This document shows, one piece after another, positions 1 to 64,000 of a DNA stretch of 64,000 bases. Every line of letters starts with the position of its first letter. The first letter of the stretch is position 1. The position numbers and the translations under genes were made by a program. The notes under the pieces were generated by a model. The model had not been told where the DNA came from. It did not search any database and worked only from the letters and a program-made list of their open reading frames with translations. Source of the DNA: Asterochloris sp. CNOR1 (taxonomy: Eukaryota; Chlorophyta; Trebouxiophyceae; Trebouxiales; Trebouxiaceae); contig OZ017748.1 of NCBI GenBank assembly GCA_963969365.1, positions 1,550,001 to 1,614,000 on the forward strand, in the 5' to 3' direction.

Positions 1-3000
1 CAGGCTGTAGGCAATCAGCACTCTCACGAGGCCTCCCACTGCTGCCTTCTCCTGCTGAGAGAACAGGTTTGGGGCAACAGGGCGTACCTGACAGTCAAGG
101 GCTGCCACCAAGAAAGGCAACACGTCCTGCAGGCACGACAACTTGTCTTCAGTAGCCTTGCAAAGCGAAACAGGACTGAGGCAGCTGCTGTTCGCGTGCA
201 TACAGCTGCGACAACGCTGTGCAAACAAAGTGCTCACAAGGCTGCAAGCAGTGAAGAAGCAGACCTTAGCTGCTGCTCCGCCTGCCACCGTCTGGAAGGC
301 CTGAGGCCCGACCTCCCTCTGCCACTCCTGGAGCAGGGTTTGCCTTGCAGCGTGCTGCCTGGCAGCAGCAGCGCCTGCCTGTGGCCACTGCAGCTGCAGC
401 CTGCACGGGCCAAAGCCCCATTCACAATGTGTCCAAGTCATCTACTTTTGTGTTCTACTTTTGTGCATGGTGCAAGCCACCCTCTGTTTGTGCAATTTGA
501 TGGCATGGCCTTGTGCACCAGTGTGCCGCTAGCAAAGCCTGGTGTCGCACTCAAGCAGCAGTCCAGACGGCTGCACCCCAGCCAGATGCTAGTGGGACCA
601 GCTGATCATCACACAATGATGTTGCAGTGGCTGCTTCAGCAAACCATGGCATGAAGAGGCACGCTCTCGATCCCATGACTGCAGCCAGGCTGTGCCCCAG
701 CAAAGCTGTCCAAAGCGGTAAGCAGAACCAGCCAGGCTCTGCTGTGAGGCCATGCAACAGCAGCGTGCAGGCGAGCAGCACGCTGCCTGCTTGCCGCAAA
801 AACAGCGCATGAAAACAGCAGCAGCACCCAGCCCACCTGTTGGCCCTGTGCCCTGCCAGTGCACAGGCTGGCGTCGTGCTTGACCAGAACATACTCCCCG
901 CACAGTGCCAGGCTGCGCAGCAGCAAGTCTCTTTGCAAGCACCTCCCTCATCATCGACCGCCAAGAAGCCAGAGTGGCAGTCGCTGTAGCAGCCGGCGAG
1001 GAAATGAACCAGACCTCCAATGAGCATACCCCACCTGGTGGGCCCCCCAGCCAGGCTGCACACCAGCGCTCCATCAGCAAGGACAGCCCAGCCGCGTCAG
1101 GCTGCGCAACAGCATCCTGGCTCAGCAGCTGGCACGACGCAGCGCTCCAGATCTTGGGGTATGCCCACCTGTCGGGCCCTGCAGCCAGGCTGCGCAACAG
1201 CAGCGCACAGGCCGGCTGGTACTTGACCAGGGCCCACTCCCCGCGCCGGTGGGTCATCGCCGCAAACCGGTCGCTGGCGCCCAGCAGGTCGGCGATCGCA
1301 GCGGTGCGCCGCAGCTGCGTGTCCATGTAGCGTGTCCGGTATACGTTCTCATGGAGGCCGGCCATGACCAGCTCACTGTCGCCAAAGTCCTGCAGCATGC
1401 CCAGGCGCTGCTGCAACTGGGCAGCCGGGCTTGCGGCAGTCCGCCCACTGGGGACCTGCAGGGCAAGCAGCAAGGTCAGGCTGGCTTGTCTGCAGAGGGT
1501 GCGACAGCCTGGGCCTGGGGCTGCGGCCTGGGGCGAGGCCGCAGGGAACTTGCAGGGCAGAGGAGTGGGGCTTGACAAATTGGGTTGAAAGGGGATCAGG
1601 GGCACCAGCTGCAGGTTCCGGCTGCTGCGGGGCTGGTGAGGGCAGCCCCAGGCTCAAGAACCTGCAGGACAGAGGAGCCTGCATTTCCTACGCGCAGGCT
1701 GGCCTGCAGCCATGATGGGCTGGCACCCCTACAGTGTGCACAGCAGCTGTGCGAATCTGAGCGGGGCTGAGCCGCATTGAGCACTTGCAAGAGCAGCAGC
1801 TTTCTCTTCCATTGGTTTGCAGCCCACCTTGCTGACCAGAAGCTCCTGCCAAATGGCAAAGGCGCCCTTGCTCACGTCCTTCTGCCCAACCTGCAACCGG
1901 TGTATGTCTGCCGTGGTGATGGGCCGCAGTCGCCTGGCCAGGAACTGCAGCGTGTTGAGGCAGGCCCGCACATCGCACTCCGTCTTCAGGCACAGCGCCT
2001 GCAGCGCCTGCAGCGCACATCACGCTGTCATGACTCTGACGCATGGTGCCCCCTGGGCAGCCATCGCAGCAAGCTGGGGCATGCGCCCATTTCTGTAGTG
2101 GAAGCTCATCAGCTCATGAGACATGCAACAACCGTTGCTGACCTGCCACAACTGTGTCTTGCTGGTACTTCTGACTGTGCTGCCTGCACTGCGCAGCCGT
2201 GCTGCCCTCTGTGAGGGGCCCCCCTACCTTGGGGTGAGGAATTGATCCGACCTGGCTTGAGAGCGCCGTGTACTTCAACATGAAGAGACAAGAACAACTG
2301 TCAAGTGTGAACAGCTGAAGCAGCAGGGATGTGCTGGGCAGCAAGCACATGCGCAAGGCTGCTGTTGACCACCCCCTGCAAGCATGTGCGGGCACTGCCC
2401 CATGCACTCACCTCACAGCCACCACGCTCACCATGCATGGGCAGCGCTTCACCCACCGGCTTGTCTATGTCCACGCCCTCCTGCCCACAGATCATGCGCA
2501 ACCTGGTCACCAGCCGATCGGCAGCCGGGGCCCTGAACTGCAGGACCTTGGCAACTGTCTTCAGCGGCCGGAGGGCCGGCGCATGCAGGTCATTGCAGAC
2601 CGCAATCAGGGGCCTCCTCAGCGGGGCCCCCTTCCTGCCCTTCCTGACTGCCTGCAGTGCAGCTGGCTCCCCTGGCTGGGCGTCAGCCCCGCCTGAGGCC
2701 TCCTGCCCTGCGGGAGGCAGCAATGCAAGGGCTCCAGTCAAGCCCCAAAGTACGATGGTGCTTGTGCTGTGCACGAGGCAGGGGAAGGTGGGCATTTTCC
2801 CCCTGCCATCTCTCGAGGCTGCCCTGAGGCGTGGCCAAGTGAGTGCAGATGTTGGCAGGGCGTCAGTGCGCCCCAACAAGCACAGCTGGATGGCTAGCTT
2901 GTTGCTCAACTCCAGCTGGGTGCAGGCCGGATGGCTAGCATGCTGGAGTGACATGCGCTGCCAGGCACTTGCAAAGCTGAAGCCTGACTGGAATGCCTCA

Positions 3001-6000
3001 CCACCAGCATTGATGAATCTCAGCAGCACTTGTGCTGCACTCTTCCCCTCTGCGCCACCTGCAAGGATCCAGGAATCTTGAATGTGGGTGAGCTTCTCGC
3101 AGAATCCTTAAGACTGTCCTTGAAAATGTTCCCTGCAATGGCACTCACCTGCAACGCCATCCACCTCGTCAATCACCACCAGGTTGGGCTTCCTCTGCCC
3201 AATGACAGACTGCATTTGCACCGCGTCCTGGATGCGCGACTGCAGTGCGGTTGCTGAGCGGTCATCGCTTGCATTGATTTCCACCGTTTGATAGCCGCAG
3301 TGCTTGGCAACCACGTGCGCAATGGTGGTCTTGCCCACGCCTGCAGCAGACATGATTCAATGTGCGATACTGGGTCCGCACCAGGAAAGTGCTGAAGTCA
3401 GCGCAACCTCAGCCACATAACACAACAGCTAGGCTGCATCAACATGCCTGTCTGCATTTTCTGTGTGGCTGCCAGCTGATGGTCTCATTGCACATCTGGT
3501 GGGCGGCTCCTGGACCCCACCAGCTGGCATGCTGGCTTGACCCTGGCAATGGCAGCATCCATGCCAGCAACCCAATTCACGGCTTGAAGGCTCATTCATG
3601 GCCCACCTGGCGCGCCATGCAGCAGCAGCAGCTTCTGCTCTGGTCTCAGCAGGGGCGCCTGCTTCACAGCCAGCGGCCCCTTCTGCGGGGAAGACGGCCG
3701 CGGCTGCCTTCCAAAGACGCATGGATCCCAGGCCTTGACCCATTTGACCACCTCCCGGTTGACCTGTTCCTCGCTCAGCAGCTCCAGGAAGCTGCGGGGG
3801 GCGTACTTGTCCACCCAAAGCTGCCCCTCAGACGAGTGCGGGCTGGGAAAGGGCGGCCCTGCAGTATGAGGGCGCTCATCGCCAGTGCAAAGGGGCAACC
3901 TCCAGGTGTGCTCAGGTGTGGCAGGTGTCCACTCACAGCCGCTCCTCAGATGGGGGCAGGCTGGGAAAGGGCGGCCGTGCAGGCAACTTCTGTCAGCGCC
4001 TGGTGCCTGTTCAGAACGTGTTGTCAAAGGCCTGCTTCCTTTAACGGCGGGCTACATTGCAGGCCAGCCATTCTGCCTGCCCCCAGCAGCACTGCTGCCA
4101 TGAAGAGCATGTAAGACTCAGCTTGTGCCGGGTGACTGCCCTCACCACTTTTGCGCAGACCGGCCTCCTTTCTGGTAGCTTGCAGTGTTCTGCTCGAGCC
4201 TGCTGGAGCGCGCCTGCAGCCCTCCAAGACCTGCCCCACAGCCTCTGGATGCATGCGATCACACCTTTGCACTGTGCAATCCCACCTGCATGCTTTCCTA
4301 GGGCAGTGCCCATGAGCCACTACTTGAGACTGAAACCTGCAGAAGCCTCTGTCTCTCTGGCACTCTCCTGCAGCATGTCACTCTAGCTGCCATGCCAACC
4401 CCTCCTCCCCGCTCCCTCACTGACAGCATGCAGTCTCTGCCTCTGCCACACAGGATGTGACAGAACAGCAGATGGCCTGCAAAGTCACACATCCACATGC
4501 TTCTGCCTACTTAGCCTTTTCCTACCTGCCACTCATGCAGAAGGTCCTGGTACTAAACCACACTCTGCCTTTCACCCTGATAGCATGCAGTGTCTGCCTC
4601 TGCCCCATAGACAGATGCTGACATGGTCAGAGCAGGCACACCTGCGCATGCTGGTGCCTCTCGGGCACTCTCCTGAAGCGCCTGCTGCAGCAGTGGATCC
4701 TGCTCCTCATCCAGCATCCCCTCAAGAGTTTTGGACTGCTGCACAGCCCTCCTCAGGTTCTCGTGGTTGATGTCCTGGATGATCTGGGCCATGGGGCGCG
4801 ACAGCAGCTGCTGCGTCTTGCCCTGAACCTTGGCAGCAACAGCACCCTGCCTGCCAGGCCTAGGCCTCTGCACAGAGATGCAGACAACGTCAGTCACTGA
4901 GCCCTGGAAAGTAGCTGCATGTATGGTCACTGACATACGCTGCAGCAGCCCTCTGCTTGCATGGCCATGCTGCCAGTAGAGAGACAGCTCCCTCACCAAC
5001 TCCTTGACCCAGGACAGACTTCTTTTGCCTCATGACGGGGCTAGGAGCACGCTGGGTCAAGAGGAGAGAGAGAGACAACAGGGGCCCAGCAGTAAGGGCC
5101 TCAGCAGCACAATCTAAAACAGCAGGAGCACTGCACCAAGCAAATGTCTTGAGCGGGGAGGCACATGTGAGGAACTCCCAATGTCTGAATGGTACTTTGC
5201 AAAGTGGAACTCAAGGGGGGAACCCTTTGCACCAGTGCCCTGTGGCCTGTGAAGGCTTGTTGCAAAGTTACTGCTTGGCTGGGGTGCAGTTCAATTGAAT
5301 GAATGGACTTTCACTGCTCACCCTCAAGGTGCAGTACGCCCGTCTGCCATCCTCCAGGGTGACGGTGAATTCTTTCTCTGGCCTGGTGGGTGAGCAGGCT
5401 GCAGGCAGTCCCCGCTCTGGCGACGTTTCAGCCTGCACCTCCATGTCAGGCCCAGAAGGCATGGCCTCTGCCAGGCCTAGGGCAGGGCCGACAGGGTGCG
5501 CTGATGACATAGCTGGGCTTTGCAAGGGTGCTGCGACGGCAGGCACACTGCCCACCTGCAGGTGCAGCGTGGTAAGTATTGGTCCTGAGCTCAAGACTGC
5601 ACCCGCTAAGGGTGAGCTGCAGCTATACGGGGACGCTGCAGCAATTACCTGTGCTGCTGGGCGCCTGCCAGAGGCTGCATGGTGCTGGATTGGCTGCCTC
5701 AGCACTGCCTGTGCTGTAGGTGCTGCCCATTCCTGACATCTGCCTGGCCTGATGCCTGGCCTGCCTGGGGAGCAAAGTGGGTCTGAGGCCTGCTGCGGAC
5801 CGGCTGGACCCTGCCAAGCTAAGTCTGGGAGATCATCTGGTGGCTCCAAGTCGTCGACATTCCATGCATCGCAGCGTGCTCGCTTTCTGCCTGCAGGACA
5901 ACTAGTCCATAAGTGCCAGGCCTCAGCAACATAAGTCTGGCAAAGTTTTTGGCGGCACAGCTCACTGGAGCCCTTGGAGCCATCTTCACCAGGACGCTTT

Positions 6001-6139
6001 GCAGCCTGCCCTGCACCACAGATGGGCCATTCAGGTGGAGCAGATTCAGTGACTTGTGGACTGCAGACAGAGGACCAGCCAAACCTGTGATCTCCTCCTC
6101 CAGTTCCAGCAAGTCATCGATCTCATCATCAAAGTCCAT
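1..6139 (-). CDS. CTF18: CTF18, clamp-loader (RFC-like) AAA+ subunit, 3' partial
   Basis: Large subunit of the alternative Ctf18-RFC clamp loader, which loads PCNA and supports sister-chromatid cohesion. The gene is multi-exon and leaves the window on the left. It starts at ATG 6139 with an acidic segment (MDFDDEIDDLLEL); an upstream TTG in the same frame is unlikely to be used. Exon 3607-3858 holds LWVDKYAPRSFLELLS and WDPCVFG. It joins exon 3149-3340 across an intron that splits Walker A (GAPG/VGKTT); the latter exon also has EINASDDRS and Walker B (VVIDEVDG). Around 2400-2640 is IAVCNDLHAPALRPLK, at 1900-1970 CLNTLQFLARR, at 1180-1420 the collar region (YRTRYMDTQLRR), and at 1-150 LPFLVAALDCQVRPVAPNLF. 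Segment order and motifs match CTF18 rather than RFC1. Intron boundaries between about 4500 and 5900 are only approximate. Several introns contain degraded copies of neighbouring exon ends. Confidence 0.93.
832..1246 (-). repeat. Echo copies of CTF18 exon end plus donor
   Basis: The real CTF18 exon ends near 1164 on the minus strand with CCCGACAG then GTGGGC. Degraded copies of this exon end with donor lie downstream in the intron at 1022-1066 (about 32 of 45 positions identical by eye) and at 832-904, the latter also matching the WALVKYQPA-coding part of the exon. Both copies keep CAGGTGGG. Confidence 0.75.
3821..3982 (-). repeat. Echo copy of CTF18 acceptor and exon start
   Basis: The real exon start (3858 downward, with its TGCAG) at 3821-3864 is repeated at 3939-3982, about 37 of 44 positions identical by eye. 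The copy is upstream in the preceding intron. Confidence 0.85.
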
Positions 6140-6280
6140 CAGGAGGGGCACAGTGGCTGGTTCGTTGCAGGATTGAGCCAGCAAGAAACGGCCAAGACAT
6201 GTTCAGTCAATAGTCAGTCAATGTTATGGGTATCTGTTTTTCGGAACCAACTTCACAGCTCTAAAATCACAGCCATCTGC
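6140..6280. promoter_or_regulatory. Divergent promoter between CTF18 and eIF4B-like gene
   Basis: Only 141 bp separate the CTF18 ATG (6139, minus) from the eIF4B-like ATG (6281, plus). This stretch must hold both 5' UTRs and core promoters. It is AT-richer than its flanks (for example around 6200-6270). I see no clear TATA box. Bidirectional control is inferred from geometry only. Confidence 0.6.
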
Positions 6281-9200
6281 ATGGAAACTCGTGGTTCAGA
6301 GGGATCGGAAGGCCCCCAGAGACGTAAGTTTAACCTGCTGGCCGCCTCACAATTATGCTTCTGTGTACGCTTTGATCTGTGTGAATTCTGCATCGTTGGT
6401 GGGAGTGTAGGTCAAAGAACCTCTGGACATGAACTGCTGCCTGTTCCATTGCAGGACGCCTCAACTTGAAGCCCAGGGATCCTGATGCAGCTGCCAAGGC
6501 AGACGCTGAGAGCAAACAGAGTTCAAGAAGCGTGAGACAGTGCTGATAATCAGTTGATTGCGGCACCAAATAAGTAAGTCAGCTGAGTCTTTCATCTGTT
6601 GTCTTGCCTTGCCCTGCAGAACCCTTTTGGCGCTGCCAAGCCAAGGGAGACAGTGCTGGCAGCCAAGTCTGGCAAGTCAGAGAAGGACATCCTTGCAGAG
6701 GAGGCAGCCAAGGCCAAGCTCAACGTTGGTGGCACACTTGGCATGCAGTCGCATCTCAATCTCGCTAAGTCCCTCCAGGAATTGTGTCAGTGCACTGCTG
6801 CACCCCAGCATCGTTCCAGCTGAAAACGACATCAATAAATCAGGCTTGCCGCACTGCCTTTGTCTTAGTTGCAGCTGCAGACAACACAAGTAGCAAGCCT
6901 GTCAAATGCACCTGCAATGGCATTCTTCGACATTGGAGGTCCTCCTGCTGCAGCTGCGTCTGAGCCGTGAGGAGCGCGACCAGAAAGAGGCGGCCGAACA
7001 GGATATCGAAGACCTGAAGCAGGTGCACATGCTGCTGCATCAGCAATTTGGCAATCCGTGGCATCAAACTGGCAATCACAGCACACAGCACAGCAGGCAA
7101 ATTCAGGGCAGGACAAGGGCTATATGGGCTGGAAGCCTCTGAGCGCGGCAGGTGCACACTTTGGGCTTGCCACGGCTGCTGTGGTTGCTTTGGCATGAGG
7201 CAGATCAGAAGGGTAGCCTGCAGCAAGAAATCAGGCAGAGGCTGCCAGTGTGCGTGGCATACACCAAAAGCAGGACTGGTGCCCCGTTCCTGCTGCAGGT
7301 TCCTGAGGGGCTGCCCATTTGCAAGGTCTTTGCAGGTTGGCAAGGTCCGGACTGTGTGCAGGAAAGCATCAAATGAGGTCATAAAACTGCAAGGCGTTTG
7401 ATAATTGTGAGCCTCTTGCGCCAACCCTCACCGCCTGCTGTTGGGCTCTCGGCCACCCACGAGTGCAGATCTGGACAGGGACAGAGAGCCAGAATGCAAG
7501 ACGCAGACGCAGCAAGTGATCTGAGAAGCTGTCAATCCTGCGCGCAGGTGCTGGATGGCAGAGAGCAATCCCGGATGCAAGAACCGCTGCCAGCAAGTGG
7601 GCCCTCAGCTGCCACCCCTGTGTGCAGGTGCTGGACGGGGAGAGTGAGCCCGAACGCAAGACACAGCTGGAGGCTGAGCTGAAGGAGAAGCAGACGGCAT
7701 TTGACACACTGATGAAGCAGTTTGAGGTGAGGCAGGGTGCCGGTGGGGGAGACAGTGCAACAGCTTTCAGAGCAGACTGAGCTGAAGGGAGGCTGAGGTG
7801 GGGCTGGGCTCAGCCCAGCTAAGGAGGAGCTCCAGCAGGTGGTATGATAGTCTGAGGTGGAGACACAAGTGGGGCTAGGGGGGCAAACATAAAGACACAG
7901 CCTGCTCTGCAGGCTCAATCTGCTGCAGCTTGAGGATAGGTCAGGCTCAAGGCATCAGGCAGCTTCCAGGTGTCATTTGGCAGTTCTGCAAGCTTCAGCC
8001 AGAGAGCAGGGCTGCCCCAGTGGGAGCAGTGAACCAGGGAACATTCGTATCAGCTTGCTTCCCTATTGTCAGCAAGGCACAGAATGCTGGCAGGCGAGGC
8101 TGCCTGAACTTGCACTCCCTGCACATCAGTGCCTGGGCAGGCAACACATGTCAACTTGGGTATATGTTGCAGCTGGGGCAGCCCTCCCCCTGCCCCTGCC
8201 ATGGGCTGAGCATCACAGATGATATTTAGCTTCAATGTCATGCTGTGGCGGCACCCTGAGACACTGGTTGGGAGCAAACCTCAGCCTGCCAAACTGCTGC
8301 ATCTAGCCTGCCCCAATGGCACAGCTGGCTTTTAACTCAACTGACCTTGCCGGCAGGACATGGCGCTGGAGAAGGCCAAGACTGGCGGGGGCATGCGCCC
8401 CAGCGAGCGGCGTGCCCAGCAGGCCATGCAGGACGGGACCGGCCTGACCCAGAGGGGCAGCGGGGGCCTGCCCTATGGCGGCGCAGATGGCTTTGAGAAT
8501 TTTGGCGGGCGGCAGAACAGGTAGGTTCCTCATGCGCTGCTTTTGTTGCATGTTGCGCCGCCCAGCTTGCATTCCCACGGCAGCAGAGCACACATGAGAT
8601 ATGTTTGTCAGGGGCAGAGCAAAGATGCTTGCCTATCTTCGTCTTTTGTGGCTCTCAGTTGCGCACCATTTGCAGGGGTGGGGGTGACTACGGAGGCGGC
8701 TCCTATGGCGCACCTGCAGAGTCTTTTGGGTGAGTGTGGTGGCCTTTGTAGCAAAGTAGGTTGTGACTTTTTATATATTGTAAGTGCTGCACCTGAGGTT
8801 GGCTGCCATGTCCTGCCGTCTGGCATGCATGCCAGCTTTGCATGGCAGTCTGCAGCAGCTGCAGCATTGAGATAAAAGTGCCTCTGCTGCTCTGCAGATC
8901 TGGCGGCGGCGGTGGAAACTATGGTTTCGGTGGGGAGTCGGGAAGCTTTGGTGGGGATGACCGCAGGTGTGTCAGTGTGCTCAGTGCCCAGCCCTGTCAG
9001 GCTTACACCTCACTCCTGATCGCAGTCACAGACCCCTCTTGTGTGCCTCACAGCCCACTCCACTGCCATGCGCCAAAACAGACAGCTCACAATCAACACC
9101 TCACTCGAGTATCAAGTTTGTGGCGCACCACCGACACAGAGCCCGCCTGCAGCCCTGTCTAATGTCGTGCAGGGGTGGGGGGCGCGGCAAGGGCCGCGGT

Positions 9201-9351
9201 TCTAGCTCTGATGCCGGCTTTGGAGGTGAACTATCTTGTGAGCCCTAATGTTGGATGTGTCAAGAGCCACTCTGACATTGCAGCAGAGCTCTGAGCCTTG
9301 CTGCCTGTTGCAGATGGAGGTGGCTTCCAGGAGCGCCAGGACCGGTACTGA
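6281..9351 (+). CDS. eIF4B-like translation initiation factor, Gly-rich
   Basis: Probably the green-lineage eIF4B-type factor that stimulates eIF4A during mRNA recruitment. Exon 1 is 6281-6323 and exon 2 is 6455-6531; spliced they read METRGSEGSEGPQRR then RLNLKPRDPDAAAK, with phase closing. Exon 3 (from 6620) has NPFGAAKPRETVLAAKSGKS, the conserved plant/animal eIF4B signature, followed by a charged stretch. Later exons give a coiled charged helix (LRLSREERDQKEAAEQD near 6955), another charged helix (EAELKEKQTAFDTLMKQFE near 7670), DMALEKAKTGGGMRPSERRA (8357 on), then Gly-rich repeats in exons near 8680, 8899, 9173 and 9314, ending ERQDRY with stop 9349-9351. The link between exons 3 and 4 is not resolved. 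A TGTAA polyadenylation-type motif lies at 9400-9404. The RNA-binding glycine-rich tail fits eIF4B, but another Gly-rich RNA-binding protein is not excluded. Confidence 0.78.
7463..7870 (+). repeat. Echoes flanking the VLDGESEPERK exon of the eIF4B-like gene
   Basis: The real acceptor and exon start (about 7621-7668) are preceded by copies at 7541-7585 (with CGCAG acceptor and GTGCTGGATGG) and 7463-7510. After the real donor (TTTGAG/GTGAGG near 7725), weaker copies of TGAGGTGRGG occur near 7790 and 7852. Confidence 0.8.
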
Positions 9352-9515
9352 AGAGGCTTACACATTCTATGACCAACAGTCTGCTGTCACTGCTCACGTT
9401 GTAAGGATGCTCAGAGTGTAGTGCTACAAAGTATACATGCATTTGGTTACGCAGGTGTGCTCACGCTGCTTGTTATGCTGCTTGCATTCACTGCTCATAC
9501 TCAGATGAAATAAAT
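9352..9515. other. Convergent 3' intergenic spacer
   Basis: 164 bp between the eIF4B-like stop and the ChaN-like stop on the other strand. It contains TGTAA at 9400-9404 on plus, a chlorophyte-type polyadenylation motif. I see nothing else in it. Confidence 0.5.
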
Positions 9516-11540
9516 TCACACCGGGTGCTGAACACTGAAGGATCTTGGGTGCTCGCCGTCTGTAAGTACAACAAAGTGAGCATAGTGGGCGAGCTGCTCA
9601 TGTGCGAACTGCTCTGGAGTCAGTGTAAGGGTGCCATAGGCAGGCATAAAGATAACTACAAGGGGCTTTGCATCAGGTGCATACTGTTGCAAGTGCTCAG
9701 GAATGCCAAGCAGGTGTTCGCAGTGAAACTTGCCCGACACATGGCAAACAAGGGGGTCTCGTCCAAGCTTCCTCTGGGCTGTCAAGTGCTCTGCAATGCT
9801 CCAGGCCATGCCTGCATCCCACAGAGTTTGTGCGGCCAAAAAATTGGAGTCGCGCTGCAAGCCAATCCAGGGGCATGTCGGCAAATTTCCCTCCCCACTC
9901 TTGTTGTTGCCCGGCTCCTCAGCTGTATCAGCAGCAGCTCCCGTGCCTGGCTGTGACAGCTCGCTCCCTGCCCGTGGTGCCTCAGCTGCGCCCTTTCCAA
10001 TCTGGGGGGCCCCCTGCTGCAGTGAAGTGCCATCTTCCCCCTTGGCTGCAGCCTCGTCCTCCTGAACAGCGTCCCGTGCCATCTGAGCCAGACTGTTGGT
10101 CTTGTGCACGTATGCCTCGCTGGGCAGCGCCCAGGGCAGGGGGGGCAGCCACTGCCGGGCTGGCACCGGCAGCATCTCCAGAGCTTCACGGCCTGAGCGT
10201 CCAGCAAGGCTCACGTAGCGTCGGGGGGGATTGGCGCAGACCACTGGCATGTTGTGAGCCTTGGCTGTCTCCACAAGGGGCCGATAGTCATGCCGGTAGT
10301 TGGGCCACAGCCGACCATCCTGGGGACGCACAGAATTCGGCTCATGACCATGACCACCCTTAGAAATGCAAACAACGAGGCAAGCTGGTGGTGCCTGTGC
10401 CAGGCAGTATTGCAGTAAATTTGTGGGCCTTTGCGAACAATAACACGTGCCAAGGGCTGCACAGAGCAAGACAGCAGGCCATGTGCAGGCGCTCACATGT
10501 GCCAGATCTCGCTCCCGAACATGGCCAGCCAGGTACTCATCCACAACGCCCTGCACATCCCTCTCCAGCATCTCCAGGCTCAGGCTGATGCTGCGGCGCG
10601 TCTGCTGAACCTTCCCTTGGCCCTGGCTGTCAGGCGCCCCATCAGCTGCTAGGGCCTCCTCTGCTGCCTGGCTTGCATATCGTGCATGGGCCTGCTGCAA
10701 GAGCTCCAGCTCCAGGCTGTGAGCAATGGCATCGTCATGGTACTCCCCAAGAAAGACAACCTGCAATCATGAGGACAGCAGCTGCAGAGGCCTGCAGCTT
10801 CTTGCTGTGCAGTCTGCCTCTCACTACATGTATGCAGCTGATTGGCAGTACAACATACAGCAGCTGCAGATACAGCAGCTTTCGTTTCTCCTGGTTGGGA
10901 ACGAAGTTGGGTCTGGTGCTGCAGGTCTTGCCTAGTACATGTGCTATCAGATGCAGTGTGCCCCTGCCTGACAACAAGCGCAGCAGCCAGAGGTCCCAGA
11001 ACTGAGCAGGCGGCAACAGCAGCAGCAAAGCTGCTACGTTCAGGTGACCTCTGAGTGCCTGAGTGCCCACATGTCAAAGACACACGTCAGATGCGTGTTT
11101 GGTGCACCTGCTTGCTGCTCATGGCATCCACAACAGATGCCACATCAGTCTGACGTCCTCCCTGCGTGTAGATTGTGAACAGCTCTGGGTTAGTCTTGTG
11201 CATCTCCCCTCGTGCATTCACTGCCAACCGTTTTGTAAGAGGTGCAGCCTGCACACAACAACAGCGACCATGTTATCATTGTTTGCCAGCTGTGGACAGC
11301 TCTGTTGGCTCATGTCTCTGGGCACAATTGAAATTGACGTACCTTGGGCTGCTCCTGTGCTGCAGGCAGACTGCTCTCTGAAAGCTGGCCTGCCTTTGCC
11401 ACCACCACCTCAGCCTTGCTGTCCTCGCAGGCAGCCTCAGATGTGAAAATGAGAGCTCCTGCTGCAGTAAGCCCTGCTGCGGCAGTCCACAAGTGAGATG
11501 CACTCCTGAGCCTGGCTCCCACATTGCCCAGCAACTTCAT
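9516..11540 (-). CDS. ChaN-like (Cofac_haem_bdg) haem-binding protein
   Basis: Member of the Tiki/ChaN superfamily, related to bacterial iron-regulated ChaN and plant DUF399 proteins; haem binding is inferred from the family. Exon 1 starts at ATG 11540: MKLLGNVGARLRSASHLW, followed by a hydrophobic Ala-rich segment, which looks like an organelle targeting sequence. A second exon (about 11120-11250) gives KRLAVNARGEMHKTNPELF. The family signature VVFLGEYHDDAIAHSLELEL (Gly-Glu-x-His-Asp) begins the next exon near 10760. A conserved WPNYRHDYRPLVETAK with NPPRRYVSLAGRSG lies at 10190-10320. The C-terminus has VCHVSGKFHCEHLLGIPEHL and ends in HPV with stop 9516-9518. An acidic linker separates the two halves of the domain, around 9890-10080. 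The gene is head-to-head with the UDP-sugar transporter. Confidence 0.85.
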
Positions 11541-11711
11541 CTGCACAGGGTTAGGCTGAACAGCTCATGATCCTTCATATACTGGACTTACGGCGCCTGT
11601 CCAATCAGATCGACACTGCCAGTGAGTGAATGAGTAGACCTTCTGGCTTATCTGACAGGCCGATTGGACGTCATTGGACAGCAATTTGCAGCCTGGGTGC
11701 ACCCCGGGGCC
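11541..11711. promoter_or_regulatory. Divergent promoter between ChaN-like and UDP-sugar transporter genes
   Basis: 171 bp between two start codons pointing away from each other (11540 minus, 11712 plus). It contains the imperfect repeat CAATCAGATCGACACTGCC / CGATTGGACGTCATTGGACA, so CCAAT-type boxes occur on both strands (around 11608 and 11660-11685). Function is inferred. Confidence 0.6.
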
Positions 11712-13127
11712 ATGGATCGCAACGGCTCAGAGGGCAATCACAGAGGCTCCCGCAGTAACAGAGGCCGCAGCACCCTGCACACATCTGGCCTCCTGCTGCT
11801 GTGTGTGGCCGGCATCTATGGCTCCTACCTCACCCAGGGCGTCCTGCAAGAGAGCCTGGCCACACGCAAGTATGGCCTATTTGGTGACCGCTTCCCAGAG
11901 CTCAAGGCTCTGAATGGCGTCCAGAGCGCGGCGTGCTTCCTATGGGCCTTCCTGCTGCTAGCCATCCTCCAGCCTCCAGCGCTGGACAAGAAGTTCCCGC
12001 CCTTCACGGTCTACTGGAAGCCTGCAGTGACCAACAGCATTGGCCCAGCCTGCGGCTTTGAGGCCCTCAAGAACATCAGCTACCCTGCCCAGACACTGGC
12101 CAAGTCCAGCAAGATGATCCCTGTGATGATCATGGGCACTGTGCTTGGGGGCAAGGTGTACAGCGCCCTAGAGTACGCCTGTGCCCTGTTGATTGCTGGA
12201 GGTGAGCGCATCAGGCTGTGCTGCAGGCTGTGGGTACAAGCAAGCAACTGATCCGTGCAGTCATTCTGCTAGCTTCCATTTGCTTCTTGGATGGCTGCGT
12301 CAGGTGGGAGCAGGCAAGCTGCAGTACTTCCAGTTGGTGTAGTTGGTGTAGCGTAATGAGCTGGATGTGAGCGCCACGCATCCGGCTGTGCTGCTGCCCA
12401 CACGGCGCCAGCACAATCAGATAGCATACGAGCTGCTTGCTGACTCTTTTGGGCTGCTTCAGGTGGCGGTGGGGCGGCAGACCTCCTCAAGTCCCATCTT
12501 TTCTGCTGTGATGCTCGGTCAGTGCCGACCTTTCCAGGTAAAGGAGGTACATGATGCTGAGCTGTGCTAATGCGTTCTGCAGGCATCGCTGTCTTCTCGA
12601 ACAAGTCCAGCAGCAAGGTCACCCGCAAGCTGGCCAGCCCCAACGCGCCGCTGGGCTACACGCTGTGCTTTGCCAACCTTATGCTGGACGGCTACACCAA
12701 TGCGGCGCAGGACGTCATTCATAAGCAGTACCCGCAGACAACTGCCATCTACACCATGTGCTGGATGAACTTCTGGTGTGGGCTGTACTATGCAGTCTAC
12801 CTGTTTGGCTTCAGCTCCAGCGGCATGAACCTCATCAGATTCTGCTCAAACCACCCTGCAGCCCTCTACGATGTTGGCCTGTTCTGTGTCTGTGGGGCTG
12901 TGGGCCAGCTGTTCATCTTCTTTACCATCAAGACATTTGGGGCCCTTACCAATACCCTCATATGCACAACACGCAAGTTCTTCAACATCCTGCTGTCTGT
13001 CATGTGGAACGGGAACCCCCTGCTACCCCAGCAATGGCTTGCTGTGTTCTTGGTGTTCTCAGGGCTGCTGATCAGCAGCATCACCAAGGCAAGGAAACAC
13101 CAGCCGCCTGCTGTAAAGCAGGATTAA
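11712..13127 (+). CDS. UDP-galactose/UDP-glucose transporter, SLC35B1 (HUT1/UTR1) type
   Basis: Nucleotide-sugar antiporter of the ER membrane, multi-pass, importing UDP-sugars for glycosylation and quality control. Two exons, 11712-12201 and 12583-13127, total 1035 nt and encode 344 residues, the usual family length. The junction reads LLIAG/GIAVF with phase closing. Recognisable family motifs are GIYGSYLTQGVLQE (first helix), NISYPAQTLAKSSKMIPVM, GYTLCFANLMLDGYTNAAQD, FTIKTFGALTNTLICTTRKF and a terminal hydrophobic helix ending GLLISSITKARK. ATG 11712 has CC before it and a G at +4, and gives a short hydrophilic N-terminus; the upstream non-ATG extension is not needed. The C-terminus ends VKQD, so the canonical dilysine ER-retrieval signal of many homologues is not intact. 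The single intron (12202-12582) has a branch-point-like TGCTAAT close to its 3' end. Confidence 0.95.
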
Positions 13128-13255
13128 AGTTGATTAAAATTGCAGTCCATTGTCTGATACCCTAGCCCAGATCCTGAGCAGTGAAGGTTGAAGTCTGCAT
13201 GTCGGCAAGCAGCTCTTTCCTCAGTATCTGATCCCGTTCCCGTCGGGGCATTGAC

Positions 13256-16200
13256 ATGGCATCCCTCATAGGGAGGCCTCTCGGGCTGGTCCTGGCAGAT
13301 GCTGCCTCGACTGCGGCCCCACATGCTGCTGGCATGACTGCGGCAGCCTACTTCAGCCACCACATCGCTTTAGCACGAAGTGTCCACAACGGTGCCAGTG
13401 GCAGAGTTGCATGGGCAGCAGAGCCCAGCTGGGAGAAGGGGGATGCCCTCCTGGGCGCAAGGCCATCTGGTACCTCCCTGCAGACAGTGCCAGCCTACCC
13501 ACGAGGCGTTACATATGCCAAGGTGAGGCAGTTTGCCTGCTGCCAAAGCCTGTCACAGCTCAAAACAGTCTGTGTGAATCCCGGCGAGAGGGAGGAAGGC
13601 AACTGTCACAGCCAGGCATGCAACAAGCCAATACTGTTACATCAAGGCATACAACAAGCCAACTGTTACACATAGGCATGCAACAAGTATGCTTCTTGCT
13701 GCAGCACTATCCTGTGGCGCCCCTGCAGCTCCACACAGTCTGGGCACCCATGCGCCTGTTCATCACAGCCATCAAGCAGTAAGTTCACCTGTGTCTTGCA
13801 CAGACATGCTGGGCAGCAATCGCCCCTCGTGAGGGGAGTCCACCTGGTGCCTGCAATGTGCAGAGATGCTGAGCAGTCACCGCCCTCAAGTAGCCATTGA
13901 TAGTGTGCCTGCAAGCTGCACAAACATGCTGGGCAGTCGGGTGATGCAGGGTGCCCTGCCCTGCCGGGCCATCGCTGTTCAGAACCCAAGCTGCATATCT
14001 GCTGCAGCCTGGGGCACCCCTCTGTTTCCGAATGTAGCACGCCCCCCACCGCTGCAGGTGTGGGCTCACCTTCAGCTTTTTCGTGATGCGCTACATGATG
14101 CAAGTGGAGAGAGCAGAGGCAGAGGCCTATGACCGGGTGTGTTGCCGTGGAGCTGCTCCCTGCCTGCTGAGGGATATGTGTAGGAAGCACTGCCCTGTTC
14201 AGGGGCAAGGGCCAGGTTTCCTTTCTTAAGGCTCTGGCTGCCTCGAACAGCCTGTCTCTAGCATTATGCATGGGTGCCAGCTGTCAGATCGAGCTTACCT
14301 GACGGCCCTTGCCACCTCCCTACCCTGTGCCTGTCTGCTGGCCTTGGATTTTGGCCCACCTCTTTCGACAGTCTTTGTGCAGGGTGAGGACCCTCAGCTG
14401 CCAGGGTTCCCCACTGAGGAGCTCAAGCCGCTGACAGTGCGCATGGTGGCCGGCGTGATCAGGGACATCGCGCTGCAGACCACCAGGTGCCCAGTTGGCT
14501 CAGGGTTGGCGGGGTAGCCAGGCCACACCTGTGCTTTAGGCAGCAGATGTGCTGAACTACTTGAGGGTTATGGGGTTGTTTAGGCTGCATGTGTGCTGAG
14601 GCCAGCTTATGTGCTGGTCTCTGGTGGCCTCACTCCTCAAAGGCCGGACACCACACTGCAGCACAGCCAGCTGTCTGCCACAAAGGCAATGGAGGCAGGG
14701 CTGCAGACCACCAGATTGATGGTAAGGGTGCTTGGCTCACCTGTAATCTTGTCTGTTGCCTTGTGGATCTCAATGCCTCGCTGCTTTTTGTTGATGCACA
14801 GGCAAGCGCTCGCAGACCGCCCTGGGCGCCTGGATATCTGGATCATGTCGAAGCATATCCCGTACAACACCCTGAGTTGAAGATTCTCATGCAGGTGCCA
14901 TGGTGTCTGAATGCCCATTGCCCCCAGGCCTGACCAATAGTCTGCGTCTCTGTGTGCAGCACTCTCTGCAGGGGTGCTCAGGAGCTCAAGGCTGCCGAGT
15001 GCCTCGTGCCTATGTGTGCAAACTCCTGCACAAGCTCGTGGCTGCGCTCTGGGCAGCTGTGTTCATGAAGGCTGCAGTACTTCGCCGCCACAGGTCCCTA
15101 AGCGCAAGGGCGCTTCTTTGTGCTGACTAGCCTTTACCACCATTGTTTCTGTAGGAGGATCCTGGAGATGCTGGTGGTACAGGAGCTGTCTCCTCGAACA
15201 GCATGGAAGCTGCAGAAAGGTGTGCTCTGGGCGGCTTGTCAGTGAAGGCTGCATGCAACTTCGGAGGTGCCAGTCGGCTCTGCCTGAATTCTGCGCAGCT
15301 CACACTTTGTCGAGTGCTTCAGTGTGGCACCTGTGCCTCATTGCTCTTGCTGTCAATGGGCATGGCGCTCGTCATGTTTCTGAAGCAGTCTGTTGTGCAA
15401 CGTGCAGCAGCAGGAGTACTGTCCCCAGGCTGCGCCTGCCGCCTCTGTGGTCTTGCTGGACCCAGAGACTGCCTTTGCCATCTTATGCTCTTGCCAGCCT
15501 TGTGCCTGCACTGCGCTTTCTGAGGTGTGCTGTGAGCCAGCCAGGCGCCCACTGCCTGCAGACATCCGCAGCTCAGCGCGGCGCAAGCGGTACCTGCCCT
15601 GGCACCAGCGCATCCTGCGGGTGACACGCACACACTTCCGCAGCATGCTGCTGACCTACCTGGCCGACTTCCTGGTCACCACTGGCATCGACACTGTCAG
15701 GTGGGGCAAAGCACACCCATACAGTCATGCTGGTTCTGAGAGACAGGGCCTGTGCACATGTTGCTGCTTGGTGCTGGCCCTCAACCCCTGGAGCAGCAGA
15801 ATGCACTCTGCCACCTGATTTCTGGGCAGAGCTGTGCAGCGGGCTGTGTTGATAGGCTTAAGTGATGTCAGCCAGGATGGACATAGGTGCACTATCACCA
15901 GGGGATGCAGGCAGCAGGCTTCACCATTGTAACGAGCAATCTAAGCTTGAAGGATGCCTCCTGCAGGACATGTTGTCAAACAACATGAGTGCAGGAGAAC
16001 CAGGCACCAGGCTGCACCCTTGTTGCTGTCAAATTGAGCTACTGGTGTCGCCTGCAGAATATATCGGCGGCGGGAGTTCAAGAACGTGGCGCAGGGCATC
16101 CTTAAACGTGCTGCGGCTAACGCTGCGCGTGTGGTGGTCGGGCTGGCGGCCTCCAGCATTGGTGAGTGCAGCCAGCACATCTTGCCCTGTTGCTCCTGGC

Positions 16201-16543
16201 TTCCACTCAGATGCATCCCTCTTGATTGCTGTGGGATGCTGCGTATGAGTTGTGTACTGGGCTGCCGTTGCTGTGGAGTGGTAGTGAAGAAAAAAATGCC
16301 CCTTTGGTCCTCTCTGCTGCAGGTGCTGGCATTGGCTGCTTCATCATGCCTCGCGCTGGAGTTGTCATCTTCAGCCTGATGGCTGACACGCTGGTATGGG
16401 TATATTTTGCGGGGCCTATTCTGGACAAATGGGCAGACGCGCCGCCACCAGCCGGCCTGGCCCCTGCAGCACCGCTCGCAGATGACGCCGCCCCTCAAGC
16501 CCCTGCAGATCCCCGTCAGCATGAAGCGCTTCAGTCAGGTTGA
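13256..16543 (+). CDS. Unrecognised 344-residue protein with C-terminal membrane hairpin
   Basis: I do not recognise the family. Eight exons were assembled with every phase closing: 13256-13522, 13705-13778, 14076-14136, 14383-14486, 15155-15219, 15562-15700, about 16058-16161 and 16323-16543, giving 344 residues. The N-terminal 90 residues are Ala/Gly-rich and of low complexity. The middle is conserved-looking: APLQLHTVWAPMRLFITAIK, FFVMRYMMQVERAEAEAYDR, LKPLTVRMVAGVIRDIALQT, ILEMLVVQELSPRTAWKLQK, RYLPWHQRILRVTRTHFRSM and LLTYLADFLVTTG. Near the C-terminus two hydrophobic segments (RVVVGLAASSIGAGIGCFIM and VVIFSLMADTLVWVYFAGPI) are separated by PRAG and look like a membrane hairpin. The tail is Ala/Pro-rich and ends HEALQSG. 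The many short exons with intact frame argue for a real, conserved gene. Function unknown. Confidence 0.85.
13600..13692 (+). repeat. Short tandem repeat in intron 1
   Basis: Three imperfect copies of a ~29-bp unit built on GGCATGCAACAAGCCAA plus CTGTTACA start near 13615, 13645 and 13674. The array lies directly upstream of the exon beginning at 13705. It does not resemble exon sequence. Confidence 0.8.
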
Positions 16544-17575
16544 GCAACAGCAGCCGGACCTAGGTGGCAGCAGCATGCCCTGCCCCAGCCAGTGCATCGC
16601 GTGCTCTATGCGCTTCCCTGGCTGCTGCCCCTGTGTCTGCAGCAGCACCAGGTGTTCACTAGCCTGCGGCACGCGACAGCTCCTCAACCCTGCATCAGCC
16701 CACCTGCTGGGACTTCTGGCAAGGACTGCCGCTGTACAAGCATTGCATCACCATCTGTCCCTGACTAGTCATGTTCTGATCTCAATGAATGTGTCCTCAT
16801 GAGCACCTCGATTCAGCAAGTCTGGAGGGTGAAATGTTCTTGAGTTGCACTTCATATTATGCTGTGGCATGCAGCAGCCTCAGACTGACCGCTAAAAGTC
16901 TTCTGTGTGAGGGGGGCTTGGCTGCTGCATACTGCTCAAGGGCACGCGTGCAGCTGTAAAGGGCTAAATTCCTGGGAAAGAGAGACACACAGGAGATTGT
17001 CTGACCAACGGGGAGACAGGGAAGCCTTGCGCCACAACTCAGGAGATTGTGGGGACAGATACTCGCCGGGGACACGAAAGCCCGGTTGCCATAACAGAGG
17101 CAACAGGGCTTCATAGAGCATGGCAGAGTTGCAAGTCCAGCTTTTGATCAAGAAATTCCCAGTAGAGAGGATCGTAGCAACTCTTTGGTGTGCTAGGGGA
17201 CAGCACGTTACAGATCACTTTTGCAGCATCTGCATGCCCAGCTCACTGGGGAAGAATGGCTCTGACATGCGCACCGCAGGGTGCGACTTGCCTACAGCAG
17301 ACGTGCGCATTGTTTCACTTGGTTCAGGTTCGAGGGCTGCTCTGTGCAGATGGCCATGGCGAGATGTTGCATGGCATAGGGGCACATGTCTGCAGTTCCA
17401 GTGTGTGAGCAGCAGGGGAGCACAGCAGAAGGGCTGCACATCTAAACAGCACTTCTCACCAAGAATGCCATTGCCCACGATGCCCTGGTCGCACTGCAGG
17501 GTCTGGGCACTGATACCGCCTGCAAAGCAGAATGACTGGTTGAGGCATTGCTCTTAGTAAGTACGGCATATCCTG
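16544..17575. other. Intergenic, convergent gene ends
   Basis: About 1 kb between the stop of the 344-residue protein and the stop of the dehydrogenase on the opposite strand. TGTAA occurs at about 16956. Open frames exist on both strands, for example plus 17120-17557, but none has recognisable motifs or convincing splice context. I see no gene here. Confidence 0.5.
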
Positions 17576-19511
17576 TTAAGGGCGAGCAGGGCCCTTCTCG
17601 TCACGAAGCGATTCACCTGACTCAGAGGACAGCAGCCACTTGATGGTGTCAGCAACGTGGTCTTTTGTGAGATTCACTCCAATTGGCGAGGTCCCCTCCA
17701 TCCACGGCTGCGCAGCCTTGTCCACATCGCCTGTGAGCCAGGCCCTGACCAGAGGCTGCATACAGGTGGCTGGAGCTGGTCCAGCGGGCTGAGGCCGTGC
17801 TTGTGATTCCAATCACACTCAGGGGTCAGCCGTGAGCAAGACCATGACCAGAGCCTACACTGCGCTCACCAAGGGGTGGTGAACAAATTCACAGATGTGC
17901 AACAGCCTTGTGCAAGCAGCATGCGCGGGGAAGCAGCAGGCAGGGTCCAGTGCCTTTGCCCAGGACGGCCTGGCAGGCTTTGCTGGGCGGCACTCGCGTC
18001 AATGCCAGTGTGTGTTTTGCCCCAAGGTGCAGTAGCCCACACTTATCAGGCAGAGCCAAGACCTGACACGAGCGCTGAGCAGGCTGTGACGTAACCTACC
18101 GTGTCAACTGCTCCCGGTGCTACACAGTTGGCTCTGATGCCAAACTCGCCCAGCTCTGCAGCAGCCTGCGCTGTCATGCCACGCACAGCATACTTGGACA
18201 CCTGCGGGAAGGCAGCAGAAGTCCCTGAATGACCTGGAGCATCCCATGCCGCTGGAAGGCCCAGCAACACAGCAGGCAACAGGTTGGCTGGACTCAGGCC
18301 TCCCGGCACTGGTGCAGGACAGGCATCAAGCAGCACAGGAGAATTTAACAACCCTTTCCTGCTGCACAGCATTGTGCAGCTGACTCACTGTGTAGTGGAT
18401 GGGTGCGAAGCCACCTGTCAAGCCTCCCACAGAGGACATGGTGACAATGCTGCCCCGCAGGGGGCCTTCATTCTTCTTCATGGCTCTGCACGCAGCCACG
18501 CCTGAGACATGTTCCACAGTACACGGGCAACAAGAGAAGAGGGGGGGGAGTCTGTTGGGGCCTGGCCTGTCGGAATGCAAACAGGGCAATACGCACCTGG
18601 CAGCATGTTTGATGGCCAGCAGGGTCCCAGTGGAATTGAGGCTCATCACCTTCTCATACAGCTCCAGCTGCAGGCAGAGACAGGCTTTTTGATACTAAAC
18701 GGACCAGTCTAACAGAGCTTGGAAGGGAACCCCAGACTCAAGCAATGGCTATCAACTGCTTGAGCCAAAGCAGGCATGACTGACCAGAGGAAAGTACTGA
18801 TCAAGGCAGGACTTGACAGAGGGCCCTTCCCTTGTGGTCACGGAGTGGGGACATGCACTGGCTATTGAGCAACACCATGGTGATGTGAGGCAGCGCAAGC
18901 TCAGCTGCTCAAGGGGAGACAACAGGCAGGCAATGTTCAGGGGTACACCTGTGCAGGCAAGTTGCTGAAGCTATGCAGAGTGCAGGCTGCACTGAATCTT
19001 TCAAGGCAGCACCTACATCCAGGTCTTCAACAGGGTTGGAGACTCCCACAGTACCCGCGCAGGTGACCAGGCCAGTGACCTTGCCGAAATGCTGTACTGC
19101 CGCCACCACAGCGTCAGCCACCTCTGACTCCACCCTGCCGCCATAGCAAGCTCGTGTGAGTCCTGGGTGCTCCCAGGCAGTCTGCACTGCATGCTATGTG
19201 GCAGCATGTAAATTGGGAATGGCAATCAGATCTTCCAGCCTGTCATGCCACTCCAACTCACGTCACGTTGCACTGTACGGCAAGGCAGTCGGGCGCTAGC
19301 TCCTTGGCAATGCCCTGAGCTTTGTCAAGCGTTAGGTCTGCAATGACCGCCTTCCCCTGGGCAGCGACAACTTTGCGGGCAGTGCACTCCCCGAACCCTG
19401 CAGGCAGCACAGTTGGATCAGATCTGGGGATTCGAGGACCAGCTGAGGCTCTCGGCGATGACCCAGACCTGAGGCTCCCCCTGTAATGAACACAACCTCA
19501 TTCTTCATCAT
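17576..19511 (-). CDS. Short-chain dehydrogenase/reductase (classical SDR)
   Basis: NAD(P)-dependent oxidoreductase with a Rossmann fold; the substrate cannot be told. The start is one of two adjacent ATGs (19511 or 19508): MMKNEVVFITGGASG, then across an intron GFGECTARKVVAAQGKAVIA, giving the TGxxxGxG cofactor motif (TGGASGFG) and an acidic residue after strand 3 (IADLT). Next come VADAVVAAVQHFGKVTGLV with TCAGTVG in the NAG position (about 19010-19160), VMSLNSTGTLLAIKHAA (about 18610-18660), and GSIVTMSSVGGLTGG carrying the catalytic Ser (about 18400-18470). The catalytic YxxxK is split by an intron: HYTV/SKYAVRGMTAQAAAELG. It continues IRANCVAPGAVDT (about 18110). The last exon has VADTIKWLLSSESG and stop 17576-17578. 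At least seven exons. Head-to-head with the H4 variant. Confidence 0.9.
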
Positions 19512-19656
19512 GATGAGGCAATTAGGACCCCACAAGCTGTGCAGATCGCTCAACAGCCCAGCAGGTCTCGAGAGATGATGCAAGAAAGAGATCGGTACAA
19601 TAGAACGCTGCAAGTCTTTGACTGACTTTTTTAGGCCGCTCAGCTGCTTTGCCGTA
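19512..19656. promoter_or_regulatory. Divergent promoter between SDR and H4-variant genes
   Basis: 145 bp between the SDR ATG (minus) and the histone-variant ATG (plus). On the plus strand it contains a 16-codon upstream reading frame, ATG 19575 to TGA about 19625, out of frame with the histone start, which could damp translation. No canonical TATA box is obvious. Shared regulation is inferred. Confidence 0.55.
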
Positions 19657-20600
19657 ATGGCACGCAAGTCTGTCACGCCATCGAAAGGGAACTCACTGAC
19701 TGCCCGCAAGTCAACGCCGCTGTCCAATCATGGCAAGGGCCGGCATGTGCAGATGAAGCGAAGGGCAAGTGGCCAGCTGCAGAAGAGGGTTGGCCTCAGT
19801 AATGCAGGCATTGGCAGGTTGGCCAGGAGGGCAGGTAAGGGGCCTGCAATTGTAGGGAGGGAGATGATATTAAAGCCTGCCTGAATCACTGGTGCAGAAG
19901 GTGCAAGTGAGCGCAGTTGGCATCTGAGAAGTGCAGACAGGGGCCCACAAGCCTGATCAAGTGTTGCACGCTGTGCCTGCCGCAACATTCCCCTTTCCAT
20001 GGTGCCCTTGTCCTGAGGTGCACCCTTCCTCAGCATGCTCCAACGTCTCATTGAGCAGCTTGCCACACCCACAAACAAGGCCATGCCTGCCATGTGCTGC
20101 AACACACCCATGTGCCAATTTACCACGATGCGGTGCAGGCGTCAAGCGCATTGCCGCTGGCTTCTTCGGCGAGGCGCAGCTGGCTTTGCGCAACTGGCTT
20201 GAGCGAATTGTTCATGACGCAGTCATAGTGACTGAGCATGGCCGACGCCACACTGTCGTTCTGAGCGACATGCTAATGGCGCTCAAGCGCAATGGCTGGT
20301 AAGCCCCTAGGACAAGCCAGCAGAGGCTGATGTGGGTCCTTGGGGATGCAGCCCCACAGGGTGTCTGCTGCACCCCACAAAGTTGAAGATGCTGCAGCAA
20401 CTCAAGCTGCTTGCTGCAACCTGCAAGCCAGGGGACGCTGCTTATATTGGCCTGGCCTCTCCTGTTGCCTGCTGTAGCTCCAACAACTGCTCCCTGTGTG
20501 CAGCACTTTGTATGGCTTTGGGGCGCCCAACGGCTTTGAGGAGAGAGTGAGCCGCATCAGGATGCCTCTCAGCAGGCAGGTGCTGCAGGTGGGCAGTTGA
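19657..20600 (+). CDS. Divergent histone H4 variant with H3-like ARKS tail
   Basis: Three exons (19657-19834, 20139-20298, 20504-20600) join with phases closing into 144 residues. The core is clearly H4: GLSNAGIGRLARRAGVKRI matches the H4 region around ITKPAIRRLARRGGVKRI; then FLEN-like LRNWLERIVHDAV, TEHGRRHTV, ALKRNG and TLYGFG follow in H4 order. It differs from canonical H4 by a longer, unlike N-terminal tail (about 35 extra residues) containing MARKSV and LTARKSTP, i.e. two ARKS motifs as around H3 K9 and K27. It also has many core substitutions (for example AGFFGEAQLALR where H4 has SGLIYEETRGVLK) and a 24-residue C-terminal extension after TLYGFG. Introns mark it as a replication-independent variant rather than a bulk histone gene. 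Alternative: a decaying pseudogene, but frame and splice sites are intact. The C-terminal extension could instead be spliced onward. Confidence 0.82.
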
Positions 20601-21158
20601 GGCCTGGTTGCTCCAATCAGGCTCCATCCTGCTGTCAGGCAGGGTTGAGCAGATCACAATAGTGTCTATGCTAGGGACATTCGTGACAGAGAGATCTATC
20701 CAGGATGTGTTGGTGTTGGGGCATGATAAGGGCATTGGTGTTGATGGGTCTGGGCATGGCCTGAAGATCCCTCTTGTCTGTGCGCTCCAAGTGTGTGCAC
20801 GGCCAGGAGAGTTTTGCTGTCATGTGAACATGTGCCAACAGTGCCGGGTAGAACAGCGTTGCCTTGGTGCCAGACCCTGCAGCCAACACATTGCTCTGCC
20901 TGACTGCCTCCCTCAGCAGGCGAGCTGCCTTGCATGTTGGATGCAGCCGCCAGAGTGTGTTGGAGTGCTGCCTCAGTGCCTGCCTCAGAGGCCCAAGACG
21001 CTCTGGTGCATGTGTGGCTGCCAGGGGCAGCCCTGCGACCCGGGCTGCCTTGCTGCCACCCCCATCAACCTAATGGCTGGCGTGCAGCACGCAGCCGCCA
21101 GGCCAGCCCGACACCCTGGCCTGCCTTGCTGCCTGCCCCACACACCAGAGCGTGTGCT
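20601..21158. other. Spacer between H4 variant and acidic orphan
   Basis: About 560 bp, open in one frame from 20934 but with Cys/Pro-rich composition typical of non-coding sequence here (GCTGCC repeats near 20900-21150). It could be an intron if the two flanking genes are one transcript. I see no independent gene. Confidence 0.4.
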
Positions 21159-22119
21159 ATGCAGCGTGCGGCAGCCAAGGTGCGCAGAGAGGCTGCTGTG
21201 CCACCGGTGGCTGAGAGGGGCCGCCGCAACAGCTCAGCACAGCCTGGCGCAATGCGGCTGTCGCCTCGACTCCCTGCCTCCAGTCCAGCCACGTCTTCCC
21301 TGGCGGGCATTCTCACCCCAGCAGCCACCAGCGCTTGGCCTGACGGCCTAGCTGCCAGGGCGGCTACCTCGTCAGGGACTGAGCAGCTGGCCTCTGAGGG
21401 TGAAATATCAGGGGAAGCTCAGTCAGAGGAGCAGGTTGGTGGTCCCGGCGATGCAAACAGCCAGAGCACAGCTGCTGAGGCTGAGGAGGAGGTGTCAGAC
21501 GAGCTGCAGGCAGACATCCAGGTCAGTAATTCCACCACAACGCCACAATCCCCCATCAAAGTTTCACCATCGGCAAGGCGTTGGCTGGGCTTGCTGTGCT
21601 AGGGCAGTAGGCACTTCAAGTCGTTGCAGTCGTTCTGGGTCTGTAGCAGGCAGCTCTGGTCCACTGGTGGATAAGGCCAAACTTATAGTTTGTGCTTCAG
21701 GATGCCATTGGGGACTTCATGTCCAAGAAGCATCGCTATGAGCCGCCCGGCAGCGTGTACAAGGTGAGCTTGACATGCTCACTGTTTCTCTGAACCATAC
21801 TCCCGCTGTTCATTTGGCAGCTGGAAATGCAATGAGCAGCTTACACCTCAGGTTGTGCAGAATCTTGATCTGCCACACAGTGCATGCCATTGTTTACCAG
21901 CCCAAGTGCTGTCCCCTGCTAGCATCTGCCAAAAGGGGCAATGCCTGTCTGCAGGTCCATGAAATGCATTCCTGGATGGCAGAGCACAGCTGCACCCGCA
22001 GGCTGTTCAGTCCATTACAGCTCCAGGTGGTGCTGTCGGGCCTGGACGAGGACGGGCAGGTCATGCTGTCCCAGGCCGAGGACGGTGGCCAGGATCTCCT
22101 GCTGCGCTTCATGATGTGA
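21159..22119 (+). CDS. Small acidic orphan protein
   Basis: Not recognised. It starts at ATG 21159 (MQRAAAKVRREAAVPP). The first exon (to about 21521) is basic at the N-terminus, then Ser/Ala-rich, then strongly acidic (EAEEEVSDELQADIQ). A short exon (about 21703-21763) encodes DAIGDFMSKKHRYEPPGSVY. The last exon begins at 21954 or 22021, both in phase, and encodes VVLSGLDEDGQVMLSQAEDG then LLLRFMM with stop 22117-22119. The last two exons look more constrained than the first. It lies 560 bp downstream of the H4 variant on the same strand, so a nuclear or chromatin role is possible, but that is guilt by position only. It might also be the 3' part of that gene, if the H4 variant splices past its apparent stop. 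Confidence 0.5.
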
Positions 22120-22301
22120 CAATAACTAAATGGTTTGGAGAACATTCGGGCAGACCTGCATTCATTATGTGAATCCAACAAAGATCCGTGCTATCTTGTA
22201 AGCTCAGTCCTTCACAGCCCATAACAAGGTAGGATTAAAGACAGGCAGGCTTGATCAGACCTAAAACCAAGCCGTCGCTTTTGAGGTGCGAAGGGGCAGG
22301 C

Positions 22302-25300
22302 ATGAGCACCCTTTTGCAGCAACAGCTGCAGCAGGTGGCCATTAGATGGGGTGGCAGTGGGCGGCAGCCCACTACCAAGGGGAAGCCATCTCTGTTGTAT
22401 GAACCCCAGGAAGCTGCAGACATCGATCTCCAAACCCTCTACAGCCAAGCTTTGGAAGGTGACCTTGTCAGCATGGCTCTGTACCCAGACGGCCGACCGT
22501 GCTGAGGCTGCAGGGCTTTTGTCGGCAACCATCTGCCCCAGCCAAGCTGCACTGGGCCACCCCTCTCGCTGGTCACACATTCCAAGCGCTTGCTTCATGC
22601 AGGTCTAGAGGTGTTGAGCCAGCAAGATGGCCGCCTGGCAGCCTTCAGATCCACGTTGTTCAGCCAGGCTGGTGTGGAGTACAACCGGGATCAGCAGACT
22701 GCAGAGGCCAATGCCAAGCTGGACAAATCCCTGGCGGCCTACCTGCAGCTGCTGGCAGACCATCTGCTGCAGCCTGCTGCCTGGCAGACGCTGGAGTTCA
22801 TCGTGCGCAGATTCAGGTCAGATTGGTGTCGGTGCAGCACTTCATCATGCAGTTCTGGCATTGGGCAGATCTGCACACGTGCCGACCCTCTCATTTCGCG
22901 GCTTGGATGGGCAGTCCCCACTTGAATGTCATCCTGTGTCCTCGCTGACCCACACGTGTGTCTGAGGTGTATCCTGCCAGCTTCAATGGGATGGTAGCAG
23001 AAGCAGTGGGTGACACGCATGCCCCACCCAGGACCAGAGCCACACCCTGCAGGGTCCAGGAGTTCAATGTGGATGCCCTCATGGCAGGCGCGCTGCCGTT
23101 CCACGCTACCAACCACTTTGTGCGCCTCGTCCAGATTCTGCACCTGCAGCACAGCATCTGGCAGTTCTTGGCGCCCATGCAGCAGTCGGGGGCCTCCATG
23201 CCCCGCAGCACGCTCGTTTTGCGCTGCACCAAGGACAAGGTAAACTCGACCTTACCTATGCAGCTGTCTGTGGCATCTAGTGGTTATTGCAGAGCCGACA
23301 GCACCCGCATGCTGACCCTGAGATACATCAAGGACAAGGGGTGAGCATGGGGATGCAGACTTGCCATGACCACAGCTGCAGCATATCTTCCTCGTCAACC
23401 TGGCAGCAGCGCTGCGTGCTAGTGCCAGAGCTGCTCCAGGATCTCACAGAAAGGTTTGCGGCTTGGGCCAGTTTGCTGATTGTCTTAGATGTCAACGAAA
23501 GCTGCAGTCTTCCTGGCAAGATAGATTTTTCTCGCTTGTGTGTCTGTGACATCTGCCCTGCATCTGGCTGTCTCACTGCTGCTTGAGTCCCAATCTGCAG
23601 GCGCTGCTGCGCTTCATCTGTGAGGCTGCACAGGTGGCAGGGCAGCCTCAGACCCTGAGCCAGACCTGGATGTCCTTCTATGGGACTACCCTGTGTGAGG
23701 TGCTGGCTGGCTGCAAGCAGGTAGGTACCTTGCACTCACCCTGTGCTGCTCTCAGCGCATGCAAAGCAGCGATGGGCCTGCCTCTCTGCAATGGGCCTCA
23801 AGTGCATGGCTGCTGCTGCTGGGCAAGCAACTCAGGAATAGTCTAGCACTGCTACAGTTCTTCCCAAGTGTACTATTGCTGCCCTGGTCACCATCTCGTT
23901 ACAGAACCTGTGCATGTGCCTGGTGGAGGGTGTGATGAGGAACGATTCACCTATTACAGACCTGATCAGAGAGGCTGGCTGTCTCATTGGTGATAACCGA
24001 TCATGCACCACTCTGACCCTCAACCGCAGCACTTTGGCATAAACTCCTTTCATGGTTCTTTGCCGCATGCTGTATTGCTTGTGTTCCAACAGTAGCAGAA
24101 GAGGCATGAGGGTTCTGCTGGCGGACCACATACCACATGTTGACGCGTATTTCAAGTTCCAGATTGGTCCTGCTGCAGATACGTGAGGACTTGTTGCAGC
24201 TGCTGCTGCCCTACCTGCTGGCAGGGTTGGGCAAAGGCAGCTCTACTGAGTACAGGCTGGCCACGTACATGATTGCTGCCCAGCTGAGCAGCTGCACCAG
24301 GCTGAGTGACGCCTTCATCTCAGGTCAGTCCCAGTGCAGGGTCCTTTTTGGTTGCAAGTGTACTTGGGCTGTTGTGTTGCTCGACAGGCCCGCATTCCTG
24401 TAGGGCTGCGCAACCTAGGTGCTCTGTGCATGCTGCCTGGTCTGCCGTCCAGCAGTGTGTAGCCCTTCTGTAGGACCCCTTGTGCATGGCCAAGGTGGGA
24501 GCAGTATTCAGCACCCTGGCTTTCTGTGCACCTGCACAGAGGTGTGCCGAGCTGAGGTACCCATGGGCTGGGTGCAGCGACTGGGAGAGTCACGTTGGTC
24601 ACTGTCAGCTGCGCTGATGATGAAACAAACTTTACTTCCATGACTATGACAGCAGCTCAGGCTGCTGCATGAATGTCAATTTCAGTTTGTATTCCCTGAG
24701 GCGCAGCCATATCTTGCCACCTCTTGGGCCTGGGCCTTCCCCTTGCTTGCCTGCTGCAGTCACACCTGCCTGTGCGCTGTGCATGCAGCCCTCATGCATG
24801 AGGTCGCCCGGCATGGCCCTGAGCAGCAGAGGCAGCACGCTGTTGGGCTGCTGGCTACTCTGGCTGAGCAGCAGCCACAGTATGCCAGTGGGAGCCTCCC
24901 ACACAAAACCTTCAAGGCAAGACTTGGTGCTGTGTCGTTGTGATCAGGTCTGGACAGTCTTTGTCCAGCCCAGCTTGCCCCTGCCCTGTTATTATAAAGG
25001 TGTGACCCAACTGAGCAGCGTCAGCACTGACGCAGTATAGATGCTCAAATGCCTTGCAGTAGACCGCACCTGCGCATTGCAAGTCATGGCAGCCCCCAGA
25101 GCAGTTGCGCAGACTCAACAGCTCTGGTCGCTCCTACCATTCAGACTCGCAGATGCAATCATCCAGCATGTCTCTTAGGCTGGTCTCAGCTGACTGCTGT
25201 TGTCTTACAGGCTATTGTGAGACTGCCAGGCTTGGCTGCAAGTTTGTCTGAGGTGGCAGCTGCTGGAGCTACTGTCAAGCCATTGGTGGGCCTGCTGCTT

Positions 25301-28300
25301 TTCCAGCTGCTTGGAGGTTTGTCCTCCACCAAGGCCACCCTCCAGCAGCTGCTCCTGGAATTTGTGCAGCAAGTGCCGCTAGGTGAGGCAGCAATCCTTC
25401 TCATGCATCGAGTGCATCATTGGCTGCTGCTCAGAGCGCTGCTGCCTGGGTCCTGCTTGCTGCAGCTTCTGGACAAAGGCGTGCTGCCCTTTGAGTGCTG
25501 CCCCTTGAGGCAATGTACGCTGCAGATTGCACAGTTGCATGACTTGCAGCAGCTGTGTGAGGTGTCCCAGCTTGAGAGAAGTCACGTTGTCCATGCATTG
25601 CAGGCCCCAGCATTGCCCAGCAGGTGGCAGAGGATGTGTTGCGCCAGCTGCCACTCTCGGCAGGAGCTGATGAGGTTTGTGGCGCCGCGTTCCTGAAACA
25701 GCTGCTGCGTGCACTGGACGGGCGCTACCCCAGCAGCCTCGATGCAGCCATCAATGCTGTGCTGAGCAAGTCCCCTAAGCAACAGCAGCAGGCGGCACTT
25801 GTTGGCAGCCAGGCCCTGCACGGCCCCCTCAGTGAGGAGGCTGCCCGGGGCGTGCAGGACTGCCTACGGGATGCCCTGGCAGGCAGCATGCGGCAGCCGC
25901 TGAGCGCCAGCAGCCAAACCATGGCCGCGGCCCTGGACTCCCCTGCAGCCGAGCTGCGCATTCTGGTAAGTTGCCAGGGCCTGCAACGCTCTGCTCATCG
26001 CACATCCCAAGCCTTGCAGGGTCTCAGCAGGCAGGCAGGGACTTGCAATCTGGCCTGCATGTGCATCTGGGGAGAATGTTTGCCCTCTGGGGCAGGGCCC
26101 CATGTTATGTTGGTGTCTGTGTCAGACTAGCCCCAACTTTGTTGTCCGTATTGGCGGCGCCTGGTGAGGTCTGCAGATCTCGAGGGCATTGCATCTGTCA
26201 GCGCAGTCGCAGGCTAAGCTGAGGAGCTGACTTGTGCTGCAGGCCCTGAAAGAGTTGGAGGCCCACCACCAGGCTGCAGCCCAGCACCCTGAGCAGGACC
26301 CAGCTGCCTTCGCCAAGCTCACAGCCGTCCTACATGGTGCTTTGCAGCAACGAGTCCAGGATGAGGACTCCTCAGTCCTCCATGCTGTGCTGCAGCTCCC
26401 CTCCCTGCTTGGCCTGCCGGGGGCTGTGCTGCTGCAGGCGCTGCGGCGGCTGCTGCAGCGGTGCTTGACTGTGCTGTCCAAGCAGCGGCGGGAGGTGGAG
26501 GAGCAGTATCGTGCAGAGACCTGCAGCGTTGCCAAACAGGTGGGCGCCTTTAGGGGTTGCCTGAGGACTGCTGCATGCCATAAGGGAGGAGCTGCAATCT
26601 GCTGCTTGTTGTCTGGTGCTGGCGGCCTGTCTGCACAGACTTCTGCTGTTCAAGCACAGAGCATTCAGGCGGACCATCCGCAGCTGCTCTGCAAGCTGCC
26701 TGCAGCTGCCTCTCAGCATGACGTGTGTCACTCATCACCTGCTGCGTTGCTGTCTTCAGGTTCTGCTGCTGCTGTCAACAGGCTTCAGCCGTGTCCATCC
26801 CAACCTAAAGGCTCAGGCTGCTGTGGAGTTGCTGGGCCTCTGCCTTGTGCGGGCGCCCTATGCTGCCATCAACCATGCTGCTCAGGCTGCCGCCAAGCTG
26901 CACGCTCTCCCGGAGCTACTCGCAGGTCAGCAGGCTGCTGTGCTGGCTTTGCGTCTGCCAACAGGGCACTGCAGACCCTTCAGCAGCTTGCTCCGTGAAG
27001 CATATTCTCATCTGGGAGTGCTACTGCCTGCCAGCTCTGCTGTGGCTGCCCATCCTGTCGGTGGGGATGTGGCTTGACAGTGCACGTGGAGGTTCCGTTG
27101 TGGGCGCACGCTTCACTGAGATAGTCATCATCAGATGAAGTCCACTCTTGCATCTGCAGGTGTGGACCTCCCAAATCCAGAGGCATTGGAGCACCTGGAT
27201 GTCCAGCCGCAGCCCACTGGCACAACTGTGGCCAATGCATCTGGCCGCCGGCGTGCTGCAGAGTCAGGCTCAGAACAGGACGCCAAGCTCAACTTCAGCA
27301 TGATATTGGTGCACACTCCCGCACCCTCATTGCTGCCCTCCTGCACTTCTTTCTGGCTGGCTTGTCTGTCCTGTGCACCCTGTTTGCCTGCTGCATACCC
27401 CAGCTATGTGCTGCACCTTCCCAGCAATCTGCTTTGTTGCTGTGCTTCATTCACTGCTGGCATGCCCTCCTCGTCATTGCAGCCAGTGCTTGTGTTGCAG
27501 CATGTCTGTCTTGCGTGGGTAGTCTTGCTGAGTGTGGCTCGAGTGCCCATATGTAGCTTGCTGCCGGGCTTGCCTGGGCAGTCAAATTGATGTGGTGTGT
27601 GTGCCATGCAGAGAATGGCGCATCAGGTGGCCACCTCACAGGAGCGCCTTGCCCAGGCCAGCTCCCTGCTGCTGCAAGCGCAGCTACAGAGCGACTTCTT
27701 TGCACAGCACCTGCTGGTCCTGGTGCTGCTGCGGGCCAGCCGGCAGGCTGCAGCGCTGGGCAACAGTGCGCCAGCCGTTGCCCTGCTGCGAGGGCTCCAC
27801 GGCATGTGGAGTCGCATGGAGGTGGGCCCACCGCAGACCTTGTCCCTTCATGCGTCCATGAGCAAGCTTGGTACTGAACCTCAGTTGCCAGTGATCCCTG
27901 GCTTGGCTCACCTCTCCAACTTTGCAGAGGGACATCTGAGCTGGCAGGTTGCAGAACTGTCATGTGGACAGGGCTGCCTGCACATTGTGTGGAGGCTTGA
28001 CCCTGCAGCCCTTTGCAGCCCTGTCAAGGCAAGGCCTGCAGAGCAGCATCCCTCCTCTGGGTGGCGCAGCCCAGCCTCCCAGCACCTTAGGTGGTAAGAT
28101 GGCCCTGCAGCTGTCTGCTGCTATCTTACTCTCACCACACACAGCCCAGCAGCAACTCAGAGGCTGACATCTGTGAGCAGTGGGGCCTGCAAAGGTATAT
28201 CTATCCATCATATTGTGCCCGTCCCCACTCCAGCACACATGCGCCGACGACCTGACAGTTCTGCCTTGCTCTGCCTGCAGGCTGCCACAGTGGTAGCGCC

Positions 28301-31300
28301 TTACCTCAGTCAGGCCCAGCATTTTTCAGATGAGACCAGCGACGCCACGCAGTCTCACTTTGATGTGCTTGCAGCAGAGCCAGACCTGGCTGATGGGGCG
28401 CTCATGCGCCATGCCCTGCCGGCAGCCCTGCAGGATGCCTCTGCTGAGGACCTCCAGGATGCTGCCCCATCCCTGGTGAGTCCTGGATGCAGGGAAACTG
28501 CTGCCTTGTTGTGTGTTCAGGGTGCCACTGTGCCCCCACATGGGTCTGAAGTCCAGGCAGCTGCTGCATACTGGTCTGCACATTTTGCATTCTGCAATTG
28601 CTTCTTCAAGACTTGCACCTGTACAAGTTGCGCCACCAAGCTATTCCGTAGCCTTGTTGTAGCAGACCAGAGCAGACTTGGTGCAATTGGATCAATGACA
28701 GCGGGCAGGCTGCAATGCTCAAGGGTCGTGAAGCTTCGCATGCTGGGAGTAACCCCGCAGGATGAGTGGCGCACCAAGTAACAAAGGCTGGCGAGCTCAA
28801 GGCAGTTGTTGGCGCCTGCAGGACCCAGAGGCGCTGCTGAAACGTGTCCTGGCCCTGCAACCTGGGTGGACCATTGTCCAGCCTGCGCTGCTGCTTTCAT
28901 CCAAGCTGCCCTCTGGCAGCAGGGTACTGTCAGATGTTTTCGGAGACCCAGAGGCACCGCATGAGCAGCAGGCAAGTTAGTTCACGGGTTGAAAAAATGT
29001 CAGCACCAGCTGTGCTGCGGCTCTGAGAGCCTACCTTTCTTATGGATGTGTGCAACCTACAGGTCAAGTGCCAGCTGTGCTGCTGGGACTCAGGAGGTCC
29101 TAGTCAGCTGTGCAAGAGCATTTGCCTGCTGACTTATGCGTCTGATGCATCGGCATGGGTTGCATGCATCCTCAGAAGCCTCTGCTGAGCGGTACGCAGG
29201 TTGCCGCCATATCATCTTTCTGTGCTGTGCACGGCACCGGCCAGATGTGACCAGCGAGGACCTCCACACAGTTGCTGCTGCTGTGCAGGCCGCGGCTCTG
29301 GCCACCCTGCGGCTTCTTGTGACCTCAGGCGCTGCCAGCGCACCGAGCCCTCCTGATGTGCTGCTGCCGCGTCTGTTGGCCGCGTGTGCAGATCGCCACT
29401 CTGATGTACGTGAGGCAGCCCTGAGCTGCCTTCAGGCGGCTGAGCAGGCACCAGAGGCTCTAGTGGCTTCAGAGCTGATGACTACCTCTGTGCTGGCAGA
29501 CCTGAGGCAGGCGGTGCTGAAGCAGCAGGAGCTGATTGAGGGCGACCCTCAGGGCATGCTGCAGGTGTGTGCTGGCAGTGATGTGAGGCAGGGGGGAGCT
29601 GGGCCATGCAGCATATATGCCACTACTGGCAGGGACGAGCAAAGCCATGAAGCATGCACTCATTTGTGCCATCTTTCTCTTCTCGCAAGTCCTGCCTGCT
29701 GTCCTGTACATCTGTTGGGGTCGCTTTGCTGCTTGCAAATGTACTCTGGCAGTGCACAAGCCTGCCGACCCCTTGCAGTGGCTGCTGCGCAGCCAGCAAA
29801 TGTGCTTTCTGGCACTTTTTGACCAGCACAATTCGGGTGTCACCCCTCGTCCCCTGCAACTCTCCCGAAGAAGTCTTTTTGGGTGTGCCTGCAGACGCTT
29901 CAGTCAATCATCACAAAGCCAGCAGCCACTAAGGGCAGGAAGGCAAAGGGCAAGCCGAATGGGTGAGGCAGGCTGTTTGTGGTGATGACCTTGCATCTGC
30001 ATCAAGTGTACAGAAGGCAGATGCCTGCACCGATTCTCCCGGCTGCACCTCTCCTCTGGCCCTCCTTGCTGTACTGGCTGCTGGACTGAGATTGCAAAGG
30101 TTGTCATGGCCAACCCCAGCTGCATCTTTTACTTTCTGCCCAACTCCTCCTGTGCAGGGCAGATGGTCAGACGGCGTCTGCATGGATGCTGGCAGTGCTG
30201 CCCCGGCTGCACAGCCTCAGCAGTACCTCAGCCGCCACTCTGCTCCTGAAAAGCTTGCATGACTCGCAGCCAGCCAGCAGGCTGCAGGCCGCGGCAAAGC
30301 TGCTGCACAGCCTGCCCCTGCGGCCTGCTGCTGGCCTGCAGCAGCAGGGGCTGCCATCTCAGCAGCAGGAGCTGGCAGTGCTGGCCATCAGAGCCTTTGC
30401 ACCTGCAGCCCTTGCCGAGGCGGCAGCTGCACCCCCACAGGATGGGTCTCTGAATCTTCAGCAGCTGCTGAGGCAACTGCTTGACCTGTCAGGTGCTGCC
30501 CAGGCTGTGCCGGCGGGGGGCTCAGTGTGCAGCATGCCACCTGACAGCATCAGGCGTGCTGCTGTGCACCAGATGGGCCCAGAGCTGTTTGAGCTGCTGG
30601 ACGAGACAGCACAGGCACAGGTTCTGCTGGTGAGCGCAGCGCATCTGCCTGCCGCAGGTCCTTCCCGGTCCACTGCATACACAGAGTGGTCTGGCTGCCC
30701 AATGCCCGGCACAGACTGTTGCCTAGTAGACCCTTCGCCAACATGGCCGATGCTGGACCCCCCCAACCCAGGAATGCAATGTCAGGGCTGACACTGACCT
30801 CTGGCCTGCAGGTGCTGCTGAGGGCGTATTCGAGGGACCCCTCAGAGGCTTGCAGGCTGGCTGCACGGGGGCAGCTTGCCGCAGCTCCCCTGCCAGCTGG
30901 CCTGCTGGCACACCCGTTGCGCAGCCTGGCCTCCAGCGGCACAGGCGTGCCGGCTGTGGCCACCCCAGTGCAGCCTGAGGGTCGCAGCAGGAAGCGTACC
31001 CGGACCAGCGGCAGTGGGGCTGCCTCGCAGGCTGCCGACGGCGCCAGTGCTGCAGCCGACATCTTCAGTGCAGCAGATGACGCTGCAGGTGTGCCCTGGA
31101 GTTTTGGGCTGGAGTCCTCTGCCTGAGTAGTATACTGGGACACCTGCTTGCAGGCAAGCTGCGGCGGTCCTCATGCCTCCATGCATGCATGCATGCATGC
31201 ACTGCTTTGCAGTGCCCTGACAAGGGTAGAACACAAAAGACAAGCTGAAGTACATGCACCGTTTATGCCTTGCCCAGCGAAAGAAAAAGCTGGATTACAG

Positions 31301-34300
31301 CTTGTTCTGCTTGCCTGCAGACCTGGGGCTGGCTGCCCTGGAGCTCTTGCATTTCAGGGAGATCGTGGACGACCACATGCAGCTGGTAGCACCTCTGGCG
31401 GGCTTGCTGCAGCAGCAGCTGCACCTGCAAGCTGCTGCAGGAGAGGGCGCTGTGGCTGCAGCCAACCGCCAGCTCAATGATGCAGCTGGCATGAGCAGCC
31501 CATCCAAGGAGGCCAACAGGCGGTGCGCCTTTCTCCTGCACATTTTTGCAAGATTTTCAGACTCTCTTGTCATACCACCTTGTGGCCTTGCGCATGGCAG
31601 GCTTTGCATTTCACAGAGACCCAACATCCCTGCCTACAGGGTGGCCTTCTGGTGGTGACTCCTGACAGCAACCCCTGTCTGCCAGAGTGTCAAAAGGGGA
31701 TACTACCTTTTCCCCTACCTAATGTCCGGCTCTCACATGATCTGTTTTGCCTGGAGTGCTGCTGTCAGTGGATATACCCTTGTAGTGATACCAGACTCCA
31801 GCTGGTCACCACCCCCTTGTCCCTGTAGGGTTTGCTTTCAGCGGTCAATGCCTTGCAGGTGGCGACTCCCTCCAGCTCCTCATCATGCCCCTGTCCCTGC
31901 AGGGCTGCATTCAGTGGCTATGCCTTGCAGCTGGCGCTGGGCGCCCTGGGCGCAATGCTGCAGCAGCAGCCCAAGGGCAGCGGCAAGGCCGGTCTGCAGA
32001 GCCTGGATGTGCTGTTGGTAGTGCGCTGTGCGCAGAAAGCCCCGGACGCCGCCGTGCGGGCAGCTGCCCTGCACCTGCTGCAGGTTGTGGCGCACAGGTC
32101 ACCACAGCACATTCAGAAGCACATGAAGCAGGTAGGGCCTTGCTCTGTAGAGCCCCACTGCCAGCCAGCAGGCATGGCAGGCTCTGCGTGTGAGCTTGGT
32201 GCTTGTTACCGCACAGCCACCTGAAAGTGCTGGAATGCCCGCTCACAGTAGCGCAGCACCGCTGTGTCATTGTTAGTTGCCAATGCCATGATGGCAGCTG
32301 GGTACTGCCAGCTGTTGCCATGGGCAATGTGCTGTAGCACTTCTAGGGTGCATGACTCAAGTATCTTCACCTGTGCTGTAGGTTGTGGCAGTGGTGGGCG
32401 AGGCAGCAGCTGCAGGCTGGCGGCGCCAGGAGGGTGGTGGGTCTGAGGGAGCTGCTGCCACCATGGCGGCTCTGGCCCCTGCCTGGGTGGCCTGCAAGCA
32501 GCCTGTCTCAGAGCTGCTGGGCGCTGTCCTGGAGTCGCTGGCGCCCCTGTCCCCCTTCACGCGCCTGCACATGCTGCGGGCGCTGCTGGCGGTCCTGCCC
32601 GAAGAGGTTTGTATGATGGCACTGTATGCTGCTGTCTGTTGGGTGGATCAGCCAGCCTGAGTTCTTGTATGTAGCTGCTGTGCCCAGTGCTGGGCACGAT
32701 GAGTCTTGTGAAGAAGCAAGCCACATGTTTGGTCACTGCCATGCATGTTCGCCGCAGCCTGTGTCCTCTGGCCCTACACATGGGTATGGAGACGTGCAGC
32801 TTGTGCCAAGCTGCAACCTGTGCTCTGCACAGCAGGGCAGTGTTGTGACAATGCCAAAATGACGGAGGTCCTGCTGACTACAGTCGCCATGATGCTGCAA
32901 CATCGTCCCTCAGCTTAAGCTGTGCCAAGCTGCATCTGTGGAGCTCAAAGCGCATAGCAGCCTCATCCCTGCTTGACAGCAACATCAGTGTCATTTGTAT
33001 ATTCTGCAGGCCGAGGCATTGCCAAGCGCAGCTCTCCTGCTGCTGCAGCATGCTGTCTCAGCTGCTGCTGAGCCCAAGCGGCAGGACAGCGTGCAGCCAG
33101 AGCAGGATCCCAGGGCATGGCCTGTTGAGCTGGCAAGCGAGTTGTTTGAACAGGCGAGTTCATGTTTTGGCACCCTACCTGATGCAACTTATGATCGAGG
33201 CTAATGAGGAAACCCTGTTTGCACGTCAGGCTGACCACTGTGATGTGACACAAACATATTTCGTTCTTGATTCTGAAGCCTCTTTGAGTTGCTATGCTCC
33301 CTGTGCCCTGTTGCCGTGCTGTTGCCAACAAACTGCCACTAGGCCCAGCGCTGCATGCAAAGCTTCAGGCTGATCATATGGCTGTGTGCACAGTCATCTG
33401 GCAGTGCTCTGGTGACCACCAGGTACCGCTGCCCTTGCAGGCTGCGCCTGCAGCACGATTGCACGCTCTGGCATCGCTGATGCGCCAGTCAACTGCAGCC
33501 GCCGGCGCTGAGCTTCAGAGAACCCTACCCGCCATCACCTTCATTGCCAGCCAGCTCCAGGCCATGGGTTACCTCGCAGAGCAGGCCACTGCTGGGCCCA
33601 TGGCGGGCAGCGCCGATGCCTCAGCTGCACAGGCGCACTCCCATGCCATCCAGGCCTCCCAGCATGAGCTGCTGCAGCAGGCAGCTGTGCAGCTGCAGGC
33701 TGTCAGCGCCGCCCGAGGGGAGCGCCCTGCGCAGAAGCGCGTCCGCAAGGCGCTCAGAGCTGCTCAGGAAGGACTGGCTGCCATCTTGGGCTCCCTGCAG
33801 CAATCGATGGCTCCTGCCATGCACCTCCAGGTGAGGCTGTGGCTTGTCTACACCTGGTACTGCAGGCATCTGAGGCAGCCAGCTGGCCAAACTACGTCTT
33901 GGCGGTGCGCAATGTGCAACGCTGGCTCCCACAGTAGCAGCCCTGTCCCCCGCACTTGCGGCATGTCCATCAGTGTCTGTGCAGCTTCCCACGCTTGTGT
34001 TCTTAAGGGCAAAAGCCATGTAATATGGAGCCTTAGCTGCCGGGGGCGTGTGCAGCTTCCCCCAGGCCCCGCACTGGGTTCTGGGTGGGGCCTTCATGGT
34101 TGCCTGTGCGCAGCACCTGATAGCCATCCGCTCCTGCAGGCCCTGGTGAGGTTAGCGCAGACGCCCCCAGCCTCGCTGCAGAAGCGGGCACTACGGCTGC
34201 TCTCTGGAGCTGTCAGCAGGCCACAGCCTGGGCCCAGCACAGGCAGCGACCCTGCTGCTGCTCAGGCTGCCTTCAGCCTGCTTGATCAGACGCAGGACCT

Positions 34301-37300
34301 GTCAACTGGAGGTGTGTCTCCTGCCGGAATGTCTCCAATTGCCTGCGTTCAAGTATGTGACGTTGCTGCGCCATACAGCCTGAGCGACGTTGCCATGGTG
34401 TGGCATGGCTTGAGGTGGGCTGGCAGCGCTGCACACACACAAATCTGGGAGTGCCTGCCATACCTGACGTACACTTAGCCAGCAACTACAGATACTGAAG
34501 CAGCTTGCCTTGCTGCAGGCACAGCACCACCCTCTGTCAGGCAGGCATTCTTGGCAGCCCTGGGTGCCATGGCACAGCGCTTTGGCGCCCAGCACCCTCA
34601 GCAGGCTCTAGCTGCTGTGCCTGCCATCCTGGCGGCTGCAGGCGATGAGCAGGCAACCGTGCGCAGCAGCGCCCTTGCTGCAGCGGCAGCCGTGCTGTCT
34701 ACGCTGGGCAAGCAGGCGCTGCCGCAGCTGCCTGCAGTGGTCCCAGTTGTGCTGCAGGTCACAGAGGGTGCAGTTGAGCAGCTGCCAACCCCAGCCCAGG
34801 TGGGTGAGCTATGCTTAGTTGTGTTCTAGCACACCTTTCTGGTGCCCTCATCATGCTGAGCAACGCTCCAGGCTCTCTCCTGTTATCTGTACATTGCATC
34901 CTCAGCCATGGCATCACCTGGGCAGCACATCAGCCCCAAGCACCTCCGACCTCTCATAGCAGCCTCACGTCTTCCACACACTGATGCAGGCAGCCACAGA
35001 GGCAGAGGCTGTCTCAGAGGGGCTGGCACTCGAGGTGGCAGCTGGCTTGGCAGCTCTGGACTCCATGTTGACAGGCTTGGGCGCCTTTTTGTCACCATAT
35101 GTGGCATCCCTGCTGCATCTGCTGCTCAGCCCCCGCCTGCTGACCTGCCCTGGCGGGGGCTGCAGCGCTGCTGCCTCACGCCTAGCTGGCAGGCTTCCAA
35201 GCGTGCTCCCCCCGCGGCTGCTGCTGCAGCCTCTGGCTGAGCAGCTGGAGCCTGCTGTCCAGGTGCAGTGGCTCTGCATGCAATGCCTTCAGTTGTGCCT
35301 TCTGCATGGCTTTTTTGGCCAGACAAGAACCTCTGATTGAGTAGTGGAAGCTCGCTTCTTCAGCCGTGCTGGTTTTGACAGACCACACGCCTCGTATGCG
35401 CCATTTTGAAGTGAAAGGAGTGCCACATTCAGCACTGTGCCATCGACGATTTCGCTTGTTGAGCCCTTTGCCTGTTCTGCGGGCTGTCTGGTGACCTCCA
35501 GATGGTGCCCATGTCGCACCTGTCGGGACCGCCCAGCCGCTGCCTGCACAGAGCAAGGCGGCACCCCTGCCAGCCTTTGTGCCTGCAGGCAGGGGATGTT
35601 TCCGCTGGGGCTCTCCTGGAGCTGGTGCGGGCCAGCATCACCGGCATGGATGCCACCACAGCTGCAGGCAGCTGCGACGCCCTGCATGCCCTGTCCATCA
35701 GGGCGCTGGACTGCCGGCAGCAGCGCCCCGTCAGCCTGCAGAACATCGACGTTGTTGAGGACGCTGCAGTTGGTGAGTGCCCCCGTCTGATGTGGTTGCC
35801 AGGTGTGGGTGCCCTTGGGGTCTTGGAGGAGGGTCGAGGGAATCTCCTCCATATGTGCCAGCTGTTGCTGTTTGTGGTGGGCAGCGCCCTGCCAGCCTGC
35901 TGGTGGTCAGTGCTCTGGATCGAGCCGGCTGCTTTGTGCTGGTCAGTGCCCTCGTGCCAGCCGTATGCGCTTGTCCCATGCAGCCCTGCCATGTGGCACC
36001 ATTTTTCAGAGGTCGCATCATGCAGCTTGAGCTTGCCAGCCTGCACGATCAGCTGTGCCAGGAGATGTCTGATCCAACAGTGGAGCCCTTGCAATTAGCT
36101 GCTTGTGCGTGAGTCCCCAAGCTCAGCTGCATGTGTGCAACTCAGGCCTATGCCTGACTAAGACCCTTGAAAGGACTTTTGCTGCACACATGTGACGTTG
36201 TGTGGTATACTGCAGGTGCTTTTGTGGCCTTAACCATGAAGCTGAGCGAAGCCAAGTTCCAGCCCCTCTTCCTGCGGCTGCTGGACTGGGCCAGCACTGC
36301 GCATGCAGGCAGCACAGGTGCGCAGTCAGGCCCGCCTGGTCACAGCCTGCTTCCATGAGCCACATGCCAGCAGCTGCGTCAAGGCCCCCGGGTGCCTCCC
36401 ACCTGTGCGCAGGTTTCTCTCGCATATTCCTGCCCCAGCCCTGTCCATGTTTAGGGGGTTGACTGCTGCACTCAAGAGGCAGAGCTCCAAGCTGCAGCTG
36501 CAGTGCCTGAACATGCCTGACCTCCCTTGTTGCCCCTGCCTCTGCAGAGGCGCTGCCTTTGGGCAGGCAGGCCACCCTATTTCACGTGGTGCGCTCCCTG
36601 GCTCAATCCCTGCGCTCCGTCTTCGTGCCCTTCTACCGCTACCTTCTTGACTCTGCTGTTGCCCACCTGGGAGGCAGTGAGGCAGTAGGGGCTGTGGGAG
36701 GCAAAGAGGACAAGCGCAGCAGGAAGCGGCGCAAGCTGCTGGCCGCTGCTGGGGCAGCTGTCGAGGGCAGCTCAGATGCCTGGGTCGTGCAGACCAGATG
36801 GCGCCTGCGCCTTGAGGTGGGCTGAGCCTGTCCTTTGTGGGAGCACAGGGGATGGGCTGAGCCTGTCTCCTGTGAGAGCACAGCCAGCAGCAGCCTGTCA
36901 CATGGATCCTGTATAGAAATTGCTGCCTGTGCCCAGCTGCTGTGGCTGTGTTGCTTGCACTCTGCCTCCACTGGAGTCTGCAGGACCCACGCATGCCACA
37001 CCACCTCGATCTAGACGCCCACTCTGACAAGCTCATTGGGCAGTGCCTAAAGGTCACGCGTTCCCTTGATCATGCCTGCTCGCACCACAGGGCAACGCTG
37101 CACCGAATGCATTCTGAGTCTCCAGGCTTGTGTGAGCGAGGGCACGATCCACCGCCCTGGTGGCTGCAGCTTGAGTGGTGCCTTGCCTGCCTGTAGGTCA
37201 TGCAGTCCCTGTACCATGCCTGCCTGCATGGGGGCGCCACCTTTGTGACTGAGGGCACCTTCCACCGCCTGCTGCCGCCCCTGGTGGCTCAGCTAGGTCG

Positions 37301-38119
37301 GCAGGTGCCCCCTGAGGTGCACAGCCAGCTGTCGGGGCTGGATGCAGACGTGGTTCCTACTGCGCAGACTACTGTGTACAGTATTCCTCAGAAACAGGGA
37401 GTGGTGCTGGAGACGCCTGTGGCCGCCCTGGTGCAGCTGGCTGTCGCAGCCAACACGGATGCGCTGTGGAAGCCCCTGAACCACCAGGTGGGGCTGCCTT
37501 GCAGCCAGCATAGATGCGCAGTCAGTGGCTTGTTGGGCGTCGCGCCCACCATGTCCCTGCTGGGAAGCCTTGCTGCACATCAAACTTTGGTTGCTGTGCA
37601 CTGCACCGTCCTACCTCACTGTGACCTGGTCTCTGTGACATAGCCGTCTGTGGGGCCCCCCCAGCTGCCCATCCTCACTGATTCAAATAGCAACTCTCAC
37701 CTTCTGGCATCATGCAGCCCTGGGCCCCCCTGCAGGCTGCTGCCACACACCTTGCTAAGCCTGACAGTTGTCAATGCGCCGCGCTCTAGGTACTGATGGC
37801 CGAGTGCAGCCCCAAAGCACCCCGCAGACTGCCCCCACACACCTCACTGGCTGCCTGTCAACCCCCTCACACCACCCTGCAGGTGCTGATGGCCACGCGC
37901 AGCCCCGAGGCGCCTCGCAAGCTGCAGGCTCTTGCAGTGGTGGCCGGCCTCGTGGAGCGCGTGCGCGAAGAGTATCTGGTGCTGCTCCCTGAGGCGCTTC
38001 CCTTCTTGGCTGAGCTGGTTGAGGACCCTGAGCATGCTGTGGAGGCTGCCACGCAGAGCCTGCTGCGGCGTCTGGAGGAGCTGTCGGGTGAGAGCCTCGA
38101 GCAGTACCTCAGAGCATAA
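22302..38119 (+). CDS. UTP10: UTP10/HEATR1, U3 snoRNP (SSU processome) HEAT-repeat protein
   Basis: Very large HEAT-repeat protein of the t-UTP/UtpA complex, needed for Pol I transcription and early 18S pre-rRNA processing in the nucleolus. The start at ATG 22302 gives MSTLLQQQLQQVAIRWG, matching the conserved N-terminus. Exon 1 (22302-22458) joins exon 2 (22603-22816) as LYSQALEG/LEVLSQQ. The N-terminal domain continues with LPFHATNHFVRLVQILHLQ (about 23090-23150), ALLRFICEAAQVAG (23601-23720) and LLLPYLLAGLGKGSSTEYRL with ATYMIAAQLSS (about 24190-24300). Dozens of Ala/Leu-rich helical exons follow, interpreted as HEAT repeats. The C-terminal domain has LAVAANTDALWKPLNHQ (exon 37197-37487) and the last exon 37883-38119 with RKLQALAVVAGLVERVRE, LLPEALPFLAELVED and terminal SGESLEQYLRA. 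The order matches HEATR1/UTP10 end to end. Internal splice sites between about 24 and 37 kb are only partly resolved. Confidence 0.92.
23203..23347 (+). repeat. Echo of UTP10 exon 3 end plus donor
   Basis: The real exon end ACCAAGGACAAG then GTAAAC (donor at 23239-23240) is echoed at 23297-23347, ending ATCAAGGACAAGGG then GTGAGC. The preceding CAGCACSCKC segment is also shared. Confidence 0.85.
31179..31202. repeat. (ATGC)n microsatellite in UTP10 intron
   Basis: A pure self-complementary CATG repeat of five to six units lies in the intron upstream of the exon encoding LGLAALELLHFREIVDDHMQ (about 31320-31380). Confidence 0.9.
31756..31940 (+). repeat. Echoes of a UTP10 acceptor/exon start
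   Basis: The real exon beginning at about 31903 (TTCAGTGGCTATGCCTTGCAG) is preceded by copies at 31821-31860 (with CCCTGTAGGG acceptor) and about 31758-31782. Spacing is 70-80 bp. Confidence 0.8.
36812..36886 (+). repeat. Tandem duplication at a UTP10 donor
   Basis: GGGCTGAGCCTGTCYCYTGTG plus GAGCACAG occurs twice, at about 36819-36848 and 36854-36885, immediately after the exon encoding WVVQTRWRLRLE. The first copy includes the donor. Confidence 0.85.
37124..37294 (+). repeat. Echo of the penultimate UTP10 exon start
   Basis: Exon sequence encoding TFVTEGTFHRL..PLVAQ (37240-37294) has a degraded copy at 37124-37172 in the preceding intron, sharing GAGGGCACSWTCCACCGCC and CCTGGTGGCTSMGC. 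Confidence 0.8.
37789..37928 (+). repeat. Echo of the last UTP10 exon start
   Basis: The real acceptor and exon start (37880-37928, VLMATRSPEAPRKL) has an upstream copy at 37789-37837 that would read VLMAECSPKAPRRL. Its acceptor is TCTAG/GTACTG. About 40 of 48 bases match by eye. Confidence 0.9.
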
Positions 38120-39064
38120 GGGCCTCTGGCATGGCGAGTTGGCAGCCTACGTCCACTCAGAGGAGGTGCACAACGCCTGGACCTAGTCCGTCAAGGCCTC
38201 ATATGGCTGCCTGGCATAGTCTGGTGCTGCCATCATGTTTCAAGTGCCTCCAGCAATTCCTGCATGCATTTTAAGAGTGCTAAAGCCCCAGGAGAGAACC
38301 TTGAGCAGTACACATCAACCAAGCATAGCAGGGTGTCAACCCAATCATCATGCCAAGCTTGACTTTGTTCCCTCCCTCCCTCCCGCCTCCAAGGATCAAG
38401 TTGACAGTGAAGTACTCGTCTGAACAAATCTCTTCTGAAACACTCCCCACCTGCGATTTTACTGCATGTTCTTGACTGCAATCAAATGCATGTTGGCCTG
38501 ATGACAATCGCATGTCATTATGGAATGAAACCAGAGGCCAACGCTTCATGAAGTAATGCAGCAACATGCTCAAGAAACATTATGCAGCCTCAGCAGACTT
38601 TGTCTGCAAAGCCAGGCCTCCAGGCTGTCTTCCAGCACGCTGTCTGGTGGTTGTGGTTTTGCGGGGGCCACAGTGCAGCAGCGCCTGCCAATGACAGCAG
38701 CACCTCCAAGTCCCTTGGTGCCTGTGCTTCACCTGCCAAGACTTGCTTTGCTGAGACCCTGGCAGAGGCCGGAGGCTTTCTCCGGCTGAGCTTTCCAGCA
38801 GCTTACTGATGCTCAGAGAGCCCAGCGCACAAAGGCCTGCACTGACATGATTGGCATATTGGTCACAGCTCATGTGCAACAGGCAGATTCTGATAGTTCT
38901 GATGATGCAGCTACCCTCTCTGAAAGGCTTGATGATTTGCATTACCCAAGTCACAGAACATCGAAGCAGTCTCATTTGCCACTCTTGAAGGTGACCTCAA
39001 TTGAGTGGATCTGGTAGGTCATGGATGCTTGACCTGACTTGCAGAAAGAGAGACAGAAAGAGAG
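38120..39064. other. Intergenic, UTP10 to ANGEL-type gene
   Basis: About 945 bp, locally AT-richer than the genes. It has a CCCTCCCTCCCTCCCG pyrimidine tract at about 38370-38390 and an AGAGAGACAGAAAGAGAGA purine tract immediately before the next ATG (39046-39064). The purine tract probably lies in the 5' UTR of the downstream gene. I see no coding gene. Confidence 0.5.
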
Positions 39065-40876
39065 ATGAAGCTCTTGAGGAACTTCGTACCTGTCCAAGGA
39101 GGGGCACAGCCAGACTCCCCTGACTACACTGCTGTTGTATCATACAATCTATTAGCCCAGAAATATGTGGATGCTGGAGGGTGGGCCTTGCTGGGGCTCC
39201 GCGTTGCTTCCCTCCTGCTCAGTCAAACACCGCTGCTGCCTGCAGGCACAGCTACTGTGCTGCAGAGCATCTCAGATGGAGCAGCAGATGGCCCAGAATC
39301 AGGACCGAGCTGCAGCACTGGAACCCCGATATCCTGTGTCTTCAAGAGGTGCAGTGCTTGATGACCAGTTTGCTTGAGCGACCTGTTCTCTGATGTTGCA
39401 GGTCAGCTGACATGCAGGTGCAGCAAGACATCTTCCAGGCAGATCTGGAGCCCATGCTCCAGCAGCAGGGATTGCAGGTCAGACCGATCAGCCCCCCTAG
39501 CTGGTGAAATTGCTCCTTAAGCACTGAGGCACCCTGCATCCTGGCAGTTCTTGAATGACTGCATTCCTGGGACACGGCCCCTATTTCACTGGAGCATCTG
39601 CATCTCTGGCTTGCATCTGCATCACTGAGGCACCTTTGCCTGACATCTCACCCTGTATGCACTGTGCACACGTCCAGCCCTTGGATCACTGAGGTCCCTT
39701 CAATCTGGCTCACTGCTGATCCACCTGCAGGGCCACCTCAAACTGCGCAGCAGGGGAGCAGAGGACGTTTCAGGTCCTCCTGAAGGCACTGCACTGTTCT
39801 GGAGAGCCTCTCAGTTCACTCTGAAGGCCAGTGAGCTGTGCAGGTTAGCTGTGCTAGAGCATGCCCTGTGCAGGATGCCTATGCAGCACGCTCAGTATGC
39901 CATGGCCTGACACCTCAAAGCCAGCGGTGTTGTGGTGCAAACCATCAGGCAGCGTTTCAAACTGCCGGGGGGGCTAGCATTCCCATGGTGCCCAATGCAG
40001 GTTCTCAGATCATGTGGCAGCTTTAGACTTGCAGCTGGCACTTGCCAGCCCACTGCAGCAGCAGCTGGAAGCTCGCGAGGATGGAGCAGTGTTGGCAGTG
40101 CTGGAACACACGACCAGCGGGAGGCAGCTGGTGGTGGCCTCATGCCACCTTTACTACAACCCTCAGTGGCCGGACATCAAGCTGCTACAGGCCCACATCC
40201 TGTGCGGCAGGGTGGCTGCCATGCTGCAGCAGCACAGCCTGGGAGAGGACTCGCCGGTCCTTATTGGAGGGGACTTCAACAGCTTGGCAACCAAGCACGA
40301 AGCTGATTGTTTTGATCCCGAGGTGACGTGTGTGGAGCGCGCTGCCATTCATGTTGCTGAGCACATCTGCTACGTGCACGACCAGAGAAGCTGGCCTGCC
40401 TCAACACAGCGCTTGCCTGATGACATTGCAGTTTGCTCATCTTCTGAGAGCAGCCAGCCACGGCTTACCTGCAGGTTCCAATGGGCGGCTTTGTGAGCAG
40501 CGCTGTGTATCAGCTGCTGGCTGGGGAGCTAGAAGCAGCTAGCCCTCTGCACCGGGAGCACCCTGCCACACGCGAGAAGCAGGCCAGCGCTGCCCTGCAG
40601 CGATTCAGGCCGTGCACTCATGGCCTACAGCTGCAGAGCATGCATAGCCAGGCCTTTGGCATGGAGCCTCAGCTCACCACTCAGACCGGCTCCTTTGCAG
40701 GGTGCTTGGACTACATCTGGCTTTCACACCACTGGCAGGTGCACCGCGTGCTGCAGCTGCCATTTGAGCTGAAGAGAGGAGGGCCCAAGACTGCAGGCTT
40801 TCGTGCCATTCCAGATGATGTGTTTCCCTCCGATCACATGGCCATTGGCTTCCAGGGCTTTTGGACAGCTACATGA
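39065..40876 (+). CDS. CCR4/ANGEL-type EEP-family nuclease
   Basis: Mg-dependent endonuclease/exonuclease/phosphatase fold enzyme, close to ANGEL and plant CCR4-homologue proteins; likely an RNA phosphodiesterase or deadenylase-like enzyme. Six exons close in phase: 39065-39180, 39246-39348, 39418-39477, 39731-39843, 40001-40322, 40475-40876, giving 371 residues, essentially just the catalytic domain. Catalytic motifs are all present: SYNLLAQKY (Asn), WNPDILCLQE then V across an intron (metal Glu), GTALFWRASQF, VASCHLYYNPQWPDIKL (His and Asn), LIGGDFNSL (Asp and Asn), GCLDYIWLS and FPSDHMAIGF (Asp-His). No leucine-rich repeats precede the domain, so it is not CCR4 itself; ANGEL, nocturnin or PDE12-like identity is possible, ANGEL/CCR4-homologue favoured by the CH-LYYNP-WPDIKL block. 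The ATG follows a purine-rich leader. Confidence 0.9.
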
Positions 40877-42064
40877 ACTTTTGCTGAGTTCCACCTGGAA
40901 TCTCAGCCACCATCGTCGAGACAGCTGTGCACTCTCTCCTATTTGTCATCTGGTGTCAGATGGGAGAGCTGCTCTCCTATCATCAAAGTGCCCAAAATAT
41001 ACTTCCCAAGTTGAACAGCTCAGCTTTCATACTTGTGCTGTGCTTGGCTAGCTGCAGCAGTTCAATGGTGCTGGGATCGTGGGCTGCAACATGTTGGAGA
41101 GCGAGAGCCAAAAGCTTGTCATACTGCAAGAAGGTGTGTCGCTCCCTCTCCAAGTGTCGAGCTCTAGAAAACGCAGGATGAGGCCTGCTGCACTGCAGCA
41201 GCATTAGCAGATCCACTCCAAGATTAACTGTCAAGCTGCTGGCTCTTGATAGCTTGTGTTGCCGTCTGCAGGGCTGGACAGAGCTGTAGCAGCCCTGCCA
41301 GCAGTACTGCGCTCTGCTGACTCTGCTGGCCTGGCATGGTGCCTGTCAGGCGTCTTCCAGGCGGGCGATGCTCAGATAGATGTTAGGTGAGCGCATTCTT
41401 CATCTGATTGCAGGCACAGGCTGCACCTGCAGTTTGGTGAACATCCTGGATGCCTGGGCCTGTCTGCCACGCTGTGACCAGCGCCGCGCTGCACTGCAGG
41501 CTGACAGAGACAGGCCAGGGCCATGCCACATCTGCTGCACAGCAGCACCAGCTCCTTTGCAAAGACGTACAAGCTGAGCTGCTGACTCGTGATGGACAGC
41601 AACAGGCCCCTGTTGAGAGCAGGCCTGCCGCTGGGGCCTCTGGGGCAGGCTGCAAAGCCCATGCAGGGGACCAGGCACCCTCTCCAGGTGTAGCCCCGCA
41701 CCAGGTGCAGGCTAAAGTAGCGGCAGCATCTGCTGGGGGGCAGCCAGCACCCGAGGACCGACCAGGCACGAGCAGGGGCAACCAAGTTGCTGCCTCTCAG
41801 CCGTCGTCCCCCCTAGGTGTGCTGCTGGCTTGCCCTGAGCACTTGTCATTGCCCCATCAATAGGCTGGCCAGATCACATCTTCATGCATCGTTGATCAGC
41901 ACATGTACAGATGCCGTGTTCAGGCTTCACCAGGTGCACATGCTCACACAGCAGCCAGGCATACAGCATCATTTGCAAAGCTAACAAGCATCAACCCAGC
42001 ACTGTCCCACAGCAGCTAGCTCTGCCAAGGCTGTGCCTCGACTGCCCAGCTCTTATATGTACGC
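40877..42064. other. Intergenic with two unproven reading frames
   Basis: About 1.2 kb. On the plus strand 41450-41863 is open and has protein-like composition (Ala/Gln/Pro-rich, e.g. QAPSPGVAPHQVQAKVAAAS), possibly an upstream exon of the zinc-finger gene. On the minus strand 40983-41234 is open and helical-looking (ERERHTFLQYDKLLALALQ). Neither has a recognisable domain. TTATATG just before 42065 might be a weak core promoter. Confidence 0.35.
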
Positions 42065-45000
42065 ATGCCAGGCAAGGCCGAGGTGCAGCCACCGCCTGCT
42101 GAACACCGATCAGTGGGCAACAAACATGCCAACATGCCAGGCAGCATGTGCAAAGCAATGGCCGCGCTTGTTGCAGGTCACATGCCAAGGGCTGCTGAGT
42201 TTGCAAGGATGGCAACCACCACCTGTTTATGCCCTGACGCCCTCGATGACCTGCTGGCAGCCAGCTGCGCCGGCATGAACAAGCACAGCCAGCTGCACCT
42301 GGTCCGGTGCAGCACCTGCCAGCGCCTGCTGCTGGCAGCTGCCTTCCACGCGCACCTGCCCACCTGCAGGTGGGAAGCGGGCCCCTTGCTGTTTGGGCAG
42401 ATCACCAGCTCACCTTGCAGGCGCCACACATAGGTGCAAGGCTTCCTCTGTGCTGCCCTGCAATCTGCATTGCTTGGTGCCTGACAATAAATGTCTTGGT
42501 CAAGTGCCATGAGGACCTGTTGACAACTGCTCTGTGGCCTGCCCAGACCTTGAATGCATCGGTCTTGCAGAGTCCTGCCGCCTCTCACGTGGTGGGCACC
42601 ATGACCTGCCTTCCTGCTCAGCCCCAGTGAGGGGCACAGACACTCTATCCTGCCCCATCTCCACTCCTGAGCAGCTTGTTTCACACCCTGCATTCGTATC
42701 CTTGCAGGCCATGCCCCCCAGCTTCCCAACCCCCGCCCAAATCGTGGGCACCCTCCAGCAGGGGCGGTGCAGCCAGGCCTCAGCGCATCACCCATGGGCA
42801 CGCTGCCTCCCAAGCCATGCGGACCGGGACGCCTGACTCGTCAGGGGCACAGCGGGCCAAGCCGCCACTGGTGCCCAGGGCCCAGGGCGGGCGCCAGGCC
42901 TATTCAGCGGGTGGGCACCATCGCTGTCCACAGGCAGCCAATCTGGCCCCCGCCCCAAGGCGATGCCTGATGCATGTCCTGTGCTCTCGATGCTGAATGG
43001 TTGCCATGTTGCAAACTCTTGGGCTGGGTTGAGTGATCTCGGGCCTGTTCCAAGCTGTTGCTGGCTCCCTGGCGGCCAGGGCCTCTGGCAGGTTGTTTGT
43101 CTAGCAGGGCCAGCCCTGAACCGAGACCATTGACCAGATATCCTTGTGCGGCCTGCAAATGCTCAGTGCTGGCAGCTGATGTTCAGTGTACAGCCCTCCG
43201 TCTGTGGCCATCATGCGAGGTGGCTCGACCAAGGTTGCATGGTGCCTGCCTTCAGCACAACACTCATCAGCAGCCTCTGGTGGTCCCCGCAGGCACAGCT
43301 GCCATGTGGACAAGCCCAGAGCTCCACATGCAGATGGACCTCAATCAGACTCAGGTGCTGTTGCATGCTGTGCTGGCACATCGGCTATGGCGGCTTTCAA
43401 GCTGATGGCCAAGCCCGCGCCCAGCACCATAACCCCCCGCAGCTGCATTTGAGTACATGCCCCTTCCAGTGGGACCCTGAGGCAGCACCTGTGGGCTCTC
43501 AAAGTCAACCCACACCCAACATCATGTGACCTGCAGGCACACCTGCAAGACCTGCTTTGCTGCACTGCCCAGCAGCCTCCGACTCTGCTGCATGCAAGCA
43601 ACAGCACAGCCGCTGATCAGCTGCCATGTATGATCTGCAGGCACGTCCACAATGTGGGCCTCCATGCTGTCGGGCAAGCGGCCGCCCAGCACCAACCCCT
43701 CTCTGCAGCTGCCAGAGGGGCAGCTCTCCTGGCCGCCAGACGGGGTGCCCAGCAGCTTCCCTCGGGAGCTGCAGCGGGCAAGGAAGAGGCGGCAGCGCTC
43801 CACCAGCCTGTGAGTGCTGCAAGCTGCTCAAAGGGGCCCATCTGTGCCCCTCACCTGCCTGATGGCTCACTAGCCATACTGACAGGCAGGCCTGTTATGG
43901 ACGTTGAGCACCTCTCGTGCATGCTGCATTTTGCACCTGACATAGGCTATGATGCAATGGTTCAGGACCGCTACAGTGGAGCCGCAAACGGTCCTGCCAG
44001 CATGCTGACCCACTGGCAGCACTGCCTGGCCCTGCCTGTGCCTGTTGCTGCCACGTCACGCCTGGGCGCTGTAGCTAAATGCTGTGGCTTGTGTGCTGCA
44101 GGCCTGGGCACCCCACCCCCGCTCCCCAGCAGCAGCAGGCGGCCCTGCACCCGTCCTCATCGCCTGCGCCTCTAGCAGCCTCGCCGACCCAGTCCTGCTC
44201 TTCCAAGCCAGGCTACATAGAGCCAGGCCTCAGCATGCCCACTCAGCAGATTACGGCTCAGTACGGCGGAAAACCCCTGACAAGCCAGCAACCCTTGAGC
44301 CCACCGGGACGACAGAGGCAGCAAGCCATGGGGCCACCTGTGTGCCCATGTCCGGGGTCTGCTGCCTGTGTGACGCCGCGGGGTCAGCTACGTCCAAGGG
44401 GGCCGCAGCGCCCACAGAGCTGCCCACCGTTCAGGCAAGCAGCTGCCCAGGACCTCAGGTCTCACGCCCTGCAGCCAGGCCCACAGCAGCACCTCTCGGG
44501 CCATATCCTGCAGCAGGCTGCGCCTGAACGCAGTCCGCAGCAGCCTGTGCCAGCCCACGGCATGCAGCAGGCTCTGCCTGCCCACAGCCCCCAGCACTTG
44601 CGGGCGCCTCAGTACACCACTGAGCAGATGCGGGCGTGGCAGCAGCAGCTACGCGCCAGGCAGCTGCATCGGCCTTCAGCAGGCTCGACTTTGAGTGCCC
44701 AGCAGAATGGAGTGCCTGGCCTTCTGCCAAGCCAGCGCCCCGGAAGCCATGTGGCTACGCAGGTGGGTACAATAAGCAAAAACCCCAGGCTTGAGCTGTA
44801 AACAATCGCTGGTGTTTGTCATGGCTTGCTGATTGTGCGGTGCAACATGCTGACCGTGAACCCATCCTATGCTGGGTATGTTTGCCATGCTTCTTGTTGT
44901 GAACACCCTACAGGTACAAGTGTTGCCTTTGTGCAGGCGCAATCAATACATCAGCCTCCTGGAGTCCAGCAGCAGGCCGCAACCAAGGTAACACTTGCAA

Positions 45001-45266
45001 AGGGTCGCAATCCCCATGTTTCAGATGGCAATCCTGTCAGGAACGGCGTCATCCATGTTGTTCAACAGCAAGCTGCCCAGCAGCAGGCTGCCTTAGCCAT
45101 GCAGAACGCACACGCGCTGGCGCTGCGAGCTCAAATCCTGTCTGCAAGAGCAGTCTGTGCAGGCAGGCAGTCCTCAGAACAGCGCACAACCGCCTCTCTC
45201 AATGAACTTGCACGAAGTCTCCCAAGAGTGAATGCCCCTCCCCGCTCGCGGCCCTCCTCTGCATGA
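42065..45266 (+). CDS. C2HC zinc-finger, Gln/Pro-rich protein (possible SAGA SGF73/ATXN7-like)
   Basis: ATG 42065 opens an exon ending 42369 with LHLVRCSTCQRLLLAAAFHA then HLPTC: CxxC...HxHxxxC, a finger resembling those of Sgf11 and ataxin-7. The following exons close in phase: 42708-42910 (basic, Pro/Arg/Gly-rich), 43641-43809 (TSTMWASMLSGKRPPSTNPS ... RELQRARKRRQRS, nuclear-localisation-like), 44102-44762 (Gln/Pro/His-rich, including PGHPTPAPQQQQ and EQMRAWQQQLRARQLH) and 44937-45266 (QQQAAQQQAALAMQNAHALA, stop 45264-45266). The architecture of one small finger, a basic patch and a long polyglutamine-type disordered tail recalls ataxin-7/SGF73 of the SAGA deubiquitinase module, but I do not see a convincing SCA7 box. 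The start is uncertain; an exon further upstream is possible. Any Gln-rich transcription co-regulator would fit. Confidence 0.6.
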
Positions 45267-45766
45267 CCCTTTCATCATCTTAACCTTTTTCGGATGAAAC
45301 ACTTCATGTCGTTGTGTTCAAGCACCACTTCTGGCTTGCATGAGGTGTTACTCAGCTGAGTCTGAGAGGAGCGCGGAGTACAGATGGTGGACATCAAGCT
45401 AGCTTCATGGCAGCTTGAGCAGAAAGCCTGAGCAGTGTTACTCTGTCCCCCCAAACACGTCAATAATGCATGCGCAGGAAGCTGAATGCAAATGGGAGTT
45501 CCCTGAACAGCTGCTGAGGTGGCAGCAAGGCGGGTTGGACTGAAGTGGGTTCGTCAGCCATACTACTGGGGCAGTGGGATGTGGCCAGCATGTGGCAAAA
45601 GGGGTTTATTGGGGCAGCATACCACAGGCTGGGGACAGGTGCTGCTGTGGCATGCATAAGCCAGTATTGGCAAGGTGGCCGCGGCCTGCCTCAGGTGCTC
45701 AATGACCGCTGCTGCTCTAGCTTGATGACATGCGCAGGTGTAAGGCAGAGGGCTGCTGCCTGACTT
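45267..45766. other. Convergent 3' intergenic spacer
   Basis: 500 bp between the zinc-finger gene stop and the kinase stop on the opposite strand. A short open frame at 45545-45763 plus shows no motif. I see nothing else. Confidence 0.45.
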
Positions 45767-48700
45767 TCAACCCTCCTCTGACTTGGCTGAGGCTATTGGC
45801 TGTGCGCGCAGCTGTCCCTCATACACAGCATCCCTCATGGGCTCCAGCTCATCGCAAATCTCCCTGAAGGTTGGCCGCTTCCTGTCATCAGGCAGCATGC
45901 ACTGCTGGGCCAGCTCCTGCAGAGGGAAACAGTTCGGTCATTGGCGCTGCATCAAGTGGCATAAAGCACTTGCCCTGTCAGAAGCCATTGATCAGGAGGC
46001 ACTGCACGGAGGTCAGTGACACCAGTGCATGACATACCAGCAGGCAGCGGGCAGGCGCCTGCACGGTGTGCACACGCAACCAACCCAGGCCGAGTAGTCG
46101 GGAAGCATAAGTGGACGTGCCGTGGACACGAAGCGCACCAGACTTGAATGCACAGTCCAATGCCTGCTTGCCTCATATGGCGCTGGTGTGCCGGGAGGGA
46201 AGTCCAGCGACCCCAATCCTCGCATCTTCTGGGCAATGACCTGGACATGCCTCATGCCAGCCCAGGGGCGAGTGCCCACATACAGCTCCCACACTGCAGG
46301 CAACACACACTGCTGCCTAAATGCCTCTTCATGGGCGATGTACTGGGCAGCAGCGCCCCTCAGATAGTGCACTGTGCACTGCCGGGCACCAGCCACACTG
46401 CCGGGCACCAGCCACGCACCACATGGCGGCCATATAGTAGCACATCCCCACGGCTGCCCTGTTGAAGAGCAGGACAGCGGCAGAGGGCTGCCCCTGCTAT
46501 GGGCACAGCTGGCACCAGCAACACGCCATGCGCCAGTCAGACAGCAGCTGAGGCTTATGGGAGCCCTCCTGAGGCAGCAAGGCAGCAGCAGAGGGCTATG
46601 CACTTCCCTTCCATGGCAGGCGGCGACTCACTCAGGACGCCAAAGGCATATACATCTGCGCCCCGTGTGAGGCGGCCCTCAGACAGCAGCTCTGGCGGCA
46701 TGTGGGTCACAGTGCCATACGTTTCTGTGGCAATGCCAGTGGAGCCAGTAAAAACTCGGCTTAGCCCAAAATCTGACACCTGCAGGACTGACTGAGACCT
46801 TGAGAAAGCTGAGCATGGATGCACGATGGGAGGCAGCACAGAACACAATGAAGATCATGGGTTTGTCAAGTCCTTGGACCCATGCTGTCAGGGAGCAGAC
46901 GCCCATAAGCACACCACGCCACCACAGCTGTGGTGAGGGGCACTTTCACCTTCACAGAGAAGGGACGCTCATCCATGCCAGGATTGTTGACCAGCAAGAT
47001 GTTGTTGCCGTTGAGATCCTGCAGGCAGGGGATAGGCACCCTGACGGGCTTGTCTGTGCCTGCCAGGGAGGAGAAGCTTGCTGGTGAGCAGACCTGTTGC
47101 TGCCCCCTAGGTGCTGCAGGCAGGGGGCGAGCACACTACATTGCCTGTTTGTCCATGCCAGGAGATGAATACTTGCCAGTGAGCAGACCTGCTGCCGGCC
47201 AGGTCCAGCAGGCAGGGGATCATGTGTTCCACAGACGCCCACAACCGCACACATGCTGTTGCTGGTGCAGAGGAAGGAGGGACATGTTGCTGAGGACAGT
47301 TGACGGCAGCAGGGAAGAATGTCCCCTGCCATCCCCCGGCAGCCCAGCAGGCAGAGCCACAAACAACCGCAGTGGAGCAGGGTCAATCCCCTACAACAGC
47401 AACATGCAGCACTCCTGGCCTGGGCACCCGGCAGCTGGCTCACGCTGTGCAGGATGTCCAAGCTGTGCAGGTAGGCCATGGCTGATGCAATCTCCACCAG
47501 CGTCTGCATGATGCGCACCAGGTCCGGCAAGTCCCTCTGCCTGCAGCAGACACCCACACCGTGTCAGAACCTGCTCAGGCAGGAGTTCCTGCACAGGAGT
47601 CCCTGCTCAGGCATGAGTCATGAGGCCGCCCTGCTCCAGCACCCTGCTGCAGTGCAGGCCTGGCGTCAGGCAGCAGTCAAGCGACTCCCTGCTGCCTGCC
47701 TGGCCGCAGCAAAGTGAGGAAGGGTGCGCAGGGAGCAAGTTGGTCCAAGCCAGGGGTGCACGGCCAGCTGACGGCTTGGCACCCACTTGGAGCTCCGGAA
47801 CGCTCCACGGTCGGTTGCTTCTTGCAGCGACCCTCTGTTGCAGAGTTCCTACAGCAGGACCCCAAGGGTCAGCTTGACAAGCGAGCAAAGCACGCAATGT
47901 GCCGGAAATGCTCACCAGCAGCCTGTACAGAGCCTGTGACTATAGCATCTGGCTGCACCACTGGTGCACAGCAGTTGCTTGATGCTGCAGGTGTGCTGGC
48001 AGCAACGTTGCCACTTTTGTGACCATGTATTGACAGCCCCTCTCTCTCCCAGGCATCACGCAGAGCACAAAGCGCAAAGGCTGGGCAGGCATGATGGGAA
48101 CATCTCTGCCCTGCGTCAGCCCTGGTGCCCAGCTATGTGGGTAGCTGCACACCTTCAGCCCCAGTCTCCAATGCAGAGTGTCACAGGAAGCAGCCACTCT
48201 ATCAGATGACCTCAGCATGCTGATTCCTGGTCACAAAGCCAGTTTCAGTACTGCCAGTATGGGAAGCCAGGTCTCCATGACCCTGGTTCAAGCCAGCCGC
48301 AGGCTGGGGCCCCGAAGGGCCGGGAGGCACAGCCAGCACCACCACAGCATGGCTGCAGTGTCCTCAGCCACAATTGCAGTGTGACACAGCAGTTGCTCTC
48401 TCCACTTACAGCTAGTTCACAGCTTGGCTCAGGCTGGTCCGGTATCCTGCGCCAGCATGTGCCCTGAGACTGTGCACCACCTGGCCAAGCCGGGAAGTGA
48501 CACTCATCTGTGACAGGGCTTGAAAGCTTCCCTGTCATGTGCAGGATCACAAGCCCACCAGGAGGATCCAGGTCTCCATGACTGTGGGCGCCAGCTTGCG
48601 CCCGGAGGCTGTGCACAGGTCGGGAGTGAGGCCCCCGTCAGCGGAGGCACTGTCCTCCTGGAACGTGGTCAGGCTGCCGTCCGCGCTCAACCTGTTCAGC

Positions 48701-51700
48701 TCAGCTAAGTTGGCCTGCACAGGACAGCACAAACGTCAGGAGAGCCATTCACTTTGATTTTTTGGGAAGTAGGGCGGCCGCAGCTGTGGCACAGTGGGCA
48801 CTTCTTCACCACAGTGGCTCAGCTCAGACAGGTCGGCCTGCACAGCTGCAGGAGGGGCAGCTATCTGTCCCAAGTCCTGAGAGTACCACAGGCAGCATGC
48901 TCTGCCTAAACAGGCTGGGGGCGAGTGCAGCATCTTGCCCCTTCCATGCACAACTGTCAAAGGGAGTGCACAGAGCTCTGCAAGCTGGGTGCCACCCATC
49001 CACGGTGCAGCACCCATCTTTTGCAGAGACCGTATGCACACATTGCTGTGCTGACATGGCCATGCATGCTCCAAGCAGGAAGCTGGGCCTTGAGGATACT
49101 CACCGCCCGCTCACAGGTGGTGAACTTGAAGGTGCGCACGATGTTGGGGTGCATCATCTTTAGCCCCAGGATAGCCTCCAAGGCCTCGTTGCTGGCTCGC
49201 TGGGCCTCCTCAGTGGAAAGGTGCTCAATCATCTGCAAAGGCAGGACTGAACCCCTCAAGCCTGGCCAGATCAGAAGAAGCGCTCAAGTGTCCATTTTCT
49301 GCTGGTGCTACAGGCCTCTCCTGTAGGCAGGTACTCAATCATTTGCAGAGGCAGCAAAAATAACTGTCTGAGAGATGCTTTGCCCATGGCAGGGATGCCT
49401 TGTCAGTACCACTTGTACTAACGACACTGGATGCAGGGCAGGGGAAGTCCAGCGAGAGAGACTCTTGAGCATCTGCAGGGCAGGAAAGTAGCTGGAGGGG
49501 CTGTGAAGGTGGTGCAGACCATGAGCTGATTGTGCAGAAGCATTGTGCCTCCTCCGTGAACAGGGGCTCAGTCATCTGCAGTGATAGCAAATTCACTTTG
49601 CAGCACCCAGACAATCAGTGCACAGGTGTCCAGTCAGTTGCTGGCAAAAAGGGCTGCCATAGTGGGTAGGTGCTCCATCACCTGCAGGGCAATGTAAAAC
49701 TCAGCAGCAGGGATGCTCTGCAGCATGCCGGTGTGCACATGACAGCTGCATGCTCTGTCAAGTTCAGGGGTGCTGCTGGCCTCCTGGCACTCTGTAGATG
49801 TGAGGTTGGCAGGCAGGGAGCGCCCTGTGACTGCAGCCTGCACGCCGCTGCACAGCAGGGGCGGATGGACAGTCCAGCAGTCAACACCCACCTTGATTGC
49901 AGCCTTGTGAACAGCAGGAGCACGAGGACTGATCCTTGATTGCAGCCTTGTGAACCGCAGGAGCATGTGGACTGATCAACAGTCCTCCCCCCACCCCTTT
50001 TCCCCCCGACTAGGTGGCAGGCGGCACGCCTTGATGGCAGCCTTGTGCACACAAGGAGCAGCCAGAGAGTTGTGCCCTCACTCACTCTCCCTGCACGTCT
50101 GGAGGGCAAGGAGAGCGCACCTTGACTGCGACCTGTGCACCATTCCAGACGCCTGAATAGACAGCCCCAAAGCTGCCCTTGCCCAGCAGCTGGCCCAGCT
50201 TCACATCCTCAAAGGGAGTGGTGCGCTGGGTCTCCCCGCCCACGTGCGTGCCTGTTGAGCTTGCCTCCACAGAGGCGTCCGTCGCATTCCTCATGGCAGC
50301 TGCAGGCAGCCCAGGACCTGAGGGCAGCGCTTGCCACTGCAACCTGCTGCTTGCGATCGTGCAGGTGCAGCCTCAAGCAATGTCTATGTGGCTCAGGAGA
50401 GGCTTTGTGCTTGACAAGCTCTGGACTGTGCTGGTACGTGGGCACCCAGCTGTGCGGCTGACAGGCCTGAGGCGACTCTCCCATGTCAAGGCAGCGCACA
50501 TCTGCAGGTTAGATGCCAGCACTGGTTATGGGGCGGACAGCAGGCCACAACAGAGGCGCCCACCTGGCTGAGGCACAGGGTAGATCCCCGTTGGGGTCAT
50601 GGACTGGGAGGGCTTGATGATGCCAAACCAGAGATTGCCCCCAAGCAGGCCATCGATGTCCTGAGGGCGCCCCATGCCGTCGGCCGCCGCCTGCTGGGAT
50701 GCTAGCCTGCAGCAGGGCAGCAAATATGGGGTGGTAGTGCTGCAGTTGACCTGCTGCAAAACCTTCATCAGTGCACAGAAGTTGGCTGGTGGCCTCCTCA
50801 AGGTCTGGAGGGACTGGTTTGCCGCATGGAACTGGATGGCCTAGAGACGATCACTCTCCTTGCACATCAAATCTGCTGAGCATAGCTAGGCAGCCATCAC
50901 ACCCGATGTGTCCACCCACCTGAAGGTGATGTGGTGCAGCTTCTTCCCACTGCTGTGGGAGCGCACCACCTCAGCGGTGAACTCCTGCTTGCGTTCAATG
51001 TGGTTCATGTACTGCAGCCACAACCGATCTGAGGAGCACCCTGGCACCCGGAAAATGTCCCAGAAGCCCTTGCCAGAGGTCGACATGCGCGAGCTGCCTG
51101 CAGTCAACATGGGCTCAACAGGCCTCGCCCAAGATACTCTCCTGCAGGTGCCTAAGCAACCTTTTGCTCAGGCAAGCTGCACAGCTGCACTGTAAGCCTC
51201 ATGGCAGCAGGGGGCCATGCACGAGCTGCCTGCAGGCCACAAATACACTGCTGCTGTTTACAGTAATATGGCAAGTCAAAACTAGCCAAGAGCTGCCTAA
51301 GGCCCACAAGCACATGCCAGGGAGACTGGGAGAATTGGGCGCTTGAGGCTGACATCCTGTTGCCACTTGAAGTGCGACAGGCCCAGCAGCAGCTCTGCAC
51401 CTGGTGCCACGCACCCTCTGGCAGATCCTTGTGCCATTTGTGACCCTCAAGGCGAGAGCAGCACAGAAGGCACTCCTTCCATGGCTGTAGGCCACCACGA
51501 CAAGCGCTGTAAGCTGTGAAGACCGCAGTGCGCACCCTGCCCACCTGTAACTTGCCGCCATCCCTCATTGGCAAACAGCATTGGCCAGCCTGGCTTGGTC
51601 ACATCCAGCAGGGCCACTGCATCGCTGACGCCATCCATGATGACCTGGGTCAGCTCAATGGACTTGCGCTGCTCCTCAAAGGTTTGCCTGCACACAAGTG

Positions 51701-54700
51701 AGAGGGTCTCTCAGGAGACCTGGGTCAGTTTGATGGACTTTGTTTTGCCTGCATGGTAGGGAATGGAAATTTATTAGCCCACTGGACCTGCGTGGCTTCT
51801 CAAACATTTGCCTGTGGGGCAAGCATGGTAGGGAATGGAAATTTATTAGCCCACTGGACCTGCGTGGCTTCTCAAACATTTGCCTGTGGGGCAATAACCG
51901 GGTCCCATGTTGCGGCAACTTGTTGGCTGCCTTTGCAGACAACGTCCCGGGTCTCTGGCCTGTAGAGCTTTGTCATGCCACTCAGCTGGTTGCAGCTGTG
52001 GTCTCCAAAGGGACAGCAATAGGCTGCAGCTGGCAGATTTCACTCTGCAGCAAGCAGTCGGGCCGCCCAGCGTCCAGCTGGCTGCATCTCAGCTCAGACG
52101 GGACGGGGCCCAGCACTGTGTGGTAATAGCCCAATCATCGTGACCAAGCAGGGGCCAAAAGGCCTGGCCATCAACTCCATGACATGAATTGCCTGTCCCC
52201 TCACTGTAGCTGAGACTGTTGTGTTTGATGTCTGCGGGCCACATCCTGCTTCCAGCGCAGCTCAAGCTTGTCTAGTACAGCCTAGTCTGGCATCTTCACA
52301 TGAAGGGGACTCAGCAGGCAGCCTGCGAACACACCTAGCTCCTCTGTGCGCCTCAAATTGGCGCTCCACGTCGCGGGACAGCATGTCTGCAAAATTGCGC
52401 AGGAGGGAGGCGTTGTCCGAAGTGAGCGTCCGTGGGGCCCAGTCCACGACACACCTGTAGAGGGGCGCAGCAGCATCTTTCAGCAACTGCAATCGTTCAT
52501 GCAGGCGGGCAGGGTGTCAAGCCAGTTGCTCACCGTCAGCGTCATATCACACACAGGAGGCAGGGACTAGGCTTGTCTGCAGAGGGGCTGCACTCAGACA
52601 CATGGAGGGCCAACAGCGGGCAATACTGAAGCAGCAGCAGTCCATCACACATGGGGCCTGCCCCCTGCTGGGCTTGCAGCGTCGCTGCCGTGCACTGGAC
52701 AGCACCCTGATACGCTTCGGACGACAGCAACATCGAGAGAGCCTGAGCTCTGCAAGGCACTCACAAGGCTCCCAAAGGCTCCCCCTCCTGGGTCATCAGG
52801 GCCATGCCAGCATAGAAGCGCATGCTGGGTCTGGCAGTCACCAGCGAGCACATCCTGAACCTGCACAGCACAGGATGCTGCTCAGCAAGCTCTGATGATG
52901 TGCAGCGCAGAGCACTCTGCTCTCGACACTGGACAAAAGCCTCAAGTAGCAATACAGGCCTCCTGGACCTGCTCGTGGGCCCCCTGAAAAACTGAGCTGC
53001 ACAGCCACAGTGTGCAAGCGCAGTACAGCCCTGGTCCTGAGGCCCTGGGGGATTCATGCTCAGCAGATCATCTGGCTTGCACTGCATGCAGCTTGGCAGA
53101 TCAGGCATGGGCAGCCTTGACCAACCTGGACTCCGGCTGCGCACGCTGCCTGGGGAGGAGAACATCAGGTACACCTGCTGCCTGACGTTCTCCTCCCCTC
53201 ATCCTTTCCAGGACAACAGCAGAAAGCAGCAGTTGTGCAACCCTGCCACTGCTGACCTGTGGTCTTGCTGAGTGTCGTCCACGCTCAGAAGCTCGTCCGT
53301 CTCACACTGCATGACAGCGCTGGTGAATGGGCGCCAGGCGGCGCCATCAGCCTCCTCCAAGCCCTTGGCTGTCTGCTGCCAAACCTGGTTGTCCGCGAAG
53401 CAGGCCGCGGCCTTGGGCACGCCAAACATGCTGAGCATCAGCTTCAGGACAAAGCTGATCTTGGTCTCCACCTCAGCCATGTTGACCTGCAGAATAGAGG
53501 CAGGCGTATGATCACAGGGGTCCTTGCCTGAAGCATAGTTGCCAGCATACATCTCCTGCCCCACAGTTCTGGCTGCTGACAAAAAGGTGATCTTGCTGTG
53601 CCCAAGTCTTCCATCTGACATAGCCCTGCCTGCCAGAGGTGCAGCCCCGCAACAGCATGCGCACCGGCACTTGCACTTGCATACCACCTGCGCCTGTGTA
53701 CAACACATACTGGTCCCCATGGCGGGGGACCTACAGCTGCCCAATGTGGAAATGGTTCGCTGCCAGCAATGCAGCCTCGAGTGCCCGCTTCTGGGCACCT
53801 GCATGTCGCACAGCTCCCTGTCCCCAGCTTGCCAGGGGTGCAGCCCATGCACCCTTCAGGCAACCCTCAGCTGCCATCACCGCCAGCCAGCGGCATGCCG
53901 CACATGACCACCCTGCGGGCAGACTGCTTCATGTTGGAGGACAGGCGCCCTTGCTGTCAAAGCAGCATCATGCAACCCCCCGGCCATCCATTGCTGCACT
54001 CCAGGTACCTGCAGAGTCTGCAAGATCCCTGATGCTGAGGGTGGGTCCAGCCCTGTACACCCCTTTGGAAAGCTCACCGGTGCATACCCCGACCAGCCCA
54101 CCTGCATGTCGCAAAGGTCCCCCATGCGGGCTGACTCCCCCATGGTTGAGGGCGTGCGCCCGCGCTGCTGCCTTGGCTGCGCGTGGAAGGGGGATCCCAC
54201 AGAGGCGGCCCGTGTCAGTCCGCTGCCGGGTGCTGCAGGGGGCTGCTTGCTGATCCCCCCCATGTCGATGGAGGTGTGTCGCTGGATGCTTTGCAGGGGC
54301 ATTGGGCGATCCCCTTGGCTGCCTTCTCGGCTGACTGCCTCAGAGCCCTCCTCAACTTCCTCCATCTACAGGAAAGATGGAATGGTTGATCAATGGCTGA
54401 GCAAGTGCCTTGCAGCTTGGGGCACTTGAGCCATGTGTTTGGCAGATCTGAGCCCAGCTGCTGCTCAGATCCTCCTGACGTCACTATCTAGGGTGCTGGG
54501 TGCCAGAAACACAGTCTGAAAGCGCACATCTGCTCAATCCTGAGACAACACATTTCAGCAGCTCACTTGGCTGCCTGTGCCTCTGATGAGGCACACCTCA
54601 TGCTATCTGGTTTGCTCTGCAGTGCTCTCCCAACAGGCCGACCAGAGGCCCCAGCCCTGCCTGCTCTGTCTGCAGACGCATGTGCTGCTGCAAAGGGCTC

Positions 54701-55578
54701 GCAATGCTGCAGTGGAGTGTGCATGTATGACCCCAGCAGCGGGAGGCCTGCAACCAGGCCATCCACAGGCCTCTGCCCCACCTGCACGGGCCTGTGCAGC
54801 TGCACAGCGTCCTGCCCAAAGGCCGACATGCGGCGCGCCGAGTTGGGTGAGGTGCTCTGGACCATGGCTGGCTGTGTCACCTCAGGCATGGCGGTGCTCA
54901 GGGGCGCGGCCTGCGAGCCCCGTCTCGGCACATTGCTCGCCTGCAGGGCCTGCGCCGCGGCAAAGGCACTCTGCGCCTTGTTTGACCGCATGGGGCCAGC
55001 AGGCTGTGCCGCAGCCTGCGGCACAGACTGTTGGGCTACAGACCCCTGGGAGGGGTTGGGCGCCGCAGGCACAGGCTGCTGGGCTGCAGCCCCATGGAAG
55101 GGGTTGGGTGCCTGCGCAGCCTGAGAGGCGAAGGGGCTTTGCGAAGAGGTTCGCTGCAGCGTGGACGGCAGACTGGCGGTCACTGCTTGCGGCTGGACAG
55201 GCGGAGCCTGCGGCAACTGCAGCTGTACAGCCTGTGCCTGTGCAGGCTGTGCCTCTTGAGCCTGGCTACCAGCGCCAGACGCCAAAGGTGCGGGCTCTAG
55301 CTGCACCTGCTCGGCTGACACAGCCTCTTCCTCCCAAGTCGTCCCCCCCGGCGCAGCAGCTGCAGCTGGGGCAATTGCGCCATTGTCGGCGCCAGCAGCT
55401 AGCGCTGGCTCCTGGACAGCCTCCGCAGCTGCGCCTGGGCTGCCGCTGCCCAGCAGCCTCTGGCCAGGCAGCCGTTCTGAGCGAGCAGACTGCAGAGACG
55501 GCACAGGCCTGTCATCTTGCTCCTCCTGAGCGGCCTGCTTGCCCTTGCCTGGGTGCACTTCTGGCAGGGAGTGCGACC
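45767..55578 (-). CDS. GAF-PAS domain serine/threonine (TKL-like) protein kinase, 5' end uncertain
   Basis: Large signalling kinase. Reading down the minus strand: a long Gln/Ala/Pro-rich low-complexity region (about 55578-54563), a Ser/Arg-rich linker (about 54370-54060), a GAF domain (AEVETKISFVLKLMLSMFGV near 53470; MRFYAGMALMTQEGEPLGAL near 52800; CVVDWAPRTLTSDNASLLRN near 52440), and a PAS domain (IELTQVIMDGVSDAVALLDV and PMLFANEGWRQVTGG at 51550-51680; GFWDIFRVPG and VVRSHSSGKKLHHITFRWV at 50920-51090). The kinase domain follows: glycine loop LGKGSFGAVYSGVWNGAQVA with Lys in VAVK (50117-50220), MMHPNIVRTF (about 49150), hinge METWILL/ELCNRGSL (48550 and 47840), HxDLNGNN loop (LHSLDILH near 47460; DLNGNNILLVNN near 47005), DFGLSRVF and THMPPELLSEG (46680-46780), and KRPTFREICDELEPM near 45860. 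It ends SAKSEEG with stop 45767-45769. The Asn in DLNGNN replaces the usual Lys. The first exon is not identified. Confidence 0.85.
49190..49695 (-). repeat. Four-copy acceptor/exon-start echo array in kinase gene
   Basis: The real exon start (minus strand, MIEHLSTEEAQ, 49190-49240) has three upstream echoes at 49316-49356, 49541-49590 (would read MTEPLFTEEAQ) and 49647-49695 (MEHLPTMAALF). All keep a TGCA(G/A)-ATGA/GTGA-type acceptor context. Confidence 0.9.
49826..50156 (-). repeat. Five-copy exon-end/donor echo array at the kinase lysine exon
   Basis: The real exon end encoding NGAQVAVK (50118-50156) is followed in the intron by copies at 50028-50062, 49932-49966, 49889-49925 and 49826-49860. 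Each shares the plus-strand core CCTTGAYTGCAGCCTTGTG or a close variant. Confidence 0.9.
51645..51896 (-). repeat. Exon-start echoes and perfect 72-bp tandem duplication in kinase gene
   Basis: The real exon start (TFEEQRKSIELTQVIMDG, 51645-51692) is echoed at about 51719-51752, then in two identical 72-bp units, 51751-51822 and 51823-51894. Each unit contains a copy of the TGGACYTGCG...CTCAAA...TTGCCTG segment. Confidence 0.95.
53030..53310 (-). repeat. Echo of GAF exon end in kinase gene
   Basis: The exon end encoding MQCETDELLSVDDTQQD (53263-53310) has a degraded copy at 53030-53095 reading MQCKPDDLLSMNPPGPQD, in the downstream intron. Confidence 0.7.
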
Positions 55579-56444
55579 TCTGCAGAGACAGGCAAAGCTG
55601 GCGCTTCAGTTTGCCCCCAGGTCAAGGTGTATCCAATGTGACCTGCAAAATTCCTGCACAGCTCATCCTGGCCCTGCAGGCATGGGGCGACCGCCTGCTG
55701 CCTTCTGCAGCTACAGGGTTGCCATGTCACCCAGGCAGCAGGTGCCCAAAAGGCTCACCTCCTTTGAGGTGGCTGGCTTGCTGGTGCCGCAGCCCATGCC
55801 TTGTGCAGCAGCGCTCCAGGTCTGCCTATGTCCACACGGCTGGATGCCAAGAATGTGGCCCTGCATCCAGCGCCAGGCATGCTGATACAGGATGCATCAG
55901 CAAATGCGCGTACTGTGTGAGGAGAGAGGCGAAGCTCTTGCAGTTGCAACCTCCACCATGTACAGCCAGACGAGCGTCTCCGGCAAGCCTCCATTCATAT
56001 ACATGCACCCATTCATGTGCAGCAGCGCAGCCGCGTAGAGGGTCCCCTAGAGCTGTCACTCACCTGCGCAGAACTTCAAGACCATGGCCAGTGCCTCTGA
56101 GGCCGTTTGCAGAGGCCAGAAGGGAGCCACACAAGCTCGATACACCTAAGACTGGCAAATGATTCAGTGACAGGCAACACAATCAGCGTAATTTGTGGCC
56201 AGGGTCATGACTGTGCAACGATGTAGCGCCAATGCAATGAGCACAAGTGTTGGCCGGCGTTTCTTGAAAACACAAATTCACGATTTGTTGTCCAGGCCAG
56301 TGCTTCTGAACACTAGTGCGTACAGATTGGCCTGATCAATCAAGGCAACGCAATGAGCGAGTCCTGACGAGGATCACCTTTTGACCTAAATCTGAGAGCA
56401 GACCCCTTTACAGCAGCAACCAACAGGGGTGAAAGGGGGCAGCC
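55579..56444. other. Probable 5' region between kinase and phosphoribulokinase
   Basis: About 870 bp. The kinase first exon(s) should lie here on the minus strand, but I cannot place them. A minus-strand ATG near 56084 followed within about 20 nt by a GTGAGT donor is one weak candidate. The part nearest 56160-56420 is AT-richer and presumably holds the phosphoribulokinase promoter. Confidence 0.4.
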
Positions 56445-59400
56445 ATGCCTGTCGCCATGCAAATGCAGATGACAGGGCGGCAGACTCGCCTGGCAGGCTC
56501 AAGGTAGCCCCATGCTCCGCTGCGGCCCCTGTACGGCCTCACCCGAGGCCTGGAAGCTCGATCTCGCACATTTTGAGATCACACCTGCACTCGGCAGGCC
56601 TCATGCAGCAGTTTGCCTGCTCAGGTGGTCCTGAAGCAGCCAGAATGCCTAGCTCACAGCATGTGCCTGCCTGCTTGCAGGCCCCAAGGCGCTGCACATG
56701 CACCGCTGGCTGCTCCCAGCAGCAATTTCATGCGGGTGAGGTTGGCTGCTCTAGCTGAGGCTTCATAGTAGACGGGCCCATGCAGGCTGAAGATTGATGC
56801 TGACCGTGCCTTGCAGGGCCAGCACGTGTTGCGCTCATGCAACAGCGTTCAGGTAAGCAGCTCTCGATGCCTGATCAAGTGTCGCGTCTGATGACCTGCA
56901 TGCCGGCCACTCAAGCTCACATGACATGCTGCCTGTGGCTCATGGCTGCCCCTCAGATCCAGCTGAGTCAAGGTCCAGGGCGCCTCTCCCAGGCACAAGG
57001 GCGTCCACTGGCTTACCTTGCGTGCAGGCAGCACATGCTGGCAGGCGGCACCAGCAGGGAGCCGGCCGTGTGGTGGTGGTGCGGGCTGAGAAACGCACAG
57101 TGGTGATTGGGCTGGCAGCAGACTCAGGCAAGATTGTGACCACTCAAGGCTGCATGCTCTGGGTTTCTTGGACTTGAGGCCGCCACCCAAGATTGTGCTC
57201 TCTATGTTTCTGACCTGCAGCAGCCTTGGGCCACCCTGCGGCTGCTTGGCTACTCCTCTGTGCGTCAAATGACACTCACTGAGCTGGTGCTGATTACTGC
57301 AGGGTGTGGAAAGTCTACGTTCATGAGGCGAATGACCTCTGTGTTTGGCGGCAGCCCCAGGCCACCTGCAGGTGAGGTTGGCCAGTCTGAGGTGGAGGCT
57401 GGGATCTAGTGGCAGGCATGAGCACTTCTGTTCTCAACATCGCCCGCCTCTCAGCCAATGTCAATCAGTGATGGTGCGCTCTCTGCAGCAAGGCAGATGG
57501 TGCCTAGACACCTGACAGGCAAGGACCAGCGCCCAAAGATATGCCCGAGGTGGTTCAGGGCTTGCTCTGCCATGGATCGCATGCCTGGCAGGAAAGGTTG
57601 TCAGCCTCTCAGCTGGTCGACGGTGCAGGCAGCACTCCACCTTCAAGTCCCTGAATGCATCAGCAACAACAGCTGTCACCCGCTGTGCATTGCCGGCTGC
57701 AGGTGGCAACCCTGACTCCAACACCCTGATCTCAGACTCCACCACTGTGATCTGCTTGGACGACTACCACAGCTTGGACAGGAACGGCCGCAAAAAGGAG
57801 GGCGTGACAGCTCTGGACCCCAAGGCCCAGGACTTTGAGCTCATGGCCGAGCAGGTGGGCCAAGCTCTAGAGGTGGCCTGTGGTGTGGGTGCAATTGCTG
57901 TTTCATGAGGCAACAAGGCAAGGGTACAGGGCAAGCTGTGCATTTGCTGTGTCCTGGGGTGGCTGTGGCACAGGCAGATGGCATGCTGTGCACCTGCTGA
58001 GTCGTGAGGTGCCGTGTCACATGTGAGTGCTGCAGCAGGCAGAGTGGACAACAGGCTGGGACTCCCACAGCAGAGCAGATCAGAGCCACCGCGCAGCGCC
58101 CGGCTCCCCACAAGGGCTTCAATTGTGGTCACAAGCTGCATTGCTGCACCACCAGTTGCTGGGCCATGCCATGCAGCAGGCAGCGTGCAGGGCAGCAGAG
58201 GAAGCCTGGTCATGCTTGCGTACCAGCGCAGTCCCCCTGAGGCTGTGCAGCCTCCCAGTCTGGCATAAGGGAGGCGGAGCAACCAGGAAGAATCAAATCT
58301 CAGTTGCTGAACGTCAACAGCCCTGACTCCCCGCCTTTGTAGGTCAAGGCCCTGCGCAATGGCGAGAGTGTGGACAAGCCCATCTACAATCATGTGACAG
58401 GCCTGCTGGACCCCCCCGAGAAGACTAAATCACCACACGTAGGCAGCCCCAGTATGGCCAGGTTGTCTGAATTTGCTGTGTGCAGCGTCTGCGTGTAGGC
58501 ACCCTGCTGCCAGCCACCCATAGCACCGGCTGCCCGGGCCTCATGCAGATGTCCTGCGGCTTGCTGTGCATCATTGAGTGCCAGCTTGTGACACTTGCCT
58601 CCTCGCTGCAGCACCTACCACAGTCAGCTCTGCATATGACGAGCCTCCCAAAATATGCCAAGCAGGCACATGCCTGCCCTGCATTCAAGCATCATAGGAT
58701 CACACACTGCAGGCTCTTTGGTATCACCCCTTCCACAGTCCTCTGCTCTGCACATGTCTGCCTGAAAACTCCCGCAACTCCTGATCACATGCCTGTAGAT
58801 CCTGGTCATTGAGGGCCTCCATCCCTTCTACGATGAGCGTGTGCGTGATCTGTTGGACTTCAAGATCTACCTGGACATCTCAGACGACGTCAAGTTCGCC
58901 TGGAAGCTGCAGCGTGACATGGCTGAGCGGGGGCACTCTGAGGAGAGCATCAAGCAGTCCATTGCGGCCCGCAAGCCTGACTTTGATGCCTACATCGACC
59001 CCCAAAAGAAGCATGCAGACGTCATCCTCCAGGTGAGGTCTGCTTCTCGCCCGCAAGGGTGTTAGTACAGGGGTCACATGCAGCCATGAAGCTTGGAAAC
59101 CCCAGAGACGTCTTCGTCCAGGTGAGCCAAACCTGCGCCAGGCAGCCCAGCAAATGTGAAACCTGGTGCAGCAGTATGACTCTGCCTGACATTCAGCAGC
59201 CCACACTCCACTGTGCTCGTCCCCACCATGAGGGAAAGACAGCACTTCCAGATGAAGCACGCAGATGGCATCCTCCAGGTGAGGCTGGGCTGTTCCACGC
59301 CTGACTGCCCACTTGGGCATGATCAAGCCAAGGCGAGGCCCTCACAGGGCTTCCCGTCTGTAAGGCATAGCTCAAGTGTTGCGGCCTGCTCAATGGTTTT

Positions 59401-60868
59401 GCATCTTCTCTGCTGATTGCTAAGACAGCCAGGCTGCTGTGCGTGGGGCTTGCTGCAGGTGCTGCCTACCCAGTTGATTCCTCACGAGAAGGGCAGCCAG
59501 CCCTCCTCACATGTGTAAGCTTGCATGTGTAAACCTGCCTGCCCACCCACTTGATCCCCGACAATACGGAGGGCAGCCCACAAGGAGGCCCAGACCGCCA
59601 TTGTTTCCTGTTCGAAAATTGAACCCTACCTGCTTGTCATGGTTCTGCAGGTGCTGCCCACCCAGCTGATCCCAGATGAGAAGGAGGGCAAGGTGCTGCG
59701 TGTGCGTCTCATTCAGAAGGAGGGCGTCAAGTTCTTCAACCCGAGCTTTCTGTTTGATGAGGGGTCCACCATCTCCTGGATCCCCTGCGGGCGCAAGCTC
59801 ACCTGCTCCTTCCCAGGCATCAAGTTTTACTATGGACCCGACACCTACTACGGCGAGGAGGTGGGCAGGCTGCCTTGGCTCATAGCATAGAAACTCGGTG
59901 GAAAAGCTGTGCCTGTGCATGAGTTGCGCAGGCACCTGTCTAGCTGCAGGAGCTCCAGGCAGGGTGTGGGCTTGCTTAAAGTCGTGCAGGCACCTGCTGT
60001 GGCGAGTGGGGAGGCAGGCTATGCATGGTGCTGCAGGGGCCTGCCGCCTTTGGCGGCAGCGGGTTGTTTTCTGCATGTGTTGTGAACTTGCTGTGCAGTC
60101 GGCTGCAGAGGGCACCCATGTGATCACGTTTAAGGGCAGCCTAATGCATAAGCGCTGCAGACCCTGATGGGGCTCGTGCTAGGGCAGAGAAATTGGCGTG
60201 AGCTGCATGGGCGTCTTTTGACTGTGAAGTACATGGGGGCCAGGGGGTCTTCTGTATCGATCTGCACAGCTTCTCAGTGCGACATTGTAGGGGCCTTGTC
60301 CAGTAGAGGTTATTCCTGAGCAACAGCTGCCTTCTGCCAGCCCAGCTGGAGGGTCAGTCAAGCAGTGGCTGGGCCTCAGCAATGTGACATTGGTGCAGGA
60401 AGCAGCTATGCACCCAAACCCCACCAGGGAATGCGGACCATCACCTGTGTGTACTGCTGCAGGTGTCTGTTTTGGAAATGGATGGGCAATTTGACAAGCT
60501 GGAGGAACTCATCTATGTTGAGAGCCACCTCAGCAACACCTCTGCCAAGTTCTATGGCGAGATTACCCAGCAAATGCTGAAGAACAGCCACTTCCCCGGC
60601 TCCAACAATGGCACTGGTCTTTTCCAGACAATCTGCGGTCTTAAGTTGAGGGAGGTGTATGAGAACATTGTGCAGGAGGTGAGCTCTGGCATCTGTTCTG
60701 CATCGGCTTCTAGCTTCTCAGAGCTTTCATGCATGACCTTGCTGCACGCTCTGTGCTGCAACCCCTGCGGCAGCATGGAATACTGTGTCATGCAGACATG
60801 GCTGTCAAGGTCTGGGTTGCCCTGATAGTGGGATGTGTGTGCTGCAGAATGTGAAGCCTGTGGTGTGA
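56445..60868 (+). CDS. PRK: Phosphoribulokinase, chloroplast precursor
   Basis: Calvin-cycle enzyme phosphorylating ribulose 5-phosphate with ATP in the chloroplast stroma. Ten exons close in phase (56445-56503, 56817-56852, 57045-57127, 57303-57371, 57703-57854, 58343-58438, 58799-59032, 59651-59860, 60463-60678, 60848-60868), giving 391 residues, the normal precursor length. The first ~47 residues are a transit peptide (MPVAMQMQMTGRQTRLAGSR, then Ala/Ser/Arg-rich) with probable cleavage near VVRA/EKRT. P-loop GLAADSGCGKSTFMRR contains the first regulatory Cys; TTVICLDDYHSLDR the second, and WIPCGRKLTCSFPG the third and fourth, so thioredoxin and CP12/GAPDH regulation is expected. Other hallmarks: NHVTGLLDPPE, LVIEGLHPFYDERVRDLLD, RDMAERGHS, GSNNGTGLFQT. 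It ends VQENVKPVV. The intron after exon 3 begins with GC rather than GT. TGTAA, a possible polyadenylation signal, is at 60981-60985. Confidence 0.98.
59001..59290 (+). repeat. Three-copy exon-end/donor echo in PRK intron 7
   Basis: The real exon 7 end KKHADVILQ with donor (59008-59040) is followed by echoes at 59084-59128 (GACGTCTTCGTCCAGGTGAG) and 59248-59290 (reads MKHADGILQ, CTCCAGGTGAGG). Donors are intact in both. Confidence 0.92.
59451..59700 (+). repeat. Three-copy acceptor/exon-start echo in PRK intron 7
   Basis: The real exon 8 start VLPTQLIPDEKEGK (59641-59700) is preceded by echoes at 59451-59515 (reads VLPTQLIPHEKGSQ, with CTGCAG acceptor) and 59534-59580 (CCCACCCACTTGATCCCCGA). 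Confidence 0.92.
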
Positions 60869-61061
60869 TGACCCCACCTTGATGTCTGCATTCCTCCCCG
60901 AGACCTGAGCTCCAATTCATGTCTCTGTCTTTCCTGACAGTCTTCTGCTGACATTTTTGCTACCAGTTTTCCTGTCATCATGTAAATCAAAATTTCAGCT
61001 CATTCAAGTGGGCACCTTCCTATCACAGATGAGGAGGTAGTTTCTGAAGAGGGGGCTACCT
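60869..61061. other. Convergent 3' spacer, PRK and ARP2
   Basis: 193 bp between stop codons on opposite strands. Plus-strand TGTAA at 60981-60985 is a candidate polyadenylation signal for PRK. Nothing else is seen. Confidence 0.5.
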
Positions 61062-64000
61062 TCAGAGGGAGCAGCACTTTTTGAGGGCACGATGAGGATC
61101 CTCCTCATAATCTGCCTTGCTGACCCAGAAGTCCCTCTTGTCCTTCATGATGTCAGCTAGCACCGCACCCCCCAGGAATACTGTGTGCTTTCGGCGTGGG
61201 GGATCCTCAATCTTGAGCTTGAGCTTCCTCATGCCGTCTCGGTTACCCTGCACCATAGGCGTGCCATGATGCAGTGCTGCTGGCTGCTGCTACTACAAAA
61301 AATGCTTTCCAGCTCAGCCACCTCAGCAACAACAGTGCAGCGCCTGCTGCTATGCACCACCTGAAGCATTACTTGCCTGCTTGAGGCACTTGGCTGCAGA
61401 GGGATCTTGCAATGGTCACAGGCCAAGGCAGCAGTCCGCTAGGGAAGCTGTCAATTAGGGTGAGGCTTTGTGCAGGCAGACGCAGCCTACCTTCAGCACT
61501 TTGCTGAGGTAGAGGGCTTTGATGTCCTTGTCCAGGCGGCTGGGCATGCCTGGGTACATTGTGGAGCCGCCGCTCAGCACAATGTGCTGGTACAGGGTCA
61601 TACGGTTGTCCACATCCATGTCCTACAGATTGTGCCAGCAGAGTGCTGCCAAGTGCTGCAAGGAGCATGGCTGGGCTGGTCTCTTACATCTCCAGGCAGC
61701 AGAGATTGGGGCGCTGAGGAGTCTCTGAGGTCATTTGCAACCCTCAGACATCACTTCCCAGAGGCACCATTGGCTTGTTACAGCAGCAACTTGCTGGTAA
61801 AACAATGAAAAGATGGGCTTGTGAACAGAGATGAAGCTGTGGGATGCTGCGCACCTGTATGCAGTTGAAGACCACGTCTGAGATGCCCTCAGTCTCCACA
61901 TCCACCAGCTCTGGCCTGAAGATTGCCTCAGGAGCCATGAAGCGCTCGGCGCCGACTTTGATGGAGCGCCCATCTGGTAGCATGTAGCTCTGCACCAGGT
62001 GGGTGGTCTCATGCGCCAGCTGCATGCAGGGACCGCTCAGTCAGGGAGTGCAGTGCTTGTAGCAAGTCAGAGGGAGGCGTGCCGCCTTGCTGCGGCTACA
62101 TGCGGCAGATGCTGTGGCAAGGGCGAGGGGCTGCTCCAGTGAGAGGCCCAGCTGCAGGACAGTCTGCAACAAGGCACCTTCCAAAGGAGCTGCGGTGCTG
62201 AGGGCTGGGTGCCTGCCGCGCTGAGGGATGGCTGAGGGCTGCTCTATGCTGACATTTGCTCGTGCACAGGGGCTGCCATGCTGTGCTGAAGCTCGCCACA
62301 TAACAAGCACCAGGACACTGCTACAGGTTGCTGTAATGGCTGCATGGAGTCTAGTGCTGCAGCAGCCAGCTAGCCTGACCTTCAGCTCCTTTGTGTAGTC
62401 ATATGCCACATAGCACAGCTGCTCCTTGATGCGGCGCACCGTATCAAAGTCAGCCGACCTGTTGAAGGCATAGCCTCGCCGAAGCAGCAGATCCACGAGG
62501 TGGGCAGTCACATGCCTGCCTGCAGGATGCATGATGGTCACCATGCTGCTGCCCACCTGGCAAGCGCTCATATTGCCAGCCTGCCTTGCCCACTATCAGA
62601 AGGCACGGCTTCAGGGGTTCATGCTGCTCTGGCAGCAATGCTTCACACAGCTGGCTGCACCTGACAACACGGGGAGCCAGTCTCTCATGTTGTGGGGTAC
62701 AGCCACAAGCAGAGCCTCTCTCACGCGTGAGGTGCAGCCAGCAGCAGCAGCATGCAGCCCTTCAGGAGGCTCTCAGGAGGAGGAGATTCAACAGGGCAGT
62801 GACATGACTGCACCAGCTCTCAGGACGTACTGCTGCCTGTCTGGCAGAAAGCTCAACAAACCATGTACAGCGATACGAGCAACACACTTGTGACTCTTGC
62901 CACAGGTGTGGCAGGCAGCTGCTGTTTAATGTAGGCATGCCAGAGAGAGCTGCATCCATGCAGCAGGTGCCCCGGAGCATGGAAATGTGCTGCTGGGAGC
63001 TGAATGCAGCCTTGCTGGCATTCTGCTACTTTGAAGGAGCCGGCACTCAGGCCCTGCAAGTGAGCGCATGCAGCTGACCCACAAAGAGGGAGGAGGCAGC
63101 CATGCCCATGAGGGATGCCAGACACCTCACCTGCCACATTCAGGCGCCTGGTCAAGTGGGGAAAGGAGAAGCCATCCACTACAGGCACCTGCAAACATGT
63201 AATGCACATGTTGCAGTCACCATGGCGCCACGTGTCTGCGGCCTGCAGCTGTGGCATTACAAGTCAGCTCACTGTGTGGGTGACCCCATCCCCAGAGTCC
63301 ACCACCAACCCAGTCAGGAGGCCTGCAAGCATGCCAAAACCAGCTGAATGGCACACAGCATTGTGTATTGATGCTGTAATGGACACGTTAGCACTGCAGC
63401 GCACCATCCTGGCAATGCATGAAATGCATCAGTGTGCTGTGAGCGGCACAGGGCCACCCACTCCTGTCAAAGGAGTGCTCAGGCTGCCGTGCTGTGTGCA
63501 ATTCAGCAGGGCATTGCAGCTAAGTGTCTCGCTCAGGCGCACCTGCAAATCCTTGGAGGCCCCAGCCTGGGTCTCTTGATGTGCCAGCAAGCCAGAGCTG
63601 ATGCCTACTTCAATGCAGCAGTAATGACCTGTGCCTGCAGCCTCACCCTGTGCATAGAGCGTGAGGACAGCCTGTATCTGGATGTAGGCGCCAACGAAGC
63701 CATAGCGCTCAAACATGGTTTGAAAGAGGCGCTCACGGTTGCTGCGAGGATTCAGTGGGGGGTCCGTCAAAAGGACGTGGCTGTCTGTGGGATCCACTTT
63801 GAGCTGGCTGCTGAAGGTGTGTTCCCAGACATGATACATGTCGTCCCAGTTCTGCACGATGCCATTGGAGATGGGGTAGGAGACCTACAAGGCAGGGGCA
63901 GCCTCTGCTGAGATGTAGAGGCAGGCTTCAGAGCTTGCAGTTGCTGTTGCCTTGCATCAAGGCAGCATGGCTGGCTCTGGGGAGTCAGCGGCAGACATCA
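61062..64000 (-). CDS. ARP2: Actin-related protein 2 (ARP2), 5' partial
   Basis: Subunit of the Arp2/3 complex that nucleates branched actin. The gene enters from beyond the right edge; about the first 60 residues are missing. Exons in order: one starting at 63884 ([43 protein letters not shown]), about 63312-63262 ([16 protein letters not shown], phosphate-binding loop), about 63190-63130 ([18 protein letters not shown]), about 62525-62382 ([31 protein letters not shown]), 62022-61857 ([20 protein letters not shown]), 61622-61489 ([16 protein letters not shown]), and 61248-61062 ([38 protein letters not shown], stop 61062-61064). IEDPPRRK and [14 protein letters not shown] identify ARP2 rather than actin or ARP3. 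The C-terminus KKCCSL is shorter and cysteine-ended compared with usual ARP2. Confidence 0.95.

What the first reader, a model, noticed from the sequence alone, without database searches (positions are those of the whole stretch)
832..59700. Introns throughout the window carry degraded copies of their flanking exon ends and splice sites
In at least five unrelated genes (CTF18, eIF4B-like, UTP10, GAF-PAS kinase, PRK) introns contain one to four extra copies, 35-70 bp long, of the adjacent exon end plus its splice site. Donor-side copies always sit downstream of the real donor and acceptor-side copies upstream of the real acceptor. Many copies keep GT or AG. This is too regular for chance or for ordinary exon duplication and suggests a genome-wide process: repeated small tandem duplications centred on splice junctions, lengthening introns and producing decoy or alternative splice sites. 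I know of introner elements and of intron gain by tandem duplication, but not of this junction-echo pattern as a described system.
Basis: partly seen in the sequence, partly recalled or inferred. Interest (0 to 1): 0.88.

Follow-up and report, generated by a model that had tools for sequence, protein, structure and literature searches.

The report
Decayed tandem duplications inside algal introns
Introns of this green alga carry decaying copies of nearby exon ends, which look like fossils of an old wave of short, untargeted tandem duplications and not like a mechanism aimed at splice sites.

Summary
The echoes are real. In the window plus four other 50-kb blocks of the same genome (264 kb), 119 local direct-repeat pairs face 3 inverted ones. 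Exon-edge 40-mers have a copy in their own intron in 48 of 768 cases, 40-mers 40-80 bp into the exon in 6 of 617, random intron 40-mers in 8 of 375; each control count is 0 or 1. The side rule holds in 40 of 40 junction-crossing pairs, but splicing alone enforces it.

Targeting of junctions is not needed. Copied splice dinucleotides survive in 26 of 40, the neutral expectation. Exon-echo differences fit one coding and one neutral copy. Strict tandem offsets are multiples of three in 13 of 14 exonic but 10 of 37 intronic cases. A hand-tuned simulation of short duplications at random places, with activity mostly over, comes close to the class counts, exon reach, offsets, identities and edge profile; continuing activity gives far too many near-identical pairs. 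A modest junction preference is not excluded.

Organism: Asterochloris. Verdict: a real, probably past wave of intron-lengthening tandem duplication. The mutation class is known; density, fossil pattern and timing are the new part.

The parts
1030..1201 (-). CTF18 donor echo 1030-1067 of exon end 1164-1201 (38 bp, 84%); a weaker third copy at about 825-925
   Evidence: the database model P0010 ends its exon near 1164, mine ran on into the echoes
3808..3982 (-). CTF18 acceptor junction 3808-3864 and its echo 3926-3982 (57 bp, 84%)
4420..4610 (-). Intron-internal pair 4420-4453 / 4577-4610 in CTF18
7452..7669 (+). Three related copies around the acceptor at 7628 of the eIF4B-like gene (7452-7506, 7527-7589, 7607-7669)
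21017..21140 (+).
31796..31936 (+). Acceptor echo 31796-31864 of junction 31870-31936, near-tandem, offset 74
37788..37925 (+). Acceptor-side echo 37788-37832 of exon start 37881-37925
43362..43712 (+). Acceptor echo 43362-43446 of junction 43627-43712
47000..47218 (-). Kinase gene: repeat with offset 95 across predicted small exons
49201..49580 (-). Kinase gene: acceptor junction at 49201-49244 with echoes at 49313-49354 and 49544-49580
51064..51241 (-). Kinase gene: acceptor junction 51064-51109 and echo 51194-51241
51652..51894 (-). Kinase gene: exon edge 51652-51690 with echoes 51776-51814 and 51848-51886; the latter two lie in a perfect 72-bp tandem duplication 51751-51822 / 51823-51894
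53883..54167 (-). Kinase gene: donor junction 54093-54167 and echo 53883-53956
59002..59284 (+). PRK donor junction 59002-59038 with echoes 59248-59284 (86%) and a weaker one 59106-59126
   Evidence: the PRK product matches a solved enzyme
59453..59690 (+). PRK acceptor junction 59645-59690 with echoes 59453-59492 (85%) and 59539-59575

Best explanation
The echoes are decayed remains of short tandem duplications (unit about 60 bp, often with more than one extra copy) that arose at random positions, mostly in a past period. A duplication spanning a donor or acceptor survives because the first donor or last acceptor still gives the correct mRNA; the spare copy becomes intron and decays neutrally. 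Duplications inside exons survive mainly in frame. Exon-derived copies stay recognisable longer than intron-intron pairs because one partner is held by coding selection, so the visible record is richest at exon edges. Shown: local and direct orientation, neutral decay of the echoes, the in-frame filter in exons, sufficiency of an untargeted model. Inferred: origin in break repair (fill-in of staggered double-strand breaks) and the past-wave timing.
For: 119 direct against 3 inverted pairs. Similarity continues past the local alignment along the unit: mean extension score 5.75 against 2.33 in 69 pairs. Strict tandem arrays of period >=60 are placed as chance predicts. Dinucleotides kept in 26 of 40, identity 0.81 elsewhere. 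Nonsynonymous to synonymous per-site ratio 0.54. Strict tandem offsets are multiples of three in 13 of 14 exonic, 10 of 37 intronic cases. Untargeted simulation with activity stopped at mid-run: edge hits 17-19 acceptor and 28-30 donor of 375-395, interior 5 of 306-323 (two runs), and class counts, lengths, offsets and identities near the observed (four runs). Continuing activity gives 24-46 pairs with >=90% identity over >=40 bp (four runs); 2 observed.
Against: Parameters were tuned by hand over several rounds. The fitting runs have fewer pairs (86-102) and fewer intron-intron pairs (19-33) than observed (119 and 39), and a wider upper tail of exon reach (90th percentile 66-81 against 65). 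Whole-exon duplications were not simulated, so 8 observed pairs with both copies crossing a junction lie outside the model. One 60-bp copy at 91.7% identity has a 63-bp spacer and, by eye, no similarity on the intron side, which suits a spaced copy better. Gene models are my own.
Confidence: 0.76

Rival explanations
1. Junction-targeted copying: a splicing- or transcription-linked process copies about 50-70 bp around splice sites into the intron.
For: Junction-crossing pairs exceed random placement, 52 against 37.1. Exon reach is short (median 40 bp) and hardly depends on offset (rho 0.20, p 0.12, n=63). Edge 40-mers are hit about three times as often as intron-interior ones.
Against: A junction-patch process alone gave 1 intron-intron pair (one run) against 37 observed; a mix gave 16 and too long a reach tail (one run). 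Untargeted duplication with decay gives edge-to-interior ratios of about 1.4-3.8 for activity ending at steps 65 and 50, around the observed 2.9.
Confidence: 0.1
2. Spaced copying: break repair captures a nearby 40-100 bp segment and pastes it at a distance in the same intron, not next to its parent.
For: Only 16 of 119 pairs align over at least 85% of their offset. The 91.7% pair in block C5 has an unrelated 63-bp spacer. Repair by capture of proximal DNA is described in vertebrates (PMC2671141, abstract and passages).
Against: Almost no inverted copies, 3 against 119, whereas an inverted exon copy is among the vertebrate cases. Residual similarity along the unit. Strict tandem pairs number 9-15 in the fitting tandem simulations, so 16 is not too few.
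Confidence: 0.09
3. Functional alternative exon ends: echoes are kept as alternative donors or acceptors.
For: The PRK acceptor echo 59453-59492 differs from the exon by 5 synonymous and 1 nonsynonymous change.
Against: Overall 150 synonymous and 247 nonsynonymous differences, ratio 0.54 per site, as for one neutral and one coding copy; splice dinucleotides decay neutrally.
Confidence: 0.04

Closest known systems
Small tandem duplications from repair of staggered double-strand breaks (PMC8355091, abstract and passages; Vaughn and Bennetzen 2014 on rice seen only as a reference there)
   Same: Short, local, direct, no sequence family; known as the commonest short insertions in the human genome according to that paper
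   Different: Here units are tens of bp up to over 100 bp, dense enough to be visible in about 5% of junctions, and almost all old
[quoted passage not shown] PMC2891723, passages)
   Same: Tandem duplication involving exon and splice-site sequence; the potato case crosses an intron-exon boundary
   Different: No new intron: existing introns grow. Acceptor-to-donor pairs expected of the AGGT model are 0 of 119 against 3.1 by placement
Repair-mediated duplication by capture of proximal DNA (PMC2671141, abstract and passages)
   Same: Short local duplication that can copy splice sites and exons into introns
   Different: That study excluded tandem copies and includes an inverted exon copy; here orientation is almost wholly direct
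Tandem or mutually exclusive exon duplication (PMC9013439, PMC9741552, search listing only)
   Same: Duplicated exon sequence within a gene
   Different: Here only exon ends are copied and the copies decay neutrally
Introner elements (PMC9860276, search listing only)
   Same: Affect introns genome-wide
   Different: Introners are a dispersed family; here copies resemble their own neighbourhood (12 of 12 strongest repeats within 500 bp)

Membership tests
Short tandem duplication | Direct orientation, local | tested here: met
   119 direct, 3 inverted within 500 bp
Short tandem duplication | Copies adjacent over the whole unit | tested here: inconclusive
   16 of 119 align over >=85% of the offset; residual similarity along the unit in part of 69 pairs; one clear spaced case
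Short tandem duplication | Independent of gene features at birth | tested here: inconclusive
   Strict arrays of period >=60 placed as chance (n=20); simulation sufficient; all-pair placement test shows junction excess
Intron gain by tandem duplication | Donor region resembles acceptor region of the same intron | tested here: not met
   0 of 119 pairs, 3.1 by placement
Introner elements | Dispersed similar copies in many introns | tested here: not met
   12 of 12 strongest window repeats are local; only the sampled 264 kb was looked at
Repair-mediated proximal capture | Non-adjacent copies | tested here: inconclusive
   Most alignments are shorter than their offset, explained by decay in simulation but not shown case by case
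Functional alternative exon ends | Coding or splice-site constraint on the copy | tested here: not met
Functional alternative exon ends | Use in RNA | not testable with these tools
   No RNA data at hand

The most novel reading that the evidence does not exclude
A time-limited wave of short tandem-array duplication laid down a large share, perhaps half before deletions, of the intron DNA of this alga and then nearly stopped, so its introns are largely fossils of their own neighbourhoods, exon ends included.
Probability: 0.38. Interest if true: 0.68.

Novelty: new variant of a known kind. Interest (0 to 1): 0.47.

Why it matters
Where intron sequence comes from is seldom visible. Exon-derived echoes can serve as internal markers of age, because the exon keeps the parent sequence; this makes intron growth by tandem duplication measurable within one genome. 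Practically, echoes mislead gene prediction, as they did mine at the CTF18 3' end.

Tried and rejected
An apparent lower limit of about 60 bp on offsets was probably an artefact of blastn suppressing hits near the main diagonal (recalled program behaviour); a direct diagonal scan found offsets below 10 bp upwards. Protein repeats as the source: offsets of the exon-intron and intron classes are about even modulo 3. Paralogous genes on C6 were compared to date echoes: seven intron pairs, no exon-edge echo at the threshold used, one short internal repeat, sequences too diverged to help. Random placement as the sole null was kept but is unfair because it ignores selection. Simulations that did not fit: single-copy broad units (4 runs, 8 runs, 8 runs), tight single-copy units with or without insertions (7 runs), junction patch alone (1 run), mix (1 run). 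Ten array runs and further runs (8; 12) led to the fit. Paper searches on the pattern listed nothing that describes it; the library holds open-licence papers only, and searches showed 15 of 482, 20 of 137 and 10 of 47 papers.

Full report
What was checked. The window lies in a 56.4-Mb, 21-contig genome at C3:1550001-1614000. A short-chain dehydrogenase predicted at 16659-19511 is 99% identical over 98% of the query to a JGI Astpho2 protein; I recall Astpho2 as the Asterochloris Cgr/DA1pho code. The published Asterochloris glomerata genome is 56 Mb, GC 56-62% in 98% of it, nine introns per gene on average (PMC6652019, passages). I fetched 200 kb more in four blocks; with the window this is 264 kb, about 0.5% of the genome.

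Is it there? A strict self-comparison of the window found 12 repeats, all direct, all within 500 bp. At >=33 bits the window has 25 direct and 0 inverted pairs within 500 bp; three local dinucleotide shuffles gave no direct pair in that range. Over all blocks there are 119 direct and 3 inverted pairs at raw score >=36. An ungapped diagonal scan to offset 1500 gave 203 direct and 9 inverted at score >=20.

Gene models. No annotation was at hand, so I trained a hidden Markov gene finder without supervision on the 264 kb: 33 gene models, 560 exons (mean 152), 527 introns (mean 309), donor CAG|GTGAG, acceptor CTGCAG|G. The PRK product aligns from residue 129 to 479 with a solved chloroplast phosphoribulokinase, 6h7g, except for a 17-residue insert that corresponds to three small predicted exons at 59950-60119. 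Known errors: the model 19657-45266 probably merges several genes, 4 of 33 models hold an in-frame stop, and the CTF18 3' end took echoes as exon where the database model P0010, which the tool marks as encoded by the window, does not. All classes below depend on these models.

Where the pairs lie. Of 119: both intronic 37 (random placement 40.5), intron with acceptor junction 20 (10.1), intron with donor junction 20 (10.2), exon with intron 26 (24.9), both exonic 1 (8.8), acceptor with donor 0 (3.1); 15 fall in smaller classes. A junction is crossed by at least one copy in 52 pairs against 37.1. All 20 donor echoes lie downstream and all 20 acceptor echoes upstream, in the same intron. This is what splicing must leave: a duplicated donor is harmless only if the first is used, a duplicated acceptor only if the last is.

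Exon edge against controls. For the 430 introns >=120 bp, 40-mers at the exon edge find a copy in their own intron in 24 of 385 and 24 of 383 cases; 40-80 bp in, 4 of 307 and 2 of 310; 80-120 bp in, 1 of 242 and 0 of 240; random intron 40-mers 8 of 375; each reverse-complement and unrelated-intron control count is 0 or 1 (score >=16).

Do the echoes do anything? The splice dinucleotide is kept in 26 of 40, with identity near 0.81 in the rest of these alignments, whose square is 0.66. In the exon-echo pairs (criteria, which lists 63; one search printed no pair count) there are 150 synonymous and 247 nonsynonymous differences, 0.262 and 0.142 per site: one neutral copy and one coding copy. The PRK acceptor echo, 5 synonymous to 1 not, is the best exception.

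Is it aimed at junctions? Forward simulations without targeting were then run. Single-copy duplications with broad unit sizes overshoot the reach, and tight small units give too few far offsets. Units near 60 bp with geometric extra copies come closer. With activity stopped at step 50 of 100, four runs gave, against the observed value in brackets: pairs 86-102 (119), intron-intron 19-33 (39), intron-acceptor 17-24 (20), intron-donor 17-24 (20), exon-intron 24-37 (27), strict tandem 9-15 (16), median length 46-50 (50), median offset 112-136 (134), median reach 40-48 (40), junctions with two or more echoes 10-17 (11), pairs >=90% identical over >=40 bp 0-1 (2). Two runs gave edge counts 19 and 17 (acceptor), 28 and 30 (donor) and 5 and 5 interior hits. 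Activity up to the present gave 24-46 near-identical pairs and 56-73 strict tandem pairs. The edge-to-interior ratio is 2.9 observed, about 1.4-1.8 for stop at 65, 3.8 at 50, higher at 40 and below 1 for continuing activity. Since the age density of a steady process can only fall with age, the lack of young pairs points to a decline; collapse of perfect repeats in assembly is an alternative, although one perfect 72-bp pair is present at 51751-51894. The parameters were tuned, so this shows that targeting is unnecessary, not that it is absent; a modest junction preference, by my judgement up to about twofold, remains possible.

Less dependent on tuning: strict tandem arrays of period >=60 (n=20) fall in introns 8 (6.6 expected), across acceptors 3 (3.9), donors 4 (4.2), both 3 (3.3), exons 0 (1.2), between genes 2 (0.7). 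Strict tandem offsets of 12-150 bp are multiples of three in 13 of 14 wholly exonic, 10 of 37 wholly intronic and 9 of 19 mixed cases, as expected of one process filtered by selection, though coding low complexity may add to the exonic figure.

How much intron? In the two fitting profile runs about 1.2 accepted events per intron, each about two copies of about 64 bp by the settings, were needed. Before deletions this is about half the mean intron. It is model-dependent.

Mechanism. Fill-in repair of staggered double-strand breaks gives short direct duplications (PMC8355091, passages). I infer it here; breakpoints are too decayed to test. Other algal genomes could not be compared with the tools at hand.

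Noticed in passing
L025:2008-2190 (block C5 32008-32190): A 60-bp exon-edge copy at 91.7% identity with a 63-bp spacer and, by eye, no similarity on the intron side of the junction; fits a spaced copy better than a tandem.
   Followed up: partly
L015:9752 to L016:43 (block C2 39752-40043): Two successive predicted exons that are near copies (98 bp, 86.7%), with weaker fragments nearby: a possible tandem exon duplication.
   Followed up: no
L027:1034-1250 and 4669-4884: One exon region of a tandem gene pair is 92% identical while neighbouring stretches are 66-79%: possible gene conversion.
   Followed up: no
window 825-1105: Echoes kept enough reading frame and splice signal for my gene finder to call them exons of CTF18; the database model skips them.
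   Followed up: partly
window and blocks C1, C2, C4, C5: Offsets of 90-100 bp are in excess in the diagonal scan (21 at score >=20, against 7 for 80-90 and 23 for 100-125).
   Followed up: no
window and blocks C1, C2, C4, C5: Short tandem arrays are in excess in exons: period 8-30, 119 against 91.3; period 30-60, 19 against 8.5.
   Followed up: partly
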